DNA of 64,000 nucleotides from Tridacna crocea (Eukaryota; Mollusca; Bivalvia; Cardiida; Cardiidae), in contig OX031064.1 of NCBI GenBank assembly GCA_943736015.1, positions 40,971,361-41,035,360 of the forward strand, read 5' to 3'. Made by a program: the position numbers and the translations under genes. The notes below the pieces were generated by a model. The model was not told where the DNA came from, ran no database searches, and worked only from the letters and a program-made list of their open reading frames with translations. Of the stretch, positions 1 to 64,000 are shown in pieces (the first letter of the stretch is position 1; the number at the start of each line of letters is the position of its first letter).

Positions 1-179
1 CAAGGTAATCTGATTTTAAACGTTGTGGGAATGTAAATCCAAATTGAGACTGTAATCGGCGACAGATTTCCACTTTTTACAAGACAAAACCCACTCATAT
101 TTATCAAGCGGTAAAATCAAATCTAACTATAAGAAAGTAAAAGATACTGACAAGACAGCGTACGTAATGAGAAATTGTT

Positions 180-771
180 ACAACAAATAACATTTCTATA
201 ACCCAGGAGGGTCACAATAAAAGTCGGCAAAACTGTTTTTTTTTTTCTGTGTAATTTTCTCAGTTCTTATAAAATCAGTGGTCCAGAGCGAAACTCGAAC
301 TTGATCTGTAACTCATGGTGGTTGACATACACATTGTAATCAGCTCAATCTGCCAGTGTTTAGAAAAAAAGGGGCAGAAAACTTTTGATTTTTTTTTTTT
401 TCTTTTTGAAAATTTCCAAGTCCAAGGCCTTAATTTCGTCAAAATTCAGTGGACCGGAACGAAACTCAAATTTGATATATAACTCGCAGTGGTTGACTTA
501 CACTACAAAAATCAACACATTATCTGCCAGCTTTTAGAGAAAAGTCCGGAAAACTGATAATTTCTAAATCCAAGGCCCGTAATTTCGTCAAAAGTCAGTG
601 GTCAGGAGTGAAAATCGAACTCATGGTTGCTGACTTACATACCGAAAATCAGCTCAATACCTGCCAGCGTTTGGAAAAAAATAAGGAAACTGATATTCCG
701 GACAGACAGACGGACAGACGGAGTGGAAGCATAACGTCCCCTTCGGCTTAGCCGCTAGAAGACTAAAAAAA
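180..771 (+). repeat. Tandem-core element, type 1 (pearl-like)
   Basis: About three degenerate units are recognised by a CAGTGG(T/A)CC(A/G)GA motif near 278, 446 and 595, so the period is roughly 150-168 bp. Each unit repeats the phrases 'AACTCRYRGTGGTTGAC' and 'TCTGCCAG'. The array ends in a run of CAGACGGACAGACGG-type steps at 700-722, followed by a GC-richer tail with CCCCTTCGGCTTAG. A tandem core plus a CGGACAGA-rich end is the layout of bivalve pearl/Helentron-like non-autonomous elements; the family assignment is by layout only. Confidence 0.6.
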
Positions 772-839
772 GATCTAAGTACCTCGAGTAAGGATGGAGT
801 AGAACTGGCGGAATTTAAACATATTCCTCTGAACAATGA

Positions 840-1540
840 GTTTTGGTTTAGATGATTCCACTTTGCCCAGAATGCGTCAGTAAATTGGGCAATCGGTTCA
901 GTTCAAAACAGACATTGCAGATGCAAATGCAACTATTGCTGCAAAAGGCGCTTTATGGGTTAAAAAAGATTGTTATTTCCATCTAAATTATCATTTTACT
1001 CGTCTAAATCACCATTTTACACGTGAATCATCTGTCTGAACGTTTGAGTCGGAACATAATATCTTTTATAAAATTTTGTTTTAAAACGACTAGAGTAATA
1101 ATTTGATTACTCAGGCAAGGAGCATGTTGAGCAGCCAAGGTTGTGACGATCTTTTGAGGTGAATCCAGTTAGGTAGTGATCGTAACCCTTGGCTATAGAA
1201 CACTGACGAAGAGTAATTTGATCGTATTGTTTAAAGGGGTAAAAATCTATAAAAAGAAAAAGGTTCTATCACGTAGTAAGAAAGTGTTAGAAAAAATTCT
1301 AGTCATTATTTGGCGGTCTTTCCTTACAATGATATCTAAAGTAACATAAGCTGCATAAAGAAAACATCACGGTTACTAAATTGCACCTTAGTTTAAGTCA
1401 TACCATTTAAATGTACGGAAATTAATGTGATGATAACAGGTTGCCATCTTGAAATGTTTTCCATACTTTAAATCGTATGATTTTACTTTGAATGTATTGT
1501 AAGACCTGTTTGCATTTTGTGTGTGTGTTCATGTGTAAGG
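840..1540. other. Unassigned AT-rich spacer
   Basis: No supported gene, splice-bounded open frame or repeat was recognised. Open frames here are short and lack any family motif. Confidence 0.5.
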
Positions 1541-1542
1541 TG

Positions 1543-2010
1543 TCATTTGGGGACACACATGTGTATTAGGACCTTCCAAGTGGGGGCGCACGTGAACTGG
1601 GGACGTCCCCATTTGGAAAAGTCTCAGAAAATAGCATTAATCTATTATTTTGAGCTTCCTGTATGTCTTTTTTTTTTTATGAAAACATGGCAAACCAACC
1701 CAAGTCCCCATTTGTTTGGTCGGACCAGGGTGTAAGATCCCTGTAGAAGCTAAAAATTGCAGAATACACACGTGTCCCCATTTCTTCTTTTACATACGGC
1801 CCGGTGGATGTGGAGAAGGTTTTTTTTAAGCCCGACTAAACATTGCGAAATTCGGACTTGGATAATTATGTTACATTTTCATCCAAAAACATGTATGAAA
1901 CTCAAGATAATAGATTAATATCATTTTTTAGACTTTTCCAAATGGGGATGTCCCCATTTGACGTGTGTCGGTATTTGGAAGGTCCCATACACATGAATGT
2001 GTGTCCCCGA
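1543..2010. repeat. Fold-back repeat with GGGGACGTCCCC arms
   Basis: The left arm (about 1543-1626) carries GGGGACACACATGTGT, GACCTTCCAA, GGGGACGTCCCC and ATTTGGAAAAGTCT. The right arm (about 1931-2010) is its inverse with moderate divergence. The left-arm sequence recurs singly at 34598-34672 and 37199-37282, so it is a dispersed repeat end. Open frames here are chance frames. The class is unknown; a short inverted-repeat transposon is one option. Confidence 0.55.
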
Positions 2011-2229
2011 TTAATAACTTTCAGACATATTGACACTCTTGATCAGAAATTGTAGATCGAAATCCATGTAAAACACATTGTTAAAAATGAAAAAAGTATC
2101 GTGATTTATTCAATCTTTGTCGGAGTTTTAGTACATTTGAATCATGTCGATATTTTCAAAGAAAACAAAGTCAGTGACAATTTGTCGATAGTCACTGTCA
2201 TCTACCGCTTTTGCAAACACATGTCAATT

Positions 2230-2690
2230 ACTCTAAAATTAACCTCTAAAAGTTTATTGAACAATCAAAATACGACTCAAAAAACAACACTTAATCAGAT
2301 GGAGATCATACTATTCATAGAAAAATGCCGAACAATCAAAAAAAGCACTTCGACATTTTTACAGTTGACTATCTTTAACAATTACCGAAATTCTGAATGA
2401 GGTAGATGAAGGTATACTATTTTTAACACTTGCAAAAATTCTGCATCAGGTTTGATCAAGATCAGACTGTACATAGAAACATGCCGAATAATCCTAAATA
2501 GCACTGCAACATTTTTACAGTTGACTATCTTTAACAATTACCGAAATTCTGAATGAGGTAGATGAAGGTATACTATTTTTAACACTTACCCATATTCTGG
2601 CTGATGGTAGACCGAGATCAGACTCTACATAAAAACATGCCGAATAATCCTAAATAGCACTTCAACATTTTTATGCTCACATAAAAATTT
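2230..2690 (+). repeat. Degenerate tandem repeat, about 155-bp unit
   Basis: The phrase ATGCCGAAYAATC recurs near 2325, 2484 and 2636, and GTTGACTATCTTTAACAATT recurs between units. Spacing is about 158 and 152 bp. The frame at 2101-2400 lies inside this repeat and is not a gene. Confidence 0.6.
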
Positions 2691-3120
2691 CGGGGGAGCA
2701 TATGGTCTCCATACGTCCGTTCGTCCGTCCGAACCAATTTCTCCATAACCCCTGGACCAAATTTAAAGAAACGTCATAAATGAACTCCTTGGGACAATAG
2801 GCAATTACTTATTTCCCGATTTCTCGATTTGAGGCTGCGTCACGGAAAAAGGGAGCTCCATGTAAAAAAATCCGTCCGAGGCCATTTTTCCCACAACCCA
2901 TGAAAAATGGATTTTATGAAACTTTATATTCGAACTCCTTGGAACAATGCGCAAATACCTCTTTTAAGGTTTGTCAATTTGAGGCTGCGTCATGGAAAAA
3001 GGGGGCTCCATGTGAAAAATTGTTTTTCATTAATATCGTCCGTTCGTTCGTGCGAAGCCATTTCTCTACAACCCTTGGACCAAATTTTTTTGTGAAACTT
3101 CAGATCTGAACTCCTTGCAA
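2670..3120 (+). repeat. Tandem-core element, type 2
   Basis: GAACTCCTTGG or its variant recurs at about 2781, 2936 and 3109, and TTTGAGGCTGCGTCA recurs at 2830 and 2980. Each unit contains CCGTTCG/CGTCCG steps. The period is about 155-170 bp. It abuts the preceding tandem array directly. Confidence 0.55.
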
Positions 3121-3665
3121 AAATGACACTAAATTAAAACAGCATTGCAGTAGACTGCTTTTGAAAATAATTGTGATCAAATATGTTGCTCACAGTCAGC
3201 AATATCTATTTGCCATAATGTTTTCATCTCATTCTTTCAATTATTTTTCTCCATTTGCCTCAGATTTTATCTAGTGTTAAAAGTAAAGTTAGGTTTCATG
3301 ACTTTGTTAAATAAAGGACAAGCAATATTCTTGTTTATGTTTAGAACAAAATCCTTAATGCTCCTTGAAGAGTGAAAGCAATATACATGTAGTAAAATTC
3401 AGTCATTGACATTGTGTGGAAAAAGAAATTTCGTTACATACAAGTCTTATTAGCTGCACAAAATTAATAGTCCTTTGAAAACATTGTGAGAAATGGCAAA
3501 CTAGGAAACAATTTTGCATTTTTTAACAATTTTTTTTCTGAAGCAGAAATTTGCTTCATCAAGGGACCCAAATAACATGAGAATAATGCAAAAGTGTTTT
3601 GTTACTACAAATGTAATAAAGATAAATATCTACAAAACTTTTAAGATTTGTCATGTTTATTTTGT
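3120..3665. other. Unassigned AT-rich spacer
   Basis: Contains one weak trace of the family-1 MITE (ACATTGTGAGAAATGG near 3482) but no alignable copy and no gene. Confidence 0.4.
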
Positions 3666-3880
3666 TTAATCTTTACCAACTGATAAAACTCTGCACTTCT
3701 TCAAATTCAAAGCATTTGCAGACAATTGATTGATTTTGACTCACATTTTGCAATTTACCTATTAAAAGGTAGAAAACATTGTGTTGAAAGTGAAAATTAT
3801 TAGTTGTCTTTTCACACAATGTCTCCTAAAGTATTTTTCTGCAGGGTTGTTAAAACTCAGGATTTTTTGGTAAAGACTTA
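3666..3880 (+). mobile_element. Family-1 TTAA MITE, old copy
   Basis: Starts TTAATCTTTACCAACTGATA and ends GGTAAAGACTTA. It keeps AAAGCATTTGCAGACAA and the GTAGAAAACATTGTG stem, but the palindromic core is eroded. Confidence 0.65.
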
Positions 3881-4221
3881 CAAGTCACCAAAAATAATAA
3901 AATTGCTTCTGAAACATATTTGCAGCACAAAACTTCAGAAGCATCCTTGTGAATGTGAAAAAAATTAATCAAGGAGTAAAGCTTGAGTATTCGTTAAATC
4001 ATGTCAAAATTAGACATTACTTATTTTGACCAATTTGTCCTTAGGTCAAAATGTTTTCAAAATTGGTCTGCTGCAAGACATAAAAAGTTATCTACAGGAG
4101 ACAGACCACTGACCCCTTTATCTGCTGGTATAAAATTACTGGGTTGTCTCTGGTCCAACAACACTTGCAAGGATGAATTAAACAAGGGCTATATAAGAAG
4201 ACATGCAACCATTTTAATCTT

Positions 4222-4420
4222 TTAACATTTAACAAAATTTTCATCATGTCTATTTTGAAAGCAAAGTTGGAGGATGTAAAATTGTAGCCTAAATGAAAGG
4301 AAACATTGTGAGAAATGTATAAAAAGCTGATGACCAGCTTTTTTCTCCTCTTCCTTCAATGTTTTCAAAAGCCCTCTGCTTCAGGGTAATGAGGAACAAA
4401 ATTGTTTGGTAAAGGGTTAA
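4222..4420 (+). mobile_element. Family-1 TTAA MITE, old copy
   Basis: The right end TTTGGTAAAGGGTTAA is clear. The centre still reads as a hairpin (GAAACATTGTG... to ...CAATGTTTTC), but the left half is strongly diverged. Confidence 0.6.
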
Positions 4421-4429
4421 CTCACACAA

Positions 4430-5040
4430 CAAAATTTCGACTGGGTCAAGCTGAGAGGATTAGCAGGTGATATGCAAATGAACTGTTGAAATTTGTCTTT
4501 GAATGGGTGCAAAACACTGCAGAAAAAATTATTTCCAATATTTTCTCTTTTTCTCATATTTATTGTCCTGGCTTCCCTCCCCCTGGCTGTTTTGACACAA
4601 GCTTTTTTGATAAAGAGCCAACAAGACGCCTATTCTTCTAAATAGAAGAAAATGCCCTGCAAATCATATCTTGTGTAGTACATCCTGTTGCATCTGCTGT
4701 CATTTGGACAGTCATGAATTAATCTTGTTTTACTGGATTGGCATTTCCAATGAGTCTAACGTAGGTGATGTTTCATGTGGCACTGTACAGATGTTTTGGA
4801 CAGTTATTGTGATTGTTAGGATTTCATGGCCTATTTGCCCTCCTGCAAAAAAAAAAACAGGCTAAAGCAATGTATTCAAAAAGACTTTCTGCAGAATATT
4901 TTATCATTAGAAACATTACACTTGTAAAGGCTACATTAAAATAGGCAAGCACAAGTACTGATTCTGAGTATTCAAATAGTCTACAATTCTTTGTTATAAC
5001 TCTCAAAGTGCCTTTGACCACTTTAGTTGCTTTTGTGATC
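4430..5040. other. Unassigned spacer
   Basis: No gene recognised. Poly-A and T-rich tracts; the frames at 4671-4865 and 4824-5042 overlap on opposite strands and show no family motif. Confidence 0.4.
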
Positions 5041-5208
5041 AATGTACAATCATGACTAGACTGTAGAAAGTCTGCAGTCTGATCTCTGATCTACATTGAT
5101 CGCTTTACTAAGACTGTCCAGACGAGTGCAACTTCAACATTATTCTCACGATCTTATTTATAGAATGAAACGCGTCTTTGATTTATTCCGTGCTCTTTAA
5201 AGGGTTAA
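5040..5208. mobile_element. Possible second hairpin MITE family, partial
   Basis: The block CAGTCTGATCTCTGATCTAC (about 5073-5092) matches one arm of the clean hairpin element at 52612-52825. A CTTTAAAGGGTTAA end follows at 5195-5208. The left arm is not found. Confidence 0.35.
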
Positions 5209-5857
5209 GCTCATATACCTAGTTTTGAATTAGCAATGATGAATTTAACTGAAAATAATTCCAGATAAGATGCCAAAATAGGTTTTCGAGCCAATAATTC
5301 ACGACCAGTTTAGAATGGCTGTCTAAGGCAATTCAATGAATAAAATGTGGCCGAATAATTCCAACTGTCATTACCGGCAACATTCAATATGGTGCAAAGG
5401 AGACTTGGGTGCGAAACTGCACTGGTGCGAAACATATCAAAACCGCAATATGTTTCTAAACGCCCCTGAAGATCTGATATGAGTGCATTTCTAGAATGAA
5501 ATGCTAAAAAAACATTATTTTATTGCCATAACTAGGTTAGTTTGACCTTCTTAGATCAGAAATCGACCGAGTACATGTCCATTGCAAGGATATACGAAAA
5601 CTGGGTTACGGATTTTCGCTGATTTCCACGGCCTGTATTTAAATCACAAAATTATTTCTAAACAATATTTTAACCCTTACCAACATCTTTCATCTCCAGT
5701 TTTTCCTCTCCAAACCCATTTTTGAGAATTTGAATAATATACACATCGGTGTTGCGTCACGAATGTCGGTACATGCATAAGCAAAATAGTGGAAAAAATC
5801 TCAATATAGCGACCAGTGATCCCGGAAGTGCATTTCATCCAACCGAGACTTGCAGAC
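5209..5857. other. Unassigned spacer left of unit A
   Basis: No gene recognised. The minus-strand frame at 5677-5904 crosses the unit A edge and so is not a conserved gene. Confidence 0.4.
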
Positions 5858-6229
5858 CCTATTTTTGAAAATACTGTGTCCAAAGGTAAAAATGCTTGCG
5901 ACAAGCATTTTCATCTCTGCTGATGCTTTGAGTTGCAAATAAATGAAAGTAAAAAAAAAAGCTCAAAATCTTATACTTGATGATGATTTTTAAAAAGAAA
6001 ACATGAGTACATGTATTTAGCAAACAACTTGCACACTATGTCAAAGGAATCTACAGATATACACTGGTACATTGTAACACAATGCTTTCTTCATATAATC
6101 CAAATAGTGTCTCTTTCCAAAAATGTTTGTATTTATCCTTTCAGTACCTTTTCCATTTTTTTGACCGTTATTTGAAATTGTCTGCTGAAATCTGGGACAA
6201 TTTAATTTTTGTCTGCTAGTAACTATTTA

Positions 6230-6448
6230 TTAAACAACAAAATTTTAGACTGCTCTAAATTAAAAGCACTTGCAGACAACAAAATAAAGGCAACTCAAAA
6301 ATTAAAGTTTTCTTTCAGGCAAGGCGGAAAACACTGTGGAAAAAGGAGAAATTACTGGTAACCAGCATTTTCTCCTTTTCCAACAATGTTTTCAAAAGCC
6401 TTCTATCTCAGGGTCGTGAAAGCCAGGGATGATTTGGTAAAGGGTTAA
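6230..6448 (+). mobile_element. Family-1 TTAA MITE
   Basis: Bounded by TTAA on both sides, with ends TTAAACAACAAAATTTTAGA and TTTGGTAAAGGGTTAA. The palindromic core centres near 6347 (ACTGGTAACCAGCATTTTCT). The same insertion is in unit C at 29431-29649, but B has lost it by deletion. Confidence 0.85.
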
Positions 6449-6785
6449 GGGTTGAAGAACAGGCAAATATAGAAAGATTCAGCATGCAAACATAAAGGTA
6501 GTGGCAAAAATAAAATGAACATGTACCAAAAAGTAATCAAGTGAAAATATATACACAAAAACCTGACTAGCCAGACGATGTGCATGTAAAATATCAATCT
6601 GTCACTCTATCTATATAAAAAAAATTTAGTCTTGAAAAGATTAGCAAACAAGAAATAAACTTTTGCTCAAAGTGTGCAATAGGCTTTTGAAGAAAGAAAA
6701 CATGGTGACCAATGGAGTAAATAACCATTACAAGCACTTTCTCGTATACCCAAAATGTTTCCAAAAGCATTCTACCTCAAGTCTA

Positions 6786-6850
6786 TAAACTAGAGGCGCT
6801 TGAGCGCCTGTATCGCTCCACAGGCCTGATTTTTCTGCAACGGTGAAGAG
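6786..6850 (+). repeat. Conserved repeat head with GGCGCTTGAGCGCC palindrome
   Basis: AACTAGAGGCGCTTGAGCGC followed by CTGTATCGCTCCACAGGCCT. The 14-nt GGCGCTTGAGCGCC is a perfect palindrome. Near-identical copies occur in B (about 17020), in C (about 29989) and alone at 50349, each followed by the same TTTTTCTG context. Confidence 0.6.
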
Positions 6851-7077
6851 AAGTTTTTAACAATTACCATTCATTCCTGCATTTTAGGTCACTTTAAAAG
6901 AAAACAGCTATGAAAACGTGAGAAAAGAAGAAAATAAAAGTAGCCTGCATTTTCTTAGTTTTACACAATAATTTCTACCATTTTTGATACAAGTTTTACT
7001 AATTTGAAGATTTATTATGTTATCTGCAACATCTTTCAATTATGGCCAGTTATAAAAAGTTTGTCTTCTGGTTATAG

Positions 7078-7279
7078 TTAACTCATTAGCAAACGACAAC
7101 ATTTTAGGGTTGTCAAAATGGAAAGCATTTTGTAGATGAAAAAATAAAAGTGACTGAAAATTTAAAAGTTGTTTTGTGAACGGTAGATAACATTGTGGGA
7201 AAAGGTTACCAGCATTTTCTCCTTTTCCCACAATGTTTTCTAAAGTCTTCTTTGTCAGGGATCAGTTTGATTGGATAAC
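7078..7279 (+). mobile_element. Family-1 TTAA MITE, right end eroded
   Basis: Left end TTAACTCATTAGCAAACGAC is good. The core is shortened so that GGGAAAAGG runs straight into TTACCAGCATTTTCTCC. The right terminus reads GATTGGATAACA. Equivalent copies: 17311 (B), 30279 (C) and its inverted duplicate at 31199-31400. Confidence 0.75.
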
Positions 7280-7425
7280 AAAATGCCGTATCACAACAGT
7301 GTAGCCCTGTCCCTCTTTGTACTAGGTCACCAGTAGGTCAACAAACCTTTACCAGAACTAATCAAAGTGCAGAGGTTCTCTTGTTTTATATGAAAAGAAT
7401 TATAGATTATGTAAAGCAACCATCT

Positions 7426-7654
7426 TTAACTCTTTACCAAACGATAAAATTTGGGATGTGACTAAACTGAAAGCATTTGCAGACAACAATTTTAACATTG
7501 ATGAAATGATGATTTCTCTCTTTGATAGAGTAGAAAACACTGAGGGAAAAGGAGAAAATGCTAATTACCAGCATTTTCTCCTTTTCCAAGAGTGTTTTCC
7601 AAAGACTTCCTCTTTCGGGTCGTTAAAAGTCAGGATTGTATGGTAAAGACTTAC
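7426..7654 (+). mobile_element. Family-1 TTAA MITE
   Basis: Ends TTAACTCTTTACCAAACGAT and TATGGTAAAGACTTA. Full core with GAGGGAAAAGGAGAAAATGC and its inverse. The plus-strand frame through it (KLKAFADNNFNIDEMM...) recurs in other copies because the MITE itself recurs, not because it encodes a protein. Confidence 0.85.
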
Positions 7655-7739
7655 CACCAAAGGAACTAACCTCCAATACAACAATGAAATCAAAATGAAT
7701 AGTATGAGAGAAGAAATTTTTCAAAGATTTTACTTTATA

Positions 7740-8065
7740 CCATAAAATGAAAATGAGTCTCCCATAAAAGCCATGTTTTTTGACGGATCTTTTTTTTTTG
7801 AGGAATTCTGTAGACCTCTATCTAAGGAACATTCCTGCAAAAAAATAATGCTATCCAATTAGTGGTTTGGGAGGAGAAGATTTTTAAAGGTTTTTGACTT
7901 TGATTGCCATGGCAACCAGAATTATTCATGGAACACAATTATTTGAAGGAATTTGAATGAGGACCACCTAAGGAACATTCCTGTAAAATTTGGTAGAAAT
8001 CCAGTCAATAGTTTCTGAGGAGAAGAATTTTAAAGGAAAAGTTTACGGACGCACGCACATAAACG
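7740..8065 (+). repeat. Tandem-core element, 3' portion (type 3)
   Basis: Two degenerate core units share AAGGAACATTCCTG (near 7835 and 7970) and GGAGAAGA. They are followed by the terminal TTTACGGACGCACGCAC. Same family as 35011-36390 and 61692-62720. In unit C this block is present twice, in inverted orientation. Confidence 0.65.
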
Positions 8066-8107
8066 TCTTCTTTTCTAGAGATTAGTCCCAGTCTGCACTG
8101 CTGTAGT

Positions 8108-8206
8108 CTAGTGCTTTACGTAGTGGCTCTTAATGATGGTGTACTTGTTTTCTGCAATCTATGCCTGCAACTCCCCTTCTACTTCGGAGGATGGCTCCTG
8201 GCAAGA
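8108..8206 (-). pseudogene. Last exon of the unit gene, broken copy in A
   Basis: On the minus strand a T-rich tract ending in CAG is followed by 33 codons up to a TAG. The sequence matches the intact exon in unit C (32224-32322), but codon 16, Tyr in C, is TAG here, and some residues differ (Glu for Gln at codon 8). No homologue was recognised by eye. The equivalent interval is deleted from B. Confidence 0.45.
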
Positions 8207-8348
8207 CTGAAAAAAAAAAGCCATTGAAATTTAAAAAAAAAAATTAATTTACTTTTGAAAATCAAACAAACAAGTTAGTATGAAATTCCCACAAAAAAAA
8301 AAAATATATTCTGGGCTATTTTTCACACATAATTTGTGTTGGTAGCAG

Positions 8349-8566
8349 TTAACATTACCAAACAACAATATTTTAGGTTTGCCCAAATCAAAAGCATTTG
8401 CAGACCAAAAAAATAAAAGTAACTGAAAATTTGAAATTTCTTTTGTGGAGGGTAGAAAACATTGTGAGAATGCTGGTTACCAGCATTTTCTCCTTTTCCC
8501 ATACTGTTTTCTGAAAGCTTCTTTCTTAGGGTTGGCAAAAGTAAGGATTCTGTGCTAATGGGTTAA
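8349..8566 (+). mobile_element. Family-1 TTAA MITE
   Basis: Ends TTAACATTACCAAACAAC and CTAATGGGTTAA. The left core arm is shortened (TTGTGAGAATGC). Orthologous insertion in unit C at 32463-32679. Confidence 0.85.
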
Positions 8567-8931
8567 CTATGTTACCTAATAATCAGCTGCAATATGCATT
8601 AGCAATGTAAGGATTTTCTGCAGTATTTCTGCACTTTTCTTGATCTATGCCCATAGAAATTAGAATTTCTGGTGATAATGGAAATATATAATTTGAGTCA
8701 CAGTTACTTTGAGAATTTTAGAGAATCACAGTGGTTCTATTATTTTCAATAGCAAATGACTGAGGAAACAAGTGGGTCAAGATAGCCCTATTTCAATCTC
8801 CTGAAAAAGAATGTTGAATTATCATCAATGCTGATACAACAATAAGAATGTCCCAACATGTTAGTAAACAAACGGCATAAGATCAATCTTTTTCCAGATC
8901 TTACGTTGGGCCATGCAAGCTCTGAAAGAGA

Positions 8932-9160
8932 TTAACTCATTACCCAAATGACAATATTTTAGGCTTGTCCAAATTGAAAACATTTGCAGAGCAAAAATAA
9001 AAGTGAATGAAAATTTGAACTTTGTTTTGTTAAGGGTAAAAAATATTGTGGGAAAAGGAGAAAATGCGACTTACCAGCATTTTCTCCTTTTCCCACAATG
9101 TTTTCAAAAGGCTTGTTTCCAAAGGTCGTCAAAAGTAGGGATTGCATGGTAATGGGTTAA
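8932..9160 (+). mobile_element. Family-1 TTAA MITE
   Basis: Near-canonical: TTAACTCATTACCCAAATGA to ATGGTAATGGGTTAA, with a full GGGAAAAGGAGAAAATGC stem pairing. Orthologues at 19227-19455 (B) and 33045-33273 (C). Confidence 0.9.
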
Positions 9161-9181
9161 CTTCAGGACAGTACTGTCGAA

Positions 9182-9303
9182 AAATTTAATAATCCTTTTA
9201 CATCTTAGTGATTCTGTTAAAGATACTGAAAGCCAGTTTGTGACATTGCTTTTCTGGGCTTTATCAAATAGAACTTCAGGAGCAACATGTAAATGTGCTT
9301 GTG
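9182..9303 (-). pseudogene. Possible exon downstream of the OB exon, copy A
   Basis: On the minus strand CCATTAG precedes an open stretch reading QAHLHVAPEVLFDKAQKS. It is conserved at 19480-19597 (B) and 33298-33415 (C). The reading frame that stays open does not match the phase left by the preceding exon's AAG/GTATTA donor, so an exon is only a possibility. Confidence 0.25.
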
Positions 9304-9404
9304 CTAATGGTGAACAGACACACAATACTCAAAATACCAACCCGTCACAACTGTTCACCATGAGCACTAGGAATACCCTGGGAAGACTAGAGTGGATTTA
9401 ATAC

Positions 9405-9627
9405 CTTAATTTCAGTCTTTGTTTTGGTTGTTACTGACATCTCGTCTCTGTATGTGTTGACAACAACAATTGTTAGCTGTATGTATTGACCCATTAGGTT
9501 CTTTGAACTCATCTCCCTCCACTTTCTCCAGAGTGACACCTTTAAGTCATCTGTGCCATCTTGAGATCTTAACTGTCTTGACCTGGACGTCTGTCCCTCT
9601 GACCTGCACAATCTTCACAATCTCTTC
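9405..9627 (-). pseudogene. OB-fold (RPA-like) exon, copy A
   Basis: The minus-strand product reads EEIVKIVQVRGTDVQVKTV, then, after a one-base shift of frame, QDGTDDLKVSLWRKW, GQYIQLTIVVVNTY and KTKTEIK. The order (DGT turn, VSLW strand, a Q/D-I-x-L/V-T-x-V-V-V-N strand, then S-V-S-T) matches the OB folds of replication protein A-type ssDNA-binding proteins. The frameshift is shared with B and C. The splice acceptor, TTTTAG/GAAG in B, is TTTTAC/GAAG here. The donor AAG/GTATTA is kept. Gene identity beyond the OB fold is unknown. Confidence 0.5.
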
Positions 9628-9994
9628 GTAAAACAGATACAAAGAAATATAACCAAATGATAGTCATACAAAAATCTGAACAGTATTTAACTTAACATTC
9701 TTCTTTTATCAAAGATGCATATTGTAGATTGATGCAACATCAAGTTATTGTCCAAAGAATTGAAGAGGGCCTTGATTGTCTAAAATTACCCACCTTACTG
9801 TTGAGCAATTTTTTCTTTAACAAAAACGTTTTTCAAAAATCTTTTCAAGGGTCAGTTTTACCTCTTATGCTGCTGATTTCCAAGAATACACTATTCCAGA
9901 TTTGCTTCCGAATTTCAGTCACTGTAAAATTTGCCAACAGTGCAGACCAACATCAGACTGAATGGCTATGCAGGTTGATCATTGGTCTACACTA

Positions 9995-10105
9995 TTAGCA
10001 AATATGATCAATATTGCAATAGGCAAGATAGGGGTTAAGGCTTCCCGTTAAGTTCAGCCCGCATTTCTTTAGCTTAACTGCTTTATCCCACTTGAAAGCA
10101 TCATG
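9995..10105 (-). pseudogene. Short exon upstream of the OB exon, copy A
   Basis: The minus strand gives TGTTAG then an open stretch HDAFKWDKAVKLKKCGLNL that runs 36 codons to a TAA. B has the same exon at 20289-20399. No credible donor was found, so the exon's 3' edge is uncertain. It lies about 370 bp upstream of the OB exon in the gene's direction. Confidence 0.35.
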
Positions 10106-10127
10106 CTAACACATACAAACCAGGTCT

Positions 10128-10192
10128 AACCCCTTTACCAGTTGACAACATTCTAGCCTTGTCCAAATTGAAAGCAGTTGCAGACACATCTT
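10128..10192 (+). mobile_element. Family-1 MITE, left-end fragment
   Basis: CTAACCCCTTTACCAGTTGA followed by CTTGTCCAAATTGAAAGCA, then broken. B keeps about 110 bp more of this copy (20619-20796), so A has a secondary deletion. Confidence 0.7.
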
Positions 10193-10354
10193 TTGTAGAT
10201 GATAAAATATTGGTTTTAATGTTCAATCAAGGATTATAATCATTTGAGACAAATCTCCCTGACTGTGGCAATTGTTAAAAGCTAAAGTAGTCCGAACAGA
10301 CATATCTAAAATGGTTTGCATTCTGCATCAACTCAACAGTGCCACTGGTTACCT

Positions 10355-10587
10355 TTAACTCTTAAGACTACCAAACAATCCCGACTTTCAACAATCCTGA
10401 GAAAGAAGCCTTTTGAAAATATTTTAGGAAAAGTAGAAAGTGTGGGTAACCATCATTATCTCCTTTTCTCACAATGTTTTCTATTCTTCCCTAAACAAAT
10501 TTCAATTTTTGAGCCACATTTATTATGTCATCAGCATGGCTTTCAAGTTGGACCACTCTAAAATTGTGTTGTTTGGGAAAGAGTTAA
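10355..10587 (-). mobile_element. Family-1 TTAA MITE, first of a head-to-head pair
   Basis: Runs TTAACTCTTAAGACTACCAA to GTTTGGGAAAGAGTTAA. Its TTAA at 10584-10587 also serves as the left TTAA of the next copy, which is in the opposite orientation. Confidence 0.85.
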
Positions 10588-10812
10588 CTCATTTCCAAAT
10601 GACAAAATTTTAGACTTTTTCAAATCGAAAGCATTTGCAGATGACAAAATAAAGGTGACTGAAAAATTGAAACTTGTTCTTGGAAAGGTAGAAAACACTG
10701 TGGGAAAAGGAGAAAACGCTGGTTACCAGCATTTTCTCCTTTTCCTACAGTGTTTTCAAAAGGCTTCTTTCTCAGGGGCGTCAAAAGTAGGGACTGTGTG
10801 GTAATGGGTTAA
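10584..10812 (+). mobile_element. Family-1 TTAA MITE, second of a head-to-head pair
   Basis: TTAACTCATTTCCAAATGAC to GTGGTAATGGGTTAA with an almost perfect palindromic core near 10723. One of the best preserved copies. Confidence 0.9.
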
Positions 10813-10877
10813 GCACACATACTGTACAGCCTTTTTACCTATGCAAACACAATTTTCAAAAAACCTTTTATATCGGA

Positions 10878-11079
10878 TTTGACTCTTTACCACACAACAA
10901 AATTCAGACCAATCAAAATTGAAAAAAATTCCAAGAGACATAGTAAATGTGGCACAAGTAATAAGATTTGTCAGTAAAGGATAAGAACACATTATGGGAA
11001 AAGAAGAAAAAATTGGTTACCAGCATTTTCTCCTTTTCCCACAATGTTTTCAAAAGCTTTCTTTTGTTAGGTTTTGCAT
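10878..11079 (+). mobile_element. Family-1 MITE, right end lost
   Basis: Begins TTGACTCTTTACCACACAAC. Core ATTATGGGAAAAGAAGAAAA with pairing TTTTCTCCTTTTCCCACAAT. The right terminus decays after CTTTCTTTTGTTAGG. Orthologue in B at 21608-21787. Confidence 0.7.
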
Positions 11080-11272
11080 GCACATTCATTTAGTCTTTTT
11101 TTTTTTCAATATTAATGTTTAACCTTTTTCTCTACAGAAGCAAGTATCAATTTTGCAAGATACTTGCCAGCTAAATTGAATGAATCTACTAAATATTATG
11201 TCAATTAACTTCAAAAACTTCAATACCATGACACTTTTTGTATACTTGGGCAACCTGGTTCAAAATCAACCT

Positions 11273-11816
11273 TTAAAGGTGGGTATTTAGAATTTTCACC
11301 TCTCACCACATCAAAAAAAATATATCACTGAAATTTATACGAAAAAACAATACAAATCATCAATAATTAAGAATCATAAAATTACACAAAATAAATTTTG
11401 TTATGGTATTCCCTTAAAAGGCTACGTAGCCTCTTAAGGTATTTTTAGATTTCGCGCCAAAAATCAAAAGAAGTATTGAGGGAATATAAAGTGACTGGCA
11501 CATGACTAATGACGCTTAAATTCCATAACATAACAAACATGTTATTATTTTCCATAACTTCTTCTTCAATCGCTCTGTTTGAAGGGTCATTTGTGTATTT
11601 CCGGTAAGTGAGTGAGCAAGTTGCTCATCTAAAAATAGACCATGATTCCCGTCGGTGTTGACCTGGGCCGTAGTAAATCACTAATTTCTCTTGTTGTCGG
11701 ATGGTTTTCGACTACTGGGGTTTTATGAATGAAAATTAAAAGGTACTGGGAGTATAAGGATGAATTTTAATATTTTTGTATAAATTTTGTCCAAAAATCT
11801 GAAGGGCCACCTTTAA
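11273..11816 (+). mobile_element. Family-2 TTAA element, about 544 bp
   Basis: Terminal inverted repeats TTAAAGGTGGG and CCACCTTTAA, both ending on TTAA. Internal landmarks are CCCTTAAAAGGCTACGTAGC, TTCGCGCCAAAAAT, GTTGACCTGGGCCGTAG and GACTACTGGGGTTTTATGAA. Other copies: 21960-22377, 37552-38316, 54154-54709, with fragments at 48090-48285 and 52477-52519. No coding capacity. TTAA target use suggests piggyBac or Kolobok dependence. Confidence 0.8.
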
Positions 11817-12435
11817 GTGAAAGTACGAAAGCTGCAATACTTTTGACTGAGCCAATATAGATTTAAATGCATATATATATTAGATCCAGGTTGACAGCAT
11901 TAAAGTCAAAATTAACTATATGAAAGGGGAAGAATAGATCACCATTTTATATTTTTCCAACATTTCAATATACTTTCACCTTAGGGCTGCAAAATCTTAG
12001 TGCTGAAAGGTAAGTTTAAAAGAATGTAAAGGTGTAAGGTTTATTACACAAATGCAAACCATGTTAACTCACGTTAGGAGAATGGGCCGAAATTGTAATG
12101 GGACGAAATAGTTATCGGTCGAAATTTCCAGTCACTGTAAGGACTGTTGACGTTTGGGATTCGTTAAATATTCTTCTTCGACGAAGGGCAATACATTCAA
12201 CTAGTTATGGCAGCAAATCAAATACAAATCAGTCAGATTTATATACTAATGTAGCCTTCTGAAACGCAGACGTAAAGCTTTCACGAACTTACAATCAAAA
12301 TGGCGACTGTAATCTTTATTATAAACAACCACTGACCTACTTCGTTTCTTAACAATACTAAAGGAAGCACGTAATGTCCTTCACGTTTAAAACAAAAACA
12401 CATTTCAAAAAAGAAAAAAATACATTGAACTTTAC

Positions 12436-12509
12436 CTTTGCAGCCTTGGGTTTGTTCAGATAAAATTGTGACTTGCTTGCCTTGCGTTTCACTCGCCGCC
12501 GTTTCAAAG
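12436..12509 (-). pseudogene. Basic Lys/Arg-rich exon, copy A
   Basis: The minus strand reads KRRRVKRKASKSQF then LNKPKAAK, ending exactly at a GCAAAG/GTAAAG donor. CCACACCACAG precedes it as a possible acceptor. The stretch looks like a nuclear-localisation or nucleic-acid-binding tail. Unit B has the same exon at 23018-23089 (two bases shorter, still donor-bounded); C lacks it. No start codon is visible. Confidence 0.35.
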
Positions 12510-13093
12510 CTGTGGTGTGGATGAAAAAGTCACGTTGCGCGTATGAATAAATTAGGTTACTAGCTATTCAACACTTCAGACATTCAAGCAAATTTTTGTT
12601 GAAAATGTAAATGCCTTGAAAAATAAACGTGTAACAAACCAATAATTTTTTTGGTAAGAGTATTAATGGTGCGTTTTTAACGAAAGCTATTTTTTATGTG
12701 AACATGGGTCCGAGTGACATATCATTCATAAAATAGTGCTCGATTGGTAATCGTAACATCTCGGCCGATTTGATGGCTCTCAACACCTGAGTAATGCCGA
12801 ATGGCTAGATTCGTCCGCATTCATATAGAAAAATATAGGATCTGTGTATTAACAAATATTAAGATTTGATAATTATTCATTGAAATGTCATAACAGTTCA
12901 AAGAAAATATCTGTTTAGTGCAATAGTTTGGCTTATTTCATTTTTTATCTGAAATTCAATCGTTTTATATGTTTAAATGCTTGAATTTCATAGAACTTTT
13001 TTTTCGCTGGTTGAATATTGGTGTTGTTGAGTGATTTCCAAAATGCCTGAGCGCTGACATAGGAAGACCGATTACTGACGTAATCGACTTCCA

Positions 13094-14205
13094 AAAATAG
13101 TGCAGAGTAAAAGAATCAAAGTACTGATAGTACTGAAGGCCAGGAAATTGAGGATACGAAACAATACAACAGATCAATTTTAATTAATACAAACAGGTAG
13201 ACGGACAGGGATACAAGCAGATTCCACTAAACCCCTGGAATTCTTGGTTTTAACAAGAAATTTTGAACTGATACAAGCAAGAAAGCACCAGCCAGAAACT
13301 AATTAAGCCACAGCTAGGCATGTGCTCACAGTTATGGGGTGCTTGATAATGGCTTAGAATACTTAGTAATTTGTCGTGCTTGTAAACAATCTTAAGTCAA
13401 AACTGAACTATTCAATCGGTGCAATACCAACTTTGGTCATCTAAATTTTCTGAAAACAACTGAAGTCCTGAATGACGTTATTTTTCACATTTATGAGTTG
13501 TCTATTAACAGTAGCATATTTTTCCCCAAAACTTATCCTAATCAAATGACAAGTTTCTTTAAAGTCAATTACGTGGCACAGTAGATTGTATACATGTATG
13601 AAAAATGTTTTATCAACTACCTCAGTTTAATTTCCATTGGTGACACACATGAAATTAGTAATCACTTCATGAGAGATTATAGGACCAACACATAATTACA
13701 ACTAAAAACTGAGATTTATAAGTAGCTTTTAGAGATGATAAATTAAGGTGCTTCATCAGAAGCAAAATTTAACCTTGTGTTAGCCGAAAGAGCCTTGAAA
13801 AACATTGTGGTTTTGTCTCAAAATCAGGATGCTCTGTGGACAACACACTTTTTAAATTAGCCTGGCTGGTGTAACGTAATTTTGAGACAGAGAGAACATA
13901 GGCTGGTTGAAAGATATTTGTAGCTTGCACTGGTCAGTATGCCTCTAATCCCCAGATTTTCAGAATGATCAACATTGAAAGTATCTTGCAGACAACTGAA
14001 GTGTTGCTAAAGTGATGGTTTTATCAGTGGTAGCGAAGTACACTTTAAGAGTCCACAAGCTCGGTCAATGTCCTATTGATAGGTATTGTGATAGTGTACA
14101 GTTCTCTCACATCACATACTAAACATACAAGTCTCTGAAATCTAAGCCGTCTGAATCTCTGTAAATAAGTGTGGTTTTTTTTTCCAAAAATCTCCCTTGA
14201 CCAAA
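13094..14205. other. Unassigned spacer right of unit A
   Basis: A's right flank holds AATCAAAGTACTGATAGTAC (about 13119-13138), nearly the same string that starts units B and C. The rest has no recognised gene or repeat. Confidence 0.45.
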
Positions 14206-14347
14206 AGACATTTTTTTTCTGGGAAAAAAAGTTGAAAGCAGTTGCAGAACACAAATCAAATGTTAATAAAAAAGTAACATTAGTCTTTTAAATGCTAGAA
14301 AATATTGTTGGAAAAGGAGGAAATGCTTTTGTGGAAAAGGGTTTCAA
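14206..14347 (+). mobile_element. Family-1 MITE remnant
   Basis: Keeps TTGAAAGCAGTTGCAGAACA and GCTAGAAAATATTGTTGGAA plus AAGGAGGAAATGC. The ends are lost. Confidence 0.5.
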
Positions 14348-14471
14348 TATACAGTAACCAGAGATTTGATTCAATAAAACACTTTATGGGATCGAACTGG
14401 TGACTTCACGATCGACGGCTGGACATGAATCTCGTATTGGGTGATGGAAAAATGTACAAGTAGGAAAGTGC

Positions 14472-14506
14472 AGGAAAATACAGGAGAGAGAGAGGGAGAG
14501 AGAGAC
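14472..14506 (+). repeat. GA-rich simple repeat
   Basis: Interrupted (GA)n tract, broken by AGGGAG. Confidence 0.7.
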
Positions 14507-14742
14507 GATAGAAAAAAAATCTTCATACAATAAATCAAAATTATGGGCATATATGAATATAGAAAAATACATTAAACAAGAAAAAGTTGATGCAAAGCAT
14601 CAAAGTCGCCGCAAAAAAAATGTTTAATGCTTCAAGGAAGCCGAAGCAGATTTTTTAACAAATTATGAAATTGATGTGAATGTGAACCTATATCAAAACT
14701 TGTCTTCTGTTACAGTATCTAATATACTAGCACAGCGTTCTC

Positions 14743-14971
14743 TTAGCTCTTTACAAAACGACAAATATCAGACTCTTCCAAAATTCAAAGAGTTGGCAGA
14801 TGACAACTTAAAAAGCTGCAAAAATGGTGGAAACTTCCCTATTAGTGGGGAAAAAGTATTTAATAAAGAAGAAATTGCTTATAACGAGCGATTTTTCCTT
14901 GTCCAACATGTTTTTCCAAAAGAATTTGACAACACATGTGATAACCCGTGTTTGTTTGGGAAAGAGTTCAA
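14743..14971 (+). mobile_element. Family-1 MITE, diverged copy
   Basis: TTAGCTCTTTACAAAACGAC to TTTGGGAAAGAGTTCA. Both TTAA sites are mutated and the core no longer pairs well. The 104-codon frame across it is a by-product of the element. Confidence 0.65.
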
Positions 14972-15634
14972 ATCAGGGCTAAGTTACTAAAATGTTGCTG
15001 TCCTAGGAAAGTATGATTCTAGAGGACGTAAGTTTGCAAGGCATACTTTCAATTTAAACAAGTCTAAGACTATACTATTTTTTGAACAGTGTTAATAAAG
15101 AATCATGATTTTGCATCGCGCTTTATGAACAACACAGCAAAAAGGTGGCCTCTCTCCAGATTTTTTTCCACAAATTAAATTTATGCAGAGCTCGTTGAGA
15201 AATAAACAAAGGAGTTCTAAATTATCTTTGTTTTAAAAACTAAACTTAGGAAGAACTAACCAATAATGGTCAGATACAATTATAACCATCATACCCGTTC
15301 TTCGGCAGAATTTAGCACAATTTCAGTAAAGTACAATTTTAGGAAAGGTCAATCAACGAAAAAAAAATGACCTAAATAGAAAGTATAAGTAGGTACGAAA
15401 TGACCAAAATCGCACGAAATGACCTAGGTACGAAATTAACAAGGTACGAAATGACTGGAAAACTGTACAGCCTTGACCAATGGAAACAAGGCATTTATGT
15501 GGGCGAATCCATTTCTCACGAATAGCGAAAATAAAAATAAGAATTGGGCGGATTTTTTGACGTAGTTTAAGAATGAATTAAAAAGCCAGTTTAAGGCGAA
15601 GTAGAGAGATTCCTTGTTAACCTAACACCCCTAT
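14972..15634. other. Spacer with short GTACGAAAT repeats
   Basis: TAGGTACGAAAT-type words recur four times between about 15390 and 15455 with 15-22 bp spacing. Similar words (GGGCCGAAATTGTAAT) recur inside units A and B. No gene. Confidence 0.4.
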
Positions 15635-17310
15635 AATCAAAGTACTGAAAGTACTCATGGAAGTCGATTTTAGAATTAGATTGTGTAAATGAAGAAATCG
15701 TTCCCCCAGGTCTGAAGGTGCGTTCAATTTGGATGTGACCAAAAGTTTCTCATCATGTGCAGAGTGAAATAGTCAACAAAACTCAATACTATTTAAGGTG
15801 AAACAGTTAAACACAAAGAAGAACAGAAACAAAGCTTCTTTTGTTTTTTCAATTTAATTTGAAAGAAGTATCATCTTCTAGTAACATGAATCGAGTACCA
15901 CAACAAAATGAATATTATGTAAAGGTAGTTGAAACAAGTAAGCAGTATATTTGTGAATAAACAACTCAATCTCAAGCAGGACATGTCAATACCCTTTCGC
16001 ACACAATGACGACTTTTGACTACTCTTTGAGAGAAGCAGCTTGAAAATATTGTGGCAAAAGTAAAAAACAATTGAATACTAAGTGTTACATTCTTATCCC
16101 AGTGCTTTGTCTCAATTCAGACCTGTCAAAAAGGCTCGCAAAAAGACTAGGAAGTTTAACTTTGAACTGCATAAAAAAGAAAATGTGGCTTTTATTGCAT
16201 AATATTTCAAGGGACCAAAACAAAAATCTCATATTTTTCTTATATTTTCAAAACATCAAAATAAGTAATAATAGCTTGTAAAGATCTTTCTGATATTTTT
16301 TTTAATTGTATGCCCTTGTAGTATGATGAACATTGAAAGTATATTTTAATACTTCAGCTAGAGTATATTCTCATACTGTTAAATTTGTTTAATGCAGAGA
16401 ATACTTCTAAGACAAATTTAGGGACCATACAACTTGTATAAAGAGAAATAAATGGCCCTTGAATCAAAACTTAACCCATAGCCAACGAGCCCGATTTTTA
16501 AAGTTGTTCGGTATATTTTTGAAAACACTGTGTCCAAAGGTAAAAATGCTTGCGACAAGCATTTTCATCTCTGCTGATGCTTTGAGTTGCAAATAAATGA
16601 AAGTAAAAAAAGCTCAAAATCTTATGATTGATGATGATTTTTAAAAAGAAAACCAGGGATGATTTGGTAAAGGGTTAATTGGTTAAAGAACAGGCAAATA
16701 AAGTAAGATACAGCATGTAAACATAAAGGTAGTGGCAAAAATATTATGAACATGTACCAAAAAGTAATCAAGTGAAAATATATACACAAAAACCTGACTA
16801 GCCAGACGATGTGCATGTAAAATATCAATCTATCACTCTATGTACATAAAAAAAATTTAGTCTTGAAAAGATTTGCAAACAAGAAATGAACTTTTGCTCA
16901 AAGTGTGCAGTATCCTTTTGAAGAAAGAAAACATGGTGACCGATTAAGTAAATACGCATTACAAGCACTTTCTCGTATACCCAAAATGTTTCCAATAGCA
17001 TTCTACCTCAAGTCTATAAACTAGAGGCGCTTGAGCGCCTGTATCGCTCCACAGGCCTGATTTTTCTGCAACGGTGAAGAAAAGTTTTTAACAATTACCA
17101 TTCATTCCTGCATTTTAGGTCACTTTAAAAGAAAAAAAGCTATGAAAACGTGAGAAAAGAAGAAAATAAAAGTAACCTGCAATTTCTTAGTTTTACACAA
17201 TCATTTCTACCCTTTTTTGATACAAGTTTTACTAATTTGAAGATTTATTATGTTGTCTGCAACATCTTTCAATTATGGCCAATTATAAAAATTTTGTCTT
17301 CTGGTTATAG

Positions 17311-17510
17311 TTAACTCATTAGCAAACGACAACATTTTAGGGTTGTCAAAATGGAAAGCATTTTGTAGATGAAAAAATAAGTGACTGAAAATTTAAAAGT
17401 TGTTTTGTGAAGGGTAGATAACATTGTGGGAAAAGGTTACCAGCATTTTCTCCTTTTCCCACAATGTTTTCTAAAGTCATCTTTGTCAGGGATCAGTTTG
17501 ATTGGATAAC
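17311..17510 (+). mobile_element. Family-1 TTAA MITE, right end eroded
   Basis: Orthologue of the A copy at 7078-7279, with the same shortened core and the same eroded right terminus. Confidence 0.75.
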
Positions 17511-17555
17511 AAAATGCCTTATCACAACAGTAAAGCCCTGTCCCTCATTGTTACA

Positions 17556-18800
17556 CAGTGTTCTCACTAGGATTTTAAAAGTTGGATTCCAGGAATCCAA
17601 GTCAAGAAAAAGTTGGATTCCAAACTGAAAAGTTGGATTCCAGCCTGAAAAAGTTGGATTCCAAAACAGTTCGGAAGAATTTTCACGTGCAAGTTATCAA
17701 CATCTCAAAACTGTAAATTTTAGATTTATGCATCATGGAGACATAATGTCTGTAATACACAAGTCTAGATTTACAAAGGAAATTACTTAGTATGTAAGAT
17801 TTTATTGTAATAGCTCAAAGAAATAAGGAAGTTTAATAACTTTTCACTTATCTTTAATTTAGACTATGTAAATAATTCAACATGATAATGCATATTTCAA
17901 ATATTTGTGATAATAATACAAGTACATGTGGCAATAGTTGTAGATCCTTCGTGACAAAATTTTGTAAATTCAGTTCTTATTCCAATTTAATTTTTGTCAA
18001 TATGGATTATGATGTCTACATTTTCCTTGACAATACTTTAGACCTGTCCAAATTTAAAGCTTGCATAAATTTGCAGATAACATAATCAGAGTATTATAAG
18101 GTATTATAAGCTGAGGGACTGACAGACTGTGGTGAAAGTTAAGCAAAATCATTAAGTTGTTTACTCTCACTGTTCATACACATTTTATCACTTTCGTCTT
18201 ATTCTCTTTGCTAAGAATCTTCTGACTGCTGGTTGTGGGCCAAAATCTTCTAAGGAGGGACCCTCTTCTTTCACTCCCATGAGTTTAGTGACAGTATCAT
18301 GCTTAAGGCGAGCTCTTCCTTTTGTTTTGATCTTGTTGTGAACACTAAACCCTCTTTCACATGCGATGGAAGTGAGTGGTGAAGTCAGCACAATTGTAGT
18401 TTTTCATAATGATACTGCAGGCTTCTGGTAGTGAACAATTAAGTGATTTCAAAATAACTTTCAGTTGGTAGTAGTCTTCTTTTGCTTTATTTGCATCCAA
18501 CACTCCATTTTCTTCTCCATACAGGTAAGTTAGCTGCCTGAGATCTTCTTCACCATATTCTTCAAGGCTGTTTATATTCTTTGGTATTTCAGCTGGATTG
18601 AGGACTTTGTTCAAGAGTTGGAGATTTTTTATGGAGTTTTCATCAAATCTGGAAGTGATATTATCAATTAGTTTTTCAATATAATCTGTTGAGTTATTTT
18701 GAAACTACATTCTTAACTGTTGTTTGTTGTCAATTTCGCTCCTTTGCAGATGCTTTTTGTACTTTCAATGTCATCATATATTTTTGTCAGTACAAATTAT
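17556..18800 (-). mobile_element. hAT transposon tail inserted in unit B
   Basis: The interval interrupts sequence that is continuous in A (near 7318). Its left edge CAGTGTTCTCACTAGG has the form of a hAT terminal inverted repeat, followed by repeated AAGTTGGATTCCA words (17580-17665). Minus-strand transposase remains lie at 18188-18614, oriented so that this edge is the element's 3' end. The other terminus is not a good match and the 5' half of the transposase is missing. Flanking ATTGTTAC and ATTTGTAC may be a decayed 8-bp target duplication. Confidence 0.65.
18188..18614 (-). pseudogene. hAT transposase C-terminal fragment
   Basis: Two minus-strand frames join near 18390 with a frameshift. 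The upstream frame (18614-18357) reads EEYGEEDLRQLTYLYGEEN and PEACSIIMKNYN. The downstream frame (18391-18188) contains LTSIACERGFSVHNKIKTK, the hallmark of the hAT C-terminal dimerisation region (S/A-C-E-R-x-F-S with a following K-x-R-x-R-L). It ends about 30 residues later at a stop. No N-terminal zinc finger or catalytic region is present. Confidence 0.7.
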
Positions 18801-18909
18801 TTGTACTAGGTCACCAGTAGGTCAACAACCCGTTACCAGAACTAATCAAAGTGCAGAGGTTCTCTTGTTTTATATGAGAAGGATTATAGATTATGTAAAG
18901 CAACCATCT

Positions 18910-19137
18910 TTAACTCTTTACCAAACAACAAAATTTGGGATGTGACCAAACTGAAAGCATTTGCAGACAACAAATTAAACATTGATGAAATGATGATTTC
19001 TCTCCTTGATAGAGTAGAAAACACTGAGGTTAAAAGAGAAAATGCTGATTACCAGCATTTTCTCCTTTTCCAAGAGTGTTTTCTAAAGACTTCTTCTTTA
19101 GGGTCGTTAAAAGTCAGGACTGTATGGTAAAGACTTA
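18910..19137 (+). mobile_element. Family-1 TTAA MITE
   Basis: TTAACTCTTTACCAAACAAC to GTATGGTAAAGACTTA. Orthologue of 7426-7654 (A) and of 31565-31767 with its inverted twin in C. Confidence 0.85.
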
Positions 19138-19226
19138 CCAGCATAGGAACTAACCTCCAATACAACAATGAAATCAAAATGAATAGTATATATGAGAGAA
19201 GAAATTTTTCAAAGGTCTGAAAGAGA

Positions 19227-19455
19227 TTAACTCATTACCCAAATGACAATATTTTAGGCTTGTCCAAATTGAAAGCATTTGCAGACCAAAGATAAAAGTG
19301 AATGAAAATTTGAACTTTGTTTTTTGAGGGGTAGAAAATATTGTGGGAAAAGGAGAAAATGCGACTTACCAGCATTTTCTCCTTTTCCTACAATGTTTTC
19401 AAAAGGCTTGTTTCTAAAGGTCGTCAAAAGTAGGGATTGCGTGGTAATAGGTTAA
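19227..19455 (+). mobile_element. Family-1 TTAA MITE
   Basis: TTAACTCATTACCCAAATGA to GTGGTAATAGGTTAA, full core. Orthologue of the A copy at 8932-9160; in B a deletion has brought it next to the preceding copy. Confidence 0.9.
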
Positions 19456-19479
19456 CTTGAGGACAATACTGTCGAAAGT

Positions 19480-19597
19480 TTAATTATCTTTTTACATCTT
19501 GGTGATTCTGTTAAAGATACTGAAAGCCAGTTTGTGACATTGCTTTTCTGGGCTTTGTCAAATAGAACTTCAGGAGCAACATGTAAATGTGCTTGTG
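19480..19597 (-). pseudogene. Possible exon downstream of the OB exon, copy B
   Basis: Same block as 9182-9303. CCATTAG precedes QAHLHVAPEVLFDKAQKS. Conserved in length and sequence, but its phase does not fit the OB exon donor. Confidence 0.25.
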
Positions 19598-19698
19598 CTA
19601 ATGGTGAACAGACACACAATAGTCAAAATACCAACCCATCACAACTGTTCACCATGAGCACTAGGGATAACCTGGGAAGACTAGAGTGGATTTAATAC

Positions 19699-19921
19699 CT
19701 TAATTTCAGTCTTTGTTTTGGTTGACACTGACATCTCGTCTCTGTATGTATTGACAACAACAATTGTTAGCTGTATGTATTGACCCATTAGGTTCTTTGA
19801 ACTCATCTCCCTCCACTCCCTCCAGAGTGACACCTTTAAGTCATCAGTGCCATCTTGAGATCTTAACTGTCTTGACCTGGACATCTGTCCCTCTGACCTG
19901 CACAATCTTCACAATTTCTTC
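19699..19921 (-). pseudogene. OB-fold (RPA-like) exon, copy B
   Basis: The best bounded copy: acceptor TTTTAG/GAAG at 19921 and donor AAG/GTATTA at 19699. Reads EEIVKIVQVRGTDVQVKTV, then, after the frameshift shared with A and C, QDGTDDLKVSLWREW, GQYIQLTIVVVNTY and SVSTKTKTEIK. About 74 codons, one OB fold. Confidence 0.5.
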
Positions 19922-20288
19922 CTAAAACAGATACAAAGAAATATAACCAAATGATAGCCATATCAAAATCTGAACAGTATTTAACTTAACATTCTTCTTT
20001 TATCAAAGATGCATATTGTAGATTGATGCAACATCAAGTTATTGTCCAAAGAATTGAAGAGGGCCTTGATTGTCTAAAATTACCCACCTTACTGTTGAGC
20101 AATTTTTTCTTTAACAAAAACGTTTTTCAAAAATCTTTTCAAGGGTCAATTTTACCTCTTATGCTGCTGATTTCCCAGAATAGACTATTCCAGATTTGCA
20201 TCCGAATTTCAGTCACTGTAAAATTTGCCAACAGTGCAGACCAACATCAGACTGAATGGCTATGCAGGTTGATCATTGGTCTATACTA

Positions 20289-20399
20289 TTAGCAAATATG
20301 ACCAATGTTGCAATAGGCAAGATAGGGGTTAAGGCTTCCCGTTAAGCTCAGCCCGCATTTCTTTAGCTTAACTGCTTTATCCCACTTGAAAGCATCATG
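20289..20399 (-). pseudogene. Short exon upstream of the OB exon, copy B
   Basis: Reads HDAFKWDKAVKLKKCGL after TGTTAG. Identical to the A copy apart from a few substitutions such as Asn to Ser. It sits immediately left of the palindromic element at 20414. Confidence 0.35.
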
Positions 20400-20413
20400 C
20401 TAACACATACAAA

Positions 20414-20617
20414 CCAGGGCCCGTATTCACCAACCATTCTTGAGAATATTCTTAGTCTTATTCTCCAAGGTTTTCAATATCTGTAAGTAACACAACTTCT
20501 GATTGGCTAAACCGGATGGTTTAGCCAATCAGAAGTTGTGTTACTTACAAATGGAGAACATTCTGGAGAATTAGACAAAGAACGTTCTTAAGAATGGTTG
20601 GTGAATACGGGCCCTGG
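20414..20617. mobile_element. 204-bp near-perfect palindromic element
   Basis: Arms of about 100 bp: CCAGGGCCCGTATTCACCAA and its inverse at the far end; GATTGGCTAAACC and GGTTTAGCCAATC meet across a GGAT loop at about 20515. Unit A has the empty site AAACCAGGTCTAAC at 10117-10130, so this is a discrete insertion into B. The junction is ambiguous because element ends and target share CCWGG. No coding capacity; superfamily not assigned. Confidence 0.8.
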
Positions 20618-20618
20618 T

Positions 20619-20796
20619 CTAACCCCTTCACCCATTGACAACATTCTAGCCTTGTCCAAATTGAAAGCAGTTGCAGACAACAATTTCAATCTCATTATCT
20701 GAATCAAATGCTGCAATTGTTCCTATGACATAGTAGAAAATATTGTGTGAAAAGGAGGCTTCTTTCAAAACTCATCACTGAGTGGTAAAAGGTTAA
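20619..20796 (+). mobile_element. Family-1 MITE lacking its core hairpin
   Basis: CTAACCCCTTCACCCATTGA to GTGGTAAAAGGTTAA. GTGTGAAAAGGAGG jumps to CTTCTTTC, so the right half of the palindrome is gone. Fuller version of the A fragment at 10128. Confidence 0.7.
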
Positions 20797-20835
20797 AGAA
20801 AGCTTCACATCTTTTGTAGATGATAAAATATTGGT

Positions 20836-21027
20836 TTTAATGTTCAATCAAGGATCATAATCATTTGAGACAAATCTCCCTGACTGTGGCAATTGTTAAA
20901 AGCTAAAGTGGTCCGAACAGACATACATGTATTTAATGTTCAATCAAGGATCATAATCATTTGAGACAAATCTCCCTGACTGTGGCAATTGTTAAAAGCT
21001 AAAGTGGTCCGAACAGACATACATGTA
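20836..21027 (+). repeat. 96-bp tandem duplication
   Basis: Two adjacent copies (20836-20931, 20932-21027) beginning TTTAATGTTCAATCAAGGAT and ending ACATACATGTA. Unit A has a single copy near 10216-10305. Confidence 0.85.
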
Positions 21028-21076
21028 TCTAAAATGGTTTGCATTCTGCATCAAATCAACAGTGCCACTGGTTACC

Positions 21077-21310
21077 TTAAACTCTTAAGACTACCAAACA
21101 ATCCTGACTTTTAACGATCCTGAGAAAGAAGCCTTTTGAAAATATTGTAGGAAAAGTAGAAAGTGTGGGTAACCATCATTATCTCCTTTTCTCACAATGT
21201 TTTCTATTCTTCCCTAAACAAATTTCAATTTTTGAGCCACATTTATTATGACATCAGCATGGCTTTCAATTTGGACCATTCTTAAATTTTGTTGTTTGGG
21301 AAAGAGTTAA
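21077..21310 (-). mobile_element. Family-1 TTAA MITE, first of a head-to-head pair
   Basis: Orthologue of 10355-10587. TTAAACTCTTAAGACTACC to TTTGGGAAAGAGTTAA. Confidence 0.85.
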
Positions 21311-21541
21311 CTCATTTCCAAATGACAAAATTTTAGACTTGTTCAAATCTAAAGCATTAAATTTTGCAGACGACAAAATAAAGGTGACTGAAAAATTGAA
21401 ACTTGTTCTTGGAAGGGTAGAAAACTCTGTGGGGAAAGGAGGAAACGCTGGTTACCAGCATTTTCTCCTTTTCCTACAGTGTTTTCAAAAGGCTTCTTTC
21501 TCAGAGGCGTCAAAAGTAGGGACTGTGTGGTAATGGGTTAA
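21307..21541 (+). mobile_element. Family-1 TTAA MITE, second of a head-to-head pair
   Basis: Orthologue of 10584-10812, sharing the TTAA at 21307-21310 with its partner. A few bases are inserted in the left arm near 21354. Confidence 0.9.
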
Positions 21542-21607
21542 GCACACATACTGTACAGCCTTTTTACCTATGCAAACACAATTTTCAAAAAACCTTTTAT
21601 ATCAGAT

Positions 21608-21787
21608 TTGACTCTTTACCACACAACAAAATTCAGACCGATCAAAATTGAAAGAAATTCCAAGAGACACAAGTAATAAGATTTGTCAGTAAAGGATAAG
21701 AACACATTATGGGAAAAGAAGAAAACATTGGTTACCAGCATTTACTCCTTTTCCCACAATGTTTTCAAAAGCTTTCTTTTGTTCGGT
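21608..21787 (+). mobile_element. Family-1 MITE, right end lost
   Basis: Orthologue of 10878-11079, with a further small deletion in the left arm. Confidence 0.7.
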
Positions 21788-21959
21788 TTTGCATGCACAT
21801 TCATTTAGGTTTTTTTTTTTTCAATATTAATGTTTAACCCTTTTCTCTACAGAAGCAGGTATCAATTTTGCGAGATACTTGCCAGCTAAATTGAATGAAT
21901 CTACTAAATATTATGTCAATTAACTTCAAAAACTTCAATACCATGACACTTTTTGTATA

Positions 21960-22377
21960 CATTTTTTTATGGTATTCCCTTAAAAGGCTACGTAGCCTCT
22001 TAAGGTATTTTTGAATTTCGCGCCAAAAATCAAAAGAAGCATTGTGGGAATATAAAGTGACTGGCACATGACTAATGACGCTTAAATTCCGTAACATAAC
22101 AAACATGTTATTTTCCATAAACTTCTTCAGTCGCTGTGTTTGAGGCATCATTTGTGTATTTCCGGTAAGTGAGTGAGCAAGTTGCTCATCTAAAAGTAGA
22201 CCATGGTTCCCGTCGGTGTTGACCTGGGCCGTATTAGATCTCTAATTTCTCTTGTTGTCGGATGGTTTTCGACTACTGGGGTTTTATGAATGAAAATTAA
22301 AAGGTACTGGGAGTATCAGGATGAATTTTAATATTTTTGTATAAATTTCGTCCAAAAATCTGAAGGGCCACCTTTAA
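21960..22377 (+). mobile_element. Family-2 TTAA element, 5'-truncated
   Basis: Orthologue of 11273-11816 lacking the first ~130 bp. Retains CCCTTAAAAGGCTACGTAGC and the right end GGGCCACCTTTAA. Confidence 0.75.
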
Positions 22378-22641
22378 GTGAAAGTACAAAAGCTGCAATA
22401 CTTTTGACTGAGCCAATTTAAAGATTTAAATGCATCTATATCTTAGATCCAGGTTGACAGCATTAAAGTCAAAATTAACTATATGAAAGGGGAAGAATAG
22501 ATCACCATTTTATATTTTTCCAACATTTCAATATACTTTCACCTTAGGGCTGCAAAATCCTAGTGCTGAAAGGTAAGTTTAAAAGATTATAAAGGTGTAA
22601 GATTTATTACACAAATGCAAACCATCTAAACTCACGTTAGG

Positions 22642-22690
22642 AGAAAGGGCCGAAATTGTAATGGGCCGAAATTGTAATGGGACGAAATTG
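22642..22690 (+). repeat. Short GGGCCGAAATTGTAAT tandem repeat
   Basis: The 16-bp word occurs twice in a row, then once as GGGACGAAATTGTTAT. Unit A has one fewer repeat. Confidence 0.6.
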
Positions 22691-23017
22691 TTATCGGTCG
22701 AAATTTCCAGTCACTGTGAGGACTGTTGACATTTGGGATTCGTTAAATATTCTTCTTCGACGAAGAGCAATACATTCAACTAGTTATGGCAGCAAATGGA
22801 ATACAAATCATTCATATTTATATACTAATGTAGCCTTCTGTAACGCAGGCGTAAAGCTTTTACGAACTTACAATCAATCAAAATGGCGACTGTAATCTTC
22901 ATAAACAACCACTGAGGCCTACTTCGTTTCTAAACAATACTTAAGTAAGGACATAATGTCCTTCACGTTTAAAACAAAAACACATTTCAAAAAAGAAAAA
23001 AATACATTGAACTTTAC

Positions 23018-23089
23018 CTTTGCAGCCTTGGGTTTGTTCAGATCAAATTGTGACTTGCTTGCCTTGCGTTTCACTCGCCGCCGTTTAAG
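23018..23089 (-). pseudogene. Basic Lys/Arg-rich exon, copy B
   Basis: Minus strand KRRRVKRKASKSQFDLNKPK then AAK, ending at a GCAAAG/GTAAAG donor. Tyr in A is Asp here. Conservation of frame and donor between A and B supports former coding use. The start codon is not visible. Confidence 0.35.
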
Positions 23090-23721
23090 CTGTGGTGTGG
23101 TTGCGAATATGAATAAATTAGGTTACTAGCTATTCAACACTTCAGACATTCAAGCAAATTTTTGTTGAAAATGTAAATGCCTTGTAAAATAAACAAGCCA
23201 ATAATTTTATTAGTAAGAGTATTAATGATGCGTGTTTAACGAAAGCTATTTTTTATGTGAACATGGATCCGAGTGACATATCATTCATAAAATAGTGCCC
23301 GATTGGTAATCGTAACATCTCGGCCGATTTGATGGCTCTCAACATCTGAGTAATGCCGAATGGCTAGATTCGTCCGCATTCATATAGAAAAATATAGGAT
23401 CTGTGTATTAACAAATATTAAGATTTGATAATTATTCATTGAAATGTCATAACAGTTCAAAGAAAATATCTATTTAGTGCAATAGTTTGGCTTATTTCAT
23501 TTTTTATCTGAAATTCAATCGTTTTATATGTTTAAATGCTTGAATTTCATAGAACTTTTTTTTCGCTGGTTGAATATTGGTGTTGTTGGGTGATTTCCCA
23601 AATGCCTGAGCGTTGCTATAGGAAGACCGATTACTGACGTAATCGACTTCCAAAAATGAAATTCCCACTATCCATGTCCTTCCTCCAAAAACTATTAACA
23701 ATATAGTCTTCTGTGCGGGGA

Positions 23722-24428
23722 CTAATGACAAGCGTACCACTACAGAAAAAAAAAAAATATATATAAGCATTTATTTGGTTTCAAATCAAAGTCAATCAAA
23801 TAGATATTTTAAGAATCACACAGGTGTAATCTATTTGTGACAGGTGTAAAAGGTGTGAAATACATCCTATCAGTGTGAAATAGACAGTTATAAACAATGG
23901 CAAAACTACCAAATAACTCTTCGATAAAGGTAACTAATACAAACTGTACGTAGAAAGCACCACAGTCAAAGTACCATAGATTTAGTCGATATACATAAGA
24001 AAAAGTCATAAACGTAATACGGGCCAATATTCTATATGTAGTTTGCTTTATTTACAATCGCATTTCAGCGGAGACGCGTTTTGTGACACATATGTTCAAA
24101 TGTTAACACAACGTTATAGATATTAACCGTATAGCGCGTAGGAATACACAACATGCCGGATAAGCTAAGTTACCCCTTTATTAGGTCAGTGTTAATGACG
24201 AAAACGGGATAAAAACACACACTCGTCAGTTATTTAAGGGTCGTAATACACTTACAATTCCATGACACTTTGTAGATGAAAGCTTTGAGGGAAACTAGTT
24301 GTTTTGGCGGACTCAGCGATAGTGGACACACCGTTCATCATTTTGTCTGAAAGTACTCCGGAAAAGGCAGCTTACGATCCCTACAGGCAAAGGAATCCCT
24401 TGATAGGGATTCCCCGGCCTAAAAATAC
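23722..24428 (+). repeat. Dispersed repeat family 3, copy 1
   Basis: Begins after CCACTACAGAAAAAA and ends GGGATTCCCCGGCCTAAAA. Includes AACTACCAAATAACTCTT, TTTAGTCGATATACATAAG, GCGGAGACGCGTTTTGTGAC and GTTTTGGCGGACTCAGCGAT. Partial copies at 42190-42956 and 50456-51130. No coding capacity; class unassigned. Confidence 0.6.
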
Positions 24429-26776
24429 ATCTATAGGTGGGTAATTACATGGAAAGAATGGTTTGAGTTCTTGGACTATTTCGATAGCTCAAAAAGGATG
24501 CAAGGGGAAATAATTATTATTACCAAATGCTAGAGATATTTCAGCTGTGCAGGAAGACTATTGTGTGTGATCCCCAAAGGAGTCTACAGTCGATAAAATC
24601 TAGATCAAACTTCAACTTCCCCTCTACGACGGTAAGTCTTGTTTAATCTTACCATTAATACGCCCGCCAGCGCTTTGACAGAAAAAAAGTGTCAAAGGAA
24701 GATAATTCCTCGACCAGGGGGGAGTTGAAACTTGAAAATTGTGTCTTGAAAATCTTCAATATATATTCAATATATGAGCATAGTTTCAATACAATTGAAG
24801 GAAAACGTCGCCGGTACGGGACTAAAGATTTTACAATAAAAAGAGAAAATCACATACTGTGAAGAACTGTTAACTTTCTGATCTTCATCGGTTTCCAGAT
24901 ATGGTGGACAAATTTAACAATTTAAATTGTATCAATACTTCTACAAACGATAACTTTAGTATTTATCGACGAATTTCATGAAAATTCTCTTGCATTTTTG
25001 TCACCAATCCTTGGACAACCTTGAAAATTTGTATTCCATTTTTCAAAATGGCCCATGAAATGGTCATTATTAATTACAAGTTCAAAGATTGGCAATGCGG
25101 CCTTACCCACAGACCGATTGACCTTTACAATTTGTCCCTATAGGTTAAATATCGCTTTTTTCAAGAAATCGCATGTTTTTCAAAGAGTATGAATCTCAAA
25201 TGAGTGCTCCAAGGCCATTAAACCTCTCTTGTTTGTTCATAACTTTATAGATATAGTGTAATGTTTCATTTTCACTTGTGAAACAAATAATTGAACAGTA
25301 TATTAAACAATTACCAGAGGACAAAATTTGCAAACGACAAATTAGATAATGAAAATTGTAACAGAAAAAAAGTTAAATAAGAAATCTTCATACTGGTTTA
25401 AGAAAATTAAATGAAAAAAAATCTATCTTAAGACCTTAAAGTTTCGGATTGTTTCGTATTGGGTTACCCAGTGTACAGCCAACTTGAATAAAGGAAACCG
25501 GAGTTTCGTTTAGTGCTAATGGCTATTTTATGGCCTAGCAGACAATTGGAATTACATGCATCAATTTGATATTGTAGTCCCGAATTTCTGATCCAGGATA
25601 GACGCTTACAAATAAAAGCAATATAATCCAAAGGCTTGTAGATCTTTGTTTGATAATCATGAAAGTACATGTGAGGAATAGAATATAATATATCTGCTAA
25701 TTCGGGACATGCTAAAAAGAAGTAATAAAAGAACAAGTACATGGCTTTAAGAATAGGAAGTGTCTCCTGACAGCCGGCTGGAGACTAAAAGACAGCCAGC
25801 TGTATTTCTACAGTGTTAAACTTTTATCATTCCAAAATATAAAGACTAATAGAGTCACCTTAATATTCATTTAATGTTGGCAAAAAAGCACTAATTACAT
25901 ATACTTAATAATCTTCGAAATTGCTTACTTAATAAATAAATAATAAATAATAATAATTAATAAATAAATTTCAGTGCAAGTCCTGACTAGTGTTCCCACT
26001 CACGCAAATTATTGCCTAAATCACGTAAAAAATGAAATTCATGTAACAAATATTCTTTGCATGCGAGACCTCACATAAGAAAATTAATGGACAAAAGGCT
26101 TATCTTATGCAAAATGATAGATTTTGAAATTGTTTGTATCCTTAATTACAAATTTATATCAAATCATGCAGAAATACCTATAAAGAAATTAATAGACACG
26201 AAAAATGCATCCATGAAAAACTTGGGGAAACCCATGACACAACAAAATGTCTCCTAGATATTGTCCGATAAGAGTCACTTCAGACTGCCGTTTCAGCTAT
26301 TTAAATTATTTTAGATATCGTTATATAACAGACACTTATGCTGCAATTGATCAATATGGATTGCTCTACCTATAGTTGTGATTTGTGAACCATTTTGTCG
26401 TCATACCCTCTAATATGAAATCTGATCCCCAGTTTTTCAGCCCGGAGGTAGTGGGAACTAATAATTAAAATCATTCTCTTTTTTTAAGATGCTTAAATGA
26501 ATATTGTATAAGGGTAGGTGTGAAAGAATTTTGGGTCTTAGAGCTGTTGTTGTATTGTTTATCCTGCAATCTAATTCTGTATAGCAAATAATTCTACAGT
26601 CTTTAATAAAAACTCACTATCTTTGAAAATCCCTGATTCTGGATAGATAGATCTATGTAAATGTACTTCTTAATTTCAAAGGACAAAGGCTTTACCAGTG
26701 TTTTAAGTTTAATTCGTAAATACTATTTTCTTAAACAGACTTTTCAAGACAACCATGAAACAAAACATTGAAATCA
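24429..26776. other. Unassigned spacer
   Basis: No supported gene. The minus-strand frame 25464-25742 (92 codons) has no family motif. An (AATAA)-rich low-complexity run lies at 25925-25972. TAGTGTTCCCACTCACGC at 25990 resembles a hAT end, but no partner was found. Confidence 0.4.
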
Positions 26777-26790
26777 CCCCCCCCCCCCCC
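26777..26790 (+). repeat. Poly-C tract
   Basis: Fourteen consecutive C in an AT-rich context. Confidence 0.9.
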
Positions 26791-28188
26791 GCTAATATAA
26801 GATGTTTGTAAAATCAGGTAACAAACTCCTTTTGTTTCGCTTTTTGATGAATGATTTAAATACTTTACTTCATTTTATAAATACCACTTATTCAAAAATG
26901 ATATGACTGGCTGAAAGTTGAACTCAACTATCTAAATGGGCACTTTTTGAAAGCTAATCTTTGACTAAATAAGTTCAGATTTCTGCCGTTAAAATAAACT
27001 TTCGTGGGCTTGGGTATTGGATCTATAATAAACATAAGATTTCTCCTGTATATATCTCAACGGGGGTATCGATTTGCAAAGGATCAATCTTTCTTATCAA
27101 CTCTTTTTTTCTGGTCAGAAATTGACAGACAGATTACTAGTTTCTCAAACAGAATCAGTATCACACATATGCCAAGTAAACTTTATAAGTGGGGACATAT
27201 TGAAACTTAATTCTCTTACTTTTATTAGTATATTTTGTTACCAATCTTTACCGTATCTCATTTACGAAGCTGAAAATCTTAACAAATTTCATTCCAGAAT
27301 GAGCCTTTCTTTAAGGAAAGAGGAGGTATAATTGACAATCAAGAAAATGGATGCCATGTATGGTTAATTTTTCCATGAACATCAAGGCAGCTTCGCGGTT
27401 TCATACAAAAGTGTGATTAGGTTTTTTTTTTTCACACCTCCATGAAAAAAATAAAATTATCTTCATTCCTTATAATTTTAATATTACAGACAACATCTCC
27501 CCGCAGATATAATTCAAACTTTTCTTTAGTTTTAAATCTAATGTGTTTAAAGTTCCTTCCATCATATTTGTATGGTACTAGAATGTAACAAGGAAGCAGT
27601 TTTCAGATCCCCAATACTGAAAATTAACCATTAGAATGAAAGTAAAGGGGCAAAGAAGTGTGTAGGACCCGCAAAAGTAACCGTCAGCAAAAGTAGTTCC
27701 GGCTCTGCCGATTTTTTTTTTTATGGAGCTATGAAAATTTTTTTCAGCCAATCAGAACTTGCCAATTTGCATGAAAACAACTGCTATTAAATTATAAACC
27801 TTTAACCACATTTATACTTAAATGTATGTCGGCGTTATGAAAGTATGCCAGGATCCTCGTATTGTTGTTCCAAATACAATCTTAAAGTTTTAAGACAAAA
27901 GCGCTGGTTGTTAGAGATTCGGATGTTGCACTCAAAACTCTATAAAATCTATGTAAAATAGTGGACAAAATTTCCCTGTCATTGAATTTCTTTGAATATT
28001 TGTACTGTTTCAACAAAAAATACAGGTTATATGTATTTCATAGTTTCTATCTCAAAAACCAATGAAACTGTTTCAGAATTTTTCTTAATCGCAGTCTGAC
28101 CCATTTAAGCATTATTTGACAAATGCTTAGGTCAGCGTTTACTTATAAAATTGGAGTAAACACAGCAAAGTGAATGAGGACATATTAA
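26791..28188. other. Unassigned spacer left of unit C
   Basis: A fragment at about 26928-27000 (CACTTTTTGAAAGCTAATC) matches the repeated block at 34410-34480. The frames at 27004-27331 overlap and carry no motif. Confidence 0.4.
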
Positions 28189-29430
28189 AAATCAAAGTAC
28201 TGAAAGTACTCATGGAAGTCGATTTTAGAATTAGATTGAGTAAATGAAGAAATCGTTCCCCCTAGTCTGAAGGTGCGTTTAAACCAAGGTGCATTCAATT
28301 TGGATGTGACCAAAAGTTTCTCATCATGTGCAGAGTGAAATAGTCAACAAAACTCAATACTATTTAAGATGAAACAGTTAAATAAGCTTCTTTTTTTTTT
28401 CACTTTAATTTGAAAGAAGTATCATCTTCTCGTAACATGAATCGAGTACCACAACAAAATAAATATTATGTAAAGGGAGTTGAAACAAGTAAACAGTATA
28501 TTTTGTGAATAAACACCTCCATCTCAAGCAGGACATGTCAATACCCTTTCGCATACAATGACGACTTTTGACTACTCTTGGAGAGAAACAGCTTGAAAAT
28601 ATTGTGGCAAAAGTAGAAAACAATTGAATACTAAGTGTTACATTCTTATCCCAGTGCTTGGTCTCAATTAAGACCTGTCAAAAAGGCTCGCAAAAAGACT
28701 AGGAAGTTTAACTTTGAACTGCATAAAAAAGTAAATGTGGCTTTTATTGCATAATATTTCAAGGGGCCAAAACAAAAATCTCATATTTTTCTTATATTTT
28801 CGAAACATCAAAATAAGTAATAATAGCTTGTAAAGATCTTTCTGATATTTTTTTAATTGTATGCCCTTGTAGTATGATGAACATTGAAAGTATATTTTAA
28901 TACTTCAGCTAGAGTATATTCTCATACTGTTAAATTTGTTTAATGCAGAGAATACTTCTAAGACAAATTTAGGGACCATACCACTTGTATAAAGAGAAAT
29001 AAATGGCCCTTGAATCAAAACTTAACCCATAGCCAACTAGCCCGATTTTTAAAGTTGTTCGGTGTATTTTTGAAAACACTGTGTCCAAAGGTAAAAATGC
29101 TTGCGACAAGCATTTTCATCTCTGCTGATGCTTTGAGTTGCAAATAAATGAAAGTAAAAAAAGCTCAAAATCTTATACTTGATAATGATTTTTAAAAAGA
29201 AAACATGAGTACATGTATTTAGCCAACAACTTGCACACTATGTCAAAGGAATCTAAAGACAAACACTGGTACATTGCAACACAATGCTTTCTTCATATAA
29301 TCCAAATAGTGTCTCTTTCCAATAATGTTTATATTTATCCTTTCAGTACCTTTTCCACTTTTTTGGCCCTTTTTTGAATTGTCTGCTGAAATCTGGGACA
29401 ATTTAATTTTTGTCTCATAGTAACTATTTA

Positions 29431-29649
29431 TTAAACAACAAAATTTTAGACTGGTCTAAATTGAAAGCACTTGCAGACAACAAAATAAAGGCAACTCAAA
29501 AATTAAAGTTTTCTTTCAGGCAAGGCGGAAAACACTGTGGAAAAAGGAGAAATTACTGGTAACCAGCATGTTCTCCTTTTCGAACAATGTTTTCAAAAGC
29601 CTTTTGTCTCAGGGTCGTGAAAACCAGGGATGATTTGGTAAACGGTTAA
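29431..29649 (+). mobile_element. Family-1 TTAA MITE
   Basis: Orthologue of 6230-6448. TTAAACAACAAAATTTTAGA to TTTGGTAAACGGTTAA. Confidence 0.85.
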
Positions 29650-29988
29650 TTGGTTATAGAACAGGCAAATATAGTAAGATACAGCATGTAAACATAAAGG
29701 TAGTGGCAAAAATATAATGAACATGTACCAAAAAGTAATCAAGTGAAAATATATACACAAAAACCTGACTAGCCAGATGATGTGCATGTAAAATATCAAT
29801 CTATCACTCTATCTACATAAAAAAAATTTAGTTTTGAAAAGATTTGCAAACAAGAAATGAACTTTTGCTCAAAGTGTGCAGTAGCCTTTTGAAGAAAGAA
29901 AACATGGTGACCAATGGAGTAAATATGCATTACAAGCACTTTCTCGTATACCGAAAATTTCCGAAAGCATTCTACCTCAAGTCTATAA

Positions 29989-30052
29989 ACTAGAGGCGCT
30001 TGAGCGCCTGTATTGCTCCACAGGCCTGATTTTTCTGTAACGGCGAAGAGAA
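29989..30052 (+). repeat. Conserved repeat head with GGCGCTTGAGCGCC palindrome
   Basis: Orthologue of 6786-6850, with TATTGCTCC in place of TATCGCTCC, as in the solitary copy at 50349. Confidence 0.6.
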
Positions 30053-30278
30053 GTTTTTAACAATTACCATTCATTCCTGCATTTTAGGTCACTTTAAAAG
30101 AAAAAAAGCTATGAAAACGTGAGAAAAGAAGAAAATAAAAGTAACCTGCATTTTCTTAGTTTTACACAATAATTTCTACCCTTTTTGATACAAGTTTTAC
30201 TAATTTGAAGATTTATTATGTTGTCTGCAACATCTTTCAATTATGGCCAGTTATAAAAATTTTGTCTTCTGGTTATAG

Positions 30279-30480
30279 TTAACTCATTACCAAATGACAA
30301 CATTTTAGGGTTGTCAAAATGGAAAGCATTTTGTAGATAAAAAAAATAAAAGTGACTGAAAATTTAAAGGTTGTTTTGTGAAGGGTAGATAACATTGTGG
30401 GAAAAGGTTACCAGCATTTTCTCCTTTTCCCACAATGTTTTCTAAAGTCTTCTTTGTCAGGGATCAGTTTGATTGGATAA
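30279..30480 (+). mobile_element. Family-1 TTAA MITE, right end eroded
   Basis: Orthologue of 7078-7279 and member of the X mirror pair. Confidence 0.8.
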
Positions 30481-30848
30481 CAAAATGCCTTTACCAGAGG
30501 ATTTCTACCAAATTTTACAGGAATGTTCCTTAGGTGGTCCTGTTTCAAATAATTGTGTTCCATGAATAATTCTGGTTGCCATATGGCAACCAAAGTAAAA
30601 AAACCTTTAAAAATCTTCTCCTCCCAAACCGCTAATTGGATAGCATTATTTTTTTGCAGGAATGTTCCTTAGATAGAGGTCTACAGAATTCCTTAAAAAA
30701 AAAAAAAAGATCCGCCAAAAAACACGGCTTTTACGGGAGACTCATTTTCCTTTTATGGTATAAAGTGAAATCTTTGAAAAATTTCTTCTCTCATACTATT
30801 CATTTTGATTTCATTGTTCTGTTGGAGGTTAGTTCCTATGCTGGTAAC

Positions 30849-31051
30849 TTTTAACAACCCTAAAGAAGAAGTCTTTAGAAAACACTCTTGGAAAAGGAGA
30901 AAATGCTGGTAATCAGCTTTTTCTCTCTTTCCCTCAGTGTTTTCTACTCTATCAAGGAGAGAAATCATCATTTTATCAATGTTTAATTTGTTGTCTGCAA
31001 ATGCTTTCAGTTTGGTCACATCCCAAATTTTGTCGTTTGGTAAAGAGTTAA
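30849..31051 (-). mobile_element. Family-1 TTAA MITE in the inverted arm
   Basis: Mirror image of 31565-31767. Right-hand TTAA at 31048-31051; the other end is joined to TTACCAGCATAGG-type sequence. Confidence 0.85.
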
Positions 31052-31198
31052 AGATGGTTGCTTTACATAATCTATAATCCTTTTCATACAAAACAGGAGA
31101 ACCTCTACACTTTGATTAGTTCTGGTAAAGGTTTGTTGACCTACTGGTGACCTAGTACAAAGAGGGACAGGGCTTCACTGTTGTGTTAAGGCATTTTG

Positions 31199-31400
31199 TT
31201 ATCCAATCAAACTGATCCCTGACAAAGAAGACTTTAGAAAACATTGTGGGAAAAGGAGAAAATGCTGGTAACCTTTTCCCACAATGTTATCTACCCTTCA
31301 CAAAACAACCTTTAAATTTTCAGTCACTTTTATTTTTTTTATCTACAAAATGCTTTCCATTTTGACAACCCTAAAATGTTGTCATTTGGTAATGAGTTAA
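31199..31400 (-). mobile_element. Family-1 TTAA MITE, inverted duplicate
   Basis: Mirror image of 30279-30480. Here the core keeps GGAGAAAATGCTGGTAACC, where the plus-oriented copy shows only GGTTACCAGCATTTTCTCC. Confidence 0.85.
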
Positions 31401-31564
31401 CTATAACCAGAAGACAAAATTTTTATAACTGGCCATAATTGAAAGATGTTGCAGACAACATAATAAATCTTCAAATTAGTAAAACCTTTACCAGAACTAA
31501 TCAAAGTGTAGAGGTTCTCCTGTTTTGTATGAAAAGGATTATAGATTATGTAAAGCAACCATCT

Positions 31565-31767
31565 TTAACTCTTTACCAAACGACAAAATTTGGGATGTGA
31601 CCAAACTGAAAGCATTTGCAGACAACAAATTAAACATTGATAAAATGATGATTTCTCTCCTTGATAGAGTAGAAAACACTGAGGGAAAGAGAGAAAAAGC
31701 TGATTACCAGCATTTTCTCCTTTTCCAAGAGTGTTTTCTAAAGACTTCTTCTTTAGGGTTGTTAAAA
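31565..31767 (+). mobile_element. Family-1 TTAA MITE
   Basis: Orthologue of 7426-7654. TTAACTCTTTACCAAACGAC; the right end is lost, running into GTTACCAGCATAGG. Confidence 0.85.
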
Positions 31768-31869
31768 GTTACCAGCATAGGAACTAACCTCCAACAGAAC
31801 AATGAAATCAAAATGAATAGTATGAGAGAAGAAATTTTTCAAAGATTTCACTTTATACCATAAAAGGAA

Positions 31870-32170
31870 AATGAGTCTCCCGTAAAAGCCATGTTTTTTG
31901 GCGGATCTTTTTTTTTTTTTTAAGGAATTCTGTAGACCTCTATCTAAGGAACATTCCTGCAAAAAAATAATGCTATCCAATTAGCGGTTTGGGAGGAGAA
32001 GATTTTTAAAGGTTTTTTTACTTTGGTTGCCATATGGCAACCAGAATTATTCATGGAACACAATTATTTGAAACAGGACCACCTAAGGAACATTCCTGTA
32101 AAATTTGGTAGAAATCCAGACCATAGTTTCTGAGGAGAAGTTTTTTTAAAGAAAAAGTTTACGGATGCAC
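31870..32170 (+). repeat. Tandem-core element, 3' portion (type 3)
   Basis: Orthologue of 7740-8065, with the terminal TTTACGGATGCACGCAC. Its inverse lies in the left arm at about 30499-30745. Confidence 0.65.
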
Positions 32171-32223
32171 GCACTTAAACATCTTCTTTTGTAGAGATTA
32201 GTCGGAGTCTGCACTGCTGTAGT

Positions 32224-32322
32224 TTAGTGCTTTACGTAGTCGCTCTTAACGATGGTGTACTTGTTTTCTGCAATGTATGCCTGCAACTCCCCTTCAACTT
32301 GGGAGGATGGCTCTTGGCAAGT
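32224..32322 (-). CDS. Intact-looking last exon of the unit gene, copy C
   Basis: On the minus strand a run of T ending TTTTTCAG is followed by an open stretch TCQEPSSQVEGEL then QAYIAENKYTIVKSDYVKH and a TAA stop: 33 codons with a strong polypyrimidine acceptor. A's orthologue has an internal TAG, and B's is deleted. The exon is open here, but the upstream OB exon in C is frameshifted and the first exons are missing, so a working gene is unlikely. No homologue recognised by eye. Confidence 0.4.
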   Translation of the reverse strand, partial: TCQEPSSQVEGELQAYIAENKYTIVKSDYVKH

Positions 32323-32462
32323 CTGAAAAAAAAAAAGCCATTGAAATTAAAAAAAAAAAAAAGAATTTACTTTTGAAAATCAAACAAACAAGTTAGTATG
32401 AAATTCCCACACAAAAAAAATATTCTGGGCTATTTTTCACACATAATTTGTGTTAGTAGCAG

Positions 32463-32679
32463 TTAACATTACCAAACAACAATATTTTAGGTTTGCCCAA
32501 ATCAAAAGCATTTGCAGACCAAAAAATAAAAGTAACTGAAAATTTGAAATTTGTTTTGTGGAGGGTAGAAAACATTGTGAGAATGCTGGTTACCAGCATT
32601 TTCTCCTTTTCCCATACTGTTTTCTAAAAGCTTCTTTCTTAGGGTCATCAAAAGTAGGGATTCTGTGGTAATGGGTTAA
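32463..32679 (+). mobile_element. Family-1 TTAA MITE
   Basis: Orthologue of 8349-8566. TTAACATTACCAAACAAC to GTGGTAATGGGTTAA. Confidence 0.88.
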
Positions 32680-33044
32680 CTATGTTTCCTAATAATCAGC
32701 TGCAATATGCATTAGCAATGTAAGGATTTTCTGCAGTATCTCTGCACTTTTCTTGATCTATGCCCATAGAAATTAGAATTTCTGGTGATAATGGAAATAT
32801 ATAATTTGAGTCACATTTACTTTGAGAATTTTAGAGAATCATAGTGGTTCTATTATTTTCAATAGCAAATGACTGAGGAAACAAGTGAGTCAAGATAGCC
32901 CTATTTCAGTCTCCTGAAAAAAAATGTTGAATTATCATCAATGCTGATACACCAATAAGAATGTCCCAACATGTTAGTAAACAAACGGCGTAAGATCAAT
33001 CTTTTTCCAGATCTTACGTTGGGCCATGCAAGGTCTGAAAGAGA

Positions 33045-33273
33045 TTAACTCATTACCCAAATGACAATATTTTAGGCTTGTCCAAATTGAAAGCATTTGC
33101 AGACCAAAAATAAATGTGAATGAAAATTTGAACTTTGTTTTGTGAGGGGTAGAAAATATTCTGGGAAAAGGAGAAAATGCGACTTACCAGCATTTTCTCC
33201 TTTTCCCACAATGTTTTCAAAAGGCTTGTTTCCAAAGGTCGTCAAAAGTAAGGATTGCGTGGTAATGGGTTAA
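33045..33273 (+). mobile_element. Family-1 TTAA MITE
   Basis: Orthologue of 8932-9160 and 19227-19455. Full core. Confidence 0.9.
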
Positions 33274-33297
33274 CTTGAGGACAATACTGTCAAAAGT

Positions 33298-33415
33298 TTA
33301 ATTATCCTTTTACATCTTAATGATTCTGTTAAAGATACTGAAAGCCAGTTTGTGACATTGCTTTTCTGGGCTTTGTCAAATAGAACTTCAGGAGCAACAT
33401 GTAAATGTGCTTGTG
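33298..33415 (-). pseudogene. Possible exon downstream of the OB exon, copy C
   Basis: Third copy of the QAHLHVAPEVLF block, with the same CCATTAG before it. In C it is followed in gene order, about 1 kb on, by the intact last exon. Confidence 0.25.
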
Positions 33416-33516
33416 CTAATGGTGAACAGACACACAATAGTCAAAATACCAACCCATCACAACTGTTCACCATGAGCACTAGGGATAACCTGGGAAGACT
33501 AGAGTGGATTTAATAC

Positions 33517-33742
33517 CTTAATTTCAGTCTTTGTTTTGGTTGACACTGACATCTCATCTTTGTATGTATTGACAACAATTGTTAGCTACATGTATATGTA
33601 TTGACCCATTAGGTTCTTTGAACTCATCTCCCTCCACTCCCTCCAGAGTGACACCTTTAAGTCATCTGTGCCATCTTGAGATCTTAACTGTCTTGACCTG
33701 GACGTCTGTCCCTCTGACCTGCACAATCTTCACAATCTCTTC
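33517..33742 (-). pseudogene. OB-fold (RPA-like) exon, copy C
   Basis: Acceptor TTTTAG/GAAG and donor AAG/GTATTA are both kept. Shares the frameshift before DGTDDLKVSLWREW seen in A and B. It has an extra insertion/deletion around 33578-33595 (ACATATACATGTAGC), so the GQYIQLT strand is disrupted. Confidence 0.45.
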
Positions 33743-34339
33743 CTAAAACAGATACAAAGAAATATAACCAAATGATAGCCATACAAAAATCTGAACAGTA
33801 TTTAACTTAACATTCTTCTTTTATCAAAGATGCATATTGTAGATTGATGCAACATCAAGTTATTGTCCAAAGAATTGAAGAGGGCCTTTCTTCAATTATT
33901 CATTGAAATGTCATAACAGTTCAAAGAAAATATCTGTTTAGTGCAATAGTTTGACTTCTTTCATTTTTTATCTGAAATTCAATCGTTTTATATGTTTGAA
34001 TGCTTGAATTTCATAGAACTTTTTTTTCGCTGGTTGAATATTGGTGTTGTTGGGTGATTTCCCAAATGCCTGAGCGTTCACATAGGAAGACCGATTACTG
34101 ACGTAATCGACTTCCAACAAGCTCAGATTTTCCGAGCGCGAGATGAGGATCTTCGATGATATTATTATCGTTCTTTCGGCCACTTGTACGCCTGTAAATT
34201 TTCTTTAGCGTTGATTCATAAGTTTTAGCCGATCAGTTTAAATATCAATAAACAAAGGTTCCTTTATTTCCATAATAAAAGAACAGATACCGACAGAAAA
34301 CACCGTAAAGCGACAGAGAAGTTAATTTTTCAATACGAT

Positions 34340-34920
34340 AATACTTTTGTACTTTTTGTTTTTTCTTATAACTGTGGTTCTTACACAAATGTGAACTAAA
34401 CTATCTAAATGTGCACTTTTTGAAAGCTAATCGTTGACTAAATAAATTCATATTTCTGTCGTTAAAACTTTAGAAGTTCTGTAATTACTGAAATAGTTTA
34501 CTTCGAGCCCGCTTGTAGTGAGCGCGACATAGTGGTCACAATTTCACTTTTGTGTATATGCGTGCCTGCGTGCTTGTTCATGTGAAAAGTGTCATTTGGG
34601 GACACGCATGACTATAGGGCCTTCCAAGTAGGGACGGACATTAACTGGGGAGTCCCCATTTGGAAAAACCTCGGAAAAAATGGCATTTATACATTATTTT
34701 TTAGCTTGCTCTATGTCACAAACTGACCACTGGACAATCAAGCAAACGGATGAGTACATATGGAAGAGCATTAATCATTTTGAGAAAGTTCAGATAATCA
34801 GAGGGCTTGGAGAGCTTTTGCAAAGTTTGGTTCTCGGCCATGCGTCCGTCTGCCCCGAAATAAACCTTGTGCAATAAGTTTTTAATTTAATTTTAGTCTG
34901 AGCCGGATTTACCGAATATT
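34340..34920 (+). repeat. Dispersed block R1, copy 1
   Basis: Matches 36990-37510 over several hundred bases. Shared words: AAGTTCTGTAATTACTGAA versus a variant, GAGCCCGCTTGTAGTGAG, GGGGACACGCA, CCTTCCAAGTAGGGAC, CGAAATAAACCTTGTG. Contains one arm of the GGGGAC fold-back family. No gene; the 65-codon frame at 34680 lies in the repeat. Confidence 0.65.
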
Positions 34921-35010
34921 TGGATCGTCGTAGGCATCACTCCTTTTCAAAATTGGAGAGATTTCGTCTAAAAACATGACAAATCGACGTATTCGATATT
35001 TGATAAAAAA

Positions 35011-36390
35011 AACAAGAGGGCCTGGATCGCTCATCTGAATCTTTGAGATGACCATAGCCTATTTTTTTTTTTTTTTTTTTTTTAGGTATTGAAACATTGG
35101 AACCAAAATTTATCATTTTGCTAAGCAATTTTCAAAAGGTCACCTGTAAAATTAATTTCGAAATCTGACCATCAGTTTCAAAAAGAAGAATTTTTAAGAA
35201 TTCTTAATTTCTGTATAAGAGCAAGTATCCCCCATCCACGATGTTTCTTGATGGATCAAAATTTACGAACAAGTTTTGAAAAGGGCCACCCAAGGAACAT
35301 TTCGGAAAATTTCTTTTAAAATCTGACCAGGGGTTTCAGAGAAAGAGAATTTTCAAGAATTTCATCATGTCCATATAGTGCAAGGATCACCCAAGGACAT
35401 CTCTGTTAAATTATTTTAAAATCTGACTAGGGTTTCAGAGAAGAAGAATTTTCAAGAATTTCTTCATTTCCCTATAGTGCAAGTAGCCTCCATTCACCAG
35501 AGCCATGTTTCTTCACGGATCAAAATTTCGTGAACAATTTTTAAAAAGGGTCACCCAAGGATCATCTCTGTGAAATCAATTCAAAATCTGTCCAACCGTT
35601 TTAGAGAAGAAGAATTTTTAAAAATTTCTTCATTTCCCTATGGTGCAAGTAGCCCCCATTCACCAGAGCCATATTTCTTGACCAATCAAAATTTCGCAAA
35701 CACTTTTTAAAAAGGGTCACCCAAGGAACATCCCTGAGAAATTATTTCAAAATCTGACCAGCCGTTTCAGAGAAGATGATTTTTTAAGAATTCTTTCATT
35801 TCTGTATAGTGCAAGTAGCCCCCATTCACCAGAGCCACAATTTTTGACAGATCAAAATTTCACAAAGAATTTTTGAAAAGGGTCATCTAAGGAACATATC
35901 TGTGAAATTGTTTCAAAATCCGACCAGCGGTTTCAGAGGAGAAGATTTTTAACGATTTCCTTGATTTCTGTATAGTGCAAGGAGCCCCCATTCACCAGAG
36001 CCACAATTTTTGACGGATCAAAATTTCACGAACAATTTTTGAAAAGGGTCACCCAAGGAACATATCTGTGAAATAATTTTAAAATCCGACCAGCGGTTTC
36101 AGAGGAGAAGAATTTGCTAAAAAATTCCATTTGGTTGCCATGGCAACCAGAGTTTTTGACGGAATCAAATTCTGTGAAGAATTTTTAAAGAGGACCTCCC
36201 AAAGAACATTTCTGCCAAGTTTGGTATAATTTAGCCCAGCGGTTTAGGACGAGTTGATGTTTAAAGAATTGTTGACGACGCACGACGCACGACGCACGAC
36301 GGACGACGCACGACGGACGACGGACACCCTGTGACCCTAAAAGCTCCCCTTCAAGCACGTTGTGCTCAGGTAAGCTAAAAACTATCTTGT
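35011..36390 (+). repeat. Tandem-core element, type 3, long copy
   Basis: Head AACAAGAGGGCCTGGATCGC and a T-rich tract, then about six core units marked by ATCAAAATTT at 35256, 35517, 35686, 35853, 36018 and (as ATCAAATTCT) 36163. Core spacing is about 166 bp, with one unit shortened. Recurrent words: AGTAGCCCCCATTCACCAGA, GGTCACCCAAGGAACAT, CAGCGGTTTCAGAG. The tail is a GACGCACGACGGACGACGG run (36271-36325) and AAGCTCCCCTTCAAGCACG. The layout matches bivalve pearl/Helentron-like non-autonomous elements. Confidence 0.75.
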
Positions 36391-36989
36391 TTAAGTGATA
36401 AAGCACTCAATTCTCAGCTGATGCGTTTCAACCTGTTTTCTCAATTCTATTTTTATCGCACAGATGTTAAGTATACTATCTATATTGGGACATACTTAGC
36501 ACAGAGTATAGGTTGAATAAGTTTGTAATTTTGTTAAACTAAAAACATTGCGAAGAATAAGTTAATCTTTATCAATATATCATCAATCTCTCATCTCACT
36601 TTCAAAGCTGATTTTTTTTATGAATTTATTCCTGAATGAGTCTTTCTATCAAGAAACATGTTGGCAATAAAAAAAAAATGACTTGGATATAAATTCATTA
36701 TTTGATGAACACATACGGAAAACAGTGTGAAAATTTAGTTAGACACCATATTTAGTGAGGAAAACATACACACAAGAAAATGTTTATGAAAGGGATCTAG
36801 AGAATAATATAAAGTAAGAATGTGAAGAACTGTCTTTTTTTTTTTTAACTGTTTGCTTATCAAAATCTTTTATATTTAAATCTCAACACTTCATGAGTAA
36901 ATGAGAATTTCTCTGAAAAGAATTCTGACGAGTTTACCAATTTAAAATGTTATAGTTGTCTAGTATTTGCGATAATACTTTTAATGTTT
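36391..36989. other. Unassigned spacer
   Basis: ACTCAATTCTCAGCTGATGCG at its left edge recurs at 37521, suggesting repeat breakpoints. GTTAAACTAAAAACATT with AAGAATAAGTT recurs at 38370. No gene. Confidence 0.4.
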
Positions 36990-37510
36990 TTTCCTTATAA
37001 CTCTGCTCCTTACACAAATGTGAACAGAACTATTGAAAGATAATCTTTGACTAAATGAATTCATATTTCTGTCAAAAAACTTTAGAAGTTCTATAAGAAC
37101 TGAATTAATTTATGTCGAGCCCGCTTGTAGTGAGTTCTACGTAGTTGTCACAATTTCACTTTTGTGTATGTGCTCGCCTGGGTGATTGTTCATGTGAAAG
37201 GTGTCATTTGGGGACACACAAGTGTATTGGACCTTCCATGTGGGGGACGCACGTTAACTGGGGACGTCCCCATTTGGAGAAATCTCGGAAAATGGCATTT
37301 GCACAATATCTAGAGCTTCCTCTATGTCACAATCTAACAATTGGACAATCGAGCAATTGAATGGGGACATATTGAATACAATCAATAAATTCGAAAAAGT
37401 TAAGATAATCAGAGGGCCTGGAGAGCTTTTGCAAAGGTTTGGTTCTCGTCCATGCGTTCGTCTGCCCCGAAATAAACCTTGTGGAATAAGTCTATAACTT
37501 AAGTTCAGTC
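36990..37510 (+). repeat. Dispersed block R1, copy 2
   Basis: Direct-repeat partner of 34340-34920, with the GGGGACGTCCCC palindrome intact at 37260-37271. Confidence 0.65.
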
Positions 37511-37551
37511 TGAGCCGGATACTCAATTCTCAGTTGATGCGTTTCAACCTG

Positions 37552-38316
37552 TTAAAGGTGGGTACTTAGAAATTTCACAACACACCAAATCAAAAAATAT
37601 ATATATCACTGAAATTTTTATGATACAAATCAGCAATAATTAAGAACCATAAAATTACCGAAAAAAAAATTTTTGATGGTATTCCCTTAACCCTTTCCCA
37701 AACCATCCCTGGTTTTTACGGGGTCTGGAATAATAGCCTTTTGAAAACATTGTGGGAAAAGGAGAAAATGCTTAAACCAGCATTTTCTCCTTTTCCCACA
37801 ATGTTTTCTACCCTATCATAGACTGAAATCGTCTTTTCAGCAAGAGTTGAATTGACGTCTGCAAATGCTTTCAATTTGGTCTAGTCCAAAAGTTTGTCGT
37901 TTGGGAAAGGGTTAAAAGGCTACGTAGCCACTTAAGCTATTTTTAGATTTCGCGCCAAAAATTTAAAAAAGCATTGTGGGAATGTTAAGTGACTGGCACG
38001 TGACTAATGACGCTTAAATTCCATTACATAACAAACATGTACAAATTTTTTCATAATATCTTCTCCAGACGCTATGTTTGAAGCTTCGTCTGTGTATTTG
38101 CAGTATGTAAATGAGCGAGTTGTTCGTTTAAAAATAGAACGTGTTTCCCGTCAATGTCGACCTTGGCCGTAGGAAATCTTATATTTTTCGTGTTGTCGGG
38201 TGGTTTTCGACTACTGGAGTTTTATGAATGACGATTGTAAGGCTTTGGGAGTATAAGGATGGTATTTTTGTATTTTTGTAAAGTTTTCGTCCCAAATTCT
38301 GAAGGGCCGGCTTTAA
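37552..38316 (+). mobile_element. Family-2 TTAA element with nested family-1 MITE
   Basis: Left end TTAAAGGTGGGTACTTAG, right end GGGCCGGCTTTAA. Removing the nested insert leaves about 540 bp, close to the other full copies (544 and 556 bp). Confidence 0.85.
37687..37915 (-). mobile_element. Family-1 MITE nested in family 2, TTAA duplicated
   Basis: Sits exactly in the TTAA of the family-2 word CCCTTAAAAGG: the filled site reads CCC-TTAA-CCCTTTCCC at the left and GGGAAAGGG-TTAA-AAGG at the right. Empty sites are visible at 11411 and 54302. The core palindrome is close to perfect around 37775. Confidence 0.95.
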
Positions 38317-38758
38317 GTGTATCATCTAAATTGGGACTTAAGAGTATAGGCTTAATAAGTTTATAATTTTGTTAAACTAAAAAACATTTTGAAGAATAAG
38401 TTTATCTTTTACCGTCGGATCTCTACTGGACATTCGGTCTTGTGAACTGAAGAATCTTGTTTTTACACGACAGATCCATCAGACCGATGGCGTTTCAGAA
38501 AGAATTCCCTCTTTTAACCAATCATTAGTAAATCACTCAAAATTGCCCTCAATCTTATTCTCTAGAACACGATGGTGAAAGGAAACAAATTGATAAGTCT
38601 TTGAAAAGACATGTTAAATGAGGACATGATGAAAAAGAGAAATTCAATGAAATAGTTCAGATATTCACAGAGTCCAGAGGTTAGGGTTGCGTGCATCCGT
38701 CTCTCCTTTCATAAATAATTATACCCCGCTTACAAAGAATCGTAATATAATAAAGTTG
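38317..38758. other. Unassigned spacer
   Basis: The left part (38325-38410) matches 36468-36570. No gene recognised. Confidence 0.4.
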
Positions 38759-39335
38759 GTGTAACCACACTGATCAACGTGAGCCGCGGACACCATGTGT
38801 TCTCGGTACACCAGATCGAATCTTCCATGGAAGAACTGGAGGTGGTGTAAGTATTTTCATTTTTATGGACCTGATTTACCTAGATAGAAATGTTGATTTA
38901 CAGCAATGTCAAGACGAATGATTGATCTGTTACATACATACTAGGGAATAACAATACCATCATCTAAGCGAGCTGTGGCTTTGTGAGCAACTGGGGTCTT
39001 ATTGTTTTGAAGTTTATTGCCGAATTCTGGACAAAATTCCAAACCATTGTTCATTTTACAACTTTGTATGATAAGATAAATGTATTCCCTAAAGGAACAC
39101 AAAATTTCACTTAGAAATGTCCATCCAAAGCTAAGATATATGTTTTTGAATGGATGAGGAGAAGTCTGTTAAATAAAATTCTTAGAAATAAACACGTAGA
39201 CGAACAAACGCACGCATGTAAATGTATGAAGGGTACAACGCCATTCTAACAGTTGGCCAAGCGGAATTGAAAATTATTTAAACTAAGAATCAGGACAAAT
39301 GTGGTAAATAATGTACACACTGTATTAGTTTATAC

Positions 39336-39418
39336 GATTTTTTCTTTATGGACAATGTTTTTTCTAAGCCATCTTTCCCAGGGACATCAAAGCTCGTGAT
39401 TGCCTGGTAATGGGTTAA
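39336..39418 (+). mobile_element. Family-1 MITE, right-end fragment
   Basis: GGACAATGTTTTTTCTAAGC to CCTGGTAATGGGTTAA inside the long-TIR element. Confidence 0.65.
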
Positions 39419-40079
39419 TACGCCATTCATTAAACTGAAACGCTGTAAAAAAGGAACATGTCTTGCACCAATATTGGAGGCAATGACCGGTCACTTGTGA
39501 TCAAGCATCGTAGGTCTACTTCGTAAATTGCCGTAATATTGCAAATATTTCAAAAAAGCAAGTGCTAGAAGTAATGGAATTGAGTTGAACATGCTATTTA
39601 TCAGGTAATGGACCGTAGTGAAATAATGTTTACAAAAATAGTCTTCGAATACAGCCCATGCATCGAGCTTCAGGCAGAAATACTGATGATTTAAAGGTTG
39701 GTGTCCAGTTACCCCAAGCTTTTTCTGATCTGGTGTCCATGTACATACAGTGAAAATAAAATTGGTGTCTTGTTAGCATATTTTCCTCTACCCAGGTCCA
39801 TTCAAAAACGTATATCTTCGCTTTGGATGGACATTTCTAAGTGAAATTTTGTGTTCCTTTAGGGAATACATTTTTATCACATGACATCCCTTGTTTTCAG
39901 TGTAATATAACCATTACGAATTTTCTTATCTCAGACTCGTTTGAGATCACTTTTGTGTGACGTCATTTTTGACGTCATTTTGTACGCATTTCATACAGGC
40001 GAATGGGTCTCTTGGAAAATAACGCGGTTGCATTTACGAATGTTCTTGCATCACCTGTCTATATTTTGTGAAATATCGT

Positions 40080-40245
40080 TATGTGATAAAAAGAATCTGA
40101 CATTCGTGGGCGTTTGAGATAAAATTCTATTAAACTCGTCAAGGAAAATGTTATTAAGCTCGCCAAAGGCTCGCTTAATAATATTTCCCTAGACTCGTTT
40201 AATAAAATCTTATCTCAAAAGCCAACTCATGTCAGATCCTATATA
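40080..40245. mobile_element. Hairpin insertion in the right arm of the long-TIR element
   Basis: GATAAAAAGAATCTGACATT at the left and GTCAGATCCTATATATC at the right are imperfect inverses. GAGATAAAATTCTATTAAAC and GTTTAATAAAATCTTATCTC pair inward, meeting around GCTCGCC AAA GGCTCGC near 40170. The left arm of the host element lacks this stretch. Confidence 0.55.
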
Positions 40246-40456
40246 TCTTATCATTCAAAGTTGTAAAATGAACAATGGTTTGGGATTTTGTCCAAAATTT
40301 GGGAATAAAGTTCAAAACAATAAGACGCAGGTTGCTCATAAAGCCACAGCTCGCTTAGATGATGGTATTATTATTCCCTACTTTGTATGTAAACAGATCA
40401 ATCATTCGTCTTGACATTGCTGTAAATCAACATTTCTGTGTAGGTAAGACAGGTCC

Positions 40457-40715
40457 ATCCTCGGATACCCCGGGGTCTCCCTTTTTGCTACGCTACATCG
40501 ACCCCTGGGACAATTGACTAATAAAACTTTGAATAAGCCGCCGAAAATCGATACGAAACGTCATAGCGTACAGTCCACTCGCCCATCACAAAATGATGAT
40601 GGAACAAATGAAAAGCCAGCATTCGGCCAGCGGTAAAGCGAGGGAAATTCAATTAATTGTCCCAGGGGTCGATGTAGCGTAGCGAGTAGGGAGACCCCGG
40701 GGTATCCGAGGATGA
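40457..40715. mobile_element. MULE-like MITE, 259 bp, 9-bp target duplication
   Basis: Terminal inverted repeats start ATCCTCGGATACCCCGGGG; the two termini pair over about 60 bp through CTACGCTACATCGACCCCTG. Flanked by GACAGGTCC on both sides (40448-40456, 40716-40724). The opposite arm of the host element shows the empty site. A 9-10 bp duplication with long inverted repeats fits Mutator-like elements. Non-coding. Confidence 0.8.
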
Positions 40716-40833
40716 GACAGGTCCATGAAAATGAAAATACTTACACCACCACCGGTTCTTCCATGGAAAATCCGATCTGGTGTACCGAGAACACATATGG
40801 TGTCTGCGGCTCACGTTGATTTAGTGTGGTAAC

Positions 40834-41686
40834 GCTAGTTATTTCAATCATATTAAGAAAATTGGGTAACACTAGTAGCGATCTGTTTGATACAGAACTT
40901 AATATTGTATGGGTTTAACGCTACGTTCAACAATTTGTCAGCTAAATTACGGCGCTTGTGCTCTAGACTATGTAATTTCTTACACAAATACAGCATCCAA
41001 TCCGAGCCACCAGCTGCTCATTCTATGTAAAAGAAGTACATTTCATTCGCACATTGGTGGGAGACAAAGGCAGCTTGCCAAACATACTATCGTCAGTTCA
41101 TTGTTTATTGATACTATACATGCGTCCAGAGAACATGGTACAATTCAATGTTACAATAAATGTTTTAAACATGTGACAGAACAGGGACACACCCTAAAAT
41201 TCTTCTATTTTTGTGTAAACTATTATGCGTCGTGGAAAAAGGAGAAAATGCTAATTACAAGCATTCTTCAAACCCCCCCCCCCATTTCTGAACTCTCTTC
41301 TACTCCTCAGAGACCACTATAAAGTGTTTTGTCTGTAAGAGCTGTCAATAGACATGTACAACGGGAGTCGAAAGTCGAGAACGAAAGCCTAAAGCGAAAA
41401 ACTCCAGGGGTCGTCTCAGCATTTCCAACAATGTACATGTATGTAAAACTAATTCGAATTGGACATGCAGTGATGCTCGATAGCCGAGAACGAAAGCCGA
41501 AATGAGAAAAACTCATGTTCCTGTTATGTTATGTTTAACTTTTCCAAATAGCGTTAGCTTTTCCGAGCAATATTTCAGATTCAGAGGATAACAGAGGATA
41601 CGACAGGTCTATGTTTTTCCTAATGCATACCAACGCACTACAGATATAAACTGTTTTGAACAGTTCAATAAGTACATCCATGTATG
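40834..41686. other. Spacer with an unsupported 137-codon frame
   Basis: The plus-strand frame 40909-41322 is the longest nearby but shows no domain or signal, and its 3' third runs into a family-1 MITE scrap (GGAAAAAGGAGAAAATGC, 41234) and a poly-C run. It is probably not a gene. Confidence 0.4.
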
Positions 41687-41936
41687 TTTTATGATGCATG
41701 TTATCAGGCTAATGAAACAATTTGTTTTCCAAACTCAACGATACAATGTTTACTTGAATGTACATCAATAAAATTTTTGCTGATAACTTAATATGCGTAT
41801 CGTGAAGAATTATGTTCTTTTGAAGAATTTCACAGTCAACTGTCTCAAGATTAAGATGGAAACATTGACAAAAAATCAAATTTGCTTGGAATATGCAGTT
41901 GTTTTTTATTTATGTTAATACATTTTTTAACTCTTT
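41687..41936 (+). repeat. Dispersed block R2, copy 1
   Basis: Matches 46533-46795 closely and 45113-45330 more weakly. Shared words: AGGCTAATGAAACAATTTG, CCAAACTCAACGATACAATG, ATCAATAAAATTTTTGCTGA. Confidence 0.65.
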
Positions 41937-42015
41937 TCCCGACCTTTAAAGATGTTAACAAAGAAGCCTTTTGAAAACATTGCTGGAAAAAGATAAAATG
42001 CTGGTAAAATGCTAC
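41937..42015 (-). mobile_element. Family-1 MITE fragment
   Basis: TTAACTCTTTTCCC to GCTGGAAAAAGATAAAATGC. Orthologous with 46796-46969, at the same place in block R2. Its left half is replaced by the unit fragment that follows. Confidence 0.6.
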
Positions 42016-42019
42016 CCTT

Positions 42020-42189
42020 TCCAAAACAAAGTGGGAAAAGAAGAAAATAATAGTAACCTGCATTTTCTTAGTTTTACACAATAATTTCTACCCTTTTTGA
42101 TACAAGTTTTACTAATTTGAAGATTTATTATGTTGTCTGCAACATCTTTCAATTATGACCAGTTATAAAAATTTTGTCTTCTGGTTATA
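42020..42189 (+). repeat. Isolated fragment of the A/B/C unit
   Basis: Matches unit A 6925-7080: AGAAGAAAATAATAGTAACC, TTTTCTTAGTTTTACACAAT, TCTTCTGGTTATAGTT. The fragment stops where unit A has the TTAA of its MITE. Confidence 0.65.
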
Positions 42190-42956
42190 GTTGATTAACG
42201 ATATGGATGACATTTGGGTCGATTTTTCTAAAATTTTATTTGGGGACGATTTCACCAAAGAAATCGTCCCCAGGGGACGATTTCTCCGGAGTGATAAACA
42301 TAACACGGGCCAAGCAGTTTGGGGACGATTTCTCCAGGGGCCGATTTCTCAAGCATTCCGCTGAAGTAGTCGATATACATAAGAAAAAGTGATAAACATA
42401 ACACGGGCCAATATTCTATATGTAGTTTGCTTTATATATACAATCGCATTTTAGCGGAGACGCGTTTTGTGACACACATGTTCAAATGTCAACACAACGT
42501 TATAGACAAACTCCGAGCAGAGTCTTCGTTCGTTAATCTCACCATACCTGAATGTGAATGATCCGGAGTGCAAGGGAGAGCGTTACAGATATTAACCGTA
42601 TACAGCGCGTAGGAATACACAACTGCCGGATAAAGCTAAGTTCATTAGGTTACGCCTTTATTAGGTCAGTGTTAATTACAAAAACGGGATAAAAACACAC
42701 ACTCGTCAGTTATTAAAGGATTGTAATACCCTTGCAATTCCATGGCGTTTTGCAGATGAAAGCTTTGAGGAAAGGAAAGCATTCACAACGGGTGATAAGC
42801 AATCTCTGTTATATACTTGGGGAACTAGTTGTTTTGGCGGACTCAGCGATATAGAGTGGACACACCGTCCAACATTTTTGTCTGAATAGGCAGCTTACGA
42901 TCCCTATAGGCAAGGGAATCCCTTGAGAGGGATTCCCTGGCCTAAAAATAGAATAT
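42190..42956 (+). repeat. Dispersed repeat family 3, copy 2
   Basis: Shares AACGATATGGATGA, GGGGACGATTTCACC, TTAGCGGAGACGCGTTTTGT and the end GGGATTCCCTGGCCTAAAA with the other copies. An extra 60-80 bp lies near 42505-42585. Confidence 0.6.
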
Positions 42957-43787
42957 TGATTTATGTAAATGATTGTTACGTGGGTCAGGTTAAATGAAGT
43001 AGATAATAACGAGCATTTCATTTCAAATCGTGAAAATCATTAATATCACATACACTCATTGAGTAATCTGGCACTGTTTCACACAAGAAGATAAATATTT
43101 GTCAAAATATGGGCCATGCTCTATGAAAAAGAGACTTAATGCATTTCTTTGATCTATTATACCAAGCAAGGCATCAAATAATTATGGATCTATAAACTCC
43201 ATTTTGTCTAACATTCAACTGAATCATGAAGTAGACTGGTCCATGGAAATACAGAAGATATTTAAACTGCAAACATTGTGGGCCCATGTCAGCCTGGGCA
43301 GACTACACAGGCTGACCTGGGTCTATACTTTTTGCAGTTGCAGCTCCTTTTTTTTTAAAGAGCATGGCTCAATCATGTATGTACACAGGTATTGGCTATG
43401 AGCAACATGACATTGTGGATACCAAACAGATTCAAGCTGCTGTTTGGAAACAGGTGAAATGGTATAGAAAGAGGATCAGACCAGAAAGATCATACCAAAA
43501 TCAGACTAAAAAGATGAATAGAATGCTTTTTGTACAAAAGCGTTTTATTAGTATTTATAAATGATATTGTCTTTCTTCTAAATACTTTTTCAAATGTTGT
43601 CATATTATGAATAAGAAGTTATCCATTTGAAACAATACTTAGACTGCAGTAAGCATTGTTATTTTTCATGTTGGTAAGTCCCACTTTTGTTGAATTTTTA
43701 TATTTTGTAACTACAGCCGGAAACATGACAGGAAACATGATTTGGTTGTCTGAGCAAATGCTTCTTTTTTTCACAATGCTTTCATAT
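42957..43787. other. Unassigned spacer with a small hairpin
   Basis: TCAGCCTGGGCAG and AGGCTGACCTGGG (43288-43322) form a short imperfect stem. Frames at 43204-43564 overlap and show no motif. Confidence 0.4.
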
Positions 43788-44002
43788 TGACTCATTACCA
43801 AACGACAAAATTTTAACTTTGTCCAAATCGAAAGCATTTGCAGATGACAAAATAAAAGTGACTGAAAATTTCAAATATTTTGCGAAGGGCAGAAAACACT
43901 GTGGGAAAAGGAGAAAATGCTGGTTACCTCCTTTTCCCACAATGTTTTCAAAAGGCTTGTTTCAGGGGCGTCAAAGGTAGGGATTGTGTGGTAATGGGTT
44001 AA
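43788..44002 (+). mobile_element. Family-1 TTAA MITE
   Basis: TTGACTCATTACCAAACGAC to GTGGTAATGGGTTAA. The core is shortened to GGTTACCTCCTTTTCCC. Confidence 0.85.
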
Positions 44003-44037
44003 ATATTTTCAAGTGGACATGAACTGTTTTCAGTCAT

Positions 44038-44246
44038 TTAACTCATTACCAAATATTTTAGACTTATCAAAATAAAAAGTATTTGCAGACGACAAAATAA
44101 AAGTGACTGAAAATATGAAATTTGTTTTGAGAGGGGTAAGAGCATTGTGGGAATGATGTGACTCATTTAACAATTACAAACCTATGACTTTCCCAAATTT
44201 AGAGCTTTAGCAGGTGACAAATACTTATTGTATGGTAATCGGTTAA
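44038..44246 (+). mobile_element. Family-1 TTAA MITE, diverged right half
   Basis: TTAACTCATTACCAAATATT to ATGGTAATCGGTTAA. The left half is good; the hairpin's right arm is replaced by ACTCATTTAACAATTAC, possibly a fusion of two copies. Confidence 0.7.
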
Positions 44247-44639
44247 GCTACAGTAATATTCCCCAGGGTTGCTTGCTAAATTTTCCATTATGAACATTTA
44301 TGCAAAGTCATTTGAAAATTCTCAAATGGTTGAACAACAGCCTTGATGAGACTCTTGACATTTTCATCTCCTTGACCGTGTTTAAAAAAAATAATTATTT
44401 AATCTTACATATTGTTGTTAATCTAAAGGCCAGTTTCTGGTCTTTGTTAATTTTAGATTTCTCTGTGTCTTAATATGACTAGGAACTCTCAGCCTGTCAT
44501 TGTTATGCAAAAAAGTTTGTCTCAGTTGAGAGTTATCTGCCAGTATTTACTACCTGGATGCTGTGAAATCAGCTTTGTATGGGTGTCTTGTTAAAAGCTT
44601 TCTGCAGCATTACTGATATTGTGCACAAAGATTTGTATG

Positions 44640-44828
44640 TTTGCCCATTACTACACAATCCCTACTTTTGACAACCCTGGAAAAGAAATCTTTTTGAAAA
44701 CATTGTGGGATAAGGAGAAAATGCTGGTAACAAAACAAATTTCAAATTTTCAGTCACATTTATTTCATTGTGTGCAAATGGTTTCAATTTGGACAAACCT
44801 AAAATTTTGTTGTGTAGTTATGAGTTAA
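44640..44828 (-). mobile_element. Family-1 TTAA MITE, inverted, core shortened
   Basis: TTGCCCATTACTACACAATC to GTGTAGTTATGAGTTAA. The core stops at GGAGAAAATGCTGGTAAC. Confidence 0.75.
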
Positions 44829-45112
44829 ACGGTATTAAAAACATTTTACTTTGTGTTTCTTCTGAGTGATTTCAGTATGCATCTTTTCTTGACCGAAATG
44901 CTTGTGAACCACAGTGAAATGGACAAAATCCTGTGGTTTCACTTGACTGGTTTAAATTGTAGATATAAATCTCTAAGCACTAATTAAGATTAACTTATCA
45001 ATAAATAGTTTAGGGAGATACTAAGTGGTCTGTTTTGAACGTAAGAATTGAAGATTGATTTTAGGTAGCAGTTTTTATATATTTTTGTGGAAACGTCAGA
45101 GACAAATACCTC

Positions 45113-46250
45113 TATGTATATTTCATGATACATGTACTGAGGCTAATGAAGCAACTGGTTTTCCAAACTCAACAATACAATGTTTCCTTAAATACACATA
45201 GGATAAAATTTTTGCTGATAACTAAACAAGGGTAACGTGAAGAACTATATTCTTGTGAAGATTTTCCAAATCATATGTCTCAAGATTTCTAGGTGAAGAC
45301 AATGACCAAAAAAAAAAAAAAAAATTACCCTATATGCATTGCTTTTTGTTAGTGTTTTTTCATTTTTTCAAACATAATGATTCAATGAGCATAGACTTAG
45401 TACATGCATTATTGACCACCTCGAAAAAAATATCTCAAGATTATTTACTGAAAACATTGACAAAAATGCAATTTTGCTAAAAGTATACAGTTGCTTTTTG
45501 TTAGTGTCAGACATATCCGTTAAAACAGAAAGACTGGGCCTAGATTCAGTAGATGCATTATTGATTACATGGAAAAATATATCAAGATTATCAAGGTGGA
45601 AACATTTACAAAAATGCAATTTTGCTTGAAATATGCAGTTGCTTTTTGTTACTGTTGACATATCTTTTAAACAGAATGACTGAACTTGGATTCAGTAAAT
45701 GGGTCATTGATTACCAGAAAACAATAGTGTCTAATTTTTGTCTTGTTATAAGTTTTAATCAAAGAGGGAAGCTTCAGCGAGCTGATGTTATTCTTAAAAT
45801 ACTTCAATTAGGTCAAGCAGATCACATATTCAGCAACTTCTGAAGATATTTGCCAATCAGTTTGTACATATTTGATCATGTGAGATTTTAGTCTACATTG
45901 ATGCCTTTACCAAATTGGAAGGCATAGTTAAAAGCTGCGTTCTTGCCAAAACTTGTAAAATTATAGGTGATAAAATTATTCAGGTGAAAACATGGACAGA
46001 AATTGCAGTTACTTTTCGTTGTTCACGTTGACATATGTTACCTGATAGTAAAAAGCATAGATCGGAGGAAAAAGAAAAAAAAAAAAAAAAAAAAACTACT
46101 GAGACCTGTAGTTTGTTTTGACAGATTTGTGTAATTACAAGGCTCAGAGTTGGTTTTGAGTACTTTAAATCAATGGGTATTTACTATAGTATTCCTTATG
46201 TGTATATACAGATTATTTGAATTACTAACAGCATGTTAAGTAGCTCTTTT
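45113..46250 (+). repeat. Tandem-core array, type 4, with block R2 head
   Basis: Units marked by TGCATTATTGA/TTACC, ATCTCAAGATTAT, GAAAACATTGACAAAAATGC and TGCAGTTGCTTTTTGTTA recur at about 45400, 45550, 45700 and, decayed, 45900. Period about 150-160 bp. Poly-A tracts at 45308-45324 and 46075-46096. Frames at 45368-45843 are by-products. Confidence 0.6.
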
Positions 46251-46291
46251 ACATGCCAACAGGTTATTGCACGACTATTGTAGGCGAATAA

Positions 46292-46513
46292 TTAATCTTT
46301 TACCAAACAACAAAAGTTTAGATGGTCCAAATTCAAAGCACTTGCAGACAACAAAGTAAATGTTGATAAATAATTGAAATTCGTTTCCAGCAGGGTAGAA
46401 AACATTGTGGGGAAATGAGAAAATGCTGGTTACCGGCTTATTCTCCATTCTCAAAATGCTTTCAAAAGACTTCAATTTCAAGGTTTGTAAAAACCAGGGA
46501 TTGTTTACACTTA
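46292..46513 (+). mobile_element. Family-1 MITE
   Basis: TTAATCTTTTACCAAACAAC; the right terminus is decayed to GATTGTTTACACTTA. The core is mismatched (GGTTACCGGCTTATTC). Confidence 0.7.
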
Positions 46514-46532
46514 CAGTAGTTTTGTTCAGTAA

Positions 46533-46795
46533 GCACCTCCATGTATATTTCGTGATACATGTTATCAGGCTAATGAAACAATTTGTTTTCCAAACTCAAC
46601 GACACAATGTTTACTTGGCTTGGATGTACATCAATAAAATTTTTGCTGATGACTTAATAATTACGCGTATCGTGAAGAACTATGCTCTTGTGAAGAATTT
46701 CACAATCATCTGTCTCAAGTTTAAGTTGGAAACATGAACAAAAAAATCAAATTTGCTTGTAATATAGTTGTTTTTTATTTGTATCGATACATTTT
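46533..46795 (+). repeat. Dispersed block R2, copy 2
   Basis: Partner of 41687-41936, ending at the same TTAA used by the following MITE. Confidence 0.65.
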
Positions 46796-46969
46796 TTAAC
46801 TCTTTACCACACAATCACGACATTTGAAGATGTTAACAAAGAAACCTTTTGAAAACATTGCTGGAAAAGGAGAAAATGCTGGTAAAATGCTACCCTTTCC
46901 AAGAAAAAGTTGACTATTTGAGTCACATTTATTTTGTTGTCTGCATTTTGTCGTTTAGTAAAGAGTTAA
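46796..46969 (-). mobile_element. Family-1 TTAA MITE, inverted
   Basis: TTAACTCTTTACCACACAAT to CGTTTAGTAAAGAGTTAA. Core shortened; same insertion as 41937. Confidence 0.8.
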
Positions 46970-47280
46970 GCAGAATGATGAAGTTTAGATTCAATAAATG
47001 CGTTACCGATTACCTTTAAAAATATGTTATTATTGTTATACAGGATTATTCAGGTGAACACATTGACAAAAATGCAATTTTGGTAGAAATATGCATGATT
47101 ACCTCGAAAAAATATCTCAAGATTATTAAGCCTAAGTGAAAATATGGACAAAAATGCAATTTTGCTTGGAATATGCAGTTGTTTTTAGTTAGTGTTGACA
47201 CATCTGTTTAAGCAGAATGACTGAGCTTAGGTCCAGTGAATGTGTTATTGATTAACTGGAAAGAATAATGTCTAATTTTC
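46970..47280 (+). repeat. Tandem-core array, type 4, continuation
   Basis: Further units with CAAAAATGCAATTTT and ATATGCAGTTGTTTTTAG. Period about 120-150 bp, degenerate. Confidence 0.55.
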
Positions 47281-48089
47281 TGTTGGTTTTTTTTTTATTA
47301 TTATTATTTGAAGTTTTGTGCTCGGTGAAGTTGAACTTGAAAAAAAATTATAGTCATGGGGGTAATATTTCTGACATTTGTTACTGTATAATTTACATTT
47401 AAATAAATACATGTACCAGGTGATAAGCAAAACTGTTTTACTTGTTTTGTAATAACCACAGCAAGCAAAGTTTTAGGAGGTAATGCTCGGGTCACCTTGT
47501 CCATCAGTCTGTCTATCGTTCCACCTCGATTTATTCACATGGGCTTCCAAACTATAAAAGCTATCAACTTGAAACTTCATACACTGACAGAACATATTAT
47601 GGAGAAGTGCAAGTGCATAAGAACCAAAACTGCAATTCATGTTTTTTGTGTTATTGCTATTTGTTGATATTCAGATGGAATTTTTGTCCAGTCCAGGCCA
47701 TAACTTCCTAGCTGTTGAAGCTCAAAACTTATATCCCCCACATTATGATTGGGCGGTATAAAAGGAGTCAGCTTGTCTGTCTGACCAAAAACTCAAGATC
47801 AACCGGACAACCGCCACAACAGTGCCTTCAGCGCTTTGATTCTGTTTAAATATAAGTAATTATAATTCTCTCAATTGGAAACTGACTAAAGAGTTCATAA
47901 AGAAACAGCATTTTACTCTCTTAACTTTTTATTTTTCAAATGATTATTTCGTTGTGACTATGCTGCCTTGTCTGCGCATGCCATATTCTTCGAAGATTGA
48001 CCGATCTGTCATAACGCACATCAGTATCATGAATAGGATATTAAATATAACAGATCTAATTCGCGGAGTATGAACTAAGAATTCTGATG
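47281..48089. other. Unassigned, repeat-like spacer
   Basis: GTCACCTTGTCCATCAGTCTGTC with a later GTCTGTCTGACC has the flavour of another dispersed element, but no unit or ends could be set. No gene. Confidence 0.35.
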
Positions 48090-48285
48090 TTAAAGGTGGG
48101 CCCTTCAGAATTTGGGATGAAAATTTTACAAAAATACAAAAATGTCATCCCTATACTTCTAAAGCTATATAATTGTCATACGTAAAACCCCAGTAGTCGA
48201 ATAAAAACCCACAACCAGAGAAATTAGAGATTTACTACGGCCCAGGTCGACATCGATGTGAAACACGTTCTATTTTTCATCGGTC
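48090..48285 (-). mobile_element. Family-2 TTAA element, fragment
   Basis: Inverse of the family-2 right end: TTAAAGGTGGGCCCTTCAGA, then AAAACCCCAGTAGTCGA and CTACGGCCCAGGTCGACA. Truncated at the other side. Confidence 0.75.
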
Positions 48286-48479
48286 GTTAGACCGATTACA
48301 GACGGCGTTTTCCACAATGCAAACTGACCCAATTCCCGACAAGGCCCTTTACAGGAATGGACGCATTCAAACTATACATAATTTGTATACTGACCCCTGT
48401 TAGATTAGCTACTATTCAAGGAACATGAGATTTACTTTGTTTTTTTTTTTCTTTGAATGGCGAATATGGCATTTTATTA

Positions 48480-49700
48480 TCAATGCTTACAATACTGAAT
48501 TATGACACTCTTCTCCTTATATGACTACTATTATCAGATTCAATACAGTGATGTATAAAAACTCTCAACTTCATCTAAAATTTGTTTTTGATTTGAAACT
48601 TAGGTACCATCATCTTTAACTATTCTACGGATAGTTTTTAATGGAAGAATCTTTCTTTTCCAAACCACAAAAAAAAAAAAGAAAAACTACTAGGTTTCTC
48701 GCCATCTTAACTCCACTTTTTTTTTTTTATCTTATTATTGAACCTTTTAATTTGTCTTCTGTTATCTGTTGTAACTCTTTTTTTTTAAATAGTTCTAGTC
48801 TTTCTGAATTAATTTCTGATGAATTTTGTTCCAGTGAAATAATTTCTTGTTTAATTTTTTCTTCGCGTTTTCGAGATGTTTTTTTCTTGTAAGAACTATA
48901 TGATATTGGCTTCCCTCTTATTAATTGGTCATTTATAGTAATTGCAAAATATCAGGAGGTATATCTTTCAGTGATTCTCTACTGTATACAGGTAGGGCAT
49001 ATTGTTCTATGACATCATGTACTTTTTTATTAATTGTATGAATATATTAAATGTCTTGTAGGAAGGAATTATTTTGTTTCCAAAGGCTAAAAATGTATTC
49101 AAATTCATTGACTATATAAGTTGTAGATATGATGGAATGGTCAGAAAGGTAACTATGCTCAATAGATGATTTAACAAAATTGCTAGAAAGTTCAATTGAA
49201 ATAAGAAAAAAGTCCAAACGCGCTTGCTGAATAGGGTTAATTTTTCTCCATGTATAAAGTCTAGTTTCGGGGTTGAATTCGTGGAATGGGTCTATTAGCT
49301 GCCTATCTTCAATGATATCCCCAATATGATTTCTAGCTTTTTCATTATGGATATGTTTATAATTTTGATAGTCTAACTCAGGATTTAAAACTAGATGAAA
49401 ATCACAAATCATAAACGAATCATTACCAATGTAATCTAGTTTCTCAAAAAGATTTGTGTAAAATTCTGGATTGTCTTGATTTGGTCCGTAAATTGATGCC
49501 AATGTAAACCTGTGATCATCAATGGTTAAATCAAGTATAACGTAATTTCCTTTCAAGTCTAAAAGTGATTAGTGTATTTCATAATCTAGATTTCCAAAAA
49601 ATATGGCAACTCCCCTACTTTGTGAAGTATTACAACTCAAGAAAATTTCATTACCCCATTCTGAGTATATAACGTATATCAGTTTTTCACCATCTTAAAA
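48480..49700 (-). mobile_element. L1/Tx1-like LINE ORF2 fragment (endonuclease to pre-RT linker)
   Basis: The minus strand opens with YSEWGNEIFLSCNTSQSRG, then a long frame (49556-49047) with YVILDLTID, ASIYGPNQ, MICDFHLVLN, TYIVNEFEY, ARLDFFLIS and YLSDHSI. These are APE-type LINE endonuclease motifs; the expected GDFN is CDFH here. Beyond, in shifting frames, come KKTSRKREEKIKQEI, GEKPSSF and KTIRRIVKDDGT, then QKQILDEVESFYTSLY, the linker just before reverse transcriptase. RT itself is absent. Several stops and frameshifts (for example a stop after GNLDYEIH at about 49573) show an old, dead copy. Confidence 0.8.
49047..49556 (-). pseudogene. LINE endonuclease domain, longest open part
   Basis: 169 codons covering most of an exonuclease-endonuclease-phosphatase fold. 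Residues in order: YGPN at about 23-26, DFHLVLN at about 52-58, W-R-K-I near 103, RLDF at about 113-116, SDHS at about 141-144. The GDFN Gly and Asn are replaced (Cys, His), which should abolish nicking. Confidence 0.8.
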
Positions 49701-49938
49701 AGAATTTGAAACATAACATATACAAGATACCCATTTTACTAATGATATGTACAGTATGTAGGGGAGTTGCCATATTATTTGGAAATCTAGATTATGAAAT
49801 ACACTAATCACTTTTAGACTTGAAAGGAAATTACGTTATACTTGATTTAACCATTGACTGTACATATCATTAGTAAAATGGGTATCTTGTATATGTTGTG
49901 TTTCAAATTCTTTTTAAGATGGTGAAAAACTGATATAC
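49676..49938. repeat. Inverted repeat at the LINE 5' side
   Basis: 81-bp arms 49676-49756 and 49858-49938 are near-perfect inverses (GTATATCAGTTTTTCACCAT ... GGTGAAAAACTGATATAC). The 100-bp spacer is itself the inverse of LINE sequence at about 49505-49605. The order a-b-c then inverse a, inverse c differs from a simple fold-back. Confidence 0.85.
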
Positions 49939-50344
49939 GTTTTTTTCTTAGTGTGGATTCCTCTGCAGTTAAAAGACATTATATTCAGATTCCGTGGCAT
50001 GTCTGTCGCAATAATGGTAAGACGTCGATATTTGTAACGAAATCAAGTACTGGTCTAAGTCTGGCAGACGGGTAAAGTAACAAATATACAAAAAAGATTC
50101 GAAATACATGGAAAATGGTACAAATTGCAGAAGTTCACTCGAATAACTGAATCAAAAAATAATTATCACATACAAGTAATTTATTTATCGGTGATAAATT
50201 CTTTGGATACAGTACACGTATGTAGATAAAGTACAATGTAAGCCCTCCTTTGAAGCCCATCCATCTATTTAAAGTCTCAATCAGTAGACTTTCAGGGTGC
50301 TCCCTTGGACATTGTTTTGTGCTTGCCATGGTCCAGGAGACAAT
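49939..50344. other. Unassigned spacer
   Basis: No gene or repeat recognised. The minus frame 50135-50425 crosses into the repeat head that follows. Confidence 0.4.
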
Positions 50345-50455
50345 CAGTAAACTAGAGGCGCTTGAGCGCCTGTATTGCTCCACAGGCCTGATTTTTCTGT
50401 AACGGTGAAGAGAAGTGTTTAACAATTACCATTCATTCCTGCATTTTAGGTCACT
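50345..50455 (+). repeat. Solitary repeat head with GGCGCTTGAGCGCC palindrome
   Basis: About 110 bp matching unit A 6783-6892, ending where family 3 begins (ACAGAAAAAA), as if interrupted by it. Confidence 0.6.
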
Positions 50456-51130
50456 ACAGAAAAAAATGTGTAAAAGGTGTGAAATACATCCTATCAGTAT
50501 GAGATACGCAGTTATAAACAATGGCAAAACTACCAAATAACTCTTGGATTAAGGTAACTAATACACATAATGTACGTACTAAAGACAACGAAGTTTCAAA
50601 AATAATTTTTATAGATAACTTGAATAACGATATGGATGAAATTTGATGTTGGGGTCGATTTCTCTAAAATTTTATTTACGGACGATTTCACCAGATTTCT
50701 GCGGAGAAATCGTCTCCAAGCAGTTTAGGGACGATTTTTCCAGCAGTCGGAAATTGCTATCACAACAGCGGGTGTTATGCAGAGAAGTGGACACACTAGT
50801 GGGAAATAGTTGATTTTTATCGGTGTAAAAAGCACCACAGTCAAAGTACCATAGATTTAGTCGATATACATAAGAAAAAGTGATAAACGTAACACGGGCC
50901 AATATTCTATATGTAGTTTGCTTTATTTACAATCGCATTTCAGCGGGGACGCATTTTGTTACACATATGTTCAAATGTCAACACAACGTTATAGATATTA
51001 ACCGTATAAAACTAGTTGTTTCGGCGGACTCAGCGATATCGAGTGGACACACCGCTCAACATTTTGTCTGAAAGTAGTCCGGAGAAGGCAGCTTACGATC
51101 CCTTTAGGCAAGGGAATCCCTAAAAATAGA
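50456..51130 (+). repeat. Dispersed repeat family 3, copy 3
   Basis: Begins ACAGAAAAAAATG and ends in AAGGGAATCCCTAAAAATAG. Partial deletion near the end relative to 23722-24428. Confidence 0.6.
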
Positions 51131-51210
51131 ACCACTGAATAATGTCTGTTTCCTTTTTTCAAAACAAACCAAAACAAAATTAAGACTTGTACCAATTTGC
51201 ATACAGTAAA

Positions 51211-51418
51211 TTAACCTTTTTACTGCACAATGCCGACCATGGGAAAGAAGCCTTTTGACAATATTGTTGGAAATGCTTATAACCAGCATTTTTCCTTTTC
51301 CCACATTGCTTCCTACTTTATCAAAGAAAATTGCAGCACTATGCCTCATTGCATTTGTCGACTGCAAATGCTTTCAGTATGGACAAGGCTGAAGTTTTGT
51401 CGTCTTGTAAAGAGTTAA
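51211..51418 (-). mobile_element. Family-1 TTAA MITE, inverted
   Basis: TTAACCTTTTTACTGCACAA to GTCTTGTAAAGAGTTAA. One core arm is shortened (GTTGGAAATGCTTATAACC). Confidence 0.8.
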
Positions 51419-51814
51419 ATGTTACCAAGAAATGATAACCATTTCTTAAAGAAATTTTCTTTTGCCACACAACAAAAGCTGTCTTGGCCATTTAGACATG
51501 GGGCTGTCTGGTACAATGTTTATGTAATCATAACAAAAATCTCGAACGATTTCTGATAGCGTCTCAGGGCTTTTTAATGGTTTGGAGAAGACACTCAACG
51601 CCTGTCAAAAGGGGTAAAACTGCTCGACAAGGATGTAACTGGGGAAAATTTACGGTATTGCAATATTATGTTGAGGTACATCATTATACATGTATGTGAT
51701 ATAAATAACATGTCATGTACTCTCAATAGGCCTAGAACACTGGAATTAATCTTTGCAATAACAGCCAATCATATGAACCTGAATTTTACTGTTTTGTGAT
51801 TACTGAACTCTCAA
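51419..51814. other. Unassigned spacer
   Basis: No gene or repeat recognised. Confidence 0.35.
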
Positions 51815-52476
51815 CAGGGTTCTCACTAGGTCTTGATTCCCAAAATTCATTTACCCTTGGGCCAAAATTTTCAAGAGTCAAAATGGAATTTCCAAAAGTC
51901 AAAGAGAAATATCCATGGGTCAAAATTAATTGATTATCATTAGGAGATTAGGATGAAATGTATAGACAGTTTTTCATTCATTGGAAACAAATTGGACAAG
52001 AAAATACCTCATCTGATATACAAACTTGTTAGAATGAAGTGGATAGAAGAATTTTAACTTGCAGCCCTATCATGCAACTGGATCTAGAACATTGCGGAAA
52101 GGGAAGAAAACAAAGTCCAGATCCAATAAGGTGTTATTTCTTAAACTTTAAGGCTTTTCACTCTTGTTCCAGTGCTGATATTGTAAGACAAGAATGCATA
52201 GCCTCCATCCCCCAACATCAAGATCTAGTTCTTTTATTAAGGTTGTGTAGATCTATTTTCATTCTAAAAAAACAAGCAATTTCTTTTTCTAATTTAGACT
52301 TGATCTAGGTCTAGTTTCTTTCTTGAGGAATAAAATATGCCAAAGATCTTCATCAGACGTTAAAACTAAATCCAGTAAGAAATCTGTGACTGGGTGTAGA
52401 TAAAATCCAAAACTTAATCGAGAGGAAATCTAAGGACTGAAAGTCCTGAAAAGCGGATTTGTTGAACAGTTTCAAG
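51815..52476. mobile_element. Possible hAT-like terminal fragment
   Basis: CAGGGTTCTCACTAGG at about 51817 differs by one base from the hAT end at 17556, and is likewise followed by repeated GATTCC-CAAAATTCA/GTCAAA words. No second end or transposase; the 89-codon frame at 52039 shows no motif. Confidence 0.4.
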
Positions 52477-52519
52477 CTATTTGGTGAGATGTGATAAATC
52501 TAAATACCCACCCTTTAAA
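52477..52519 (-). mobile_element. Family-2 TTAA element, terminal fragment
   Basis: TGGTGAGATGTGATAAATCT then AAATACCCACCCTTTAA, the inverse of the family-2 left end. Confidence 0.7.
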
Positions 52520-52611
52520 CTATTTTCTCTTGTTCCAATAGTGTTATCAATTATATGAGTAAACTTAAAGTTCATTTACAGGTATCATTTTCTTTTGTCT
52601 GCAGATGCATT

Positions 52612-52825
52612 TAACTCTTTCCATATTATAGGCAACACCAGAAGCTTTGATGAACAGTGGAGATCAGAGATCAGACTACATCTTCTGTGCAGTCTGATCT
52701 CTGATCTCCACTGTTACCTGCTTCATCGTAGATTCATGACCGAATTGTTTCTTGATCTTGCAGAAGAAATGTATTTTTAGCCTTTGAGACAATGCAATTA
52801 ATTTGTTCAGTAGTGAAAGCGTTAA
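52612..52825. mobile_element. Second hairpin MITE family, TTAA-bounded
   Basis: TTAACTCTTTCC to GAAAGCGTTAA. A perfect 25-bp stem (52654-52678 with 52692-52716, AACAGTGGAGATCAGAGATC on the left) closes on a 13-nt loop. The arm word recurs at 5073 and, weaker, at 57188, marking decayed relatives. The interior differs from family 1. Confidence 0.7.
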
Positions 52826-53322
52826 AGTGCCTAAAACTTGTCATATGCGACAGTAATGAACAATGAAAAGGCATTAATTTGATTACCATATTTGATTAAA
52901 AAACAAGTAACTTATGCATAGATGGTTGACGTAGACTAACCTGAACTATCTTACAAAATTAACTCCCATCTAACTGTGGATCTGGAGTCCTGCATGGCTC
53001 ACTAGTAAAGTGTAGGACTTGTTACCTGATGGCCCAGCCTCATTGTTTTTTTTTCTGCAAGACTGTCCTTAGGCAAGACAATGCAGTGCCCTAGCTACTT
53101 AAAGCCAGACATACAGAAATAAGCTAGCTAGCTTAGATAGTCATATGACTGAAATAATGTTGAAAGTGACAGTAAACATCATTCAATTAATCAAATGTGG
53201 ATCTAACATTGGCCTGCAAGGTTAACTTTCATCTAATATTTTGTCAGCCTCACAAAATGTAGCTGTTAAATTTTAGAAAACATTGGTAGACCAGCATAAT
53301 GATTTTCAGTTTTCATTCTTAC
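52826..53322. other. Unassigned spacer
   Basis: No gene recognised; T-rich tract at 53047-53055. Confidence 0.35.
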
Positions 53323-53549
53323 TTAACTCTTTACAACACAATTCTGAGTTAAAAACTGTGTGAAAGAAGCCCTTTGAAAACATTGTTGGAAATGGAGAAT
53401 ATGCTGATAACCAACATTTTCTCCTTTTCCCACAGTGTTTTCTACCCTATTGAAGACATATTCCATCATTTGAGCGACATTAGAATTGTTGTCTGCAAAT
53501 GCTTTCAGTTTGGACATGTCCAAAATTTCAGTGTGTGGTAAAGAGTTAC
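53323..53549 (-). mobile_element. Family-1 TTAA MITE, inverted
   Basis: TTAACTCTTTACAACACAAT to GTGTGGTAAAGAGTTAC. The core palindrome is well kept. Confidence 0.85.
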
Positions 53550-54153
53550 GTAATTTTCCCCATCCCATTTCACCATTAAGGATACAAGGTAAGTGTGGCA
53601 ATATCATCCCATTTTGAAGGATGTTCAGAAAAAATAACTTTTGAAACAACTTACCCAATTGGCTGATGTGTTTTTTGTCTGAGACATTGCTTTAAATCAG
53701 ATTGAAAATATTATGAGCTCAGCCTAAGGTTTGTAAACATGTGACCTTATACACTAGACATAATAATTCTATCATTCTTTTCTGTAGCATTTTAAGCATT
53801 TCTAAATTCATCATTGTTCATCATTATGCAAGACTCCTTTAAAAGATTGAAACTTCTGTACTCAAACATTAAGGTTTTGATTTTTACAGTAGCATTTTAC
53901 AAATCTAGCCTAAGCACAACAATTTCTAAACTTTTATAATGGTTGGTATAATCATATAGACTGAAAACAATTCAAATATAAAAAAGTGAGCCAATGAGAA
54001 TGGAATTTTACTTTATTAGGCAGTCTGATCTTACTCTACCACTACGTCCTGTTACAAACTATTACAGACTGTCTTCATTCTGAGGTATAAAGCATGCATT
54101 GTTTTGAAACAAGTATGGTTTAGTTAAAGAAAAAATACAGGAGTCCTCTCTGG
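53550..54153. other. Unassigned spacer
   Basis: No gene or repeat recognised. Confidence 0.35.
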
Positions 54154-54709
54154 TTAAAGGTGGGTATTTAGAAATTTCACATCTCACAAAATTAAAAAAT
54201 ATATATGTCACTGAAATTTATATGAAAAAACAATACAAATCATCAGTAATCAAGAATCATTAAATAAAAAAAAACCAAAAAACAAAAAAATGTCGTATTC
54301 CCTTAAAAGGCTACGTAGCCTCTTAAGCTATTTTTAGATTTCCCGCCAAAAACAAAAAAAGCATTGTGGGAATGCTAAGTGACTTGCACGTGACTAATGA
54401 CTATTAAATTCCATAACATAACAAACATGTAATTATTTTCCATGATGTCTAGAACTACGGATGCTATTTTTGAAGCTTCGTCTGTATATTTCCGGTGTGT
54501 AAATGAGCGAATCGATCATCTAAAAATAGATCGTGTCTCCCGTTGGTGTCAACCTGGGCCGTAGTAAATCTCTAATTTCTCGTCTAGTCAGATGGTTTTC
54601 GACTACTGGGGTTTTATGAACGCAAATTAAAAGGCTGTGGGAGTATAAGGATGATTTTATTTGCATTTTTGTAAAACTTTCGTCCAAAAATCTGAAGGGC
54701 CTCCTTTAA
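54154..54709 (+). mobile_element. Family-2 TTAA element, full length
   Basis: TTAAAGGTGGGTATTTAGAA to GGGCCTCCTTTAA, 556 bp. The internal CCCTTAAAAGGCTACGTAGC is the empty form of the site occupied at 37687. Confidence 0.85.
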
Positions 54710-55760
54710 AAGAAATACATGTAGTGGTATTTTGTAAGTTCTTACTGAAAGCACATTGTCCTTTCCATAACTCTTAACACAGAATCCTTTCAAGGCTCCT
54801 CTTAATTACTACACAACTTCAAACTATTAATTTATAAATGAAACATAAAATCAAACTAGTAACAATAATTTGATTGTTCAGGTAGAATAATTTCTTCTTT
54901 TCTTTCATAAGAATGTTCTTCGTTTCATTCCTGAACTCAAAAATGTTTTGTAATAGTCTGAGAGGTGAAAACTAAGTGATATGTTCAGTAATTTATAAGA
55001 TTTAGACCATGTGCAATTCATGAATATTGAATGTACCTTTCTTCTTTAAATAAATGAAAATTTACCTTGTATCTTCATAAAGAAACAAGTCAAGAAAAGT
55101 AATGATTGTACAAAAGAAAGTAAGGTCAACTCATGCAGTGCCACAAAATATGAACTTGAAACCTTTAAGAATAATTTGATGTTGACTATTTTCTGGTTAT
55201 CAATGACTATAAGTGTCAACACTGTTTCAGTCTTACAGTGACAACAATTCATCCATTTCTGTACCTTTTGGATTTTACTAGGGCGAGGCTGGTTCTCTGC
55301 GGTGTCTTGTCTATGGGCATTCTACAAAATCCTAGCATCTAGAAGAGGATAGAACCTGTGATAATCCATAAGTGGTCAAAACTGGTCAATAGTGGTCAAT
55401 TTGTAGAGATCAATTGGAAATTTAAATGGTCAGATGAGTTTTAAAACGGCAGTTAGGCTAATTTGTGGATGATTTGTTGTGTGGATTTTTTCCCTCAGAT
55501 AATTTCATTTCATCAATGTGAAAGAGAGGGATGGAAAAACTGTTTTGTCCCTGCCAAGGATACTCACCAGCTGGCTTTTGCCACTTTTCCAAACAGTGTA
55601 GAAGTTCCTAATAAGGTCTTTAAGTTTCAATTTTGACACCTAAGTAATTGCTTGATGATAAGATATTATCATGACTACTTACAAGTCATTATTTCATGCT
55701 TTAGGAATAAAGCCTGGTGTCAAAATAGGGACGCATAGTTTGTCCCTTTGGAAATTTGGT
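54710..55760. other. Unassigned spacer
   Basis: No gene; the minus frame at 55046-55252 has no motif. Confidence 0.35.
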
Positions 55761-55981
55761 TTAACTCTTTACTAAATGACAAAATTGTAGGCTGTTCCAA
55801 ATTGAAAGCATTTGCAGACGACAGAATAAATGTGACTGAAAAATTAAAATTTGGTTTGGGATGGATACAAAAGAACATTGTGGGAAAAGCAGAAAACACA
55901 TTATTTCCTTTTCCCACAGTGTTTTCAAAATGCTTCTTACTCAGGGTCATTAAAAGTCGGGATTGTGTGGTAAAGAGTTAA
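55761..55981 (+). mobile_element. Family-1 TTAA MITE
   Basis: TTAACTCTTTACTAAATGAC to GTGTGGTAAAGAGTTAA. Both TTAA sites intact; short mismatch in the loop. Confidence 0.9.
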
Positions 55982-56824
55982 GCCACACCCAACTGAGGTA
56001 GAAAAGGCCAACTTTCAAACCTTTAACTGTTTTGATAGCACATTATAGATGTAGGAAGACACTTAAATGTACTTCAAAGACATTGATGTATCCCTAACTA
56101 TTGTTTATTTAATCAGTTAATGCCTTCTTCCTATACATTTATATTAATAACAAACCTGCATAATTCACATGTTTGCCTATGAATGACTGCTTTTCTGCAA
56201 TTGAACATGAGAGGTGAAGGGAGAGAGAGAGAGAGAGAGAGAGTGCGTGGGTGTGTGTGTAGAAACATTATCTAACCTGTAAATGATAATCTACAAAAAT
56301 TGTTTGCCTGAAAAAAAGAAAACGACCTCTATGCAGATTCAATAAAGAGAGTCATTCTGACAACCTCTTCAGTTGACCAGCAATACTGTCTTTTGAATTA
56401 TGATCAAATAAAAAAGAGCCTTATTAATAAAAACTATGATACTGATGATAATATAATGATAAACCTTCATTAACAGGATATAAAAGGACAGCTTTTAATA
56501 TTAATTTAGAATCCAGACAGGTATACATGTAAGCCAGTGATTTAATTAACCAAATCAACCACCCAATTAACCACACCAATCGACCACTTGTGACCAGTAT
56601 TGACTTTGTATAATCGGTTAAAGCTGCTTGCTGGTCAATACTCATATTGACCTGCTCTTTGCCAACCTTGCACACTATATATTAACTAAATCATTGCAAA
56701 TATGTGCAAAAAATACCTGATGTAGCATTATGATCTACTTGAAATTAATATTTATACACTGGTATAACTGTTATTTATTACATCTAATGCATTTTTGATT
56801 GAATCCATTTTCGTGATCTAAAGA
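55982..56824. other. Unassigned spacer with a GA microsatellite
   Basis: (GA)n at 56221-56243, then GTGTGTGTGT. No gene recognised. Confidence 0.5.
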
Positions 56825-57053
56825 AAACCCTTTCCCAAACGACAAATTTTGGACCCTTCCAAACCAAAAGAGTCTGCAAACGCCAATATTAGATTTGGAG
56901 AGAATGGCAGAAAGTTCTGAAAAAGGGTTGAAAACACTGTGGGAAAAGGAGCAATTGCTCGTTACGGGCATTTTTTCCTTTTCCCACAGTGTTTTCAAAG
57001 GACTTTTACTGCAATACGCGTAAAAACCAGGACTTGTTTAGGAAAGGGATAAA
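56825..57053 (+). mobile_element. Family-1 MITE, TTAA sites decayed
   Basis: AACCCTTTCCCAAACGACAA to TTTAGGAAAGGGATAA. An extra GAAAAAGGGTT step lies in the left arm. Strong core pairing (CACTGTGGGAAAAGGAGCAA with its inverse). Confidence 0.8.
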
Positions 57054-57169
57054 ATCATCACACATCACCGGGCAGAAAATAGTCCTTTTTTTTAAACTTT
57101 CAAGTTGAATGTACAAATCCAATTATTGCTATTTTGAAGTTAATTCTTTTGGGAAAAATACTTTCTTAC

Positions 57170-57272
57170 AAGGCAGTATGGATCAAAGATCAGACTGCAC
57201 TTTTATGCAATCTGATCATAATCAACACTGTCTGCAAAAGGTCCTTAAGTAGCACTTATCAGCCTAAGGGTT
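57170..57272. mobile_element. Possible decayed second-family hairpin MITE
   Basis: GATCAAAGATCAGACTGCAC pairs with GCAATCTGATCATAATC, ending near CTAAGGGTTAA at 57272. Confidence 0.35.
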
Positions 57273-57513
57273 AATGGCATTGGGTCACTCTATAAAAGTT
57301 TAAAAACTATATAGGCATACTTTCACGCTAAGGTTTGAATTACATAAAACACAGTCACTGTCTTAAATAAGGGCTGAGCTGCAGTTCATAATAATAATTT
57401 AAATAAGTAAAAATAGTTATATAACTTGCTCTGTAAATACACTTTTAATTCACAGGATCAGAAATATATCAAAGATGTCGAATCTATATGTCTAAAAGAA
57501 AGACGTATAGATG

Positions 57514-57732
57514 CATGTCTTTTCTACACTTAAAATAAAAAACGAAAACACAAACTCCATTTTGCAATACCAGACGGTCGCTTTAGTGAACGAGAGTGCA
57601 GCGATAACAAGAAATGATAAATGATGAATTTCATTGACAAGAACATAGGGCAATGGGGATTATGCAATTATACAGAAATACATGAATTTGTAGTTGGAAC
57701 AAAAGACAAGGCATAAAAGAAATATTCTGGAA
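57514..57732 (+). repeat. Direct repeat D, left copy
   Basis: Matches 63789-64000 with few differences (TGTCTTTTCTACACTTAAAA, CCAGACGGTCGCTTTA, ATAACAAGAAATGATAAATG, GAATTTCATTGACAAGAACA). The right copy runs off the window, so the total length is unknown. Confidence 0.85.
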
Positions 57733-57959
57733 TCCACCGTAATCTGGAATTACACACATGGTAAATCCTACTTAAGTATAGACTAGTTCCTGGTAATAAG
57801 TATAGCCTGTCTCTGGCTCTACTCTGAATTTTACCGTGAAGCAAGTAGTAGCACAGAAAGAGAAGTATTCAATCAGAAATATACAATACAAATATTCACA
57901 TACAGAACGTGACAAACTCGCCCAGGAAAAACCATAGATAAAACCCCTTTATTTTCTCT

Positions 57960-58304
57960 TTGTTTCTTTTTTATGAAGAATTAACTTATAACGGGAAAAA
58001 ACTATGGAAACCTGTACCTGTATCAGATATGCATGTCACAACGACAGGTTCATCCTCTGTATGCGAATCTAAAGTTCTTCCTAGGAATAAACATCCAAGT
58101 GAACTGAATCTGCATCGCGTAATCGATCTGGAACAGTCTTACAAGACAATAGTACCACATGACCACACCAAGCAGAATCAGCAAAGCTTAAAAGTAAAAA
58201 GAGAAAACGGTTCTCGGAATATATGCGTTATGGTGATCTTCACATTAATTTATATATGCAAACATAGGCAATATTTTACAGAGATAACAACAAAAAGGAA
58301 TTAA
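57960..58304 (+). CDS. Uncharacterised 114-codon frame
   Basis: Composition looks protein-like (YNGKKLWKPVPVSDMH, then PSELNLHRVIDLEQSYK) with a hydrophobic stretch ICVMVIFTLIYIC near the C-terminus. It lies outside the repeats, between repeat D and the exon-like block at 58845. No homologue, promoter or splice evidence; it could be chance. Confidence 0.2.
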   Translation: MFLFYEELTYNGKKLWKPVPVSDMHVTTTGSSSVCESKVLPRNKHPSELNLHRVIDLEQSYKTIVPHDHTKQNQQSLKVKRENGSRNICVMVIFTLIYICKHRQYFTEITTKRN

Positions 58305-58844
58305 AAGATGCTGCTCCGGCTGTGTCGTCTGGTAGAATGACTACAAAACGACACGTAACCACTATACATGATACATATAACCTGAATTACCCGTGCAAAC
58401 CCTGACCAAAAACCCACCATAAAGAAACCTGTACGCGTCTAATGTAATAACTCTTTACAACTCGTTACGCGAAAGACAAATATTTCACGCTAATCTATCG
58501 AAACGCGTGAAATAGATATTCTGTGCATCCTTTGTCATAAATTACTAGTATCTACTAACTCGGCATTTTTTTTCTGAAATGTCACAAAATAAAATTCAAG
58601 GTATCAGAGGGACTGAAAAATGGAGTTTTACATCTTGAAGACAAATTGGAACCCTATCTGAGTCCTTTAGGCTTCACGTAAGTGGATGTCTAGTTCACTG
58701 AGAAGGACACGATTTTCCTTTAAAAACCTTCAGTTAAATTCGTGTCACGGGTTCGTGCTTGTAAATAAACGTTTGTAAATAAAACATTTCTTACCGTCGA
58801 TGACAAGAGAGAAATATTGGTACCAGGCTTTTCCTCTACAGGAT

Positions 58845-58926
58845 CACTGTGTATCAACGTACACCGGATATAGCGATTGTCCAATCGAGGGAAATGTTTA
58901 CACAGTGAGATACACGGTCAGTATTT
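58845..58926 (+). CDS. Exon-like block, copy 1
   Basis: CTCTACAG precedes an open stretch DHCVSTYTGYSDCPIEGN, ending near ACACG/GTCAGT. The same peptide HCVSTYTGYSDCP recurs on the minus strand at about 63366-63433, while flanking bases have diverged. That pattern suggests selection on coding sequence; the two Cys spaced by nine residues could form a disulphide. Unknown family. Confidence 0.3.
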
Positions 58927-59254
58927 CTTTTATTATTATTGTGTTCTATAGTATTTTGCCTGGAAAATATAGAACTTACATCAATGATAGATTCGGGTAT
59001 ATGTATGAATATGTGAAACAGTTAGGAAAAGTATTTCTACACTAGAATTTAGGAGAATGCCCTGCCCAATCACTGATGTTTTTCTTGACATTTAACAGGC
59101 CAACTCAGAATTTTCATATTTCTCAATTTTATTGTTATTCAGGCCCGCAATTCGCTTTGTTATAACTTCTTTGAGGTCCTAAGTACTTACAAACGAAGTT
59201 TTACCTCCAATTTGTTCTTAGTTTTCCGAATATTTAGATTAAAAAGAATTAGCC

Positions 59255-59325
59255 GGTGTACGGTCTATAGCAGGCACTTGTCAAATTGGTGTACGACTTA
59301 TAGCAACAACAGTGTACGGACTATA
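59255..59325 (+). repeat. Triplet of GTGTACGGTCTATAG-like words
   Basis: GTGTACGGTCTATAG (59256), GTGTACGACTTATAG (about 59289) and GTGTACGGACTATAG (about 59310) at 21-33 bp spacing. Inverse copies lie at about 62950 and 62998-63012. Confidence 0.55.
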
Positions 59326-60271
59326 GATGAGAAGAAAAGTTTATGTTCTGACGTAAATGGGAGTTATATGTAAACTTAGATATGAATACGTGTGCATGCC
59401 TTTGTAGAGACATTGGCAAGTATAAAATAATTATTGTCTTCTTAGTGCGAAAACAGAGAAAATTGGAAATGCAAGTGATTAAAGCATGATTGCATTGAGG
59501 TTACAAATCATTGACAGAACTCGAGCGAATCATTACACAATATTGTTTCATTGCATTAATGCTTTACCTTGTTTGAGCGTATCATACTGTTCTTAACTTA
59601 AAACAAGTTTAGGCTTTCTTAGAATGCAGCTGGTCTTCTGTCGGAAGGACACTTTATGTGACAACAAAGTGATTATTTGCATGAAATTTACGAGCTGCAA
59701 TTTGGTGCTTTTGCAGTTTAAAGACTTGATTTTGAATCTCACATACTAAGGGCATTGGCAATTATACTGACATCTTGATAAGACGATCATATCATTTATC
59801 ACTCTAGGTTTTTACATACAGCGTAACACTAGGATGTAAAGGGGTATAAAGTAATCTTTCTTTCTGTTTAAAACATAGATTGTGGGTGTTCATTCTAACG
59901 TGTACCAATAGTCTTTAACAAACCTGATACACCTGAAACGAAATGTCATTTTCACAGCTGTTGAGAATTGAAGTGTATTGAATATGTACTGACGAAAAAA
60001 TTATGATTTCTTGCTCTGTCATGCGCTCAAGTCCTTTGCTTCACCAATTCGGTAGTCAGCTTTGTGAAAAGAAACATTGGCCACAATAAGCCTTTTCAAT
60101 CCCTACGGTAACATGTCCATGTTATACTCAGCAATTTTATAGCATTAAGATGACGAATGTCATTTCGAAATTTTCGTTTTTTTTTTCCAAATAGATTGTG
60201 GGTACGTGTTGGAAACGTCCGTAAGGCTCTGACAGCTTCAAGGTTGGAATACTTTCGTGATATAGTTATCA
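59326..60271. other. Unassigned spacer
   Basis: No gene recognised. The minus frame 60096-60293 overlaps the 3' end of the next feature and a plus frame, with no motif. Confidence 0.35.
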
Positions 60272-60640
60272 TTACGTTAACATACCTTTGCAATATAATT
60301 TATTGCTATTTGACATGGTTTCAAAATTGGCACACCTCTGAGTAGATTGGTCACTTTGGTTTAATTCTATCTTTGTCAATTTTTTAAATGGACTATCCTT
60401 CGGTAGCAAATTTGATCTTGATACATGGATTTTTTGTTGACCTTCATCCAAAGTTATAATTCTTCCCTGTTCCCTGCATAGATCAGGTATAACTTTGTAA
60501 ATAATGCTTTTGACCCTATTGTCTTCATGCTTTTTAAATCTGATTTGGTCTTGAGGGTGGTGTTCGAGAAGGTGATGAATGATCTCGGGAAACACGGTGA
60601 ACTCCCGGTCCCAGTACGAACATTTGAATATCATTGGGAT
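60272..60640 (-). CDS. Possible exon with a degenerate C2H2-like start
   Basis: On the minus strand TTCGTTTTGCAG precedes IPMIFKCSYWDREFTVFPE, then IIHHLLEHHPQDQIRFKKHE and CREQGRIITLDEGQQKIHV. F-K-C-x2-(C replaced by W)-x12-H-x4-H resembles a single C2H2 finger missing its second Cys. The frame runs 122 codons to a stop at 60272; a donor may lie earlier, at about 60345. Possible start Met is the third codon. Family not named. Confidence 0.35.
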   Translation of the reverse strand: MPMIFKCSYWDREFTVFPEIIHHLLEHHPQDQIRFKKHEDNRVKSIIYKVIPDLCREQGRIITLDEGQQKIHVSRSNLLPKDSPFKKLTKIELNQSDQSTQRCANFETMSNSNKLYCKGMLT

Positions 60641-61527
60641 CTGCAAAACGAATATAACATCAAATATATACTGCTCAAAAATTGATAAGCATCAAGATTT
60701 TATTTTAGTTACCAGGACATCCTGGTGATGTAACAACCAAACTTTGTTATAGATATGTAGCAGAACTATCTCCGTAAAAACTTGCTACCTTTTGTAAGAA
60801 TTTTACTTACTTTGTTTCAGACTCACAGTGTTTCAAATAAAAAAAAGAAAATGGGTAAAAATCATGTTTTTTTTTTTTTTTTTTTTTAAACAAAAATCAC
60901 AATTTTCTGGAATTTTCAAAAACTCTATATTACACTTCAAAGAATCATTATTTCCATAATCAAACACTTTTGGAATAAAATGCAACAGCTAGTGAGTTGA
61001 TTGAAAAAAATAATAGACCTAGTAGCTACAAGTCACAATCATTTTTGACAATTTTGGGGGATTTTTTAATTCTGCAAAAAAAACCCTTCAGACATAATGC
61101 TAACAACTATAATTATGGTTTTTTTTAGTACGGTGGTTGCATTACAGATCCTTAACACATTAGGGCATTCAGCTACCAAGAGCTTTTGGAAACGAAAATC
61201 ACGTTTTGATGCTAATCAAAGTTTGAGGAGTATATTTAACAAACATTATATTCAATGACAGAAAGAGAAGCCTAGAGGTCACATATGGGACAAGCCAAGT
61301 TGTGCTTGAGGGTGTGTCAGGTGGTTTCTCCCGGGATGCTCCTGTTTTCGACCTACCTACCGATTGGCTTGTCTCGACTTGTGTGAAATAATCTTGAAAG
61401 GGACGGAAACACTGTGTAATAAAAATTAATAATAGTTATTGCACGATTCCTCTTTTCATCAAAGGGCTAGGTAGTGATTGTCCATCTATGGTCGGTGTAC
61501 ACATATATCTCCAGTTTCATTTTTCAA
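60641..61527. other. Unassigned spacer
   Basis: Poly-T at 60868-60887 and A-rich tracts. No gene recognised. Confidence 0.35.
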
Positions 61528-61690
61528 GCGCGGTGTCCTAGTGGCAAAGTCGGATTTCGGAGAGAGAGGTCCTGGGTTCGATCCTCATCAACGGCGTCAC
61601 CGTGTTGTGTCCTTGAGCAAGACACATTTATTCCCCATAGTGCTGGTAAAATACCCAGGAAGCGGTGGCTCCGTCCCGACATGACTAAAC
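61528..61690 (+). repeat. tRNA-derived SINE
   Basis: A-box-like TAGTGGCAAAGTCGG (61539-61553) and B box GGTTCGATCC (61575-61584) are about 35 bp apart, as in Pol III promoters. Then comes the conserved central word GTGTCCTTGAGCAAGACAC (61605-61623), like that shared by broad animal SINE superfamilies (Meta-SINE type is my best guess). The tail reads GGTGGCTCCGTCCCGACAT. Not a tRNA gene: the acceptor and anticodon stems do not fold. Frames through it are chance. Confidence 0.75.
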
Positions 61691-61691
61691 A

Positions 61692-62720
61692 AGAGGTCCA
61701 AGATAGCTCTGGATCGCTCTCCTGAATTTTTGAGAGGACCATAGCCTTTTTTTTTTTTTGAGGTATTGAAACATTGGAAACAAAATTATTATTTTGCCAA
61801 GCAATTTTCAAAAGGTCACCGGTAAAAGTCATTTCAAAAACTGACCATCAGTTTCAGAAAAGAAGAATTTTTAAGGATTTCTTCATTTCTGTATAGTGCA
61901 AGTAGCCCCCATTCACCAGAGCCATGTTTCTTGATGGATCACAATTTAGCCAACAATTTCTGAAAAGGTCATTCAAGTAACATCCCTGTGAAATTATTTA
62001 AAAATGTGGCCAGCGGTTTCAGAGAAGAAGAATTTTCAATAATTTCTTCATTTCCATATACATGTAGTGCGAGTAGCCCCCATTCACCAGAGCCATGTTT
62101 CTTAACGGATCAAAATTTCACTAATTTTTTTTAAAGGGGTCACCAAAGGAACATCTCTGTGAAATAATTTCAAAATCTGACCAAGGGTTTTAGAGTAGAA
62201 GAATTTTTAAGAATTTCTGCATTTCCCTATAGTGCAAGTAGCCCCCATTCGCCAGAGCCATGTTTCTTGACGAATCAAAACTTCACGAACATATTTTCAA
62301 AAAGGTCTCCCAAGGAACATCTCTGTGAAATTATTTCAAAATATGACAAGCGGTTTTAGAGAAGAACTTTTAAGAATTACTTCATTTACATGTATGTATA
62401 GTGCAAGTAGCCCCCTTTCACCAGAGCCATGTTTCTTGACGGATAAAATTTCCCGAACTGTTTTTGAAAAGGGTCATCCAAGGAACATCTCTGTGAAATT
62501 ATTTTAAAATCTGGCCAGCGCTTTCAGAGAAGAAGATTTTTAAAAATTTCCTAGAAAATTCCATTTGGTTGCCATTGCAACCAGAGTTTTTGACGGAATC
62601 AAATTCTGTGAATACTTTTTAATGTAAATCTCTCAAGGAACAATCCAGCCAAGTTTGGTTCGAATTGGCCCAGCGGTTGACTGGGACGTAAACTCAAACA
62701 AACAAACAAACATTTAAGAG
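61692..62720 (+). repeat. Tandem-core element, type 3, second long copy
   Basis: Head AACAAGAGGTCCAAGATAGC immediately follows the SINE. Core units are marked at 61937, 62107, 62273, 62441 and 62596 (spacing 155-170 bp) with AGTAGCCCCCATTCACCAGA. The last unit, TTGGTTGCCATTGCAACCAG, matches 36128. The tail is (AAAC)n at 62696-62712 rather than the GACGG run of the other copy. Confidence 0.75.
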
Positions 62721-62944
62721 TTTCATAGAAAGTTCTGGTCTTCATTTATAAACATGTTTTGTCGTAGTTAGCGGCGTTTCATGTATGCCCTGTATTCAGG
62801 GCTGAAAAAAAAAGTAACGAAATTACAGTCATGAAAAATCTAATAATTAAGGGACAGGGTACGTTCGAATGACAAAAATCTATCCTTGAACAGCAAACTC
62901 GTCTAATTCCAGCACTAGACAATGTATTTCACGAAGATTTTGTC

Positions 62945-63015
62945 TCGCTATCGACCGTACACTCCTAACAGGAGCTTTTGCTATATAACGTAAACCATCC
63001 TCCTATAGACCGTAC
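62945..63015 (-). repeat. Inverse GTGTACGGTCTATAG-like words
   Basis: ATCGACCGTACACTCC and CTATAGACCGTACACCGT, inverse of those at 59255-59325. They mirror about the same axis (near 61137) as the exon-like pair. Confidence 0.5.
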
Positions 63016-63205
63016 ACCGTAGAGAAAAAACAAAGATGAATCTATCGAAAAATGCAGTTTTAAAATAAAGTCAGGAATATTTCTAGCGATTCGCCATGAT
63101 TAACTAGGCTATTTATCATTTATCTCAATATATGACAAGATTAATATTTTATCAAAACAGTCTTTAAAAGCAGCGTTTTCGTGACAGACAAGAGGAGATT
63201 ATCAG

Positions 63206-63272
63206 TGATTAGGAGAGTATTTTTGTTATTCGTAGCTCTTGTGGATGTTTCCCAAGCATTTGCTGTGGTAAG
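63206..63272 (+). CDS. Signal-peptide-like exon fragment
   Basis: The plus strand reads IRRVFLLFVALVDVSQAFAV and then meets a GTAAGA donor. The charge-hydrophobic-small residue pattern is that of a secretory signal ending in a first exon. No ATG is in frame before the upstream stop, so this is weak. Confidence 0.15.
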
Positions 63273-63365
63273 ACAGCTACATTAATGTATCAGTAACGAG
63301 TGTCAAATATACTTACAGTGATTTTTTATGTATTTCAACGAAAACATTGGAGAAGTACTGACCTT

Positions 63366-63433
63366 GTACTGCACTGTGTGAAATTTCCCTCGACTGGACA
63401 ATCGCTATATCCGGTGTACGTTGATACACAGTG
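63366..63433 (-). CDS. Exon-like block, copy 2
   Basis: The minus strand reads HCVSTYTGYSDCPVEGN followed by FTQCST, then GTCAGTAC. Inverse of copy 1 at 58845; Ile to Val and a different tail. Confidence 0.3.
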
Positions 63434-63500
63434 AGGATGCATATAAATCAAACATTTTTTATACACTGCACGATCTCCATACTATCAAAAGTTCTGCAAA

Positions 63501-63648
63501 AATGTTTCAAATAATTCGGAAATTCATCGAGAGCGTCATACGAGTGGCGGTAACTAGGTTAGGTCGACTTTATGGGTTCTGTATATTCGTTATCGACAGG
63601 GCTTTTAATTACTTATGGCCAAATTCTAGCTGGCCCTCTGAACAGTGA
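63501..63648 (+). CDS. Small frame, about 48 codons, unsupported
   Basis: MFQIIRKFIESVIRVAVTRL onward with a hydrophobic middle and a WPNSSWPSEQ end. Not matched elsewhere in the window; may be chance. Confidence 0.12.
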
Positions 63649-63788
63649 ACAATGTTTTAAATAAGGCATAGTTAAAAATGTGATTTTATCGGGGAAAAAT
63701 TGCTTAATCTCCCTGTTTGTTTGGCAGCGGACGATACAAGATGTGAATGAAAGTTCTTGAATGAAAACGAGGGCAGTGTAAATAATGG

Positions 63789-64000
63789 TCTTTTCTACAC
63801 TTAAAATCAAACGAAAACACAAACTCCATTTTGCAATACCAGACGGTCGCTTTAATGGACAAGAGAGCAGCGATAACAAGAAATGATAAATGATGAATTT
63901 CATTGACAAGAACATAGGGCAATAGGGATTAGGCAATTATAAAGAAATACATGAATTTGTAGTTGGAACAAGAGACAAGGCATAAAAGAAATATTCTGGA
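63789..64000 (+). repeat. Direct repeat D, right copy (runs off window)
   Basis: Same as 57514-57732, about 6.27 kb apart. Small differences (TCAAACG for AAAAAACG, ATGGACAAGAGAG for GTGAACGAGAGTG). Confidence 0.85.

Follow-up and report, generated by a model that had tools for sequence, protein, structure and literature searches.

We have found that three large, related units in a 64,000-nucleotide stretch of the Tridacna crocea genome (hereafter the window) almost certainly arose as separate insertions of a single large Helitron2-type rolling-circle transposon, which is non-autonomous and lies on the minus strand. Its ends recur more than 200 times in the genome, next to differing flanks, and show the asymmetric repeats, 5' hairpin, 3' hairpin and insertion site of Helitron2. 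An initial annotation had proposed a possibly undescribed mobile element. Mobility with discrete ends was borne out, and the novelty was not, as Helitron2-type elements have already been published as a kind. The family of A, B and C is a large example of that kind.

Three units and their ends

The features of the window are as follows, all on the minus strand.

15636..23652, minus strand: unit B, an end-to-end copy of 8,017 bp with its 5' tip at 23652 and its 3' tip at 15636; the ends match the family
28191..34116, minus strand: unit C, an end-to-end copy of 5,926 bp, by comparison with the reference full copy, L070
5860..13093, minus strand: unit A, a broken copy with its 5' tip at 13093; the 3' side is short by 1,099 bp relative to L070
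23641..23652 (B), 13082-13093 (A) and 34105-34116 (C), minus strand: 5' terminal inverted repeat TGGAAGTCGATT, exact match
15658..15669 (B) and 28213-28224 (C), minus strand: 3' inverted repeat AATCGACTTCCA, 22 bases inside the 3' tip, exact match
23621..23651 (B), 13062-13092 (A) and 34085-34115 (C), minus strand: 5' hairpin, from a DNA fold of the plus strand
15641..15655 (B) and 28196-28210 (C), minus strand: 3' hairpin AGTACT-TTC-AGTACT, after which come TTGAT and the 3' tip, from the sequence pattern
23653..23656 (B, TTTT), 13094-13097 (A, TTTT) and 34117-34120 (C, TTGT), minus strand: bases adjoining the 5' tip, from a reading of the flanks
15635..15635 (B) and 28190 (C), minus strand: T adjoining the 3' tip, from a reading of the flanks
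13115..13385, minus strand: second family with the 3' hairpin AGTACT-ATC-AGTACTTTGAT; the far end is the limit of the alignment only

The common right edge claimed for the three units was confirmed, with exact AATCGACTTCCA starting at 13082, 23641 and 34105 and ending at 13093, 23652 and 34116. The left edge said to be common to B and C, with a nearby inverse 12-mer, was likewise found: ATCAAAGTACTGAAAGTACT stands at 15636 and 28191, and TGGAAGTCGATT at 15658 and 28213. The flanks outside the unit edges are unlike one another, and homology continuing past the edges, which the annotation had named as refuting, was not seen for the three units. The left edge of A is no element end, since the left 1,099 bp of L070 are absent from the unit, and window position 5860 aligns with position 1100 of L070. 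Piece by piece, the three units are approximately 90-97% identical to one another, with internal deletions and insertions between them. Pieces of B are 93.8-98.6% identical to L070. In unit C, an interior stretch of approximately 3.1 kb is missing (L070 5049-8158), and an inverted duplication of approximately 1 kb is present. Three short tandem-repeat arrays lie within B and none within C.

On the minus strand, the element begins with a tip repeat held in a hairpin, while the partner repeat lies 22 bases inside the 3' tip and is followed by a second hairpin. The inverted repeats are thus off-centre, at 0 bp and 22 bp from their respective tips. The 5' hairpin fold, computed on the plus strand, has z-scores of -4.7 to -5.3, and in each of A, B and C none of 200 shuffles equalled it. 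The 3' hairpin has a short stem, and its fold alone is without significance (z -0.2 and -0.1). As a pattern, AGTACT-NNN-AGTACT with free loop bases is part of 218 exact 3' ends genome-wide.

This arrangement agrees with the published description of Helitron2 (PMC3627910), which places the 5' repeat 0-2 bp from the tip in a hairpin, the 3' repeat approximately 20-30 bp inside, a 3' hairpin just past that repeat and the insertion between TTTT and T or C. The annotation had counted the lack of a target duplication and the short inverse pair against mobility; both are described in that source as marks of Helitron2, the pair being off-centre. Helitron-1N1_CRe of Chlamydomonas, a non-autonomous Helitron2 described in the same source, is alike in its 5' tip repeat and hairpin, in the 3' repeat set in from the tip with a hairpin after it, and in its TTTT|T/C insertion, reported lack of target duplication and 5' T. 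It differs in host, in its letters and in length, at 657 bp against approximately 8.5 kb.

Dispersed copies and insertion sites

The genome-wide edge search that the annotation had called for showed that the unit is not confined to this locus. In the 1.05-Gb genome, the exact 5'-end pattern (which takes in one host T) occurs 219 times and the exact 3'-end pattern 218 times, and the backward controls gave 0 for each. The same edges with differing flanks occur at copies spread over many chromosomes, a recurrence far beyond chance. The matches listed, the first 100 of each pattern, include 97 5' ends, which lie on C1-C7 and part of C8; for 85 of them a 3' end on the same strand is at most 40 kb away, with a median span of 8.8 kb, and 42 of these 85 paired copies span 8.2-9.2 kb. 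The family is roughly 8.5 kb in size, with a couple of hundred copies in the genome.

Among high-scoring copies, the 5' flank is TTTT in 46 of 50 distinct flanks, and the 3' flank is T or C in all 31 distinct flanks (29 T, 2 C). Nineteen joined sites were compared for an empty counterpart and a match across the join was obtained at five. At three of the five (L069, C14_312 and C9_11), the match runs through the join without a target duplication. These empty sites are paralogous, and at C14_312, as with one of the two paralogs at C9_11, the "empty" copy is sequence from nearby in the same locus. Four other repeat copies (L019, L012, L014 and window 37916-37689) serve as the empty counterparts of the L069 site. 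At a fourth site with a match, C15_426, the alignment is ambiguous, and the fifth match is at C8_347. A constant-length target duplication, offered by the annotation as part of the proof of mobility, was thus absent from three empty sites, as published for Helitron2. At the L069 site, and at C9_11 with one of the two paralogs, TTTC stands in the empty copy in place of the TTTT of the filled site. Since the base at the tip is T in 50 of 50 distinct flanks, the last T of TTTT may be part of the element and not of the host sequence; a single host base would then have been lost or replaced.

Coding content, helper and alternative origins

From its sequence, the family looks non-autonomous, as no stop-to-stop frame exceeds 164 aa in the three intact copies L069-L071 and a six-frame Pfam scan of one full copy (L070) returned 0 families at E 0.1. 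That scan leaves the gene exons supposedly carried by the unit unsupported, as far as Pfam shows. Of ten window frames, including three that lie entirely or mostly within units, none gave a Pfam match over the cut-off; two of the ten had matches below it (E 0.012 and 0.031). For the 115-aa frame at 18357-18704, Pfam gave no match and solved structures only three (E 0.29 to 0.99). Searches of the window for tRNAs and against Rfam, and of unit C against phage records, returned no match. Some peptide-like frames coincide in part with a nested repeat of 230 bp, which has TTAA target sites. These data suggest that Helitron2 elements of 8 to 9 kb can reach a couple of hundred copies with no recognisable protein gene in them. 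For annotators, such blocks can mimic a duplicated gene-bearing unit.

We infer that the helper is a RepHel protein. Encoded elsewhere in the genome, it would nick the 5' tip and peel off one strand, and the copy would join between TTTT and T or C, leaving the site unduplicated. Circular forms with joined ends are reported for a Fusarium Helitron (PMC5148889). RepHel genes are present, with 32 PF14214 matches in the genome. The end motifs were absent from 30 loci of these 32 matches (L039-L068, with 1.5 kb on each side) and from stretches downstream of four of these loci, L113 and L114 (reaching approximately 6.0 and 4.2 kb past the frame's end) included. No RepHel match lay inside a paired copy among those compared, the nearest end being 76.6 kb away; of the 19 C1-C8 matches, this comparison took in 18 (one at most 87 bases from another was omitted), of which 17 were informative, the C8 match lying beyond the listed ends, and the 13 matches on other contigs fell outside it. 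A changed form of the 5' repeat gave 2 matches, equal to the 2 of its control. With defined ends, target and empty sites, the family provides a handle for seeking the helper protein.

The units could instead be HINEs in the narrow sense, derived from an endonuclease-bearing Helentron and mobilised by the protein of that Helentron, not by a Helitron2 protein that lacks an endonuclease. Helentrons and HINEs / DINE-1, as described in PMC4067079, are alike in their near-tip inverted repeats, 3' palindrome and T-rich target, and their non-autonomous form is likewise described as lacking coding; the family of A, B and C differs from them in having no tandem-repeat core. A RepHel gene with a C-terminal endonuclease-like match is likely present in this genome: L114 matches PF05970 well above the cut-off and PF03372 just under it (E 6.2e-5; 23.3 bits against 24.5). 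However, the loci L039-L068, L113 and L114 lack the end motifs, so that no link between such a gene and these ends was found among them, and the flank of TTTT with T or C is assigned to Helitron2 in a legend of the Fusarium paper (PMC5148889), which gives TT for Helentrons. We thus regard an origin from a Helentron as unlikely.

Local duplication, tandem or segmental, of a gene-bearing unit would account for three like-oriented units within 28 kb, and the copies do cluster above chance (3 neighbouring pairs less than 25 kb apart against 0.45 expected). It is contradicted by the sharp edges, the unlike flanks and the more than 200 occurrences of the edges on many chromosomes. Identity among A, B and C is 95.7-96.6%, against 96.2-97.9% to three dispersed copies, and among these six copies the closest relatives of the units are not one another. 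We rejected tandem duplication on this comparison and consider it very improbable; by their sequences, the units look like independent insertions. A canonical Helitron (Helitron1) on the plus strand, with an A|TC start, would fit the left edge, which reads ATC in 30 of 30 loci shown, but is hardly credible, as there is no CTRR by the other hairpin (CTTCCA stands there), the next base is A where T is due and the ends carry inverted repeats. A cut-and-paste transposon with terminal inverted repeats, to which the 12-bp inverted pair might point, was dismissed as having next to no chance, because the pair is not symmetric, with one of its members 22 bases in from the tip, and a fixed-length target duplication was not seen.

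Other families with similar ends

The second family in the window has the same 3' hairpin as the Helitron2-type family of A, B and C, with differing sequence just inside it; its 3' tip and the 5' tip of A lie 21 bases apart. Genome-wide, it has 944 exact 3' ends; the 3' edge is sharp, with an adjoining T in 7 of 7 cases. A guessed 5' repeat proved wrong (0 and 5 matches), and an inverted repeat of its own was not found. Tentatively, the AGTACT-NNN-AGTACTTTGAT hairpin tip could be an exchangeable module, in which case one helper may move both families and the helper RepHel may have been lost; we hold this to be possible, if doubtful. Were the helper lost, both families would be very successful protein-less passengers.

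A RepHel family of the same genome (L050, L053, L052 and L062) has a 3' end of like layout, in which the repeat GCGCTGCTCGC is followed, 10 bases short of the tip, by the hairpin ATAGGC-CGT-GCCTAT. It differs from the family of A, B and C in its end letters and in encoding a RepHel, which has a PIF1 match. The inverse of its repeat was observed only past its 3' end, in L112.

Family ends and copy number

Units A, B and C belong to a family of non-autonomous, Helitron2-type elements that is large for its kind and that is new as a family, though only as far as our searches reached. The three shared edges, at 13093, 23652 and 34116, lie exactly where the initial annotation placed them. The units extend as follows:

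5860-13093 (-): unit A, left side broken at 5860
15636-23652 (-): unit B, 8,017 bp
28191-34116 (-): unit C, 5,926 bp

In minus-strand orientation, all three units start with TGGAAGTCGATT, located within a hairpin that is strong in each (z -4.7 to -5.3), and B and C end in AATCGACTTCCA-TG-AGTACTTTCAGTACT-TTGAT. These ends therefore form inverted repeats, one at the 5' tip and its partner 22 bases inside the 3' tip. The fold of the 3' hairpin alone was not significant. Bao and Jurka (PMC3627910) describe Helitron2 as carrying one repeat in a hairpin 0-2 bp from the 5' tip and the other 20-30 bp inside the 3' tip, upstream of a hairpin; the A/B/C layout is the same as that published one.

The genome-wide edge search that had been recommended was carried out on 1.05 Gb (31 contigs, containing the window), and the same edges recur. 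The exact 5'-end pattern (20 bases, the first T being the neighbouring base) was found 219 times and the exact 3'-end pattern, in which three loop bases were left free, 218 times; both are whole counts, with backward controls of 0. A 74-base right-edge probe gave 255 candidate places, with at least 95% in every one of the 40 scored, and a 165-base left-edge probe gave 258 (99-100% in the 40 scored).

Unit size and origin of the three units

Pairing was examined among the matches listed, which comprised 100 of the 219 5' ends and 100 of the 218 3' ends. With three 5' ends on contig C8 set aside, 85 of the remaining 97 had a same-strand 3' end within 40 kb, and these pairs used 83 of the listed 3' ends. 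These 85 pairs spanned 2.1-35 kb (median 8.8 kb), and 42 of them spanned 8.2-9.2 kb; the longer spans may contain nested insertions or merely join chance neighbours. Three dispersed full copies read end to end (L069, L070 and L071) measured 8,629, 8,381 and 8,698 bp.

Three segments totalling ~1,760 bases were compared: identity is 95.7-96.6% among A, B and C and 96.2-97.9% between these units and the three dispersed copies. A small tree places A beside L069 rather than beside B or C. Duplication as the origin of A, B and C was thus rejected in favor of three insertions. Copies are somewhat clustered: three neighbouring pairs closer than 25 kb were observed versus 0.45 expected (93 ends, contigs C1-C7), with as many in 20 of 2,000 simulations.

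Insertion sites

Among high-scoring copies, which are not a random sample, TTTT was present at 46 of 50 distinct 5' flanks, with T at the tip in all 50, and 31 distinct 3' flanks carried T (29) or C (2). Helitron-1N1_CRe is reported to insert between TTTT and T/C without duplication (PMC3627910), and the A/B/C family likewise has mostly TTTT on one side and T/C on the other. Joined flanks from 19 sites, searched against the DNA collected, matched across the join at five: L069, C9_11, C14_312, C8_347 and C15_426, the last of which was ambiguous. The host of L069 is a dispersed repeat whose copies in the window and three other loci (L019, L012 and L014) cross the site ungapped, reading TTTC with T, G or A as the next base. 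Empty paralogs of insertion site C9_11 read TTTC|TA and ATTT|TG, and the empty copy of site C14_312 reads TTTT|TG; the latter, and one C9_11 paralog, are adjacent stretches of the same locus. No target duplication, which the initial annotation had named as a check on mobility, was seen at the L069 site, C9_11 or C14_312 when aligned with their empty paralogs. In some paralogs C occupies the position that is T at every filled site, so the final T of the 5' flank could be an element base rather than a host base.

Coding content, helper protein and neighbouring elements

No stop-to-stop frame longer than 164 aa was present in L069-L071, and six-frame scans of L070 detected no Pfam family at E 0.1, whereas the same library detected PIF1 helicase in two frames of RepHel, the Helitron protein. 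TTAA-ended repeats of ~230 bp are numerous within and outside the units (62 match pieces across the window, of which 24 exceed 190 bases), and some peptide-like frames fall within them. Examples are:

10582-10812: TTAA-ended repeat
19227-19455: TTAA-ended repeat
33045-33273: TTAA-ended repeat
43787-44002: TTAA-ended repeat

One such repeat in L070 is missing from B and C, where a single TTAA stands, so the repeat looks like a small TTAA-target element. Unit C also carries a ~1 kb inverted duplication (30194-32117), probably recent given arms that are 99.7-99.8% identical.

RepHel, searched by PF14214, gave 32 matches genome-wide. Thirty of these were extracted as loci, and long open frames occur in several of them. 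Of 19 matches on contigs C1-C8, 18 were compared with listed family ends and 17 were informative; none of the 17 lay inside a paired family copy, and the closest listed end was 76.6 kb away. Neither the 30 loci nor the stretches examined downstream of four of them contained the family end motifs. One RepHel family (L050/L053) shares the 3'-end layout in different letters, and another (L114) has an endonuclease-like match slightly under the cut-off. The machinery is therefore probably present in the genome, although the search of these loci did not yield the specific helper.

Two further features lie in the window:

13115-13385 (-): 3' tip side of a second family, with the same 3' hairpin as the A/B/C family and a different inner sequence
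49047-49568 (-): 173-aa open frame, without a Pfam match at E 0.1, which we take to resemble a retrotransposon endonuclease

The second-family 3' tip lies 21 bases away from A's 5' tip. Exact 3' ends of this second family number 944 genome-wide, and a sharp edge with T next to it is common to the seven copies aligned; a search for the family's 5' end did not find it. In the RepHel-related stretch L112, GCGAGCAGCGC and a strong hairpin occur from base 7760, immediately beyond the point where the L053 RepHel element ends on its 3' side, as though another element were placed head to tail behind it. Tandem arrays of a ~166-171-base repeat in the window (35382-36127 and 61831-62550) resemble arrays beside two RepHel matches (L057 and L067).
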